Below are positions 1 to 45,005 of a stretch of 45,005 nucleotides of DNA, in pieces. Numbering within the stretch: position 1 is the first letter of the stretch; each line of letters begins with the position of its first letter. Under the pieces are notes generated by a model. That model worked only from the letters and a program-made list of their open reading frames with translations. It made no database searches and was not told the DNA's origin. Source of the DNA: an uncultured Clostridia bacterium (GTDB lineage: Bacteria > Bacillota > Clostridia > Christensenellales > UBA1242); contig CANQKH010000014.1 of assembly GCA_947624415.1 (NCBI GenBank), positions 1-45,005 on the forward strand, given 5' to 3'. The position numbers and the translations under genes were made by a program.

Positions 1-352
1 TGTGTGCAGTGTAGCCTGCCTTGAGTGAAAATTTAGGGATTAACCTCTATTCTTTTACATAGTTGTTGGCCAACGACTTGGAAAAGTTGGTTATGAAATA
101 GTTTTTGCAAAATAGGCTAATAAATCATTAACTGTCAAGGAAAACTTCTAGACTGTTGCATGGCAGGCAGGTAGGGGATTATAGTGTGCACTAAGTGGCG
201 ATTCGGTGTTATGTCTTGCTTAAAAGGAAACTGCTCTTATGGCGACATGGAGTGCGAGAATGGGAAATCCGACCGAACCTGATGGCGCAAGGTTTACTCT
301 ATCGGCTACCTTCAAAGTATAATAGGTCCAATGTTCCTATTATACTTTTTTT
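1..352 (+). ncRNA. 3' part of an unidentified structured RNA
   Basis: No convincing protein is encoded here, but the plus strand can form a nested set of helices: GTGCA (4-8) with TGCAC (187-191), GCCTGCC (14-20) with GGCAGGC (162-168), CCAAC with GTTGG around 74-95, GGTAG (170-174) with CTACC (306-310), and AACCT (276-280) with AGGTT (290-294). The segment from about 185 to 310 is unusually GC-balanced for this AT-rich region and is followed directly by a perfect intrinsic terminator (314-352). This is the signature of an independent noncoding RNA or a large leader. The 5' end lies outside the window or at its other edge. It lacks the conserved blocks of tmRNA, RNase P RNA, SRP RNA and the M-box that I can recall. 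A raiA-type or another large ornate RNA class is possible but not shown. The nearest downstream gene starts 185 bases after the terminator, so it need not be regulated by this RNA. Confidence 0.55.
314..352 (+). terminator. Intrinsic terminator of the left-end RNA
   Basis: A perfect 13-bp stem (314-326 with 336-348) with a 9-nt loop is followed by seven T residues. It ends the structured RNA and isolates it from the downstream gene. Confidence 0.9.
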
Positions 353-536
353 AAAAATACTAGATTTTGTAAAAAAGTGTAAAAAATGCGAAAAAATCGT
401 TATTTTTATGCAAATTTTAGCAAATTTTACAAAATTTTTAGAAAAATAAAATATTAAATATAATTTTTGCTTATTTATTTGGCAACAAAATTTACCTTTA
501 AAAATACATTTTATTTAAAAATGTGGGAGGATTTTA
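353..536. other. AT-rich spacer with weak promoter signals
   Basis: A TATAAT box at 459-464 is a plausible -10 for the next gene, but no good -35 lies 17 bases upstream. A small hairpin (ACATTTT 506-512 with AAAATGT 518-524) abuts the ribosome binding site GGGAGG (525-530) and could affect translation initiation. A short reading frame that crosses the RNA terminator in this area is not considered a gene. Confidence 0.4.
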
Positions 537-1253
537 ATGAAAAACAAACAAAAGCAACAATCAAAATTTGCGGTGTGGTGGCGATGGCCACTGCTTGTTT
601 TGGTTTTGTCCTTTTCTGTTTCACTTTGCTTTGGAATTGTAAGTCAAGTTGCACTTTCAAATGCCGGCATAATTGTTTCTGTAGTTGTCATTTTTATTTT
701 TATATCTATTTCAATTGTAACAGATATGATTGGTGTCGCGGTAACTGCCGCATCCCTTGAACCTTTTCGGGCAATGGCGGCAAGAAAGGTTCGTGGAGCA
801 AAGGAGGCGATAAAACTTGTTCAAAACGCAGAAAAGGTTGCCTCAATTATTGCAGATGTCATGGGTGATGTTTGCGGAATCTTATCTGGTGCGGCGGGAA
901 CAACTATAACAGTCGTTATTATTGTAAATTATCTTGGCACATTTGTTGAAATAATTTTGGCGTCCTTGGTTTCTGCTTGCATTGCATCTTTAACAATTTT
1001 TGGAAAGGCATTCTTTAAAAAATACGCATTAAAACACAGCGAACAAATTATACTTATACTAGGCAAATTTTTGAGTTTGTTCCATTCGCAAAAGACAAAG
1101 CAAAGGAAAGATAAAAAGAAAATTGAAGAAAAAAGGCTTAAAAATGAAGAAAAAACGTTAAAAAATGATGAAAAAGCACTAAAAAAGGGTAAAGTTGAGA
1201 CTTTGAAGAAGATTGAAGGGCAGACGCAAGAGGGTGAACACAACAAAAATTAG
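537..1253 (+). CDS. Small membrane protein resembling the CorB/DUF21 transmembrane module
   Basis: The 238-residue product has three or four hydrophobic segments (about 17-40, 42-65, 110-135 and 138-155). The conserved-looking central part reads TDMIGVAVTAAS, then MAARKVRGAKEA, then VASIIADVMGDVCGILSGAAG. I associate this pattern with Clostridia proteins annotated as CorB-like, that is, the DUF21/CNNM membrane module of Mg/Co transporters without the CBS domains. That link is from memory and is moderate. No CBS or CorC domain is present, so transport cannot be assumed. Residues from about 180 on form a very basic, Lys/Glu-rich predicted coiled coil with a repeated KNEEKTLKNDEKALKK-type unit, probably cytoplasmic. 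The start is supported by GGGAGG six bases upstream. A strong terminator follows, so the gene is monocistronic. Confidence 0.75.
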   Translation: MKNKQKQQSKFAVWWRWPLLVLVLSFSVSLCFGIVSQVALSNAGIIVSVVVIFIFISISIVTDMIGVAVTAASLEPFRAMAARKVRGAKEAIKLVQNAEKVASIIADVMGDVCGILSGAAGTTITVVIIVNYLGTFVEIILASLVSACIASLTIFGKAFFKKYALKHSEQIILILGKFLSLFHSQKTKQRKDKKKIEEKRLKNEEKTLKNDEKALKKGKVETLKKIEGQTQEGEHNKN

Positions 1254-1256
1254 TTA

Positions 1257-1301
1257 AAATATGTTGGAATTTTTAGGGAAAAAACCAACATATTTTTTTT
1301 T
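1257..1301 (+). terminator. Intrinsic terminator
   Basis: AAATATGTTGG (1257-1267) pairs with CCAACATATTT (1285-1295), followed by a T run. It closes the preceding membrane protein gene. Confidence 0.85.
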
Positions 1302-1350
1302 AAATTTAACTTTGACTTTTCACTATCAATTAAATTTTTTTGATTTGATA

Positions 1351-1379
1351 TTGCTTTTTTTGTTTTTGTATGTTATAAT
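1351..1379 (+). promoter_or_regulatory. Promoter of the ankyrin-type gene
   Basis: TTGCTT (1351-1356), a 17-bp spacer and a perfect TATAAT (1374-1379) preceded by TG one base upstream (extended -10). Transcription would begin near 1386, just before the GGAGG box. Confidence 0.7.
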
Positions 1380-1400
1380 ACTTAAAAATGGAGGTTTTTT

Positions 1401-3473
1401 ATGGCTGAACAATTTCATTTATATGAGGCAATTGACCCAGCAAATTTTCAAAGAGAAATTAACCACAGACTTTATGAAGGAAGGACAAACGAAAACATTT
1501 ATGAGGATAGGGTGAATCCTGATTTCACACGAGCAGATAAAAAGTTTTTAAATGCAGTTGGGAAGGGCAAGGATGTTGCCACCCTTGGAAAAATGTTGAA
1601 AAAGGGTGCCGACCCTAATTGTCGTGAACGTGAACCTTACGATGAAGTCATTTATGATGAAGAATTGTATGATGAGTTGACTTATCGTCCTTACAATACA
1701 AGAGATTATGACGATGAATACACTCAAAGATACAAGAGAAAACATAGAGGAATATATGAAGATGCCATGACAAAGGCAATAAAAACAAACAACACAAACA
1801 CCGCTGTTTGGCTTTTAAACCAGGGCTACGTTTGCAAACCTTACACAAAAAACCCTCTTATTCTTGCAATGGAAATGGGGAACGACACTCTTGTAAACAG
1901 ATTTCTTGAAGACAAAGAAAAAATGAGATTGGTGTTAAATCCTACAAGCATATACAATATAAATGTCGATGGTTATCAAAATCCACTTGTTGCTGCTGTA
2001 AGACTTAACAAGCCTCAATACTTTGAAAAACTCATCAAAAATGGTGCAAACCTTCTTTCTCAAGATGGTGCGGCAATTGATGAAGTTTTCAAAAGCACAA
2101 ATCCAAGAATGGTTGAGATTTTATTTGATGGGTTGCAAGACCAAAGACAGGCAAGAGCACTTACAAGCAGCGCCTATGAATTTGACACATTATTTACAAA
2201 ATATTATGAAAAACATGGATTAAATTTAATACAAAGAACCTCTATATTAGACAGCGTGCCATTAAAAGCATTGGAACTTATGGATAATCCACCTATCAAT
2301 ATAGTTAATGATATACTCGATAAGGCTTTGAGCGAAAATAATTTTGATGTTGTTGAAGATATTTTACAAAGAAGCGATATTGATGTAAATCAATTAGATA
2401 TGAAGGATATTGTTCAAAAGGCAATTGAAAATCAAGATGCCGACTTCCTTGAAACATTGCTTAGCAGCGATTTCAAACTCAACCCTTCAGATGCACTTGA
2501 TATTGTTCAAAACGTTGATGGAATTCTTGGACCTGACAAGCAAAAAGGCATGGACAGCGTTAACAAAGAGATTAAAGCTCTATTCCTTGACATAATTGAC
2601 AATGATTATTCTCCAGAAGACCTTAAAAAACTTGCAAAATCTCTTGGCAAAGACAAAGAGGGTATTATATTTGATATGCTTAAAAATTCAGACACCCCTC
2701 TTCCTCCTGAAATTCGCCATTTTGCACATTATATGCGCCACCACAACGATTACCAAATGATGCATGATATGTATGACTATCAAAAACAACAGGGTGGAGA
2801 TGTTGGTTCATTCTTTGGCGAACTCGTAAGCGGATTCTTGGGACTGTTTAATGAAGATGGCGAAGATGATTTGCGTGGCCTTGAAGAGGTTTCAACTCTT
2901 GAAGAAGATGGTTATCAAAGAGTGTTTGACAACCTTGCCGATAATGGCAGATATGACACAATATGCAAGATGTCATTCTTCAACGATGAAAAGAAAAAGA
3001 TAAATTATGACAGATTATCAAACAAGATTGTTTCTCGCCTTCAAGAAGGATTTGATGATGAGAGAAAGTTTGATACTGACAGCCGATTTGCAAAATTCTT
3101 GGAAGACCCAAATGTAAACTTTGACATAAATGAAGATGTGCCAAGTGGAAAAATACTTTATGATTTGGTGCTTAAAGGAAACTATGATGTTGCAAGCGTG
3201 CTTATTAGAAACAAAAAGATTGACGTTAATTTCCAAGACGAGAATGGAAACAACGCAGTTTTGCTTGCAATTGACAGACGAGATGACCCAGAGGCAGCAA
3301 AATTCTGCAGAAACCTGTTGAAACGTGATGACCTTGACAGAACATTACAAAACAAACAGGGCTTAAAAGTAGAAGATGCAATAAATGTTTTCGAGGGCAA
3401 AAAGAAAGAGAACGAGAAACAAGAAAACGCAGAGAACAAAGAAAGAGCGGATGAAGAAGAAATGGATATGTAA
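1401..3473 (+). CDS. Ankyrin-type repeat protein, cytoplasmic
   Basis: The 690-residue protein has no signal peptide or membrane helix. Recognisable ankyrin-like units are at about 48-77 (FLNAVGKGKD then LGKMLKKGADPN), 118-145 (AMTKAIKTNN then AVWLLNQGY), 195-222 (NPLVAAVRLNKPQYFEKLI then KNGANLL) and 578-640 (LYDLVLKGNYDVASVLI, then DVNFQDENGNNAVLLAI). The middle (about 270-470) is helical with weaker repeats resembling paired ankyrin helices (FDVVEDIL, ADFLETLL). An insertion around 470-500 is Gly-rich (GGDVGSFFGELVSGFLG) and is followed by an acidic stretch. Such repeats bind other proteins; the partner here is unknown. The C-terminus is a Glu/Lys-rich tail. GGAGG precedes the ATG, and the gene has its own promoter and terminator. 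Confidence 0.85.
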   Translation: MAEQFHLYEAIDPANFQREINHRLYEGRTNENIYEDRVNPDFTRADKKFLNAVGKGKDVATLGKMLKKGADPNCREREPYDEVIYDEELYDELTYRPYNTRDYDDEYTQRYKRKHRGIYEDAMTKAIKTNNTNTAVWLLNQGYVCKPYTKNPLILAMEMGNDTLVNRFLEDKEKMRLVLNPTSIYNINVDGYQNPLVAAVRLNKPQYFEKLIKNGANLLSQDGAAIDEVFKSTNPRMVEILFDGLQDQRQARALTSSAYEFDTLFTKYYEKHGLNLIQRTSILDSVPLKALELMDNPPINIVNDILDKALSENNFDVVEDILQRSDIDVNQLDMKDIVQKAIENQDADFLETLLSSDFKLNPSDALDIVQNVDGILGPDKQKGMDSVNKEIKALFLDIIDNDYSPEDLKKLAKSLGKDKEGIIFDMLKNSDTPLPPEIRHFAHYMRHHNDYQMMHDMYDYQKQQGGDVGSFFGELVSGFLGLFNEDGEDDLRGLEEVSTLEEDGYQRVFDNLADNGRYDTICKMSFFNDEKKKINYDRLSNKIVSRLQEGFDDERKFDTDSRFAKFLEDPNVNFDINEDVPSGKILYDLVLKGNYDVASVLIRNKKIDVNFQDENGNNAVLLAIDRRDDPEAAKFCRNLLKRDDLDRTLQNKQGLKVEDAINVFEGKKKENEKQENAENKERADEEEMDM

Positions 3474-3477
3474 AAAA

Positions 3478-3511
3478 AGAAGATGCAAATAAAACTTTGC
3501 ATCTTTTTTTT
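3478..3511 (+). terminator. Intrinsic terminator after the ankyrin-type gene
   Basis: AAGATGCAAA (3480-3489) pairs with TTTGCATCTT (3496-3505) and is followed by a T run. Confidence 0.88.
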
Positions 3512-3870
3512 GAGCACGCACCAAATAATTGAGTTTTTTGTTTGTCAAATAAGAATAATTGTGAGTTTTTGAGACATTCTCTTTTTGTTGAAAATGGAGA
3601 TAATTTTTTTGTGTCAATAATGGGGACGGGTGCTAAGTATTTTGAAAAAGAACACTTAAATTTTAGCAAAAAGGCATGAAAATTAAAAAAAAAGATGTTT
3701 GAAATTTGAAAAATCAAAAAACTCTCAAAATTTCAAGATGAAACGTTCAAAACCTGCGACCGTGTGAAGGGAAATTAAATGAAACATCGATTGAGGGGGG
3801 GGGTCATGCAAGAAAAAGGTAGAAAATTACAAAAAAATGTAAAAAAAACACGAATTAATTTATAAAAAAT
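3512..3870. other. Noncoding spacer with a G9 tract
   Basis: No gene with a ribosome binding site is seen on either strand. Notable items are a run of nine G (3795-3803) in an otherwise AT-rich spacer, about 68 bases upstream of the -35 box of the giant gene, and a short GC-richer piece near 3619-3635 that vaguely resembles the ends of small Firmicutes repeat elements but has no partner copy in this window. Confidence 0.5.
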
Positions 3871-3900
3871 TTGACAAGAATAATATAATTATTCTAAAAT
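3871..3900 (+). promoter_or_regulatory. Promoter of the giant-protein operon with a spacer dyad
   Basis: A consensus TTGACA (3871-3876), an 18-bp spacer and TAAAAT (3895-3900) precede the giant gene. The spacer is filled by a perfect inverted repeat, AGAATAAT-ATA-ATTATTCT (3877-3895), so a repressor binding there would block RNA polymerase. The 5' untranslated leader would be about 115 bases. Confidence 0.65.
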
Positions 3901-3982
3901 AAAAATGAAAAATTCTTGCAAACGGGTGTATTTTTTTGAACTTACGAGAAAAATTTTAATGATTTTAGGCACGAGGGATGAG

Positions 3983-4017
3983 ACAAAATTAAAAAAAACA
4001 ATTTTGTTTTGGAGGTG
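3983..4017 (+). promoter_or_regulatory. Leader hairpin abutting the ribosome binding site
   Basis: ACAAAATT (3983-3990) pairs with AATTTTGT (4000-4007), followed by TTT and then GGAGGTG (4011-4017). The hairpin is AT-only except for one pair, so it would be a weak terminator or a modest translation modulator. Confidence 0.35.
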
Positions 4018-4023
4018 TAGAAA

Positions 4024-7000
4024 ATGAGAAATAAAGAAATGTCGATATGGAGAAGAATTGCACTTTTAATTTGCATTTTGCTTTCATTTGGAATGATGTT
4101 TGCGGGCATTACAACAATTTTGCCTAAAGAACAAATGAATGCAGTGGGAGAGTTTACAATTCCCGACCTGCCAAGCGGGACGAGGTATAACTCTGTTTCT
4201 GCAACGTTTGACTCAAACTATCACATATATACAAACACGACGATTGAAACGTTGAAGAACAAACTCCGCGTAAGAGGAACGTATTATGATGAAGGTGCAC
4301 AGGCGAATGTTTCTGAGACAATTGCCTCCCCATATTATGCCGTAAAGGTATACAAAAAAGGTGATGGCTCGGTTATGGAGGAAGTAACCGAGAACGAAGT
4401 TTTGTTTGAAATGGATGGCACCTATATCTTTGAAGTCCACGTGAAGGATGTTGCACCATACGTAGTTCCCGGCGAATATAAACCTAGTGAGGCAAAGGAT
4501 TATAACAGCATTTCCTTCTCTTTTGCCGCACATAGGTCTATTTTTGTTGACATTACTTTAGAAGAATTTAAAACATATCTTGTAGTTATGGGCTTTCCTG
4601 CAGACGGAGGTCCTGAAGAGCGAATTTATGACACAGAACTTTTTACAGTTACAGTAAATGGTGTTGAAGAAGGGAAGGGAGATATGTCTCTCACAGTTGG
4701 CGGTAGCAACTCCGCACAGGTTCACTATAACAACACTGACATTGATGACGTAAGCACGGCTGCACAGGGTTTCACTGTAGTTTCTTCCGCACTTACATCA
4801 CTTAAGGTTGAAGTTGACCCTCAAAAGGCAAAGAGAGATGGGGGATACTATAAGAGAACGGGTGATTATTTAACTAAATTATATCCAGACCACTATTCTT
4901 TGAGCGGTAATTATAATGTTCAAAGATATTATGCTTTCACCACAGTTATGGACCAAATAGATTTCTTAAAGACTTTAAAAATTACAGGTATATATAATAG
5001 AACAGAAAAAGTTCTCGATTTTGAGAAACAAGAATCGGGCGACATAAAAACAGGAGACAATGAAATTGTAAGAATTGTAAACTGGAATGAAGACGACGAG
5101 ACTTATGACCCCGGTCTTTTGTTCACATTGCCAGCGAAAACCACTCAAAACATGACTTATGCTGTTGTGGTTACAGGTGTAAATGGTGAAACTGTTTTTG
5201 CACCAATTGTTGTTGACGTTGTTTTAAACGCAATTGGAAGTTATTCGACTGTATACACTCGTCATGAAAACAACTACTACTTTTCACCATATACAGAAAA
5301 CTTGCGTAATGACATTATGGCAAATGGGGATTTGACAATAACGCCAGTTCGTAACGATGCTGCATGGCTAAGCCCAATTTCAAACGAAGGTATTAATGGT
5401 TTTGACACTCCAGGAAACGTTATCTATCCTTATAGTCTTAGAACTTCAAGCAGTGCTGCGGACGAAGATATAACAAACTTTGTAAAATTGTTAGACACTG
5501 ACAGTTCCAAAGTTCTCAACGTTGCCGAGCCTGTAACAAAAGATAAAGTTTCACAATTTTTCTATATACCTGTTAGTATTAGATTTTACTATGACAACAA
5601 TAATCAAACAAGCACTATTAACATTCCTGTAAAACATGAGTTGCCAGATCACTTATATGCTAGTAATGGTGGTTGGTCTTCAAGAAATCTAAGAGGAACT
5701 CAAGTTTTAGGGGAAGATTTTGACCCAACAGGACTAGAGTTACGTTATATTTGGAAAGATGCTGAGGATTACGAGTATGAATATAACTTCAACCTTTTAA
5801 GCAAAAAACTTTTGACAAGAAAATTAAATGTTAGAGAACAAGACATATCTCCAGACCTTGACATTGACAACGATGGAGTAAATGACTGGGTTAATCCTGA
5901 CGATGAAAAGGTTGTTGATAAAATACCACTAGACAAGAGGGAGTCGCTTATAAAATATGCCTTTGAAGACTATTTTGAAGTTAAATATTATAGTTGTGGC
6001 ACAAAAGAGCAGGAAAGTCAGTTTCTTCTTGGAGAATATCCAAAATATAAATTGACACCAGAAGTTCAATCGGTGGAATTTTCTTTCACCTATCCAGGAA
6101 CAGCCCTTAAAGCAACAATTAAACTTGACCTTTCAAAGACAGTGTTTACAAAACAATCTATTGCATTGCCTCAAATGGACACATCCAATGAATCATTGAT
6201 AATTTACGATGTAGAAAGTGGCGAGGGCGGTGTTGTTCGTGAAATGAAAGGCGTTGACCTTTCAAAAATGTATATTGAAATAAATGACGGTGGAGATGTT
6301 TTGCGTTTCCCAGATAAGAGTTGGAATTGGGATGCTCCAAACCCAGGAACTGACAGCGTTGCAGAGATGCAAACGGCTTACGACAAATTGAAAGGAAAAA
6401 TGGTGGGAGACCCTACCAAAAACAACGTTTTGATTAAATATGGAGAGTTTGACTCTTCGATGGGCACTTGCTCAGTTATTATAACCTTTATTCATGGTGT
6501 TAACAATCTTTCAATAGAGGTGCATTTGACGGAGGAAGCGGCTAAATCATATATATTTAAATCGCCAGGCTCTGCTGATACTGGTGTAAGCCGTCCAAGC
6601 GACTCGCAGATAAACTTTACAATTTCAATATCGAGCGCACTTGTTACTGCTGAAATATATTTCCTTACAGAAGACGGACGAGAGGTTAAAGAAGCGATTT
6701 GGGGATATGGCGACGAGCCATGGGAAATTGTAGCATATGCCACAGTTGGCGACTCCAGACGACGTTTGGGCGATGGCGACAATTACACGATAGGCTATTA
6801 TGGTGCATCCCTAAATGGTGAAACTTGGGGAGGTTATGGTTCGCCTCAAGAAATTATGCCAACTAATGCAGGAACATATTCTTTAAAACTCACTATTGCC
6901 GCATCAAGCGACTTCATTGAGGCATCAACTGATGCTATTAATGCGACAAAGTTTACTATAAAACCTCAACTTTTTGAAGTTAGCGTTGGGCCAAGTCCTA

Positions 7001-10000
7001 CATATGATGGCACAACCTATTATAAAGCAGAAGACCAATTGATTTTCACTCCAATAAAATCAGGTGATGATTGGGGCTTTACAGTTCCAGAAGATGTTGC
7101 AGCAAATAATCTACAAATTCTTAAAGGCGGAAGTGGATATACAATAACTCATGCCGATACTGCCCAAGACGGCGGACCTGGATATGACGATGCCAATGAT
7201 GGATATCTGCACGCAGGAACTTATTCAATCACAGTCAATTTGCAAGGAGATTGGAGATATAACTTCCAAATTAAATCTGCTTCAATACTTGGTGCACAAG
7301 GCGCAGGGGAATCCACTTCAATTGAATTTAGTGTGCTTAAATATTTGGACAATACATTGGAAATTGAGGTAGAGGGTTGGAGTTATAAGCAATTTGAAAA
7401 ACTTGCTTCAAATCACGACACCTATGAGCCTGTTGAAACAGATGTTACGACGACAACAAAATCTTCAACTTTCTATGGCAAAGTTAATCAAATAAATTAT
7501 TATGCTGCCAGGGATTGGGATACAGACCAAAATAAGCCACTTGACGGACATGAAAGAACAGCCTGCTATTTTGGAATGATGAATGAATTTCAATCATTTA
7601 ATAATTTACCTGCAGGCACATATTATGCATATGTAACGACAAGTTACGAACATGACGATGACGAAGGCGATTACGACTTGCTTACCGCATGGACCTCTTT
7701 CACAATTGAAAAATCAGTTGTTGACCTGGTTACTGCACCAGAGGGAATTATTTATGACTTCTATAGAGACAGTCAATTTGATTTGGAAAATTGGAACAAG
7801 GTAAATGGTGTAACTTATGGCGTTCTCAATGAAGCTCACAAAAACACTGAAACACTTATGACTATTACCACCTTTAAAGGGGTAAACACAAAGGGTGAGG
7901 ATATTTCTCAACTTAAGTATGTGGAAAATAGCAGTGCATTTTCTGCAAAGGAAGCAGGAACTTATACATTTGTTGTTTACTTGAAAGATACAGCCAACTA
8001 TAAATGGGCAGAAGGTGCAAATTTTGACCAAGACAACGCACATATTACATTTACATTCACAATTGGAAAGGCCACAATCAAACCTTTGTCTCCTGGCGAT
8101 GATGCCACATATAATGAGGAACTTATCCCTTACGTCATTAAGGGACTTGACAGTGTTATAACTTCTGGCGATGACACTCTTGCATCGCGTGGCAACTCTC
8201 TTGTCGATGTTGCAATGACAGGTCTTCGCCATGACAAAAGCACCGCTATAACAAATAATGAATCAACAAACTTCACATTTAATAACAATGGAGAAATTAA
8301 AGCAAAAGAAGCAGGAGTTTACACTATTGTTTTCTCATTGAGGGAAAATGCGGCACTAAATTATCAGTGGGCAAGCGAAGGCTGGGGAAGAAACAGCGAC
8401 GGCTCAGATATATATAATAAAGATAATGGAACAATTACATTTATATTTACTATAAATAAGGCAAAAATACAACCACTTACAAAAGGGGCTGACGTTACAT
8501 ACAACGGCTCACTTCAAGCACTTGTAATAAATGGCTTAGACACTCAAATTGCAAACAAAGATGACAATATATCAAGTCATAACGGACTTGTTGACTTTAC
8601 AATGACTGGTCTTCGCCATGACGGACACACAGTTATTGCTGACAGCGCAGACAATTTCACTCATGCCACTTTGGCTAGTATTTCAGCAAAAGAGGCTGGC
8701 GTTTATACATTAAAACTCAATATTTCTCAAAAAGAAGATGTCAATTATCAATGGGCAGAACAAGGAGAATGGATGAGTGATGGTGTGGTTTACAGCACCG
8801 ATGCAAGCGGAAAAGTTACAATAACAATAACCTTCACAGTGGGAAAGGCTTCAATACAGCCACTCACTAAGGGTGAGGATGTAACTTACAACGGAAGTTT
8901 GCAAACTTATACCATTGGAAACCTTGGCCAAACAATGGCAAATCCTAGAGATACAGTAGAAGGATTGGTTGACTTTACAATGACCGGTCTTCGCCATGAC
9001 GGAGATACAGAAATAGACACCCTTGGCGGAAACAATTTCAGTTTTGACTCTTTGGATAGTATAAAAGCAAGAGAGGCAGGCGTTTATACAATAAAACTTA
9101 ATATTAAAGCGGAAAACAAAGTCAACTATCAGTGGGCAACGGCCGGTTGGGATACAAACAATAATGGCTCACAAATATACAATGCTGATGACGACTCTGT
9201 AACCTTTATATTCACAGTAAACAAGGCACAAAAGACCCTCCCAGTAAGCAGTTTGGCTGCCAAAAACTGGAAAGACATTGTTGAGGGAGAAAGGTTTGAA
9301 ATAGATAATTTTGACAATGTAATTGTTAAGTTTAAAGACTTGAAAGGCACAACTTTCACCACAAAAGGCAATAAAGGTGAAACAGAAATAACTTACAATG
9401 AAAAAGGTACAGACTCAACCTACATTGTTACAAGCACTGATGACGGAAAATTATATATTACACCTAATGTAGCGGCAAACTATCAAATAACACTTTATCT
9501 TACCGACACACTAAACTATGAGTGGACTGACACCTCAACAGAGGATAAGACCATTACATTTGTGTTGAACAGAGAGGTCTTAACCTTCTCTTGGGAGCCA
9601 GAAGGAATGAGTTATACCTTTGACGGCTCTGAACATCAACCACAACCAACAGCAACAAATGCATCAATTGCCACAAAAGGTGCTAGACTTACACTTTCTG
9701 CACTTTCTTATAATGAAGAAGACGCTGAGGGCGACCCAGTTTCTGCAATAAATGAAGGGACATATTATGTCAAGATTTATGCATATTCAAGCATAACCCC
9801 AATTGGCACTCTTACCTATGCCGATAACTATATGCTCCCAGAGCAAGTTGTGTTTGAATTTACAATAACCTCTTCTGAACTTGAAAAACCAATTGTTGAT
9901 AGAAGAAAGCCTACGGAAACATCAGTTTCAACTATATATGATGGTTCGGATAAATATTTCTCAAATTACATTATAGATTATAGCGTAAAATATCTTATTG

Positions 10001-13000
10001 ACAACGACCATGAAAAGAATAAGATTGTAATTAAAGTTGACGAATTGGAAGGACATGACCCAGAAATTAGAAGAGTAAAACGTGAAGGCCCAGGTTTTTA
10101 TTATACGAGTAAGGTTTTGAGTTATAAAGTTTCAATCACTCCAAATGACAACTACACTTGGAAAGGTGGCGGAAAAGAAGCGGTAGAATTTACATTTACA
10201 ATAGAGCCACTGGAAGTTGAACTTTGGTGGAACGAGTTAGATTGGATATATGGTGATATGCCAAAAAATCCAACTGCAGAGATACTCAACAAGGCACCAA
10301 GCGATGACGTTTACACTTATGTAACTTATCTCGAACCTTTTCCTTCTGGTTACCCTATTGAGGCTGGACGATATCAGGTCGAAATAAATGATCTTAGAGG
10401 TCAAGATGCAGGAAACTACACGATTTCCAACTCCAACAAATTCAACTACGTTACAATCAGCCAGCAAGGAGTTAATAAACCAACAATAGATTATATGGGA
10501 AGCCCTCTAGTTTATAATTCATATGAACAAAATGTAACTATAGATATGTGGCAGACGGGCATTATGAGTGCTGAGGTTACTGGTGTAAATCCTTGGATTG
10601 AAAGCAGGCCACCTGTTTATGATGCATATGTTGATGAATACGGCAAGTTTTATGCAAAATACGCAGGCGAATACACAATAACAGTCAAACTTACAGATGG
10701 AATGAATTATTATTGGATATATGGTGATGATTCAAATGTTATTCTTAAAATCACAATCGAGCGTGCAACTATTTACGCTCCTGTACTTGGAGAGGCAAGG
10801 GCTCATGATTATGATGAAAACGTTTATTCTCCTGCAAGTGCAATAAAAGAATTTTCACCAGCACTTATTGGCAAAAATTATGAGGTAACTTATGGCTCAT
10901 ATAAAGATGGAGCATATATTGATGAAAATGCAGTTGCTTCATCTAAAGAAATTGGCGAATATTTCATGCGATTAAAAATCACGGCTGAAGATATGCTCAA
11001 CTACGTTTGGGCACTAAACATGGATGATCAGGATTCGGCAGGTTATGTTTCGCTTATTGGAAATACTGTCTATGATGAGGACAATGTTTCCGTTTATTTG
11101 CACTATGCAATAACCAAAACACGTATTACAATAAAATATGCTATTACAGGATACACTTATGGCGACAACGGAATTCTCAATAAAATTACAGATGATAATA
11201 AACCTCATATTATAGATGACGTTGACGGAAATTTAGCAAAAATTGTTGGAAGTGCAGAAAAAGTTACAATTTCATATTATAGGGTAAGTTCAAAAGATGA
11301 CCCAAGCGTAGGCACTTTGGTTGGTGCTGATGAACTTGAAAAAGAATTGCCTTGGGAAGCAGGCTTCTACAAAGTCCATATAGACATCGTCTTTGGCGAA
11401 GGTGCTGGCTATGAAGACATTAAGGTTAGACTTGAAACGGCAGACACAATGCTTATTGTTTCTCCACGCGTTATTGAACTTTCTTGGTCGGGAGACAGTG
11501 AGGCGACTTATGACGGAACAGAATATGGCGATTCTACAAATGAGCCAAGTGTAGTAGTTACAAATGCAGTAACTCGCACAGCAGTTCAAGACAGCATTTC
11601 CCTTTTAATTACAATTCAAGGGCAAGATGGAAGACCAATAAATGTAAATCGTTCAAGCGACCGCTCAGTTATCGCTTGGACCTTGCAGGCTTCTTCAATT
11701 GAAGGGGATGCAGCCTCAAATTACACACTTGATGGCACAACAGGAAACGAATATACATTTACAATCAAACCTGCAACAATAAAAGTCAAAGCAAAGGGTG
11801 GCTCGCTTACTTATGGCGATGAATTTGACACCGCAAGAGGCTTTGTTGACGGCTCAACAGCATATGACCTTGTTGAAGGATTTGTAAACAGCGAAAATTT
11901 TGAGACAGCAAAAATTAAAGTAGAAAATACAAAATATATTCTTGACAAACTTATTGACGGAGAATACAAACCTTATGCCGTTGGTGCCGCGTATGGCTCA
12001 GTTGGAGAATATCGCATCCATTTGGCACTCAGCGAAGGGCAGGTGCTTGGCTTTACCGCTCAAAACTACAATTTTGTTGAGGTGGATGAGGGAGAATATA
12101 ACCATGTTACCGTTTCACATAGAAAAATAGACGTCTTTGTTAATGCAAACAAGACATCGAGTGATTATGGCGACCCTCTACACACTCTATCAGGCGAATT
12201 TTTAAATGAATTGTTAAGCATTTATGGTGGCAGTGCAACAAGCCTTGTTGCAGGAGACACATTTGACTCTGTTTTCTCAGGTCAACTTAAAACCACAGCC
12301 AAAGCATCTTACAATAAAGATGACAATGACGAAAGCACTACAAATGGATTCTCTCATGCAGGAAATTATGCAATTTGCCTTTTAAACGGCACAGGAAATG
12401 GAACTGTTGGAAACTATAATGTTACACTTTACAATTATGAACAAGCATATGTAGTAAATTTAAAAATGATTGAAATTGTTTGGAATACTGAACGTCAGTT
12501 TGTTTATGACGGAACAGATTTCACCCAATCAGCCAACACAGATGACAACCCAATTGCATATTTCATAGACCCTTCAAAGGATGGTGCAGATGAAAATCAA
12601 AAGGTTGCACTTTCTGTATTTGCTGTTGAAAACAAAGGAAGCATACGTCCTGTAGATTTTAAATATTACAAATCAACCAACTACATTCTTTATATTAATG
12701 GTTTTGTTGAATCTGGTTTAATGGCAGGCAAATATGGTTTGCCAGAAGACCCTGACATCCGTTATTATGAAGGATTTAAGATTGAAAAGAGAAAGGTTGA
12801 AATAAAGGGAATTGACGTTAACGGACATATATTTGGCGAAGACGTTAAAGAAACTGAAAAGAAATGGGATTATTCAGGAGAGAGCAAGACAAATGCTAGC
12901 AATCAATTCCATAAGGATGATTTATATTACATAAACAGCCACATTACAGTCTATGCTTACACGACAGCAGAAGGACCAGATTTAATTACAAGAGAAACTC

Positions 13001-16000
13001 CTGTTGGAAACTACTATGTTGTTATAAGTCTAGATGGTGGAAATGAGGACAGCGGAGAAATCGACCGTTTGAGCAATTATGACATTACTCGATCAACAGG
13101 AAATTTTGAAATTGTTCAACGTAAAATTGTAATCACTGTCAACGAAGAATATGCAAAATCGGCTTATGGCGAAAACATAAAATCATTTGCTGCCGGCAGT
13201 GGACTTTACACAGTTCAATTAGCAGGAGATTCTGGCGCGACTGGAAATGCTATTGCAAATGGCGTTGCAGACGACACAGTATTCACTTTATTTGCAAACA
13301 ATTTGGGCAAAAGCATTGACAGCACAACACCTGTTGGACAATATACAATAGAATTAAGTCAGGTTAATGATAATTATGAAATAACATTTACTTTATATCA
13401 TTATACAATAACCCCAGCAACAATTACAGATGTTTCAATTGAGGGTTATAATGACACTTATGATGCACAACCACACAATGTGTTTGAAGAATATTTTTCT
13501 GCAAGCACAAAGAATGAACAAGAATTGAAATGGTATTATGTAAAAGTTGAAAACGACAATGGTCTTGACGCCGATGGCATAAAAACGGCAGGCTGGCAAT
13601 TGTTTACAGCAGTTAATATGCCAAAACAAACAAATGTTGGAAACTATTATTATGCAATCAAGGTTTCTGCCGACAACCACTATGATTATTATTTAGGGTT
13701 CACAGGCTCTGGCAGTGCAAATACTTCTGCCGATGAAACCTATTCAAAAAATAGAGAAAAACCATATGTTGTAACAGCAACAATTTCTAAGGCAATAGTT
13801 GAGGTAACTCTTAATCTTGAAATATTCTACGGCGAAGAAAACCCTGCAAATTACAATGGTATTGGCGGACAATGGAAGGGCACTTTGGAAGATTTGATTT
13901 CAGCCGGTGGCAAATACTCTATATCTGGCATTAAAGCCGAGGATATGGACGCCTTCCGCTCTGGAACACTTGCCGGATGGGATGATGGCGACAATTTCAC
14001 ATATTCTATAAATTACACAAAAGGTGATGATGTCGGTGAGGACTACAAAATCACATTGGATTTAAGCGGTATTGAAACTGACAACTATACCTTTGTTGAT
14101 TCAGGCTCTGGTAAGTTGAAAGTCAAGAAACTTCAAATTACAGTTACATTAAACAACCTTTCAAGTCCTTACAACTTTAATGCAAAAGATGAAGACAAAC
14201 ATGATTTACAAAGCAGTGCAGCATTCTCCCTTGTTGTAACATCAACTGGAACTTATAATGGAAGCCAGATTGAAGTTTATGACCGCGAAGGCGTTGATGC
14301 ATACACTTATACAAAAATCTTTACCATTGCCTCACTTGCTCAACAACTTGATAAGGATGTTAAGACTGCCGTTGTTGGCGCTTATGCAATCTATGCAACT
14401 GCAGGCGAAAAATATAACAACTATGACATTACTTGGGCTGGAAACTGGGGCAAAACAGACCAGACTACAGGCCAAGAAATTAAAACAAAAGATGGAGATA
14501 CAAATATTACAGGCACAGTAGCCGGAATTTATACAATTACAAATGCCACAATAACACTTAATTCAACAATTTCAGCATATGGCTCAGCATATGAAGAAGG
14601 AATTTTATATGATGAGGCTGAACACTATGCTTTACAACTTGGCACAGATGAAAATAAGTCTGGGTCAACAGATAACTTTGCAACAACTGTTGATAACTGT
14701 GCAACAACTTGGAAATATCTTGTTTTCAATGCAAATCAAACAGAAGATGCAATAAATGAAGGGGCATGGTCAAGTGCTTTGACATCTATGCCAAAATTTA
14801 TTGACGTTGGCTCATATTACGTTTATTATCGCGTAGAGGCGGCAAACCACTCACCAGTAAGCGGTTTGAGATATCACGTTGTTGTTAAAATTGCAAAAAC
14901 AGACAATGCTTGGGCTACAGATTTCTCTATGGCTGGGGCTGAGAAATTTAAGGATGCCAGCGAAGGCGTTGAAAGATTCCCAAGTGTCGCTGCTTGGACT
15001 TATGGACTTTACAACAGTGCCAATAACGCAAAAGGATTTGACGCAAATGACAAAAACAGGGCGACAATAGCGGTTGGAAAATTTGACCGCATTCCTGCCG
15101 GAAATGATGGCGAAAACCAACTCTCTGTTACATTATATTATTATAGAAATGGAATTGGAGATGGAAGCCAAGTTGCCTCCACAACATTTAAAAATGGCTC
15201 TGGAGTGCTTACCGAAGTGCTTAAAGCATCTCTTAACGCAGGATATTATCGCATTGTATTCAGTATAGCAGGCAATGCAAACTACAATGAACTTAGTGCC
15301 GAGTTTGGCTTCAAGATTGACAAAAAGGATCTAAAAGTTAAAGCAAATGACTTTACAATAACTTATGGAGACAATGTTCCAAGTTATACATATACGGCAA
15401 CTGGCTTTGTTTCAAATGGCTCTGAAATGGAAAATACAAGCATATTTGTAACTATTCCAACATTTAATTGTGCTTATCTTCCAGGTGCTGAAAATGGCTC
15501 GGTTGGTGAATATGAAATCTCAATCAGCAATCAAGAAGAACTTAAAGCACAGGAAACAGCATTAAATTATGAAATAACATTTGAAAATGGCACAGTTACA
15601 GTTGGCAGACGTGCTTTGACACTAAGAATTGATGACAAGCAAGATGCATTTAATATGAATGGCATGAACAGAGCCCAAATTCCACTTACTGCCACAGTAG
15701 TTGGAGGAACATCAATCTACACTGGCGATTATGACGAGGGCTCACAACAAATTGTTTACACTTTAAAAACCACCGCTTATGATGCAAACGGCGAGTTTAA
15801 GACACAAAATGTTGGTGATTATCCAATTTACGTTGTGTTCAACAATGTTGCCGGCAAAGGCTTCACTTATGAAAAGAATTATATCTTGACAGTTCAAAGC
15901 GGTTCATATAGCGGCGACCTTCCAGACGAGGCTGTTGAAAGTGCTGTTGGAAACAGTGCTGCAACATTCAAAATTATTCCTGCAACTCTTGAAATTTTGG

Positions 16001-19000
16001 TTGAAGGACCATATTATCATGACCAAAGCAGCGATGCAGATGTAAAATATGGCGATGAAACTGCCGGACTTATTTATGACGGAAAAGCCAAAATTTACAA
16101 AGCGGTTATGGAAGGACATGAATTTACCGCAGAATATAAACTTCAAAGTCAAGCAGGAGATATTTGGACACAAACACCTTTCAAGGATGCTGGAACATAT
16201 ATAGTTCGATTTATCTCTTCAAATGAAAACTATTCAACAGAAATAACCAAAATCTTCACAATTACAAGACGTGTGCTTACAGTAACAACTTCTGTTACAA
16301 ACGAAGGTGGTGGCGATGAGTTAGACAAACAATCAGGATATGTCTTCTCATATAATGGTGCAAAATTTGAACTTGTTCCTGCATTCGGCAATGATGTTGA
16401 AGGGGAAGAAGTTTCATATAAAGTTGAATATACAGGGGATTCTTTCCCTAAGAAAGGCGAGAGTGCACCTACATTTGCAGGAATTTATACAGGAACAATC
16501 ACTTTGACAAGCAAAGATGGCTTTGACTGCAATAACTACACATTTGTAAGTGGGGAAGCAAAAATCGATGTTTCAAGAAAAATAACAATAAACAAAAGCA
16601 CAATCGCTGTTCCAACTACATCGCAACAAAGTTTGTCTTACACTGGGGAAGATTTAACATTCTATATAAATAACTATAACGATAAATCAGACTATCAAGG
16701 AACAAAAATTCTTTCTCACACTGTATCTGTTGCAGAACTTGATGGCGACGATGGCGGAACTACAAGATTGACATATAAAGTTGAAAAAGACTCGTCAAAA
16801 GATGATTCTTACAAATTGACTGCTCGAAATGCAGGTAAATACACAATTCAAATCTCACTTACCGACAGCGAAAACTATGTTTTTGCAGCAGGTCAAACAA
16901 GTATTACCTTTACAATCTCTAAGGCAGACATTTATGTAAGAGCAGAAGATGTCAACATTGAATATGGAACACCATTAAATGAAAGTTCTTCTCGTTTTGG
17001 AGGCTTTAATGTTACTTATAGAACATTCAAAGATGGAGACCAAGCCGATGACGAACACTATTTCTTCACCTCAGGTCTTGCCTTTGACACAAACAAGACA
17101 GAAGGTTCTGGCGCATATGATGCAAGCACCGCTCAGTCAGGCGACAGATTTACAATCACTCCAAAGGGACTTAAAGCATACAACTATAACATTTCTTATG
17201 TTCCAGGAACGTTGACAGTTGTTCCACGTAAAATAACAGTTAACGTCAAAGGATTTAATGATGATAACACATACGCACAAAGTCCATATTCAGGACTAAA
17301 TCAACAAGGAAATCTTGATTCATTACTTAGCGGAAATCTCAATTCATTCCTAGAGCCAGAGGCAGGATGGAATGGTGAGACAGCAGACACCCTTGACGAC
17401 CTTAAAGTTTCACTTAGCATAGCAAACGCAATTCACTATAAGGAAGACAACTATGCAATGACGCCAAGTGAAGCAAGCGACAATTATGATATTACATTTG
17501 ACGGCGGAAATCATACTTTTGCAATAACAAAAGTTGACTTGCACATCAAGATTGGCTTGTTTGATGACGATGCAACTTTTGAAACTCTCAACACATCTCC
17601 AACTGTTACATATGGAGACACTGTTGGCGATGGAGAAAGCAGTGGAACACGTCTTACAATAAGATACAGCGGATGGCAAGAAGATGACGGTAATGAAAAA
17701 CAAATAAGAAGTGCTCAACGTGTCGGAACGGCATTTGATTACAGCACATCAAAGAAAACTGAAGGCACTGAATATAGGCCTGGAGAAAGTCATGCAGGCG
17801 AAGTATATACAATCTCTGTAACAGGCATTACATTTAATGATTACAATATTATTCTTGATGAAAATTCTCTCACAGTCGTTTCTCGTATTATTACTGTTTC
17901 AACTACAGACAGAGAATACACAGAAGAAATTGAAGAGGGGGCTAAAAAATATAATAATGGTGTTTCTGGTGCAAAACATGATGCCACAATCACATTTGCA
18001 AACACAGTGGTTGGACATGATGCAGACTATGATTTGAAATATAGTGGAAGGGCAAATGATGAATCTACATTAGAATCATCTTCGACAGCACCTGTAAAAG
18101 CAGGACAATACACCATTTTGATTACACTTAAACAAAATGGTGTTCCAGGTGGACCATATTATGATTATATTTTTGACCAAAGTTCAGCACCTGAAAATAT
18201 GACTGAAACAACAAATCAAACAACCACTCTTGCCTTTAATGTAAACAAACGAAAGTTAAGTGCAAGTTGGGATCATTCGGCTACAACCTTTACTGAAGGC
18301 GTAGAACTTGAAACCAACAGCATTAGAGATTATATTAAAGAGATTATGGGAGTGCAAAGTTTCACTCGAACCTATTCAGAAATGGTTGACGGTGAGGCAT
18401 CTTCAAAGAGTGATATTATTGGGCCTGGAACAGAAGACAATCAATATTCAATTGGCACTGATGGGCTTACAGTCAAGGCATATGGCAATGGAACTTACAC
18501 AATAATCATATACTTGACCACCCAAGCGACAAAGAACTATGAGTGGCTTGGAAATGAAGAAAGTGATTCTATTACTCTTACATTTAGAGTAACGGCAACT
18601 CTTACAAATCTTACAGTTGAAATACTTGGTTGGACATATGGCCAATATGACGATGTGGCAAATGCTCCAAAGACATATCTTGCAATTGAAGGAATTGTAA
18701 CCTTTGAATATTTCACATTAGATGTAACAAAGAAGACTCTTCCTGAAGATCTTCATGTTGCAATGGCACTTACAGGCAAGCAGTGGACAACACTTTTGAG
18801 ATCACATCTCACAGGAACGTCAACAAATGCACCTATAAATGCAGGAATTTATGTTATTCACGCAAAATATGCTGGCGACAGTGCAAACGCACCAGCAGAC
18901 GCATATTATTTGTTTGAAGTTAAGAAGGCTACAATAGACAAACCTACTATTGACCCAGATTATCAAAAAGATTATTTCTACACTGGGGCAGAACAAATAA

Positions 19001-22000
19001 TAAAGGGGACAGGGTATGATGCTTCAACAATGCGTATTTACTCTGTTCACAACTTCACAATTGATGAAGATGACGTTATTTCAAGCCGCGAAACAAACGC
19101 CGGAACATACACTGTAACAATAACATTAATTGATAAGGCAAACTATATTTGGACGGATGAAGTTGAAAATGACGAGGCATCAGATGTTGTTTTGACATGG
19201 GTAATTAGCCCTGCAACAGATAACACTGTTACTATGGGAGAGGAGTCATACACAACAACTTATGGAACGCCAGTTACTCCAACTGCATCTTCAAAATATA
19301 ATGGCGAAATAAAATTCTATTACCTTGCGGCAGAAAGTTTGCCAGATGCCGGAGCGGAAGGTTGGGATGAAATTCAACCAACTCAGGTGGCAAAAGATGG
19401 AACTCACTATTACATAAAAGCAGTAAGCGAAAGCACAGATAACTATAACGAGGCAACAAAAATTGTTGAACTTGTAATAAATCGTGCCCAACTTCACGTT
19501 ACACCAGTTGGCACAAACTTGACTTATGGCGACACATTTGATGGCTCGGCTTGCAGTTATACTGTTGACCTAGCAGACCTCAAATATTCTGACCTGCAAA
19601 CTGTTGTTTCTGGCAAGGGAGAATATCTTCTTAAGAAAGGGGATATTGCATATTCAGTTGGAAGGGCAAATGGCTCTGTTGGAACTTATACATTGTCATT
19701 TGATGTAAATGAAGATGGCTCAGTCAAAGGCTTAACGGCAGACAACTATATGATTGTGGGCTACACTTCAACAATTGAAGTTGTTGCAAAACAAATCTCA
19801 GTTAAACTGCCAAACAGAAGCAGCACATATTCTCAACCATTAAATCTTGACAATATTGATGATGACATAATCATTTTGAATGAAGAACCTCTTGTTGCAG
19901 GAGACACAAAGAAAGGACTTGGAATAAAAGTTTGTGTTTACGCTGGCGATAAGAGCAAGATAGAGGACGGAACTATTGCAGATGCCGGCTCATATCCACT
20001 TGTAGCAGAGCCAGAATGGGCTGACAAAAACTATTCAATAACTTTCTATGACGGAGTTTACACAATAGACCGCAAGACAATTACAATTGAAAGCATAATA
20101 GTTGGAAACAATGTTTATGGAAATGTTACAGAAGCAAAATTCAAGGTTGAAGGTGATGGAAATGAGTATACAAGTGGCTCTGACGTTGATATTGACGGAA
20201 GAAGAAAGGCTGTTATAAACATTATTTACACAGGCACGGCAAATGACCTTTCAACACACAATGACCAGACGCTTCCACAAAAAGCAGGTGTTTACACACT
20301 TTCACTTGTGCTTAGCGAAGATTCTGCAAAGAATTATGTTCTTGCAGGAACTACAATTGAATCATTCAATGTTGACAGGAAAGAACTTTCTTACAGTGAA
20401 ATCACCGCAGGAACACTTAAATATACTGGCAATGAAAAGAGTTTGTCGGCAGATGATGTGGCAGATAAAATTGTCATAACAATTGCAGACGACAATGAGG
20501 CAAAAGATAAATTTACAGCATCGGCTAACTCAGACTGGGTAAATGCCGGAACATATTATATATCTTTGACTCTTAAAGATGAATATTATAACAATTACAG
20601 ATGGGCTGGACAAGAGAAGGTTGCAGGAATTCCATTTGTAATTGAAAAGGCTGACAATAATACTGTAACAATAGAAGATATTACTGGCTGGGTTTACGAT
20701 GGCACATATCATGAAGAGGCAATAAGTGCAAGCGCAACATTTGGAAGCGTAACATACTTATTCTCTCAAAGCACCGGTGATGATGCATCATGGACACCTG
20801 ACCGACCAGTAAATGCTGGCACATGGTATGTCAAAGCACAAGTTGAAGACAATACAAACTTCAATGGTGCAGAAATGATTTCTTCAGCATTTACAATCTC
20901 GGCACGCAAGGTTAAAGTTGAAATTAATTCACCTTCGGGCAATGTATATGGCTTCTCAATTGCCCCTGCAACAGGCGTTTTGAAAGATAATGAAAGCGTT
21001 AAACTTGAAGATGGACAATTCTCGGCATTAGTGGCAGGAGTTGTTATAACCTTCAAATATAATGGCGTGGCAAATGATGGAACATCTTACAGCGACAGCA
21101 AAGAGGCTCCAACTCATGCAGGAACATTCACAGTAACGGCATCAATTAAAGATGGAAACTTTGAGTTGACAGAGGATGCAACTGAGGACTTTGTTGTTGA
21201 AAGAGCCACAGTTTATGGCTATGACATAACAACAACCCTTGTATATAACGGCAAGAGCCGTTCGGCAGATGAAGCAATTTCTTCAGCCACAGGATATAGG
21301 AGTTTGTATCAACTTGACATTGATGCAGATGTATACAACAGCGACACTCATTCTTCAAACAGCGACCAAATCACTGTTAGAACAGTTGGAAAATATAAAT
21401 TTAGCCTTAAACTTATTGACAAAAACAACTATGCATGGGCAGAAGCACTTACATCTTGGGGAGAAAACAATGAAAGTGCTGAGTTTGAATTATCGATAAC
21501 TCCTGCACTTGAGGATGTTGAAGTTGAAATTGCCTTGGCAGAAGGTGATAATTGGGGTTGGAACTACGGCGATGAAGTTTCAACTGAAAGATATAAAGTT
21601 ACTGTCAAAGTTGGCGGAAATGAAATTCCAACAGAAGATTATTCTTACACAATTGAATTCTTGAGCGATGGCACTTGGAGTGCGACTATTCCAACAAATG
21701 GCGGCAATTATCAAGTGCGTGCATCTATAACAAGTGATGACGTGAAGGCAAATCAATCTTCTGGACAGATTTTTGAGATTGGAAAGTTGAAACTTAAAGT
21801 TGAAGTTACCTCTCCATCAAATAATGTTTATCTTGAAAATCCTCAACCAGCAGAAGTAAAATTCTATAAAGACAGAGTTGAAGAAGAATACTCTCTTGAC
21901 AGGAGTGCTTATTCACTAAATTATTATGGAACTTCAAATGACAGCACCTTTGATCATGACTCTAAAAACAGCACAGTTGAAATGCCAACTGTTGCCGGAA

Positions 22001-25000
22001 ACTATAAAGTTTGGGTAAGCATAACAGACCTATTTAAATCAAACTTTGAACTTATTGAAAGCGATGCAATAACTGCAGAAAGTGCAAAAGATTTTGTAAT
22101 AGCAAAGAAGACATTGCATTCAGGCGACTACAACGCACAAAGCGATACAGTTTACTATAATGCAACAAATCTCATAGGCAAAGTTGACCTTTCAGCATTA
22201 AATCTTTCAGCAAATGGCTTGTTTACAGCAAAACTTGGCGTTGAGACAATGATAGATGCAGGAATTTATCCAATAAAACTTACTCTTACAGATGCAAACA
22301 ACTATTGTTGGTCAAGTCCAGATGAAGGAAATGAGGCAGAAGCAACAATTAACTTTACTGTCTCTATGGCAATAATTAAACTTAATGCTCCTTCAATTAC
22401 TGGTTGGAGATATGGCAGTTATAGTGCTGGCACAAATGCTCCATCAGCAACAGGATACTATAACTTTGGAATTGATGGCTATCAAGCAGAAGTTTCAACT
22501 GACCTATTCCAGTATCAATATTGCTCGCAAAGTGGGGAAGCACCTGACGGAATCTGGGTAACTGGAATTCCAGAAAGGGCTGGCAAGTATTATGTGCGAG
22601 TGCTTCTAAGCGGCACACAAAACTATGCTGAGACCACATCGGCAGAAACATTGTTTGAAATTTTGAAAGAGCAGATAGAAAAACCTGTATTTAAAAATGA
22701 AAGAACAGATTATTCAACTAAATATACTGGAAATAATCAAGAAATTGAAATTAAAAACTTCGTGGGGTCAGCAATGTCATTTGCCACAAGCACTTCTGTT
22801 CGATTTGACGCAGAAATAAGCAAATTAGTGGCAAGCACAGTTGGTTCTCACACAATTACATTCACATTGTTAGACACACATAACTATGAATGGAAGAATG
22901 GAACAAATGAAGAAGTAACACTTACATGGAATTTAGAGATAGCAGATGAAAACACTGTTACATTGACCCTTACACAGACAACTTGGACTTATGGAACAGA
23001 TGCATCAAGTCTTGTTTCTGCTTCATCTCAATTTGGCGAAGTCAAATTCCACTTCAAAGCGGCAGAAGCCCAAGGCTGGACAGATGGCTTGCCAACTGAT
23101 GCAGGCACATACACAGTTGAGGCTTATGTCGAGGCTGACGCAAGCGGCAACTATCCAACAGGAAGTGATTCAAAACAAGTAACAATTGAAAGGGCAGTTC
23201 TTACTGTAACACCAAACAGTGGCTCAATTGTTTATGGCGAGGCACTTCCAACGACAGGATTTGTGGTTGGCGACAAAGCATACACATTTACAGGCTTTGT
23301 AAATGGCGACCAAGAGGAAGTTGTGGAAGTCCGAGAATTCACTTTTGACAGTTCTTATCATATTGGAGCACCAGTCAACACCTATGACCTTAAATTAAAA
23401 GAGGCGTCAGGGGAAGTTGTTGGCTTTACAGCAAAGAACTATAAGATAGTAAGCGGAAGTGGTGAGCTTACAGTTACAGCCAAGAAAATCTCTATTCAAA
23501 TTGGAAATGCAGAGTCGTCATATCACATTGAAGATGTAAGTCTTGAAAATGTTGAATTTACTCTTGCTGACGAGACACAACTTGTTGAAAACGATTCGAT
23601 AGAGGGCTTGGGAATAACTATTAAATCAGAGGCAACAAATGACCACATAGATACAGGCACTTATCCTATTGTTGCAGCCGATTATTCAAACAAAAACTAT
23701 GAAATAACTTTCTATGATGGAATTTATACAATTAAAGCACTTCGCATTCGTGTTGAAATTTCGGCAGGTGGCGGTGTTTATGGTGAGGAGATTGCAGATC
23801 CAACAATAACAAAAGTATTGTTAGAGCAGGCAGACGGTGAGTATCAAGACTTCGATGCTTCACACCTTGGTCATATTCCACTTGTATTCTATTACAGCGG
23901 AACATCAAATGACGGAACATGGTCATATGAAGACACCAATCACACAACTACAAAGCCAACGCTTGCAGGGAATTATACAGTTTCAGCACAGAGTTCAGAC
24001 AGCAAAAACTACATTTTAGTTAGTGCTTCAAACTCTCAGCCATTCATTATTGAAAGGGCTACAATCGACAGCAGCAAAATAACTGCTGCAAGCCAAACTT
24101 ATACAGGCAGCCCACTACAACCAGTTTTGCATGATGCAAACAATTACAAAGGGCTTAACGCAGAAAATGTTTACCATGTTTCATATGACAACAACATGAT
24201 AAATGTTGGAAAATATACTATAAATCTTACTTTACTTGACAATATTGCTTACAACCATAAGTGGAATGGACTTGATGACGCAACCGCAACTGTTGAATTT
24301 GAAATAACAAAAGCAGAGAACTCTCTTACAAGTTCAATCAGCATTGTTGGGTGGACTTATGGAAAATATGATGAGCATATAAATGCACCATCTGCAACCG
24401 TTCAATTTGGAACACCAATATTCATGTATTCAACTTCAAGAGATGAAGGATGGGAGAATGCCGTTCCAATAAATGGAAATGCAGGAGTTTACTACGTGCG
24501 AGTAACCGTTCTTGAAGGGGATAACTGGACACGTTTTGACTCTCAACCAGTTTCATTCACAATCTCTAAGGCAGGAGTGAATGTTCCAACAATTGAAATA
24601 ATAACAGAAGGGGCAAACAAGAATGACACTTACACTGGAGAAGAACTATCGGCAGTAGTTTCTGGAATTGATTCAGCGATTATGACGATAACATATGAAC
24701 AAAACATCAACACCAGTGGCGGAGTTGTTCGCTTGCTTGCAAAAAATGCTGGCAGTTATGTTGCTCGCGTAAAACTTACTGACACAACAAACTACTACTG
24801 GATAGAATCGGCAAAACTTGATAGTGAAGACGATTCTATTGCGCTTGTAGTTTGGAATATTGCCCGTAAGAAGGTTGAAAAACCTAGTGCTGTTTCAACA
24901 AAATTTGTTGCAAATGGTCAGGGACTTGAATATATCCCAGAAGGCTTTGATGCAGACATAATGGACATTGAAAACAACACAACCTCATCACCTGGTCAAT

Positions 25001-25215
25001 ACACAGTAACTGTTTCATTGAAGGATGTCGAAAATTATGAATGGGCAGACGGAACGGACAGCGTTATTGAAATTGAATGGGTTGTTGAAGGCGGAAATCT
25101 CGGGTTCTATATAATTTGTGGCATTATGGCATTCATTGCACTTATATTGCTTGCATTCTTAATAAGATATTGCGTAAAAATCAAAAAGCGTAAAAGAGAA
25201 CAGCGTTTATGGTAA
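4024..25215 (+). CDS. Giant MBG/YDG-repeat surface protein, 7063 residues
   Basis: One uninterrupted frame of 21,192 bases. Residues about 8-31 are a signal peptide (basic WRR, then a hydrophobic core). Residues about 45-960 hold Ig-like domains of the type that opens with a strand, a TLEELK-like helix and a VxGxYxDG strand, with one Ca-binding-like loop DIDNDGVND (613-621). From about 980 to 7020 the chain is an array of beta domains of roughly 75-130 residues with the hallmarks of the MBG and YDG families: TYDG or YTG near the start (e.g. 992), YGD in the second type (e.g. 2596, 2713, 3779, 5166, 6402), GFV turns, and closing AGTYTVTV...LTD..NYxW strands. Residues 7028-7047 are a membrane helix and the last 16 are a basic tail; there is no LPXTG. 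It should be anchored in the membrane and span the wall, probably as an adhesin or long stalk; the ligand is unknown. GGAGGTG precedes the start. It is cotranscribed with the next gene. Confidence 0.95.
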   Translation: MRNKEMSIWRRIALLICILLSFGMMFAGITTILPKEQMNAVGEFTIPDLPSGTRYNSVSATFDSNYHIYTNTTIETLKNKLRVRGTYYDEGAQANVSETIASPYYAVKVYKKGDGSVMEEVTENEVLFEMDGTYIFEVHVKDVAPYVVPGEYKPSEAKDYNSISFSFAAHRSIFVDITLEEFKTYLVVMGFPADGGPEERIYDTELFTVTVNGVEEGKGDMSLTVGGSNSAQVHYNNTDIDDVSTAAQGFTVVSSALTSLKVEVDPQKAKRDGGYYKRTGDYLTKLYPDHYSLSGNYNVQRYYAFTTVMDQIDFLKTLKITGIYNRTEKVLDFEKQESGDIKTGDNEIVRIVNWNEDDETYDPGLLFTLPAKTTQNMTYAVVVTGVNGETVFAPIVVDVVLNAIGSYSTVYTRHENNYYFSPYTENLRNDIMANGDLTITPVRNDAAWLSPISNEGINGFDTPGNVIYPYSLRTSSSAADEDITNFVKLLDTDSSKVLNVAEPVTKDKVSQFFYIPVSIRFYYDNNNQTSTINIPVKHELPDHLYASNGGWSSRNLRGTQVLGEDFDPTGLELRYIWKDAEDYEYEYNFNLLSKKLLTRKLNVREQDISPDLDIDNDGVNDWVNPDDEKVVDKIPLDKRESLIKYAFEDYFEVKYYSCGTKEQESQFLLGEYPKYKLTPEVQSVEFSFTYPGTALKATIKLDLSKTVFTKQSIALPQMDTSNESLIIYDVESGEGGVVREMKGVDLSKMYIEINDGGDVLRFPDKSWNWDAPNPGTDSVAEMQTAYDKLKGKMVGDPTKNNVLIKYGEFDSSMGTCSVIITFIHGVNNLSIEVHLTEEAAKSYIFKSPGSADTGVSRPSDSQINFTISISSALVTAEIYFLTEDGREVKEAIWGYGDEPWEIVAYATVGDSRRRLGDGDNYTIGYYGASLNGETWGGYGSPQEIMPTNAGTYSLKLTIAASSDFIEASTDAINATKFTIKPQLFEVSVGPSPTYDGTTYYKAEDQLIFTPIKSGDDWGFTVPEDVAANNLQILKGGSGYTITHADTAQDGGPGYDDANDGYLHAGTYSITVNLQGDWRYNFQIKSASILGAQGAGESTSIEFSVLKYLDNTLEIEVEGWSYKQFEKLASNHDTYEPVETDVTTTTKSSTFYGKVNQINYYAARDWDTDQNKPLDGHERTACYFGMMNEFQSFNNLPAGTYYAYVTTSYEHDDDEGDYDLLTAWTSFTIEKSVVDLVTAPEGIIYDFYRDSQFDLENWNKVNGVTYGVLNEAHKNTETLMTITTFKGVNTKGEDISQLKYVENSSAFSAKEAGTYTFVVYLKDTANYKWAEGANFDQDNAHITFTFTIGKATIKPLSPGDDATYNEELIPYVIKGLDSVITSGDDTLASRGNSLVDVAMTGLRHDKSTAITNNESTNFTFNNNGEIKAKEAGVYTIVFSLRENAALNYQWASEGWGRNSDGSDIYNKDNGTITFIFTINKAKIQPLTKGADVTYNGSLQALVINGLDTQIANKDDNISSHNGLVDFTMTGLRHDGHTVIADSADNFTHATLASISAKEAGVYTLKLNISQKEDVNYQWAEQGEWMSDGVVYSTDASGKVTITITFTVGKASIQPLTKGEDVTYNGSLQTYTIGNLGQTMANPRDTVEGLVDFTMTGLRHDGDTEIDTLGGNNFSFDSLDSIKAREAGVYTIKLNIKAENKVNYQWATAGWDTNNNGSQIYNADDDSVTFIFTVNKAQKTLPVSSLAAKNWKDIVEGERFEIDNFDNVIVKFKDLKGTTFTTKGNKGETEITYNEKGTDSTYIVTSTDDGKLYITPNVAANYQITLYLTDTLNYEWTDTSTEDKTITFVLNREVLTFSWEPEGMSYTFDGSEHQPQPTATNASIATKGARLTLSALSYNEEDAEGDPVSAINEGTYYVKIYAYSSITPIGTLTYADNYMLPEQVVFEFTITSSELEKPIVDRRKPTETSVSTIYDGSDKYFSNYIIDYSVKYLIDNDHEKNKIVIKVDELEGHDPEIRRVKREGPGFYYTSKVLSYKVSITPNDNYTWKGGGKEAVEFTFTIEPLEVELWWNELDWIYGDMPKNPTAEILNKAPSDDVYTYVTYLEPFPSGYPIEAGRYQVEINDLRGQDAGNYTISNSNKFNYVTISQQGVNKPTIDYMGSPLVYNSYEQNVTIDMWQTGIMSAEVTGVNPWIESRPPVYDAYVDEYGKFYAKYAGEYTITVKLTDGMNYYWIYGDDSNVILKITIERATIYAPVLGEARAHDYDENVYSPASAIKEFSPALIGKNYEVTYGSYKDGAYIDENAVASSKEIGEYFMRLKITAEDMLNYVWALNMDDQDSAGYVSLIGNTVYDEDNVSVYLHYAITKTRITIKYAITGYTYGDNGILNKITDDNKPHIIDDVDGNLAKIVGSAEKVTISYYRVSSKDDPSVGTLVGADELEKELPWEAGFYKVHIDIVFGEGAGYEDIKVRLETADTMLIVSPRVIELSWSGDSEATYDGTEYGDSTNEPSVVVTNAVTRTAVQDSISLLITIQGQDGRPINVNRSSDRSVIAWTLQASSIEGDAASNYTLDGTTGNEYTFTIKPATIKVKAKGGSLTYGDEFDTARGFVDGSTAYDLVEGFVNSENFETAKIKVENTKYILDKLIDGEYKPYAVGAAYGSVGEYRIHLALSEGQVLGFTAQNYNFVEVDEGEYNHVTVSHRKIDVFVNANKTSSDYGDPLHTLSGEFLNELLSIYGGSATSLVAGDTFDSVFSGQLKTTAKASYNKDDNDESTTNGFSHAGNYAICLLNGTGNGTVGNYNVTLYNYEQAYVVNLKMIEIVWNTERQFVYDGTDFTQSANTDDNPIAYFIDPSKDGADENQKVALSVFAVENKGSIRPVDFKYYKSTNYILYINGFVESGLMAGKYGLPEDPDIRYYEGFKIEKRKVEIKGIDVNGHIFGEDVKETEKKWDYSGESKTNASNQFHKDDLYYINSHITVYAYTTAEGPDLITRETPVGNYYVVISLDGGNEDSGEIDRLSNYDITRSTGNFEIVQRKIVITVNEEYAKSAYGENIKSFAAGSGLYTVQLAGDSGATGNAIANGVADDTVFTLFANNLGKSIDSTTPVGQYTIELSQVNDNYEITFTLYHYTITPATITDVSIEGYNDTYDAQPHNVFEEYFSASTKNEQELKWYYVKVENDNGLDADGIKTAGWQLFTAVNMPKQTNVGNYYYAIKVSADNHYDYYLGFTGSGSANTSADETYSKNREKPYVVTATISKAIVEVTLNLEIFYGEENPANYNGIGGQWKGTLEDLISAGGKYSISGIKAEDMDAFRSGTLAGWDDGDNFTYSINYTKGDDVGEDYKITLDLSGIETDNYTFVDSGSGKLKVKKLQITVTLNNLSSPYNFNAKDEDKHDLQSSAAFSLVVTSTGTYNGSQIEVYDREGVDAYTYTKIFTIASLAQQLDKDVKTAVVGAYAIYATAGEKYNNYDITWAGNWGKTDQTTGQEIKTKDGDTNITGTVAGIYTITNATITLNSTISAYGSAYEEGILYDEAEHYALQLGTDENKSGSTDNFATTVDNCATTWKYLVFNANQTEDAINEGAWSSALTSMPKFIDVGSYYVYYRVEAANHSPVSGLRYHVVVKIAKTDNAWATDFSMAGAEKFKDASEGVERFPSVAAWTYGLYNSANNAKGFDANDKNRATIAVGKFDRIPAGNDGENQLSVTLYYYRNGIGDGSQVASTTFKNGSGVLTEVLKASLNAGYYRIVFSIAGNANYNELSAEFGFKIDKKDLKVKANDFTITYGDNVPSYTYTATGFVSNGSEMENTSIFVTIPTFNCAYLPGAENGSVGEYEISISNQEELKAQETALNYEITFENGTVTVGRRALTLRIDDKQDAFNMNGMNRAQIPLTATVVGGTSIYTGDYDEGSQQIVYTLKTTAYDANGEFKTQNVGDYPIYVVFNNVAGKGFTYEKNYILTVQSGSYSGDLPDEAVESAVGNSAATFKIIPATLEILVEGPYYHDQSSDADVKYGDETAGLIYDGKAKIYKAVMEGHEFTAEYKLQSQAGDIWTQTPFKDAGTYIVRFISSNENYSTEITKIFTITRRVLTVTTSVTNEGGGDELDKQSGYVFSYNGAKFELVPAFGNDVEGEEVSYKVEYTGDSFPKKGESAPTFAGIYTGTITLTSKDGFDCNNYTFVSGEAKIDVSRKITINKSTIAVPTTSQQSLSYTGEDLTFYINNYNDKSDYQGTKILSHTVSVAELDGDDGGTTRLTYKVEKDSSKDDSYKLTARNAGKYTIQISLTDSENYVFAAGQTSITFTISKADIYVRAEDVNIEYGTPLNESSSRFGGFNVTYRTFKDGDQADDEHYFFTSGLAFDTNKTEGSGAYDASTAQSGDRFTITPKGLKAYNYNISYVPGTLTVVPRKITVNVKGFNDDNTYAQSPYSGLNQQGNLDSLLSGNLNSFLEPEAGWNGETADTLDDLKVSLSIANAIHYKEDNYAMTPSEASDNYDITFDGGNHTFAITKVDLHIKIGLFDDDATFETLNTSPTVTYGDTVGDGESSGTRLTIRYSGWQEDDGNEKQIRSAQRVGTAFDYSTSKKTEGTEYRPGESHAGEVYTISVTGITFNDYNIILDENSLTVVSRIITVSTTDREYTEEIEEGAKKYNNGVSGAKHDATITFANTVVGHDADYDLKYSGRANDESTLESSSTAPVKAGQYTILITLKQNGVPGGPYYDYIFDQSSAPENMTETTNQTTTLAFNVNKRKLSASWDHSATTFTEGVELETNSIRDYIKEIMGVQSFTRTYSEMVDGEASSKSDIIGPGTEDNQYSIGTDGLTVKAYGNGTYTIIIYLTTQATKNYEWLGNEESDSITLTFRVTATLTNLTVEILGWTYGQYDDVANAPKTYLAIEGIVTFEYFTLDVTKKTLPEDLHVAMALTGKQWTTLLRSHLTGTSTNAPINAGIYVIHAKYAGDSANAPADAYYLFEVKKATIDKPTIDPDYQKDYFYTGAEQIIKGTGYDASTMRIYSVHNFTIDEDDVISSRETNAGTYTVTITLIDKANYIWTDEVENDEASDVVLTWVISPATDNTVTMGEESYTTTYGTPVTPTASSKYNGEIKFYYLAAESLPDAGAEGWDEIQPTQVAKDGTHYYIKAVSESTDNYNEATKIVELVINRAQLHVTPVGTNLTYGDTFDGSACSYTVDLADLKYSDLQTVVSGKGEYLLKKGDIAYSVGRANGSVGTYTLSFDVNEDGSVKGLTADNYMIVGYTSTIEVVAKQISVKLPNRSSTYSQPLNLDNIDDDIIILNEEPLVAGDTKKGLGIKVCVYAGDKSKIEDGTIADAGSYPLVAEPEWADKNYSITFYDGVYTIDRKTITIESIIVGNNVYGNVTEAKFKVEGDGNEYTSGSDVDIDGRRKAVINIIYTGTANDLSTHNDQTLPQKAGVYTLSLVLSEDSAKNYVLAGTTIESFNVDRKELSYSEITAGTLKYTGNEKSLSADDVADKIVITIADDNEAKDKFTASANSDWVNAGTYYISLTLKDEYYNNYRWAGQEKVAGIPFVIEKADNNTVTIEDITGWVYDGTYHEEAISASATFGSVTYLFSQSTGDDASWTPDRPVNAGTWYVKAQVEDNTNFNGAEMISSAFTISARKVKVEINSPSGNVYGFSIAPATGVLKDNESVKLEDGQFSALVAGVVITFKYNGVANDGTSYSDSKEAPTHAGTFTVTASIKDGNFELTEDATEDFVVERATVYGYDITTTLVYNGKSRSADEAISSATGYRSLYQLDIDADVYNSDTHSSNSDQITVRTVGKYKFSLKLIDKNNYAWAEALTSWGENNESAEFELSITPALEDVEVEIALAEGDNWGWNYGDEVSTERYKVTVKVGGNEIPTEDYSYTIEFLSDGTWSATIPTNGGNYQVRASITSDDVKANQSSGQIFEIGKLKLKVEVTSPSNNVYLENPQPAEVKFYKDRVEEEYSLDRSAYSLNYYGTSNDSTFDHDSKNSTVEMPTVAGNYKVWVSITDLFKSNFELIESDAITAESAKDFVIAKKTLHSGDYNAQSDTVYYNATNLIGKVDLSALNLSANGLFTAKLGVETMIDAGIYPIKLTLTDANNYCWSSPDEGNEAEATINFTVSMAIIKLNAPSITGWRYGSYSAGTNAPSATGYYNFGIDGYQAEVSTDLFQYQYCSQSGEAPDGIWVTGIPERAGKYYVRVLLSGTQNYAETTSAETLFEILKEQIEKPVFKNERTDYSTKYTGNNQEIEIKNFVGSAMSFATSTSVRFDAEISKLVASTVGSHTITFTLLDTHNYEWKNGTNEEVTLTWNLEIADENTVTLTLTQTTWTYGTDASSLVSASSQFGEVKFHFKAAEAQGWTDGLPTDAGTYTVEAYVEADASGNYPTGSDSKQVTIERAVLTVTPNSGSIVYGEALPTTGFVVGDKAYTFTGFVNGDQEEVVEVREFTFDSSYHIGAPVNTYDLKLKEASGEVVGFTAKNYKIVSGSGELTVTAKKISIQIGNAESSYHIEDVSLENVEFTLADETQLVENDSIEGLGITIKSEATNDHIDTGTYPIVAADYSNKNYEITFYDGIYTIKALRIRVEISAGGGVYGEEIADPTITKVLLEQADGEYQDFDASHLGHIPLVFYYSGTSNDGTWSYEDTNHTTTKPTLAGNYTVSAQSSDSKNYILVSASNSQPFIIERATIDSSKITAASQTYTGSPLQPVLHDANNYKGLNAENVYHVSYDNNMINVGKYTINLTLLDNIAYNHKWNGLDDATATVEFEITKAENSLTSSISIVGWTYGKYDEHINAPSATVQFGTPIFMYSTSRDEGWENAVPINGNAGVYYVRVTVLEGDNWTRFDSQPVSFTISKAGVNVPTIEIITEGANKNDTYTGEELSAVVSGIDSAIMTITYEQNINTSGGVVRLLAKNAGSYVARVKLTDTTNYYWIESAKLDSEDDSIALVVWNIARKKVEKPSAVSTKFVANGQGLEYIPEGFDADIMDIENNTTSSPGQYTVTVSLKDVENYEWADGTDSVIEIEWVVEGGNLGFYIICGIMAFIALILLAFLIRYCVKIKKRKREQRLW
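8070..9230 (+). repeat. Three near-identical in-frame domains in the giant gene
   Basis: Three consecutive domain copies share long nucleotide identity. The marker ggtcttcgccatgac occurs at 8221, 8608 and 8986, giving periods of 387 and 378 bases (129 and 126 residues). Each copy reads roughly A-I-x-PL-x-G, TYNGSL, TMTGLRHD, KEAGVYT and NYQWA. The rest of the array is much more diverged, so these copies look recently duplicated or homogenised. Confidence 0.85.
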
Positions 25216-25227
25216 GGGAGGTAAAAT

Positions 25228-27468
25228 ATGAATAATCAAATTAATTTAGTGTTAAGTTCAACACAACTATATATAATAATTGGTATTGCTGCCTTTTTGG
25301 TGCTACTCCTTATCATAAACCTGGTGCTCTGCTTTGTGCTTAGAAGCACGCGAAGAAAATGGCAACTTGAAAAGGAGCGAAGCTCCCTTATCACCAGACT
25401 TAACATGGTGGAAGAGGAGCTTAGCATTCCATATAAGGAGAGACATGTGCTTGTTACTTATGGCACATTGGAACGCATTTCAAAGGGAGACATTTCAGCA
25501 GTTTTGGCTGAGGAACAAGAAGTTATCGAAGAACAGAAGACAGAAAATATTACAGAAGATGAAGATCTTGCAGATGAAGAATGCCTTTCACAAGAGTTGA
25601 CAGAAGATTTGGATGAAGAAATGACTGAAAACCAAGTTGAAGACAATTGTGAGGAAACACTTGACGATGAAAACCAAGTTGCTTTGCAAGAACAAACACA
25701 AGAAACCCTTGAGGATGAAAATGTTACAAAAGAAGACCTTTCTCAAGAAGACTTGAACGAATATATGACCGAAAGCCGTGAAGATGGCGATGAGGAAAAT
25801 GAAGAGTCAACGCAAACAGTTGATGGTGAAAATCAAAACGCTTTTGAAAGGGGCATCGAACTTGCAGTTAAAGACATGACTGATGTTGAGAGGCTGCAAC
25901 TTGACCTTACAGACGAGCAATATGATGACAAGACATATTTAGTTCAATACACAAAAGGGTTTATGGCTAAATTACGTCTTGCTGATGATATGACAAAGGA
26001 AGAATATCGATTGTTAATGCAGGAAATTTCATCATTCAAAGGCATGAAGGCAGACCTCTCATTCAATCAACAGCGTGTTCATAAAGGTAGAGAGGCAGTG
26101 GCAATATTGTTCTTTAAAGGCAAAAAACTTTGCGTGGCACTTGCACTCAATCCTGCAGATTATGAAGAAACCAAGTATCACGGAAAGGATGTAGGAAACA
26201 CCAAACGTTTTGAAAAGACGCCAATGATGATGAAAATCACATCGGAGAGAAGGGGCAAATATGCAAGATATCTTTTGGGCGAGGTTGCAAACGCACTTGG
26301 CCTTGAAAGGGTTGAGCCACAAGAAGTCGATATTGACCTTAACGAATTGACTAAAGATGAAATGCTTCTTTCTGGGGAAATGCGTATCAAAATTTTAAAC
26401 GAAGTGTCAAACACCGAGCAAACGACAGAAACTTTGCAAGAAGAGCAAGTTCCAGAAAATCTTGAAGATGACACTCTTACAGAAGAAAATCTTAAAGGTG
26501 AAAACCTGGAAGAGGAAAATATTACAGAAGAAGAAAACCTCGCAGAAGAAAATGTTGCAGAAGAAACACTTTCACAAGGGTTGACAGAAGACTTGGCAGA
26601 AGAAAGCCTTGAAGAAGGCGATGACGAAAATGATGAAAACCAAACTCAAACAGTTGATGAAATTTATATGTTTGGGGATGAAAATGCCGAGCAAACGGAA
26701 GAAACTTTGCAAGAAGAGCAAGTTCCAGAAACCCTTGAAGATGAAACTCTTACAGAAGAAACCCTTGAAGAAGGTGAAAGCGATGAAGAGGATGATGACG
26801 ACAACGATGATGAGGGCGATGAAGCAAATGATGAAAACGAGGAAGTTGTAACCCAATCAGTTGATGGTGAAAATCAAAAATTTGGAAGGGGAGTCGAACT
26901 TGCAGTCAAAGATATGACCGATGTTGAGAGACTTATACTTGACTTTGTAGACGAGCAATATGAGGATAAGACATATTTAGTTCAATACACAAAAGGGTTT
27001 ATGGCTAAATTACGTCTTGCTGATGATATGACAAAGGAAGAATATCGTTTGCTAATGCAGGAAATTTCATCATTTAAAGGCATGAAAGCAGACCTCTCAT
27101 TCAATCAACAGCGTGTTCATAAAGGTAGGGAAGCAGTGGCAATATTGTTATTCAAGGGCAAAAAACTTTGCGTAGCATTTGCACTCAACCCTGCAGATTA
27201 TGAAGAAACGAAGTATCACGGAAAGGATGTAGGAAACACCAAACGTTTTGAGAAGACGCCAATGATGATGAAGATTACATCGGAGAGAAAGGGCAAATAT
27301 GCAAGACATCTTTTGGGCGAGGTTGCAAATGCACTTGGCCTTGAAAGGGTTGAGCCACAAAATGTCGACATTGACCTTAAAGAGTTGACGAAAGACGATA
27401 TGCTCCTTTCTGGGGAAATGCGTATCAAGTCATTAGGTGAAGTGCAAAAGGACAACGAAAATTTGTAG
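25228..27468 (+). CDS. Membrane-anchored Glu-rich protein with a duplicated domain; operon partner of the giant protein
   Basis: The 746-residue product starts with an uncleaved membrane helix (about 14-38) followed by a basic stop (RSTRRK), so the rest is predicted to be cytoplasmic. A short coiled coil follows, then extreme Glu/Asp-rich linkers at about 90-205 and 400-550. Two copies of one domain lie at about 207-393 and 551-739. Each has YTKGFMAKLRLAD, then SFNQQRVHKGREAVAILF, GKKLCVALALNP, KYHGKDV and KIxSER..KYA. I recall this pattern (SWxF..N.GR..vAkl.vkGKtLylYlALdP...KY..kDvs...) as a widespread Firmicutes domain of unknown function. GGGAGG lies in a 12-base gap after the giant gene with no terminator between them, so they are coexpressed. 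Both proteins have a cytoplasmic face at the same membrane (basic tail versus acidic linkers), so a structural or regulatory partnership is a fair inference. No enzyme motif is visible. Confidence 0.9.
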   Translation: MNNQINLVLSSTQLYIIIGIAAFLVLLLIINLVLCFVLRSTRRKWQLEKERSSLITRLNMVEEELSIPYKERHVLVTYGTLERISKGDISAVLAEEQEVIEEQKTENITEDEDLADEECLSQELTEDLDEEMTENQVEDNCEETLDDENQVALQEQTQETLEDENVTKEDLSQEDLNEYMTESREDGDEENEESTQTVDGENQNAFERGIELAVKDMTDVERLQLDLTDEQYDDKTYLVQYTKGFMAKLRLADDMTKEEYRLLMQEISSFKGMKADLSFNQQRVHKGREAVAILFFKGKKLCVALALNPADYEETKYHGKDVGNTKRFEKTPMMMKITSERRGKYARYLLGEVANALGLERVEPQEVDIDLNELTKDEMLLSGEMRIKILNEVSNTEQTTETLQEEQVPENLEDDTLTEENLKGENLEEENITEEENLAEENVAEETLSQGLTEDLAEESLEEGDDENDENQTQTVDEIYMFGDENAEQTEETLQEEQVPETLEDETLTEETLEEGESDEEDDDDNDDEGDEANDENEEVVTQSVDGENQKFGRGVELAVKDMTDVERLILDFVDEQYEDKTYLVQYTKGFMAKLRLADDMTKEEYRLLMQEISSFKGMKADLSFNQQRVHKGREAVAILLFKGKKLCVAFALNPADYEETKYHGKDVGNTKRFEKTPMMMKITSERKGKYARHLLGEVANALGLERVEPQNVDIDLKELTKDDMLLSGEMRIKSLGEVQKDNENL
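25819..26406 (+). repeat. Long direct repeat, copy 1
   Basis: Nearly the same as 26860-27444 at the nucleotide level, offset by 1038 bases over most of its length, including an 80-base fully identical stretch (25930-26009 here). It encodes the first domain copy of the Glu-rich protein. Confidence 0.9.
26860..27444 (+). repeat. Long direct repeat, copy 2
   Basis: Second copy of the 25819-26406 repeat; the identical 80-base stretch is at 26968-27047. The acidic linker between the copies carries its own smaller duplication: ETLQEEQVPE followed by LTEE occurs from about 26427 and again from about 26701. Confidence 0.9.
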
Positions 27469-27520
27469 AAAGACTTTTAGGCAAAAGTCGGGGAATTTGC
27501 ATGGCGCAAACTTTTGAAAT

Positions 27521-27560
27521 AAAAAAAAGACTTAGTAAATTGAATGCTAAGTCTTTTTTG
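27521..27560. terminator. Bidirectional terminator between convergent genes
   Basis: GACTTAG (27529-27535) pairs with CTAAGTC (27547-27553), flanked by eight A on the left and six T on the right. It can therefore stop the giant-protein operon on the plus strand and the lipoprotein gene on the minus strand. Confidence 0.85.
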
Positions 27561-27623
27561 TTGACAATTATTTTTGAGGCAATAAATAAAACTTTATTTT
27601 TCTTGTTTTGTTGCCGTGAAGTT

Positions 27624-29813
27624 TTAGGTTGCAGATTCAAATGTTATAACAATTTTTGTTATTAAAGCATTTGTTTGTGGAATATCCCAACCCAAAGTGT
27701 TAGGATCGCCCTCAATAAACATAAGTGCACCATCTGTGTGAAATCTTACAGTTAAGTCTGGATTACTTGAATAGCCTTCGACATAGCAGTAGAGGTTTTG
27801 AATATTATATTCGTCAAATTGAGAAGAAGATTCTTGATTTACAATATTGTAACTTTCAAGCAGCACATCGTTTGAATAAATAAGGGCATTAATTTTAATA
27901 TTTGTCTTATCATACATCTCTTTCAAATCAAAAGTAACAGAAATATCATTGCTTTTCAAAGCAAAATCATGATTAAGGTCATAACCTACGTAATATTGTC
28001 CGTCATACATATTTCCGTTAACTTCAAGGTCAATTTTTCTATATTCAATATCAGTTATCAAGAATTGTAAGGTTGTGCTTGTTTGAATTTCCCTGTCGTC
28101 AACATATACTGACAAACTGTGTCCCTGATAGTTACTTGAAGTGTTAAAATAAACTCGTTGGTCAACATCTCCATTGGTTTTTTGCAGATATTGATATTCC
28201 TCTTGTCCTTTAAAGACATATGCACCTTGAAAATCTCCATCGCCTGGCTCACTTACAAGAAAATCTATGCCTTTGACAAACTCTTTTGTATAGTTTTGTC
28301 CATCCAATGTGATGTTCAATTTAAATTTTTCGTAGCGGCTTATTTCCTTAAGAGTAAAAGTCATTGCATCGGAATTTTGTTTGTTTGGTGAATAAGCATA
28401 AGCATGAGTAGTGCCATTTTCTCCTTGAAGTTGGCTGAAAAGAAAGTTGTTGTTGCCTCTAAAGAACTCAAACTGGCTTGAGAAAGTTATATCTTTGCCG
28501 TTAACGTCGTTTGCTTTTATTTTAATTGAGAATGGATCCACTCCTATTGTGAAAATTGAATATAAATCTTTTGAATATGTTTCAGGAGTGTCAAATTCTT
28601 CAATATCAAATGTGTAAGACTTTTCTCCTGCGTTGTATTGCAAGTTTTTGGCATTAACACCATTGATTTGGAATTTGATATTTGCCATGTCAGTTATATT
28701 TTCAAATGTTTGAGCATCTTGTTCATATCCGCCCAACTCAATATCCTCAAATCTATATTTCAAACTTAATTTTTTTCCATATTCCTTTTTTGGAAGGGCA
28801 GTTTCTTGCCAATCTGCCTCATCTGTTTTCCAACCTACGCGGCTAAACTTGTAAATAACATCCTCATAAACGAAATCGCCAGTTAAGTAAACATTTGAAA
28901 CGCCAGTGTCATTTATTGTTGACGATAAATAGTTTAAACCATCCAAATAACCCATTTTTAATGAAGCGGGTGCCTTCAAATTTTGAGTTTTAAATTCAAA
29001 AGCATATACTTTTGTCCCTTGAAACTCTTTAACGCTGATTGTTGGGTAATGCTCGTTTAACGTGAAAACTGATACAAGAGAACCTGTGTCAAATGGCAAG
29101 CAGTTGCCATTGTTGTCATATTTCAAATATAGTGTTAAGGATTCTTTGGTTAAGTCCCAATTGATATATTTTCCTGCAAGAGCAAACTCTTTCTCATTTG
29201 TTTGTCCGCTTACAAGTGGCATAAATCCACCAACAATTGTGTTTGTGGTATAGTCAAAGTCCTTATTTTCGACCCAAACTTGAGAATGGTCAAGAAAATT
29301 GCGGATTTTTTCATTCTGGCTGTTTAAAACTGACACAGCATCTTCACAAACAAAATCGACTTGATTGATTTCTGCCGTTGGCTTTGCAAGAGTGAATGAG
29401 TAGTCAATTTTTTGAGCGAAAGGAATGGTGATTGAAAAATATCTTGATGAATTTTCATCATTGTCATCTCTTATTTGCGTTGTAAAAGGCTGACCATTCT
29501 TTTCTTGCACATTCAATTTGTTAATGTCCCAAACTCTTGACAACATAATTTCCACGCAAATGTCTGATTTTGAATCTGTTTTTTCTGGACCATAGACAAA
29601 TTTGATGCCGTTTTCATTGTAAATTTGATTGTTTGACACCCCAGATGAACAAGAAAGATAAAGTTGCCCATCAAGATCATTTGCAGTAAAGCCAACAAAT
29701 TCAATGTTGATTGACCCTTCTACAACAAGTTTTGAGCCACAAGCGACCAAGCAAATTCCACAGGTCAATATGAAAACAAACAAACTCAAAAAACCAAGAA
29801 TTTTCTTTTTCAT
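27624..29813 (-). CDS. Large lipoprotein of unknown function
   Basis: The 729-residue protein begins with a type II signal peptide: MKKK, a hydrophobic core and a lipobox LVAC with the lipidated Cys at about residue 25. It would be tethered to the outer face of the membrane. The mature part is polar, rich in beta-strand patterns and has no motif that I recognise. An early segment (VEIMLSRVWD, then NGQPFT, then SRYFSITIPF) lines up with a segment of the lipoprotein at 43280-44572 (VLIDFIDGYE, NGENFT, SRYIEFSLPC), so the two may be distant paralogs. The start is supported by GGAGG five bases upstream. The gene converges with the giant operon and shares a terminator with it. A solute-binding protein is possible but no such signature is evident. 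Confidence 0.85.
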   Translation of the reverse strand: MKKKILGFLSLFVFILTCGICLVACGSKLVVEGSINIEFVGFTANDLDGQLYLSCSSGVSNNQIYNENGIKFVYGPEKTDSKSDICVEIMLSRVWDINKLNVQEKNGQPFTTQIRDDNDENSSRYFSITIPFAQKIDYSFTLAKPTAEINQVDFVCEDAVSVLNSQNEKIRNFLDHSQVWVENKDFDYTTNTIVGGFMPLVSGQTNEKEFALAGKYINWDLTKESLTLYLKYDNNGNCLPFDTGSLVSVFTLNEHYPTISVKEFQGTKVYAFEFKTQNLKAPASLKMGYLDGLNYLSSTINDTGVSNVYLTGDFVYEDVIYKFSRVGWKTDEADWQETALPKKEYGKKLSLKYRFEDIELGGYEQDAQTFENITDMANIKFQINGVNAKNLQYNAGEKSYTFDIEEFDTPETYSKDLYSIFTIGVDPFSIKIKANDVNGKDITFSSQFEFFRGNNNFLFSQLQGENGTTHAYAYSPNKQNSDAMTFTLKEISRYEKFKLNITLDGQNYTKEFVKGIDFLVSEPGDGDFQGAYVFKGQEEYQYLQKTNGDVDQRVYFNTSSNYQGHSLSVYVDDREIQTSTTLQFLITDIEYRKIDLEVNGNMYDGQYYVGYDLNHDFALKSNDISVTFDLKEMYDKTNIKINALIYSNDVLLESYNIVNQESSSQFDEYNIQNLYCYVEGYSSNPDLTVRFHTDGALMFIEGDPNTLGWDIPQTNALITKIVITFESAT

Positions 29814-29834
29814 AATTCCTCCATTATATAATAT

Positions 29835-29863
29835 AGTTTATCACAAAATGTGAGTTTTAACAA
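29835..29863 (-). promoter_or_regulatory. Promoter of the large lipoprotein gene, with spacer dyad
   Basis: On the minus strand TTGTTA (29858-29863), a 17-bp spacer and TAAACT (29835-29840). The spacer contains the inverted repeat TCACA-AAA-TGTGA (29841-29853), an operator-like arrangement comparable to that of the giant-gene promoter but with a different sequence. Confidence 0.5.
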
Positions 29864-30009
29864 GCAAAATTGAAAACTATGGAGTTTTTGAGAAAAAAAT
29901 GATCAAAAATAGCACATTTATTGTTTTGTTGCAAAAATATAGCGACTTCAATTTTTAACCATAATATATTTTCTCCGTGATTGCTATTGGGCTTCAAAAA
30001 ATTCAGCAA

Positions 30010-30044
30010 AAAAAAAGGATTGAAAACTCTTGTCAATCCTTTTT
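30010..30044 (-). terminator. Terminator of the tRNA and membrane-protein transcript
   Basis: AAAAAGGATTG (30012-30022) pairs with CAATCCTTTTT (30034-30044). On the minus strand the T run follows. It lies downstream of the gene ending at 30084. The spacer from 29864 to 30009 shows nothing else. Confidence 0.8.
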
Positions 30045-30083
30045 GGTTATATTATGAGTTATTTATTTTTGCCTTTGCCTAAC

Positions 30084-30728
30084 TTAATTATTTTCTTCAA
30101 TTTTTTGATTTTTGTTTATTTCAGTGTTTTCTTCGTTTATTTCAGCATCCAGATTTTCGTCTTTCCCCTCGCTGTTATTTATTTGCTGTATGCTTTCTTC
30201 ACTTGTTTGTTGATTTTGTTTAACTTTATTTTGTCTTACTCCATCAAAAATATAAAATAGTTGAATTACACCAACAATAAGTCCAATTCCGCCAAGAGTT
30301 AGCGCTTCCGAAGCAAAACTTTGTGAAAAGGTGAAAATATAACCCAAAGAAGAAGACGTCATTCTGTCATAAAGATAATAATAATCTGGTAAATTTACCA
30401 AAACCAATGTTGTCAATGACATTATAATAATGATGAAAGTCAATATAAAAATTACAAATTTTGTAGGTTTATTTTTTTTCTTTTTATGATTAAGTATAAT
30501 TAATGTAGTGGCAAGAGCCAATAAAATTGTTAATAGAATAAATATGGAGGTTATTTGATCAGTTAATTTTTTTATTTCCAAGTCGCGCTTCCAAGTAGAA
30601 TTCAGTTGGTTAATTCCCTCCCGAAATTCTGAAAAACTAAAACAGAGTTGTATAAAAGATAAAACCATAAAAAGCAAACAAATTGCAATAATAGCAGATA
30701 AAATTTTTTTAAATAATTCTTTATTCAT
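30084..30728 (-). CDS. Four-helix membrane protein, unknown
   Basis: The 214-residue protein has four predicted membrane segments at about 9-31, 58-80, 91-112 and 141-163. Segments 2 and 3 are separated by a short basic loop (NHKKKKNKP), placing that loop inside. The last 45 residues are Glu/Asn/Gln-rich and polar. No family is recognised and no catalytic motif is seen. AGGAG precedes the ATG. It begins 22 bases after the 3' end of tRNA-Arg on the same strand with no terminator between them, so it is probably made from the tRNA promoter after processing. Confidence 0.75.
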   Translation of the reverse strand: MNKELFKKILSAIIAICLLFMVLSFIQLCFSFSEFREGINQLNSTWKRDLEIKKLTDQITSIFILLTILLALATTLIILNHKKKKNKPTKFVIFILTFIIIIMSLTTLVLVNLPDYYYLYDRMTSSSLGYIFTFSQSFASEALTLGGIGLIVGVIQLFYIFDGVRQNKVKQNQQTSEESIQQINNSEGKDENLDAEINEENTEINKNQKIEENN

Positions 30729-30750
30729 AAATTTTCTCCTATGCTAAAAC

Positions 30751-30825
30751 TGGTGCTCCCAGAAGGACTCGAACCCTCCTCAACGGTTCCGAAGACCGTT
30801 GTGTTATCCACTACACTATGGGAGC
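30751..30825 (-). tRNA. tRNA-Arg (anticodon UCG), CCA encoded
   Basis: Complete cloverleaf on the minus strand: acceptor GCTCCCA with TGGGAGC, D arm GTGT-AGTGGATA-ACAC, anticodon stem ACGGT/ACCGT with loop CTTCGGA (anticodon UCG, reading CGA), a 4-base variable loop, T arm with loop TTCGAGT, then ACCA. The 75 bases include the encoded CCA. The anticodon stem can extend by two extra pairs, which is harmless. Confidence 0.95.
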
Positions 30826-30885
30826 ATAGAAATTAAGATTAATTAAATGAGGAACTGTTGAAAGTTTTCGCCTTTTCCAAAAGTC

Positions 30886-30915
30886 ATTATATCACAATTT
30901 GCTGTCAAAAGGCAA
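30886..30915 (-). promoter_or_regulatory. Promoter of tRNA-Arg and the membrane protein
   Basis: On the minus strand TTGCCT (30910-30915), an 18-bp spacer ending in TGTGA, and TATAAT (30886-30891). It leaves a leader of about 50 bases before the tRNA. A TTGACA at 30903-30908 is too close to the -10 to act with it. Confidence 0.6.
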
Positions 30916-31166
30916 CATAAAATAATAATTTTATAAAAATCTTATACTTTTTAGTCTTTCACTTAAAGATTGTTTGCAAGAAAGAGTTGTTTTTTGTGGC
31001 AAGCAAAGGAAGTCTTGTGTTGAACATAAGGGGTAAAAAGATTTTAAAAATAGAAAATTTAAGGTTTTTAACGGTTTTTTTGTCAAAAAACATGAAAATT
31101 TTTGATATTTTGTAAAAATTTAAAGATTTTTTTTCAATTATTAAAAATTTTATTCAGACAATTTTA
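30916..31166. other. AT-rich gap without genes
   Basis: Between two divergent promoters (minus at 30886-30915, plus at 31167-31195) lie about 250 bases of A/T tracts. No reading frame with a ribosome binding site, no convincing hairpin and no repeat was seen. Confidence 0.6.
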
Positions 31167-31195
31167 TTGAATGAAAAAGTGCTTTGTGATATAAT
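31167..31195 (+). promoter_or_regulatory. Promoter of the acetyltransferase gene
   Basis: TTGAAT (31167-31172), a 17-bp spacer ending in TGTGA, and TATAAT (31190-31195): a strong extended -10 promoter. Confidence 0.75.
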
Positions 31196-31213
31196 AAAAA
31201 AGTAGAGGTTTTT

Positions 31214-31654
31214 ATGGAAGTTAGAATTGCAAAAAGAGGTGAACTTAAAGAAATTGCACGTCTTAGTGAAGTATTTGCATCGGAGGGCTGTTGCAACAAC
31301 ATTTATGCAGATGATGAGGAATATTTTATTTGCAAAAATACATTTGTTGCTTTGGAAAATGATGAAATTATTGGTTACGCATATGGGATATTTGGTGAAG
31401 AGGTTTATAAAAGGTCATATGCCATGCCCAAAGATGTATATTTTGAACTTGAAGAAATGTATGTGTTGCCACAATATAGAAATAAGAATGTGGGGCAAAA
31501 ACTTTTTTGCGAAGTTGAGAATTTTGCCATTAAAAATGGCGCAAAAACGTTGAGACTGAATGCCGTTTCAAAAAACTACAAATCACTTTTAAATTTTTAT
31601 ATTGACAAACTAAATATGCAATTTATTAGTGCCTTTCTTGTTAAGAAATTATAG
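31214..31654 (+). CDS. GNAT-family N-acetyltransferase
   Basis: The 146 residues match the usual length of a single GNAT domain. The acetyl-CoA-binding motif A is visible at about 78-100: ELEEMYVLPQYRNKNVGQKL, with the characteristic V-x-P-x-x-R-x-x-x-x-G pyrophosphate loop (Q-Y-R-N-K-N-V-G). Earlier, FVALENDEIIGYAYG (about 44-58) is the beta2-beta3 hairpin, and LNFYIDKLNMQ near the end is the typical motif B helix. It should transfer an acetyl group from acetyl-CoA to an amine in the cytoplasm. The substrate cannot be told; the family covers protein N-termini, antibiotics and small amines. GAGG lies upstream of the ATG; no clear terminator follows. Confidence 0.9.
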   Translation: MEVRIAKRGELKEIARLSEVFASEGCCNNIYADDEEYFICKNTFVALENDEIIGYAYGIFGEEVYKRSYAMPKDVYFELEEMYVLPQYRNKNVGQKLFCEVENFAIKNGAKTLRLNAVSKNYKSLLNFYIDKLNMQFISAFLVKKL

Positions 31655-31685
31655 TTTTAATTTAAGGTGAATTTTCAAAAGACTA

Positions 31686-31714
31686 TTTACAAAATAGATA
31701 ATTTAATGTATAAT
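31686..31714 (+). promoter_or_regulatory. Promoter of the first hydrophobic-core protein
   Basis: TTTACA (31686-31691), a 17-bp spacer and TATAAT (31709-31714), about 30 bases before the start codon. Confidence 0.7.
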
Positions 31715-31744
31715 AATATATATAAAAACTAAAAGGAGAGAATT

Positions 31745-33271
31745 ATGCCAGATTTAGGAGTAAGAGGAAGAGTTTTAAGAGAAAAATTTGCTGGATTTGA
31801 CGCAAGAAGCAATGAAATTGCAAAAACAACCCAAAAAATTGCCAATTTGCGTGAGCAAAGAGAGGAGATGAAGGGGAGAAGAGAGCCAGAATCAGCATTT
31901 ACATCAATAGAAAATGAAATTTTGGAATTAGTCAATCAAGTAAATGACGAAGGCGAAAAACTATTTAATGATATGCTTAGTATAAATTTGCGTAATGGTG
32001 GCAAGGGCTTGTTTATTGATTCAATGATTAAATTTTGCAAAGCAGCACCTGCCGATATTTTTACGCTTAGTCCTATTGAGGCGGTCAATAAACTTTACAG
32101 AGAGCAAGGCGACTTTGTGGGAATAACAAAATTAATGGAAAGCGATGAAAGATTTGTCTCACCATTGACTAGTCCCCAATATATTTCTGGAATGGATACC
32201 GATGTCCTTCATGAAGTTGTTAAATATGGGCTACGTCTACAAACGGCGGGCAAGGAAAACATTATTTTCAAAAATACATTTGGCACATTTTACAATACAG
32301 TTGCACTTTGCGACAGGATTGGGCGAGACAACAATTTCTTGAAAAGCATTTATCACGATGAAAGCATTTCAAAACAATATAAGGACCAGTTAAAGAGAGC
32401 GGTTCAAAACTTTAAATTCAATCACACCGATGCTATTACGGCAGGTGAAAAGGCAAAATTAATTGCCGGTGCAGTTGCTTCCGCTCCTGGCTTACTTATA
32501 AGTGGGGCTGGGGCAGTAGCGAAAGGTGCGTTGAAATTATGTTCTGGAGTTGTGGGAATTACAACAGGTTTAGTTGCTGCTCCAACCCAACTTGCCTCAC
32601 AGGCATTATTTGGGGTTGGAAGTGAAACTGATAACACTGCTGGCAAGGCGGCTGCTTACACGGGAGGCACAATATTTGCCATTCCAGCGGCGGCAATAAA
32701 ACTTGCAGGAGGCCTAGCAAGTGGGGCATTGAGTGCAAGCGGGGCTATTGTTGGAAAAACAATGTCGCTCATATCTTACCCACTCACTTATCCTTTAAGA
32801 GCAGCGGCATATTCTTGTGTTGGAACTTTGCCAAAAGTTTCAAAATCTCAAAAAATTATAACCAAAAACATCAAAAATCTTATCCTTGAAACAAATCCTG
32901 GTGCAAAACTTGATGACCTTGGCATATATTGTTCTTACAATAATAAAGACAGGAAATTGGAAGTTATAGGGAAAGCAGAGGAACAAGAATATAAATTTGA
33001 CTTTGATGTTGGTAATACGGATGCTGCAATGAAGATTAAAAATATGCTTGAAGAAGATTATGAGATTTTAAGTTTTAAGGATGAAATGGATAAAATTTTG
33101 CAAGATGAAGATGATGATGAACTCAAAAAACTCCTGTCAAAACCAGATAATTCACTTGCAAAACGTCAACAAGCCAAAGTTATTTCAGAAATCACCTCTC
33201 AACGTCCAGTTGAAACTGCCATTCACTTAAATAGTCAAAAAGAGGATACAGAAAACGATTTCTTTAATTAA
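31745..33271 (+). CDS. Protein with Gly/Ala-rich hydrophobic core (paralog A), unknown
   Basis: The 508-residue protein has a charged helical N-terminal half (coiled coil about 25-80) with no signal peptide. Two long Gly/Ala-rich hydrophobic stretches follow, at about 236-292 (AGAVASAPGLLISGAGAVAK) and 302-360 (GGTIFAIPAAAIKLAGGLAS), then a polar C-terminal domain with acidic segments. It is paralogous to the next gene. The shared block runs from an F-x-x-x-Y-x-N-T helix through SKQYKDQLKRA, GEKAKL and APGLLISG; the neighbour has SQKYKGLFIQA, GEKNNW and TPGIIIGG in the same order. Such small-residue hydrophobic cores occur in proteins that insert as hairpins or glycine-zipper helices into membranes, including some secreted effectors and pore formers, but no such family can be assigned. 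GGAGAG precedes the start; a strong terminator follows. Confidence 0.75.
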   Translation: MPDLGVRGRVLREKFAGFDARSNEIAKTTQKIANLREQREEMKGRREPESAFTSIENEILELVNQVNDEGEKLFNDMLSINLRNGGKGLFIDSMIKFCKAAPADIFTLSPIEAVNKLYREQGDFVGITKLMESDERFVSPLTSPQYISGMDTDVLHEVVKYGLRLQTAGKENIIFKNTFGTFYNTVALCDRIGRDNNFLKSIYHDESISKQYKDQLKRAVQNFKFNHTDAITAGEKAKLIAGAVASAPGLLISGAGAVAKGALKLCSGVVGITTGLVAAPTQLASQALFGVGSETDNTAGKAAAYTGGTIFAIPAAAIKLAGGLASGALSASGAIVGKTMSLISYPLTYPLRAAAYSCVGTLPKVSKSQKIITKNIKNLILETNPGAKLDDLGIYCSYNNKDRKLEVIGKAEEQEYKFDFDVGNTDAAMKIKNMLEEDYEILSFKDEMDKILQDEDDDELKKLLSKPDNSLAKRQQAKVISEITSQRPVETAIHLNSQKEDTENDFFN

Positions 33272-33272
33272 G

Positions 33273-33302
33273 CCTTATAGGTCAAACCTATAAGGTTTTT
33301 TT
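33273..33302 (+). terminator. Intrinsic terminator
   Basis: CCTTATAGG (33273-33281) pairs with CCTATAAGG (33287-33295), followed by seven T. Confidence 0.9.
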
Positions 33303-33407
33303 AGGCACGCTCGAACAATGTCGGTTTTATAAGTTTTTTGCAATTTTTATCTTAAATGTGTAAGAAAATGATGAAGATAATGATAAAGACGAAATTTTTA
33401 TACAATA

Positions 33408-33436
33408 TTGACGAAAGTTAAATATTGTGATATAAT
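33408..33436 (+). promoter_or_regulatory. Promoter of the second hydrophobic-core protein
   Basis: TTGACG (33408-33413), a 17-bp spacer ending in TGTGA, and TATAAT (33431-33436). Its position rules out the longer TTG-started reading of the downstream gene, which would begin inside the -35 box. Confidence 0.8.
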
Positions 33437-33455
33437 TTTTTGCAGGAGAAAATTG

Positions 33456-34760
33456 ATGGAAAAAGAGGTTATGTCGATACAAAATATAATTGACAGGCTT
33501 AAAAACAGCAATGACAAACAGGCAAACATTTCTTCTTTAATTAAAACCTTGCAAAATATGGACACGGCTACAAATCCAGAGGAGCTAAAGATATTGCAGG
33601 AAAGCATTTTAAGTGGATATAATCAAATAAGAAAAAATTCGACGAGCGCTCAATTGGGAGAGATTATAGACTCACTTGTAGATATAAAACAGGTCGAACT
33701 TGCAACGGCTTTGGCGGAGAGGGATTATAAATTTTTTAAAAATTCAAGTTATAACGGCAAGGTTTTAATGTTAAAGGAGGCTTTGCATAATGAATTCGAG
33801 GCCAAAGAGGAAAATAAAATTTTAAAACGCTTTTTCAGTCTATACTCAAACACAATGGATCTTATGGATTATGCACAGTATATGACAAACGGGGGAACAA
33901 AAGCACTTGTAAAAGATTTTGTTAAAGACCCAAAGATTTCGCAAAAATATAAAGGTTTATTTATTCAAGCCCAAAAGGATTATAGTATAAACACATTAGG
34001 TGAAAAAAATAATTGGGTAACAGCGACAGCGACACTTGTCAGCACTCCTGGAATTATTATTGGAGGAACGGGACTAATTGTTGGCGAGACGCTTGGCATT
34101 TTAAAAAAGGGAGTGGACAAGGCCACATATTATCTTGCAAAGCCAACAAAGGGGTTATATAAAAAATACAACAAACTTTCTGCTGATGTTCAAACTAAGG
34201 GCAAGCGTGCACTTGCTGGTGCAGGAAAGGTTGCGACGGCAATCCCAACAGTAATTATTGAAGGCACGGGGGCTGTGATTGGTGGAATTTTAAAGACAAC
34301 GGAATATGCAGTTAAAATTCCAACCGCCCTTGCTTCTCTACCTTTCTTTGGAATGGGTTTAGTAATTTATAACAATTCAAAAAACTCATATGACAAGATT
34401 TATAATAGCAGTATAGATAAAATCAAATTAAGGGTGGCACAACTTTTAGATTTGCCAAAGGATAAAAAGTTTTTGGATGATATGTTTGTTTCACTTTCTG
34501 GCAATGGCAAGGGGATAACATTATCGGGACTATATAATCATTGCAGCCAATCTTTCAAACTTGATTTTGCAGATAATGATTTTGTATGCGAAGAAATTGC
34601 AAAAAGGACAAAATATGGAAGCATGCATCTTTTTAAAAGAGATAGATGGGGTGTTGACAAGAAATTTGCTCAAACAATTTTTAGAGTTTATAATGTTGTC
34701 GCCTTTCAAGACCCAATAAATGAAAATATTAAACCTCTTCAAAGTGAAAAAATAATGTAG
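33456..34760 (+). CDS. Protein with Gly-rich hydrophobic core (paralog B), unknown
   Basis: I place the start at the ATG at 33456 (MEKEVMSIQN), seven bases after AGGAG (33444-33448), because the frame can only be extended upstream by reading through the promoter. The 434-residue product has a helical N-terminal half, a hydrophobic stretch at about 187-222 (TPGIIIGGTGLIVGETLG), a second at about 251-308 (IPTVIIEGTGAVIGGIL, then LASLPFFGMGLVI), and a polar C-terminal domain. It is a diverged paralog of the upstream protein, with the same order of blocks but each gene having its own promoter. No signal peptide is seen. Function is unknown; membrane insertion through the Gly-rich segments is inferred. 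Confidence 0.75.
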   Translation: MEKEVMSIQNIIDRLKNSNDKQANISSLIKTLQNMDTATNPEELKILQESILSGYNQIRKNSTSAQLGEIIDSLVDIKQVELATALAERDYKFFKNSSYNGKVLMLKEALHNEFEAKEENKILKRFFSLYSNTMDLMDYAQYMTNGGTKALVKDFVKDPKISQKYKGLFIQAQKDYSINTLGEKNNWVTATATLVSTPGIIIGGTGLIVGETLGILKKGVDKATYYLAKPTKGLYKKYNKLSADVQTKGKRALAGAGKVATAIPTVIIEGTGAVIGGILKTTEYAVKIPTALASLPFFGMGLVIYNNSKNSYDKIYNSSIDKIKLRVAQLLDLPKDKKFLDDMFVSLSGNGKGITLSGLYNHCSQSFKLDFADNDFVCEEIAKRTKYGSMHLFKRDRWGVDKKFAQTIFRVYNVVAFQDPINENIKPLQSEKIM

Positions 34761-34767
34761 GTGAATT

Positions 34768-34980
34768 ATGGAAGAAAAATTACAAGAATTTGAAAAATGG
34801 TTGCAATCAATAAAAAAGGACCTTGAACATATAAACGATATTATAAAATTGAATGGCAAAAGGGCAGAGGAAGAATTTAAGTATCACAAGCAGTGGTGCG
34901 AAAAGAGAATAAAAGATATTGAGACGATGATTGACGAAGAGAAAAGCAGGCTTGATGGGGAGGAAAGGCAAAACTCTTGA
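34768..34980 (+). CDS. Small coiled-coil protein
   Basis: Seventy residues, almost entirely charged helix with heptad-like spacing (LQEFEKWLQSIKKDLEHI). It starts seven bases after the stop of paralog B, with TAGGTG as ribosome binding site, so it is translationally coupled to it. It may act as a partner or chaperone of paralog B; this is inferred from position only. Confidence 0.65.
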   Translation: MEEKLQEFEKWLQSIKKDLEHINDIIKLNGKRAEEEFKYHKQWCEKRIKDIETMIDEEKSRLDGEERQNS

Positions 34981-35033
34981 CCATATATGCCAAAAACATT
35001 TAATTTTATTTTAACATAAAAAATTTAAAAGAA

Positions 35034-35067
35034 CAAAAACTTGGGGGACAAAACCCCCATTTTTGTA
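35034..35067 (+). terminator. Intrinsic terminator
   Basis: GGGGG (35043-35047) and CCCCC (35054-35058) form the core of a hairpin with flanking A and T tracts, ending the paralog B and coiled-coil transcript. Confidence 0.75.
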
Positions 35068-35110
35068 TAAAAAAAAGCATTTATGCAAACACTAGGATTG
35101 GAGGAAAATT

Positions 35111-35326
35111 ATGAAAAAAGAAATTACAACCAAAGATCTTATGGCATTAAATGAACTTATGACATTTGAAAATTGGATGGCGACAAAGATGAAGTTTTGT
35201 GGCGAGAATGTTGAAGACAAAACGTTAAAAAATATGTTTAACGACATGGCTACAAAGCATCTTGAAAACCACAAAAAGTTGTTAAAATTCTTGCAATCTG
35301 CAAGCGAAGAAGGAGGTGGCAAATAA
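35111..35326 (+). CDS. Small CotF-like coat/ferritin-fold helical protein
   Basis: The 71-residue product reads TTKDLMALNELMTFENWMAT, then a two-helix pattern ending ATKHLENHKKLLKFL. This resembles the short Clostridia proteins annotated as spore coat protein, in which a KELxxLxDxL helix is followed by HxxHxxxLLxxL. The match is from memory of the pattern. GGAGG precedes the ATG. The stop overlaps the start of the next gene by one base (TAATG), so the two are coupled and probably form a complex. A coat role would imply a sporulating lineage, but homologs also occur in non-sporulating relatives. Confidence 0.7.
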   Translation: MKKEITTKDLMALNELMTFENWMATKMKFCGENVEDKTLKNMFNDMATKHLENHKKLLKFLQSASEEGGGK

Positions 35327-35634
35327 TGTTGACAGAACAAGAGATATTACAGGATGCTTTAATTGCACACAAATTTTTGATTAAGATGTATTGCCAATAT
35401 GGCATTGAGTGTTCAAGCCAAGAACTTAGGACACTTTTAAATTCTTTAGGCGATGTGGCATCAAGCCATGATTTAAAAATATTTAATATTATGAATCAAA
35501 AGGGCTTTTATCCAACAACGCCAGCACCTGCAAGCAAAGTCAATCAAACTATAAAAATGCACACAAAAATGGAGGGTTGCTTAGAGGAAAAACTTTGCAA
35601 AGATTGTGGGAAAAAGGCAAACAAAGGCTTATAA
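35326..35634 (+). CDS. CotF-family (coat F) protein
   Basis: The 102 residues fit one Coat_F domain: an N-terminal E-x-x-x-Q-D-A-L-x-x-x-K helix, Y-x-x-x-x-x-E-C, LRTLLNSL, and the diagnostic IFNIMNQKGFYPTTPA segment near residues 60-76, where the family has M-x-x-x-G-W/F-Y and a proline-rich turn. The C-terminus adds a small Cys cluster (GCLEEKLCKDCGKK) not typical of the family; three cysteines in that stretch could bind metal or crosslink. It overlaps the preceding small coat-like gene, and GGAGGTGG lies inside that gene's end. A terminator follows. Confidence 0.8.
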   Translation: MLTEQEILQDALIAHKFLIKMYCQYGIECSSQELRTLLNSLGDVASSHDLKIFNIMNQKGFYPTTPAPASKVNQTIKMHTKMEGCLEEKLCKDCGKKANKGL

Positions 35635-35656
35635 ATTTACAAACTTATAGGTTTGG

Positions 35657-35681
35657 GGCGATAATGTTGTCGCCTTTTTTT
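35657..35681 (+). terminator. Intrinsic terminator of the coat-protein pair
   Basis: GGCGA (35657-35661) pairs with TCGCC (35670-35674), followed by seven T. Confidence 0.8.
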
Positions 35682-35758
35682 GTGCAAACGAGGAATGCAA
35701 AACTGCTCTCGGGATACTTTTCCGGTCTTGCCTTGCTTGTTTTTATTTTCTCTGCTAA

Positions 35759-35832
35759 TTTGCCGACCCTAAAAAAAAGATTTATTTTTTGTCGGCAAAA
35801 AACTTGTTTTTCTTTTCTATGTTTGATAAAAT
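35759..35832 (+). promoter_or_regulatory. Helicase promoter with a large upstream hairpin
   Basis: TTGTTT (35804-35809), a 17-bp spacer and TAAAAT (35827-35832) with TG one base upstream. Just before the -35 lies an inverted repeat TTTGCCGAC / GTCGGCAAA (about 35759-35799) whose interior A and T runs can also pair. It could be an operator for a controller protein or a terminator that shields the gene from upstream transcription. Confidence 0.55.
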
Positions 35833-35860
35833 ATATAGGGTTAAAAAAGGATAACAAAAG

Positions 35861-38800
35861 ATGAAAGCAATTTACAAATATTATAAAGAACGACTTATAG
35901 AAATTAGTGGAAAAAACAGAAGCCTTTATGCCAAAAATCTAAGCAAAAAATATGCCTATGATTTATACAATATTTTGGGCGACGACAAAGATGAATTTGG
36001 AGAATTTTTCACTTTTATGTGGAAAGGAAAACGCCCCTATCCTCTTATAAACAAGGATTCAAAAGAAAGGATACTTAAAAACCTTAATCTTGAAGAAAAG
36101 ATTAAGTCCTCTTTTGCAGACACAAAAAAGATGAAAGCGGAAGAAAAGAGACTTGAAACTTTAAGAAGGGAAAGATTAAAGAGAGAGGAGGGCAAGAAAC
36201 TTATAACCGCACAGGTCAACGCCTTAAAATCATTGAAAAGGGATATTGAGGAGTTTGCAAAGGAGACGGGTCGATATGAACTTTTTGTTGGCTACCCCTT
36301 TGTAAGTGGCAGCATAAACAAAGATTTACAAGTTAAAGCACCTTTAATTTTATTTCCAGTTGTAATTGATGTGCAGGGTGAAAATGATGTTGTTTTAGAG
36401 ATAAAAAATGATGATTATTTGCAATTTAACAAAGTGCTTCTTTTGGCGATTGCAAAGGAGAAAAAAATAGATTATGAAAATTTAATTATGGAGTTTGACA
36501 GCCTTTTAGATTACAAATTAAAAAATGTCAAAGAGGTAATAAAATATTTAAATAGTTTTGGATTTAAATTTGTGCTTGACGAAAAATTTGAAGAGGGGCT
36601 TGTGCCTTTCGATTCATTGAAAGAGCCAAATGCTAAAGATGATTTTAAGATTTCAAACACCTGTGTTATTGGAAGATTTCCACTTGCAAATTCTATTTAT
36701 AATGACTACACAATGCTTGAAAAGAAGGGCTTGTCATCAGAGGCGATTGACCAACTTCTTACAACAAAATCACCAAAGAAAAACAAGAAACCAGACGAAA
36801 GGCTTTTCACAGTAAACGACCTTGACTACGCACAAGAAAATGCCATTGCCCAGTTAAACAAGGAGGGGAATATTGTAATTTATGGGCCTCCCGGAACAGG
36901 CAAAAGTCAAACAATTGTAAATATTATTTCAGATGCTCTTTGCAAAAATAAAACAGTGCTTGTTGTCTCCCAAAAGAAGGCGGCACTCGACGTTGTTTTC
37001 AACAGACTTAAAAACTTAAATTCAAAGTGTATGTTTTTGACCGATGCTGAGAAAAACAAAGTTGCATTCTATGAAAGATGCAATCAAATGCACCAAATGC
37101 TTATAGACTCATTTAGACTTGTCAAGGACAAAGAGGAGTTTGAAAAGGTGCAAGAAAATATTCAAAAGGAACTTGGCGAACTTCAAACCATTTCAAGCAC
37201 CCTTTTTGAAAGAAAACCTTTTGGCCTTACTTTGCAGGAAATGTATGCAAATTCGGCACGTATTGGCAAAAATAGTTTTGACTATGTAATTTATAAGCAA
37301 ATGCTCAAAAATGAAGAGTTGATGCAAATGGATTACAAAACTCTTTACTCCACATTGAGGGTTATAAAAGAGAAAAACAAGAGCAACTTGTATTACAGAT
37401 ATATAGAACTTAAAAAGACAAATCCACTTATAGACCACATAAAGTCAGATGTCGAGATTAACTCATTAAATCAAATGAAAACCTCACTGCGAGAACTTAT
37501 TGCAAGAAATATAATTCCTTTTGATACTGCAAGTTATTCACATTCAAGACAACTTATGGTGTATATGCTTGAAAATGATTTTACAGAGGAAAAGGACTTA
37601 AAACCTCTTGTTAAAATGATATCAAAAGTGGAGAACAAATCTCTTTACAAAAAATTAAATTGGTCAAAGGTGTTTTTCCCATGCTATCCTTTTGTAAAAT
37701 CAAAGGTTAATAAGAAGGAAAGAAGCATTAAAGAGAATTTTGCTTTGACAATGAAGGATATTGAAAATTATGTTGGCTCTTATAGTCTTCTTGAAACGGT
37801 GCTTGACAAAAAGGGATTTCTAATGACGGTTGACAATATGGTAAACGGCAATTCGGTGTTTTTGAAATTACTTTTAAACGCACTTGAAGATTATGTTGAG
37901 ATAAGGGATATAAATGTTTCACTTAAAGGGCTTTCAAAAGATGAAAAAATGCTTCTCAATTTTGCTTACGTAAATTCCACAAGTGCAAAGCAATACAGGG
38001 AAATTATAGACAAGATTTTGGAGATAAGAATTTATCATGAAGCGGTAAGATATGAAGAGGAAAACAAAGACAAACTTTCAAAGATTATAGACTTTGAAAA
38101 TATAAGAAACAGAATTTTATCTTTAAAACAAGATGAAAAACGTATGTCAAATGACCTTTGCATTGACAAATTTAAAGATGATTATATAAACCTTTTCAAC
38201 ACCGGCAAAGAAAGCAAAAACTATCTTTATCAAATAACAAAACAACAGGGACTTATGCCTATAAGAAATATGATGGAACTTTACAGCGACTATCTTTTAA
38301 AACTTTTCCCATGCTGGCTTTTATCTCCCGAGAGTGTTTCCACCATCTTTCCATTGAAGAGGAATATGTTTGACTTAATTTTATTTGATGAAGCAAGTCA
38401 AGTTTTCATTGAAAACACAATTCCAACAATTTATAGAGGCAAAAATGTAGTTGTCGCAGGGGACAGCAAACAGTTGCGTCCAACGGCAACATTTATGAAA
38501 AGATATATGGGTAATGACAGCGATGAGTTTGACCTTGCCACTCAAGCCGCACTTGAAGTTGAAAGTTTGCTTGACCTTGCCACATCAAGATACAACAGCA
38601 CCAACCTTACCTATCATTACAGAAGCAGAAACGAGGAACTTATAAACTTTTCAAATCATGCTTTCTATGACGGAAAGTTGCAGATTGCTCCAAACATATC
38701 AAAGAATGTTGGAAACAAGCCAATAGAAAGAATAAAGGTCAATGGATTATGGAAGGACAGGCACAACGAGGAAGAGGCAAAAGAGGTTGTAGCCTTGCTT

Positions 38801-39679
38801 AAAAAACTTATAAAAAACAAGAAGAACAAGTCTTCAATTGGCATTATAACCTTCAACAGTGAGCAGGAAAATGCAATTCAAGACGCACTAGATGATGAGG
38901 CACAAAAAGACCAGGCGTTTAGAGATGCTTTAATAAGGGAACAAAACAGGAAGGAAAATGGCGAGGATACATCAATTTTTGTCAAGAACCTTGAAAATGT
39001 CCAAGGCGATGAAAGGGATATAATTATTTTCAGCATAGGTTATGCAAGAAATGAATATGGAAAAGTTGTTGCCCATTTTGGCCCATTATCGGTTGAAGGG
39101 GGAGAAAACAGACTAAACGTTGCCATAACGCGTGCAAAAGAGAAAATCTATGTCATTACAAGTATTGAGCCAGAAGAACTCATGGTTGAAGGCACAAAAA
39201 ATGCAGGGCCAAAAATATTTAAAAGTTATCTTCAATATGTTAGGGCGGTCTCAACTAAGAAATATAAGGAGGCAGGTTTCATTCTTGACAGTTTCAAGCC
39301 TTCTCTCCCTCAAAGCAGTGAAATAGTGGTTGAGAATAAACTTGAAGAGGAGATTAAAAAGGAACTTGACAAACTGGGCTATGATGTTGAAACTAATTTG
39401 GGAAACACAAACTACAAAATATCACTTGCCGTTTATGACAAAACACTTGACCGCTACTTGCTGGGGATTGAATGCGACTATACATCATATTACAGCAGCG
39501 ACTCAATTCTTGAGCGAGATGTTTACAGAAACAAATTTCTCTCTTCACGAGGCTGGTCAATAGTTAGGGTGTGGAGCCGTGATTGGTGGCTTAATAAGAC
39601 TAAGGTTATAAATAACATAGTCAAATTAATTAATGCCAATAAGAAAAAATTACAAGAAAGTATGTCAAAAAGTTTGTAA
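35861..39679 (+). CDS. DNA2/NAM7-type SF1 helicase with C-terminal nuclease-fold domain (candidate phage defence)
   Basis: The 1272-residue protein has an N-terminal DUF4011-like region (FVGYPFVSGSINKDLQVKAP, LILFPVV, LQFNKVL; about 135-200). Its SF1 helicase motifs are Walker A GPPGTGKS (342-349), Walker B DEAS (843-846), motif III AGDSKQLRPT (866-875), YHYRSRNEEL, NVQGDERDIII and motif VI VAITRAKEK (1087-1095). Some 490 residues between motifs I and II are a large helical insertion. The C-terminus (about 1160-1255) matches the Vsr-like/MTES_1575 restriction-endonuclease fold: LGIECDYTSYY, ERDVYRNKFL, GWSIVRVWSRDWW. Such fusions occur in bacterial defence loci and are expected to unwind and cut invading DNA or RNA. 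The Asp usually found in the IDLAV strand is Ser1188 here (KISLAV), so cleavage activity is uncertain. It has its own promoter and a weak ribosome binding site (AAGGA). Confidence 0.9.
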   Translation: MKAIYKYYKERLIEISGKNRSLYAKNLSKKYAYDLYNILGDDKDEFGEFFTFMWKGKRPYPLINKDSKERILKNLNLEEKIKSSFADTKKMKAEEKRLETLRRERLKREEGKKLITAQVNALKSLKRDIEEFAKETGRYELFVGYPFVSGSINKDLQVKAPLILFPVVIDVQGENDVVLEIKNDDYLQFNKVLLLAIAKEKKIDYENLIMEFDSLLDYKLKNVKEVIKYLNSFGFKFVLDEKFEEGLVPFDSLKEPNAKDDFKISNTCVIGRFPLANSIYNDYTMLEKKGLSSEAIDQLLTTKSPKKNKKPDERLFTVNDLDYAQENAIAQLNKEGNIVIYGPPGTGKSQTIVNIISDALCKNKTVLVVSQKKAALDVVFNRLKNLNSKCMFLTDAEKNKVAFYERCNQMHQMLIDSFRLVKDKEEFEKVQENIQKELGELQTISSTLFERKPFGLTLQEMYANSARIGKNSFDYVIYKQMLKNEELMQMDYKTLYSTLRVIKEKNKSNLYYRYIELKKTNPLIDHIKSDVEINSLNQMKTSLRELIARNIIPFDTASYSHSRQLMVYMLENDFTEEKDLKPLVKMISKVENKSLYKKLNWSKVFFPCYPFVKSKVNKKERSIKENFALTMKDIENYVGSYSLLETVLDKKGFLMTVDNMVNGNSVFLKLLLNALEDYVEIRDINVSLKGLSKDEKMLLNFAYVNSTSAKQYREIIDKILEIRIYHEAVRYEEENKDKLSKIIDFENIRNRILSLKQDEKRMSNDLCIDKFKDDYINLFNTGKESKNYLYQITKQQGLMPIRNMMELYSDYLLKLFPCWLLSPESVSTIFPLKRNMFDLILFDEASQVFIENTIPTIYRGKNVVVAGDSKQLRPTATFMKRYMGNDSDEFDLATQAALEVESLLDLATSRYNSTNLTYHYRSRNEELINFSNHAFYDGKLQIAPNISKNVGNKPIERIKVNGLWKDRHNEEEAKEVVALLKKLIKNKKNKSSIGIITFNSEQENAIQDALDDEAQKDQAFRDALIREQNRKENGEDTSIFVKNLENVQGDERDIIIFSIGYARNEYGKVVAHFGPLSVEGGENRLNVAITRAKEKIYVITSIEPEELMVEGTKNAGPKIFKSYLQYVRAVSTKKYKEAGFILDSFKPSLPQSSEIVVENKLEEEIKKELDKLGYDVETNLGNTNYKISLAVYDKTLDRYLLGIECDYTSYYSSDSILERDVYRNKFLSSRGWSIVRVWSRDWWLNKTKVINNIVKLINANKKKLQESMSKSL

Positions 39680-39702
39680 AATTTTTTCAAGTTTGTTACA
39701 CT
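39674..39702 (+). promoter_or_regulatory. Possible promoter of the small downstream gene
   Basis: TTGTAA (39674-39679, overlapping the helicase stop), a 17-bp spacer and TACACT (39697-39702). Only moderate matches, so readthrough from the helicase promoter is an alternative. Confidence 0.4.
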
Positions 39703-39723
39703 TAATCTATGGAGGGAAATTTT

Positions 39724-40068
39724 ATGGAAGAGGCAAAAAAATTTGTTGCAATATTAGACTTTGAGGATAATGCAAATACATATTTTTCCATTATCGATGT
39801 CAAAAGATATGAAAAGGGGAAAACAATTCCCGATGAAAACATCTATATGCCCGATGTTTACAAGGCTTTTGAAAACCTTGACAGACCTTGCAAGAGAGAG
39901 GATGCAAATCTTTTCTGCGTTGAGGGGATGCTTGGCGGAAGGTCGGGACTTGCAAAGTTTTTAAAACCTTTGCCTTGGATTGTAGAGGCATCAAGATATT
40001 CAAAATCAAAGGCAGAACAAATGCCAGAGTTTGGCGAGAACTATGACGACAGTGAAGTTGAGTTATAA
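39724..40068 (+). CDS. Small protein of unknown function next to the helicase
   Basis: The start is the ATG at 39724 (MEEAKKFVAI), because GGAGGG (39711-39716) lies eight bases upstream and an earlier in-frame ATG at 39709 overlaps that site. The 114 residues are soluble. They contain FVAILDFEDNANTYFSIIDV, a middle with two Cys (DRPCKRED, LFCVEGM) and a Gly-rich turn GMLGGRSG, then KPLPWIVEASRYSK and an acidic tail. No family is recognised. It begins 44 bases after the helicase stop, with no terminator between, so it could be a helicase accessory or an independent gene. Confidence 0.7.
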   Translation: MEEAKKFVAILDFEDNANTYFSIIDVKRYEKGKTIPDENIYMPDVYKAFENLDRPCKREDANLFCVEGMLGGRSGLAKFLKPLPWIVEASRYSKSKAEQMPEFGENYDDSEVEL

Positions 40069-40102
40069 TTAACTTGATTTAAAAGTTTTTAATTTGAAAA
40101 AA

Positions 40103-40149
40103 GAGCCTTCAATAGAAGAAAAAATTCTCTTAATTTGAAGGCTTTTTTG
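40103..40149 (+). terminator. Intrinsic terminator
   Basis: GCCTTCAA (40105-40112) pairs with TTGAAGGC (40135-40142), with a second inner stem (AGAA/TTCT), followed by six T. Confidence 0.8.
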
Positions 40150-40237
40150 TAATTAAAATTTTTTATAATTTATAATATTTTTTGCTTTTTTAATATTCAT
40201 GCCAGCAAACAAGTTGCATAAATGTTAAGGCAAAATA

Positions 40238-40265
40238 TTGACTTTTTCTCTTTTTGTGATATACT
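40238..40265 (+). promoter_or_regulatory. Promoter of the three-paralog operon
   Basis: TTGACT (40238-40243), a 16-bp spacer ending in TGTGA, and TATACT (40260-40265). Confidence 0.7.
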
Positions 40266-40290
40266 ATTTCTAACAAAGGGAGGTTGATTT

Positions 40291-40962
40291 ATGGACGAGG
40301 AAGAAATAAAGAGGACTGCAAGAAAAGATTTTTATACATATTTTAATATTGATGATGTTGTTGTTGCTTTGTCAGATTATAGGGCAAATGGCGAAAATGT
40401 TGCAATAACATTTAATGGCGAGACATTTTATTCTCTGCTTGATGACGAGGATTCTTGCTATATGAGATTTACTGGGGAAACTAAGGAAGAGATTAAAAAA
40501 TATCAAGAAGAGGTTGAGGGAATTTGGAGCGAGTATGAAATTAAAAGAGAACTTGAGTCCCTCAAAAAAATTCCAGGCTGGATAGAAAGAGGGGATGCAA
40601 TTATGTATCCTCAACAAAAGAATGAATGGGAAAAGGTTGTTAGGGAAGGCTCGAGAGACACATATCATGGCAGTTATTTTGACAATGCACTTGATATAAT
40701 GGAATCACTTGCAAAGGAAGGCGACCTTAAAAAGGCTTATGAACTTTATGAAAACCCAGGCCATACTGGTGCTGCCGGCTCAAAGGTTGTAAACCTTATT
40801 ATGAATTTTTCTGAAATGGGAACGCTTTTTTATAGATATGCTTGCTTAAAACAGGGTGTAGAACTTGGGAAAGAAGACAAGGCAATGCTCAGGAAGATTG
40901 ATGAAAAATTTGATGCTTATCAAGCAGAACTGGGTGGCGTGGACAACGAGAAGGATGAATAA
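40291..40962 (+). CDS. Unnamed Firmicutes family protein, paralog 1 of 3
   Basis: The 223-residue soluble protein has an N-terminal block (DVVVALSDYRANGENVAITF, then FYSLLDDEDSCYMRFTGETK), a middle block (IPGWIERGDAIMYPQQKNEW, about 95-115) and a C-terminal helical block (NALDIMESLAKEGDLKKAYE, then GHTGAAGSKVVNLIMNFSEMG). I recall an unnamed, widespread gut-Clostridia family with the same plan: FNGxxLYSdxxxxDSxY.x.TG, W.xxG, YxG.E...xLdI...L...G, GHSG.S..LV..MV..FS.xG. Function is unknown. No signal peptide, membrane helix or nucleotide-binding motif is present. GGGAGG precedes the ATG. It is the first gene of three in tandem. Confidence 0.85.
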   Translation: MDEEEIKRTARKDFYTYFNIDDVVVALSDYRANGENVAITFNGETFYSLLDDEDSCYMRFTGETKEEIKKYQEEVEGIWSEYEIKRELESLKKIPGWIERGDAIMYPQQKNEWEKVVREGSRDTYHGSYFDNALDIMESLAKEGDLKKAYELYENPGHTGAAGSKVVNLIMNFSEMGTLFYRYACLKQGVELGKEDKAMLRKIDEKFDAYQAELGGVDNEKDE

Positions 40963-40999
40963 TTGCAAAGTGGCAAAACCTCAAATTTAGGAGATTAAT

Positions 41000-41671
41000 A
41001 TGAATAAAAAAGAAATAATGAAAAATGCAAGAGAGGATGAAAGATTTTATCTTGACCTTGACGAAGTTGTTGCGGCGCTTGAAACTTACAAGAAAAATGA
41101 CATCAATGTATTTATACAATACAATGACAAAAATTTATATTCTTTGCTTGATGACCGTGATTCTTGCTATATGAAAGTTACAGGCAAAACCTACGAGCAA
41201 TATAACGAGGACAGAGAGGCATTTTTAAAACATATGGAAGAACAACGTATTAAGCAGCAAATAAATGCTCTTGAAAGAATTCCCGAGTGGACATTGAGGG
41301 GCTACTCAATAATTTATCCTCAACAAAGAAAGCAATGGGATAAATGTATAAAGAAAAGAATTGAAGGCCCATATGTTGGGGATGACCTTGAAAACGCACT
41401 AGAAATTATGGAGATGCTTGCAAAGGAGGGCGACCTTGAAAAGGCATATAAAATTTTTGATGATGCAAACAACTCTGGCGGTAGTGCAGCATCTGTTTTA
41501 GATGCTGTTATAACATTTAGTGAACAGGGGACACAATTCTATAGATATTTAAACAAAAAAATGGGCTATGATATTAGGCCAGAGCAGGAAGAAAGGCTAA
41601 ACAATATTGATGAGAAATTTAAATCTTTTCATGAAAAAATAAATGACGTTGAAGATGAAAAGGGAGAATAA
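41000..41671 (+). CDS. Unnamed Firmicutes family protein, paralog 2 of 3
   Basis: Also 223 residues with the same blocks: LYSLLDDRDSCYMKVTGKTY, IPEWTLRGYSIIYPQQRKQW, ALEIMEMLAKEGDLEKAYKI and a GGSAAS loop in place of the GHTGAAG loop. The KQ-rich linker (KHMEEQRIKQQINALER) predicts a helix joining two domains. The gene follows paralog 1 after 37 bases, with AGGAG upstream and no terminator. Confidence 0.85.
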   Translation: MNKKEIMKNAREDERFYLDLDEVVAALETYKKNDINVFIQYNDKNLYSLLDDRDSCYMKVTGKTYEQYNEDREAFLKHMEEQRIKQQINALERIPEWTLRGYSIIYPQQRKQWDKCIKKRIEGPYVGDDLENALEIMEMLAKEGDLEKAYKIFDDANNSGGSAASVLDAVITFSEQGTQFYRYLNKKMGYDIRPEQEERLNNIDEKFKSFHEKINDVEDEKGE

Positions 41672-41696
41672 TTTTATTGACATAAAGGGGGAGTTT

Positions 41697-42350
41697 ATGG
41701 AAGAAGATGAAATAATGAGGACTGCAGAACTAGATGAAACCTTGTATGATAATCTTGACCGTGCTATTGAAGCATTAGACAGATATTGGTTTACAGGTGA
41801 TAATGTATGCATTGAATTTAATGGTCAAAAGTTGTATTCGTTGCTTGACGACAGAGACTCGTGCTATAAGAAAGTTACAGGTCTAAACTATGATGATTTT
41901 ATGAGAGAGAGAAAAGACTTGGGCAAGAAGTCCCGTCAAAAAGAAATTGAAGCCCAACTTGCAGCCCTTGAAAAAGTTCCAGAGTGGAAGCAAAGAGGCT
42001 ATGCCATAATATATCCTCAACAAAGAAAAGCATGGGATAATTGCATTAAGTCAAGAATAACAGGCATTTATCATGGCTTGGAGATAGAGCCAGCACTTAA
42101 AATAATGGAATCACTGGCAAAGGATAGCGATTTGAAAAAGGCATTTGAAGTTTACACTTCAAGCGGTTCTTCGGGTGGCGGTGCTTCATCAATAAGAGAT
42201 ATTGTTTTAAATTTCTCAGAGATGGGGACATTATTTTATAGATATTCATGCTTAAAGGAAAATATAGAAATTGACAAAGAAAGGGAAAATTTATTAAAAG
42301 ATGTTGACGACAAATTCCAATCTTATCAAATTGAAAACGAAGATATGTAA
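41697..42350 (+). CDS. Unnamed Firmicutes family protein, paralog 3 of 3
   Basis: I choose the ATG at 41697 (MEEDEIMRTA), six bases or fewer after a GGGGGAG site. The frame is open further upstream, but that would overlap paralog 2 and give an N-terminus not shared by the other copies. The 217 residues carry LYSLLDDRDSCYKKVTGLNY, VPEWKQRGYAIIYPQQRKAW, IYHGLEIEPALKIMESLAKD and SSGGGASS. It is closest to paralog 2 in the middle block and to paralog 1 in the C-terminal NFSEMGTLFYRYSCLK segment, a mosaic that suggests gene conversion or mixed descent. Confidence 0.85.
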   Translation: MEEDEIMRTAELDETLYDNLDRAIEALDRYWFTGDNVCIEFNGQKLYSLLDDRDSCYKKVTGLNYDDFMRERKDLGKKSRQKEIEAQLAALEKVPEWKQRGYAIIYPQQRKAWDNCIKSRITGIYHGLEIEPALKIMESLAKDSDLKKAFEVYTSSGSSGGGASSIRDIVLNFSEMGTLFYRYSCLKENIEIDKERENLLKDVDDKFQSYQIENEDM

Positions 42351-42351
42351 T

Positions 42352-42391
42352 AAAAAAGGTGAAGGACGTAAAAGACCTCCACCTTTTTTAC
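42352..42391 (+). terminator. Terminator of the three-paralog operon
   Basis: AAAAAAGGTG pairs with CACCTTTTTT around a partly paired GAAGG/CCTC interior, ending in a T run. Confidence 0.7.
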
Positions 42392-42396
42392 AATAA

Positions 42397-42450
42397 AAAA
42401 TACCGATGTTTGATTGCCACCTTTTATGCATTTCATTTATCGGTATTTTA
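42397..42450. terminator. Hairpin terminating the minus-strand gene, possibly bidirectional
   Basis: AAAATACCGAT (42397-42407) pairs with ATCGGTATTTT (42439-42449). A run of A to its left gives the T tract on the minus strand. The 31-nt loop is long. Confidence 0.6.
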
Positions 42451-42461
42451 TTTGCAAATTT

Positions 42462-42965
42462 TTAACGACTGCTTTCGTCGCTTGGACCCTCTTTAACAGT
42501 GGTGTTGAGAGGTGCTAGCGAATTGCCCATTATGACGATAGCATTTGCTAATGCTTTTGCAGAAACTTTTTTCTCTACTAAATCATCATAAAGTTTTTCA
42601 TTGAAAACAGAAAAGCCTTGGTTGAAAACTTTATCGCTAATCTGTCCTGTGTGATTATAATTAATACAAATATTATTTATAACAACAAATATCTTTTCAT
42701 AAGCCTTTAAGAATGTCATTACATCTACACCATACTTTGATGGATAATTTGTAATGTCTGCTCTTAAATATTTGATGTATTGAGAATCGGGACGTATAAT
42801 GTTTAAAATGTCGCTTGATGCTGCAAATCTGTCAATAACATAGGAAACACGTCTTTGTTTTGCAAATGGTTCACGGCGAGAGGTGTCAAAGCGGACATCG
42901 TCAATGTATGGATTGTTTCTGTTTTGTTGTGAAGAATATCCAAATTGTCTGTTAATTTCGTTCAT
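42462..42965 (-). CDS. Soluble helical protein, unknown
   Basis: The 167-residue protein opens with a polar Asn/Gln/Arg-rich tail (about 1-35), then a helical domain (DVMTFLKAYEKIFVVINNIC, VFNQGFSVFNEKLYDDLVEK, ALANAIVIMGNSLAPL). No signal peptide or membrane helix and no recognised family. AAGGAG is five bases before the ATG. It converges with the three-paralog operon. Confidence 0.75.
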   Translation of the reverse strand: MNEINRQFGYSSQQNRNNPYIDDVRFDTSRREPFAKQRRVSYVIDRFAASSDILNIIRPDSQYIKYLRADITNYPSKYGVDVMTFLKAYEKIFVVINNICINYNHTGQISDKVFNQGFSVFNEKLYDDLVEKKVSAKALANAIVIMGNSLAPLNTTVKEGPSDESSR

Positions 42966-43279
42966 ATTTACTCCTTTTGTGGCGGATTAGCCCATTATTA
43001 AATTTGAAGCAGTTTATCCGCTAAAATTTGAAAAAATTTTTTAAACTTCTATCTCTATAATAACATATTTTGTTTATAGTTTCAACCTTTTTTTAGAATA
43101 ATTTATTAAAACTTTTATTAATCTAAAAGGGGGACTTCAAAATTCCTTTTAAATAATAATCGTTAAATTTACAAAAATTTTCATATTTCAAAATCTTCTC
43201 TTTTTTTGTTTTGAAAAATAAATAATTTATGTTATATTAATTATGATAAATAGTGTGCATACTATTTTAGGAGGAAAAA
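42966..43279. other. Divergent intergenic region with two promoters
   Basis: Minus strand: TTGAAA (43080-43085), 17-bp spacer and TATTAT (43057-43062), with TG one base upstream; its leader can form GCGGAT (42982-42987) with ATCCGC (43016-43021) close to the ribosome binding site. Plus strand: TTGAAA (43211-43216), 16-bp spacer and TATATT (43233-43238) with TG one base upstream. No gene lies in between. Confidence 0.6.
43248..43267 (+). promoter_or_regulatory. Inverted repeat at the lipoprotein transcription start
   Basis: AAATAGT (43248-43254) and ACTATTT (43261-43267) around a six-base centre, directly downstream of the -10 box and upstream of AGGAGG. It could be an operator or a short leader hairpin. 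Confidence 0.45.
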
Positions 43280-44572
43280 ATGATAAAAGTTAAAAATATT
43301 TTTTTAAGTTTGGTTTTATCTGTCTTGATTTTAATTCCGGCAATGCTTTTATTGACTGCGTGCGGTGAAATTTCACTCAGTATGCGTCTCACTGTCGGCG
43401 AAAATATAAAGGAATATATTAAAGAGGTTAATATGGTAAGAATGACGGCAAGTCAGCCCGACTTTGAATCGCCTGTTTATGTAAGTGAAGACACACGCTA
43501 CAAAGGGAAAACTACCGATGTTTTAATTGATTTTATTGATGGTTATGAGCCTGAAAATGCGGTTATAACTGTAAACGGTGAAAACTTTACTGATTTTACT
43601 GTAAAATCATACAGCAACAACGAATTTTCAAGGTATATTGAGTTTTCTTTGCCTTGTAAGAGTGATGCTAGTTTTGAATTGACCTTAGATGTTGACGGAT
43701 TTAAAGAAATTAAAAAGACTTATGCCATTAATATTAATGTTCCACAAAATGCAGAAGGGCAACCTATAACCACAGACTTTGTTGGAAGAGAATATTTGAA
43801 AGAAATTTCAATTTTATCGTTCAAAGGGAGCGAGGAGGAAGCACAATATCATACTCTTGAAGAGATTGCACAACTTGACAAAGATGCAAGCCAAAGGGTG
43901 CAATTTAGTGCTTACATGAAAATTGACAGACCATCAAGCGAGTTTGTTCCAATTTTCTATATTCACTCTGCAACCCAATATATTAACGCATATAATGACA
44001 GCAGTTTTGACCCTGACAAGACAAGCATTATAAGTAATATCTTCAAAATAGGAGATTACAACTTGTATTTAAACAAATATTTCTATGATTTTAATCACAC
44101 TGCCATCGAGGAAGTAGGAAAGGGCAATGTATTATTGTCTGTTGAACAAGATAAGTTAATCTCTGGCGAGGATACAATGTATATTGACACATCGGTGCTT
44201 TTAAATGAATTTGACAAGAATTACACAGTAGAAGTTTCAGAAGAAGGGGAATTTAACAACATTATCTGGCAAGGAATTACTTCGGGCTACACCTATGGCC
44301 AAGAGAAAACTTTCACCATTACTCCAAGTGTTAGAGGAAACGAATTTCCAAAAGAAAATATTGACTTGTCTGAGGCCGAGGTTTATATTAATGGTATTAA
44401 AATTAGTGGTGATAGGCTTACAATAAACACAGAAGGTTCTGTTCACACATTGACATTTAAACTTGGAATAGGTGATACTTCAAATTATATAAACGGACAA
44501 AAAACAGAAGACGAAACAGGAAAGATTATTGTTGAAGTTAGAAATATAAAACTTCGTAACATGGCAGATTGA
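43280..44572 (+). CDS. Lipoprotein of unknown function, related in pattern to the 27624-29813 product
   Basis: The 430-residue protein starts with a lipoprotein signal: basic residues, a hydrophobic core and the lipobox LTAC with Cys at about residue 28. The mature part is a chain of beta-rich segments without a recognised motif. Residues about 70-145 (VLIDFIDGYE, VNGENFT, SRYIEFSLPC, FELTLDV) echo the N-terminal part of the larger lipoprotein. A C-terminal segment (GYTYGQEKTFTITPS) recalls the strands of the giant protein's repeats but is too short to call a domain. AGGAGG precedes the ATG, and a terminator follows 60 bases after the stop. Confidence 0.85.
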   Translation: MIKVKNIFLSLVLSVLILIPAMLLLTACGEISLSMRLTVGENIKEYIKEVNMVRMTASQPDFESPVYVSEDTRYKGKTTDVLIDFIDGYEPENAVITVNGENFTDFTVKSYSNNEFSRYIEFSLPCKSDASFELTLDVDGFKEIKKTYAININVPQNAEGQPITTDFVGREYLKEISILSFKGSEEEAQYHTLEEIAQLDKDASQRVQFSAYMKIDRPSSEFVPIFYIHSATQYINAYNDSSFDPDKTSIISNIFKIGDYNLYLNKYFYDFNHTAIEEVGKGNVLLSVEQDKLISGEDTMYIDTSVLLNEFDKNYTVEVSEEGEFNNIIWQGITSGYTYGQEKTFTITPSVRGNEFPKENIDLSEAEVYINGIKISGDRLTINTEGSVHTLTFKLGIGDTSNYINGQKTEDETGKIIVEVRNIKLRNMAD

Positions 44573-44630
44573 ATTTTCTTCAATTATATATAATAAATAT
44601 AATATTAAAATATATTATCAATATATAAAA

Positions 44631-44660
44631 GACACTCGTTTTAACAGCGAGTGTTTTTTT
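44631..44660 (+). terminator. Intrinsic terminator
   Basis: ACACTCG (44632-44638) pairs with CGAGTGT (44648-44654) and is followed by a T run. The A/T-only stretch at 44586-44630 before it shows nothing else. Confidence 0.88.
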
Positions 44661-44930
44661 AGGAACACAATAACAACAGCGAGGTTACGAGATGTTTTCT
44701 TATTGATAGTTATTCACTCAAAATGTTTTTCTTCAATCTTTGCTTTGTTGCCTCATTTTAGTGGTGGTTTTTATTAAAAAATCTATATTTTACAAAATTT
44801 TTTTATCTTTTAAAAATTATAAAATACGCCTTGCCAGGCTTGAAAAAGCGAACACATGGTGAGGTGTTGGTTTAAATTTTTAAAAATCCAAAAAAAATCG
44901 AAAATTTTTAAATTTTTTTTAAAAAAAGTG
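44661..44930. other. AT-rich gap without genes
   Basis: About 270 bases with no supported gene. A small GCCT/AGGC hairpin near 44830 and long A/T tracts immediately upstream of the next promoter (44880-44928, UP-element-like) are the only features. Confidence 0.55.
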
Positions 44931-44960
44931 TTGACAAGGTGTTTTGAATTGTGATATTAT
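44931..44960 (+). promoter_or_regulatory. Strong promoter at the right edge
   Basis: Consensus TTGACA (44931-44936), an 18-bp spacer ending in TGTGA, and TATTAT (44955-44960), preceded by dense A/T tracts that could act as an UP element. Transcription would start near 44967. Confidence 0.75.
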
Positions 44961-44965
44961 ACTCA

Positions 44966-45005
44966 TGCTAACTTAAAAAGGCGCTGATAGTTGCGTCTGT
45001 TAGCA
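44966..45005 (+). ncRNA. 5' end of a structured RNA or leader, cut by the window
   Basis: A hairpin begins at the expected transcription start: TGCTAAC (44966-44972) with GTTAGCA (44999-45005), inner stem GGCGC (44980-44984) with GCGTC (44993-44997), loop TGATAGTT. No ribosome binding site or start codon is present, so this looks like a noncoding RNA or riboregulator. The rest lies beyond the window. Confidence 0.5.

Follow-up and report, generated by a model that had tools for sequence, protein, structure and literature searches.

In the window (the whole stretch of 45,005 nucleotides that was analysed), a single open frame encodes a putative surface protein of 7,063 residues, here called the giant, and is followed after 12 bases by the gene for a smaller membrane protein, here called the partner. 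The features of the two genes are as follows.

4024..25215, forward strand: giant surface protein, 7,063 aa, with an ATG start (open reading frame list; collinear orthologues)
4057..4113, forward strand: hydrophobic core of the signal sequence, residues 12–30 (Kyte-Doolittle mean 2.44)
7870..9243, forward strand: tandem repeats of ~125 residues, residues ~1283–1740, partly 75% alike at the DNA level
15331..15600, forward strand: MBG_2 (PF18676), 42.9 bits (Pfam profile search)
16936..17217, forward strand: MBG_2, 30.4 bits (Pfam profile search)
18823..20919, forward strand: duplicated block, copy 1, residues 4934–5632 (31% identity to residues 6180–6854)
22561..24585, forward strand: duplicated block, copy 2, residues 6180–6854 (31% identity to copy 1)
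23200..23472, forward strand: MBG_2, 39.3 bits (Pfam profile search)
23467..23730, forward strand: MBG_2, 34.2 bits (Pfam profile search)
25108..25164, forward strand: C-terminal membrane helix of the giant, residues 7029–7047, then a basic tail (mean hydropathy 2.94)
25216..25227, forward strand: 12-base gap, GGGAGGTAAAAT, resembling the ribosome-binding site of the partner (read by eye)
25228..27468, forward strand: partner, a 746 aa single-pass membrane protein with acidic linkers (hydropathy; downstream in 20 of 20 cassettes)
25285..25341, forward strand: membrane helix of the partner, residues 20–38 (mean hydropathy 3.21)
25864..26421, forward strand: partner domain, copy 1, with a YjbR/YdhG/frataxin-like model (profile and structure model)
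26902..27456, forward strand: partner domain, copy 2, 90% identical to copy 1 (profile)

Elsewhere in the window lie a 690-residue ankyrin-repeat protein without a hydrophobic segment, upstream of the giant (1401–3473), two adjoining proteins of 508 and 450 aa that by eye share a similar layout and had no Pfam match at E 0.001 (31745–34760), and a row of three genes, coding for 223, 223 and 235 residues, which appear by eye to be tandem duplicates (40291–42350).

The giant open reading frame

At the base composition of the giant, chance alone would put about 501 stops into 7,063 codons and none was observed (log10 probability of none about −226), while the other two forward frames over the gene hold 19–65 stops per full 500-codon bin. 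The GC content by codon position is 0.47, 0.39 and 0.28. The signal sequence and the membrane helix were called by a Kyte-Doolittle hydropathy scan alone, and the helix is followed by the basic tail KIKKRKREQRLW. Inspection of the sequence ahead of the helix found no LPxTG-type motif, which sets the giant apart from LPxTG adhesins. The open frame and the scan thus agree with the original prediction of an intact 7,063-residue frame with a signal, one C-terminal helix, a basic tail and no LPxTG motif.

So long a frame might be suspected of being an artefact, either of misassembly or of chance openness, especially as the genome is in 42 contigs, is 90.4% complete with 5.2% contamination and is probably a metagenome bin. 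Against this stand the expected stops that are missing, the orthologues that are collinear with the giant, the absence of any array within the gene according to Tandem Repeats Finder and the consistency of the contig with its genus, to which it fits because a helicase about 10 kb downstream of the giant shares 76% identity with its best same-genus counterpart. The same match disfavours bin contamination as the source of the giant. We therefore regard an artefact as scarcely credible. The open frame is real, and its intactness has indirect support from nine collinear open-frame orthologues and the purifying selection seen in relatives.

Domains and repeats of the giant

The four MBG_2 matches (30.4–42.9 bits) all exceed the curated cut-off of 25 bits and, with the hydrophobic signal and anchor segments, place the giant among the MBG-domain surface proteins. 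The proposed description of a secreted, membrane-anchored surface protein of MBG-type beta repeats is therefore supported by Pfam and hydropathy, and the forecast of dozens of MBG/YDG domains held in part: MBG_2 was found above the cut-off, whereas the one MBG_3 match fell below it and YDG (PF18657) gave no match in the giant at E 0.001, which leaves it outside the YDG-domain proteins. Self-derived profiles from five seed types, used for repeat counts only, gave 20, 29, 27, 11 and 2 matches, many of them overlapping, which span residues 918–7022 and cover 3,049 of the 7,063 residues. From the ~90-residue spacing in the C-terminal part, we estimate that the giant holds 65–75 domains in all. Searches of Pfam and PDB sequences with residues 31–900 gave no match up to E 1, and the Ig-like N-terminal domains once assigned to the protein are thus not confirmed.

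Both copies of the duplicated block align to one single block in most orthologues, relative to which the giant has an extra block of ~1,230 residues; the giant is longer partly because of this second copy and the repeats near residues 1283–1740. Recent repeat expansion and assembly duplication were considered and are disfavoured, since the two long copies are only 31% identical. A structure model of residues 6180–7063, made with eight relatives, predicts beta domains throughout and then one 39-residue helix (mean pLDDT 77, pTM 0.32). Foldseek matched this model to the long chains of the nuclear pore, Ig-like arrays, S-layer proteins and grappling hook fragments at low TM-scores, so the matches would indicate the kind of chain rather than kinship.

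The genome also holds a second giant of 7,058 residues, with a signal, a C-terminal helix and a basic tail (G000:C5 41771–62974; L009, L010). A profile scan covering its residues 1–6000 found one YDG and one MBG_2 above the cut-off in residues 3001–6000 and none in residues 1–3000. The frame that follows it is presumably SpoIVA-like.

Orthologues and selection

The nine orthologues, of 4,282–4,923 residues, are collinear with the window giant in ordered runs of 31–62 windows, against at most 19 in shuffles, with ~24–32% identity in the main aligned blocks. Selection was measured on the giants of relatives rather than on the window gene. In four pairs of relatives dN/dS was 0.13–0.21 and even along the chain; the giants of G152 and G418, only 75 gapped columns apart, gave 0.21 over 4,883 codons, with dN of 0.17–0.24 and dS of 0.59–1.11 per 500 codons. 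Low and even dN/dS, few gaps and collinearity together argue that these are not freely expanding repeats, and the strong selection that the original prediction read from the open frame finds support in purifying selection on such frames in relatives.

A 900-residue N-terminal query found its sole match in its own genome among 101 genomes, a search that was too insensitive because blastp against the giant of G091, as the one subject, aligned residues 12–380 at 24% identity (E 5e-8). The length that had seemed exceptional is surpassed within the same order by frames with MBG-like parts: two have 7,648 and 9,443 residues, and a third, which runs off its contig end, has at least 12,660 (G246:C11 101572–139554; L150–L152).

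A gene pair across the order

The C-terminal 1,063 residues of the giant led to a 4,304-residue frame in G091, a genome of another family of the order, where the giant is followed by a shorter version of the partner and the two frames overlap slightly. A partner-domain profile built from the window and G091 sequences found the domain in 181 of the 396 genomes of the order. Twenty partner loci were picked by hand from its top matches in these genomes: a giant homologue lies upstream in 13, both proteins share one frame in three (G195:C9, G183:C27 and G422:C36; L109, L110, L111; the G422 frame stops at the contig end), and four have no giant upstream among frames of at least 500 aa. The single-frame giants of G195 and G183 show little or no order relative to the window giant (runs of 17 and 13, shuffles up to 14).

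A second profile, made from the last 280 residues of the giant and run on the same 396 genomes, gave 20 strong long matches in 17 genomes, and the partner stands downstream on the same strand in all 20, seven of which were profile seeds reached via partner loci and 13 of which were not seeds. These strong pairs are spread over four family codes of the order, and the giant stop and the partner start were close or overlapping in the pairs inspected. In a named collection of Clostridia MAGs by title, one of them titled Corallococcus sp. and several overlapping the genome set of the order, a giant stands upstream in nine of ten partner loci, the tenth having fewer than 900 bases upstream. The window giant, which had been described as a single-gene system, is thus adjoined by a conserved partner gene, and as judged by these genome comparisons the two are a gene pair conserved among bacteria that are only distantly related.

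It could be argued that the giant is no more than a long repeat adhesin of the ordinary kind and that the partner is a co-transcribed neighbour for expression only, with no functional role. The partner domain does occur in 181 of 396 genomes, as opposed to strong giant-end matches in only 17, and four picked loci have no giant upstream. However, such a neighbour sits poorly with pairing in every strong match across four family codes, with starts and stops that are close or overlapping, and with three genomes in which giant and partner form one frame; we consider it unlikely, although it deserves some weight.

In the genus of the window itself (G001–G060), weak short matches to the C-terminal part of the giant occurred in seven genomes, N-terminal matches in none, and a weak partner match in one (G011), so by these searches the pair is nearly alone within its own genus. 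On a tree of 20 cassettes, the window row had an end branch of 1.0 against a median of 0.41, with a best identity of 44% and no starred set, which is suggestive only of transfer of the pair into the genus. Family f32 did not form one clade in this tree (AU p 1e-35), in which the G207 partner part is a poor fragment; paralogy could be an alternative account of that result.

The partner domain

The partner domain had no Pfam or NCBIfam match at threshold. Its predicted structure (pLDDT 91) resembles the YjbR, YdhG and frataxin folds at borderline scores; in three members, the matches up to E 10 included none of the Pfam families of these folds, and the best family of any kind was DUF5622, at E 0.0011 in one of the three. 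The window partner matched no family at E 0.001, the ribosomal-protein L15-type domain PF00828 included. That domain ends five of nine partner-type proteins scanned (L107, L109, L112, L113 and L096; E 2.7e-12 to 9.1e-11), and one of the five is itself the terminal part of a giant frame of 5,220 residues. In none of the five does the protein directly follow a separate giant; the four scanned partners that do so lack PF00828.

These L15-type ends, together with the closeness of giant stop and partner start, would suit a partner that serves as an export or assembly factor, keeping the ribosome or translocon near the membrane during secretion of a 4,000–7,000-residue chain. We find this improbable, given the lack of PF00828 in the window partner and in the four partners directly behind separate giants, and an L15-type domain by itself does not show ribosome binding. 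A contact sensor, in which pull or binding on the giant would be relayed to the cytosolic domains of the partner and signalled inside the cell, would accord with the outside-membrane-inside layout that hydropathy and charge suggest, and with the way relatives conserve domain positions rather than varying repeat number freely. Yet searches with the partner brought up no family of kinases, cyclases or DNA-binding proteins at threshold, and we hold the sensor to be very improbable.

Anchoring and sortase

Sortase (PF04203) gave no match in the 90.4% complete genome of the window, with matches in three of 14 control genomes. The absence of a sortase motif noted at the outset was upheld, with LPxTG missing from the giant and PF04203 from the genome. 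Membrane-only anchoring, by contrast, does not appear to be as unusual as was thought, as a C-terminal helix is usual among members of the giant family and 272 of 396 genomes have no sortase match.

Across the order, sortase was found in 124 of 396 genomes and the partner in 181, with a single genome having both (G423); the two lists were compared by eye, and the Fisher p of 2e-41 describes a single phylogenetic contrast. A further exception is G340, of the same family as G423, whose sortase falls below the curated cut-off, and G004 and G037, of the window's genus and outside the 396-genome comparison, have sortase. An RpoB tree was made from 27 of 30 family representatives chosen by trait, two having had no RpoB match and one being too short. 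A single branch of this tree separates the genomes with sortase from the rest, with one change needed; the exclusion thus amounts to one event, and the pair of traits yields one contrast, which is no test of association. Replacement of sortase by the partner is consistent with this pattern, which is no proof of it.

Discussion

The analysis shows the open frame, the conserved pair, the collinear orthologues, the purifying selection in relatives and the predicted folds. Their likeliest reading is a long tether that is anchored in the membrane and has an adaptor in the cytosol. We think it probable, with some reserve, that the two genes form a unit in which the giant is the tether and the partner is its adaptor. 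The giant would be a type I membrane protein whose ~65–75 small beta-sandwich domains (MBG-type, Ig-like) are extracellular and whose single C-terminal helix, followed by a short basic tail, keeps it in the membrane. Should each domain add 4 nm of length, the extended giant could measure ~0.25–0.3 micrometre. The partner, a single-pass membrane protein, would carry its YjbR/frataxin-like domains in the cytosol. From hydropathy and charge, the positive-inside rule would put the C-termini of giant and partner in the cytosol. In the three single-frame giants, which carry both membrane helices, the charge signals conflict, and with both helices in one frame the rule cannot hold for both.

The giant and the partner may act together at the membrane, the giant tethering the cell to a surface, a polymer or another cell and the partner helping to place or anchor it, to control its quality or to signal; the lineage would be one that displays surface proteins without sortase. 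A wider reading is that the pair are the best-defined members of a sortase-independent display system typical of one part of the order, in which a large chain of extracellular beta domains, seated in the membrane, is coupled to a cytosolic adaptor family, some L15-type members of which may guide co-translational export; taken as a whole we consider this rather unlikely.

A giant gene without known orthologues is hardly testable, but a family makes the pair tractable: its surface proteins, mostly of 4,000–7,000 residues, keep the order of their domains, are under selection that can be measured and come with the same neighbour gene throughout. The pair gives access to the question of how very long surface proteins are retained and controlled in bacteria that lack sortase. 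It also draws attention to a family of cytosolic domains, so far uncharacterised, in 181 of the 396 genomes of the order.

Among known systems, the giant shares with other MBG surface proteins (PF18676, PF18887) its four MBG_2 domains above the cut-off, and differs from them in that most of the protein lies below the Pfam cut-off, in the collinear order of its orthologues and in its coupled partner. An MBG_2-rich protein of the same genus, whose copy in the window's own genome is a 1,712-residue frame that on inspection is hydrophobic at both termini (G000:C1 87999–93137; L012), is a separate protein of about a quarter of the length of the giant, and MBG_2 frames of similar size occur in several same-genus genomes. 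GhpA of Aureispira (PDB 9flx, 9flu), a very long protein with fragments numbered to 4421 in these entries, gave two Foldseek matches (E 2e-5), but with TM-scores by target of 0.33–0.35 and 11–12% identity many unrelated Ig-like chains rank as high, and nothing points to a shared assembly or role. YjbR/DUF419, YdhG/DUF1801 and frataxin/CyaY are 5–12% identical to the partner domain, which stands behind a membrane helix. A survey of proteins of more than 5,000 residues does not mention MBG in its main text (PMC11573180), and the literature considered, mostly titles and abstract openings, held no description of the giant and partner pair or of the adaptor family.

The nearest known case, among the sources consulted in part, is that of Giant1–5 of Apilactobacillus kunkeei, proteins of 3,000–8,000 aa in a 1.5 Mb genome, of which Giant3 has an estimated extended length of 0.2 micrometre (PMC12863079). 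Like the window giant, these have a signal peptide and a long internal repeat region. The repeats of Giant1–3 are alpha-helical and Giant1–4 begin with a beta-solenoid; the main text of that paper mentions neither MBG, LPXTG nor sortase, and the passages considered describe no coupled cytosolic partner (PMC12863079). Giant surface proteins in small genomes are thus already known from such reports, and the unit found here is a conserved gene pair.
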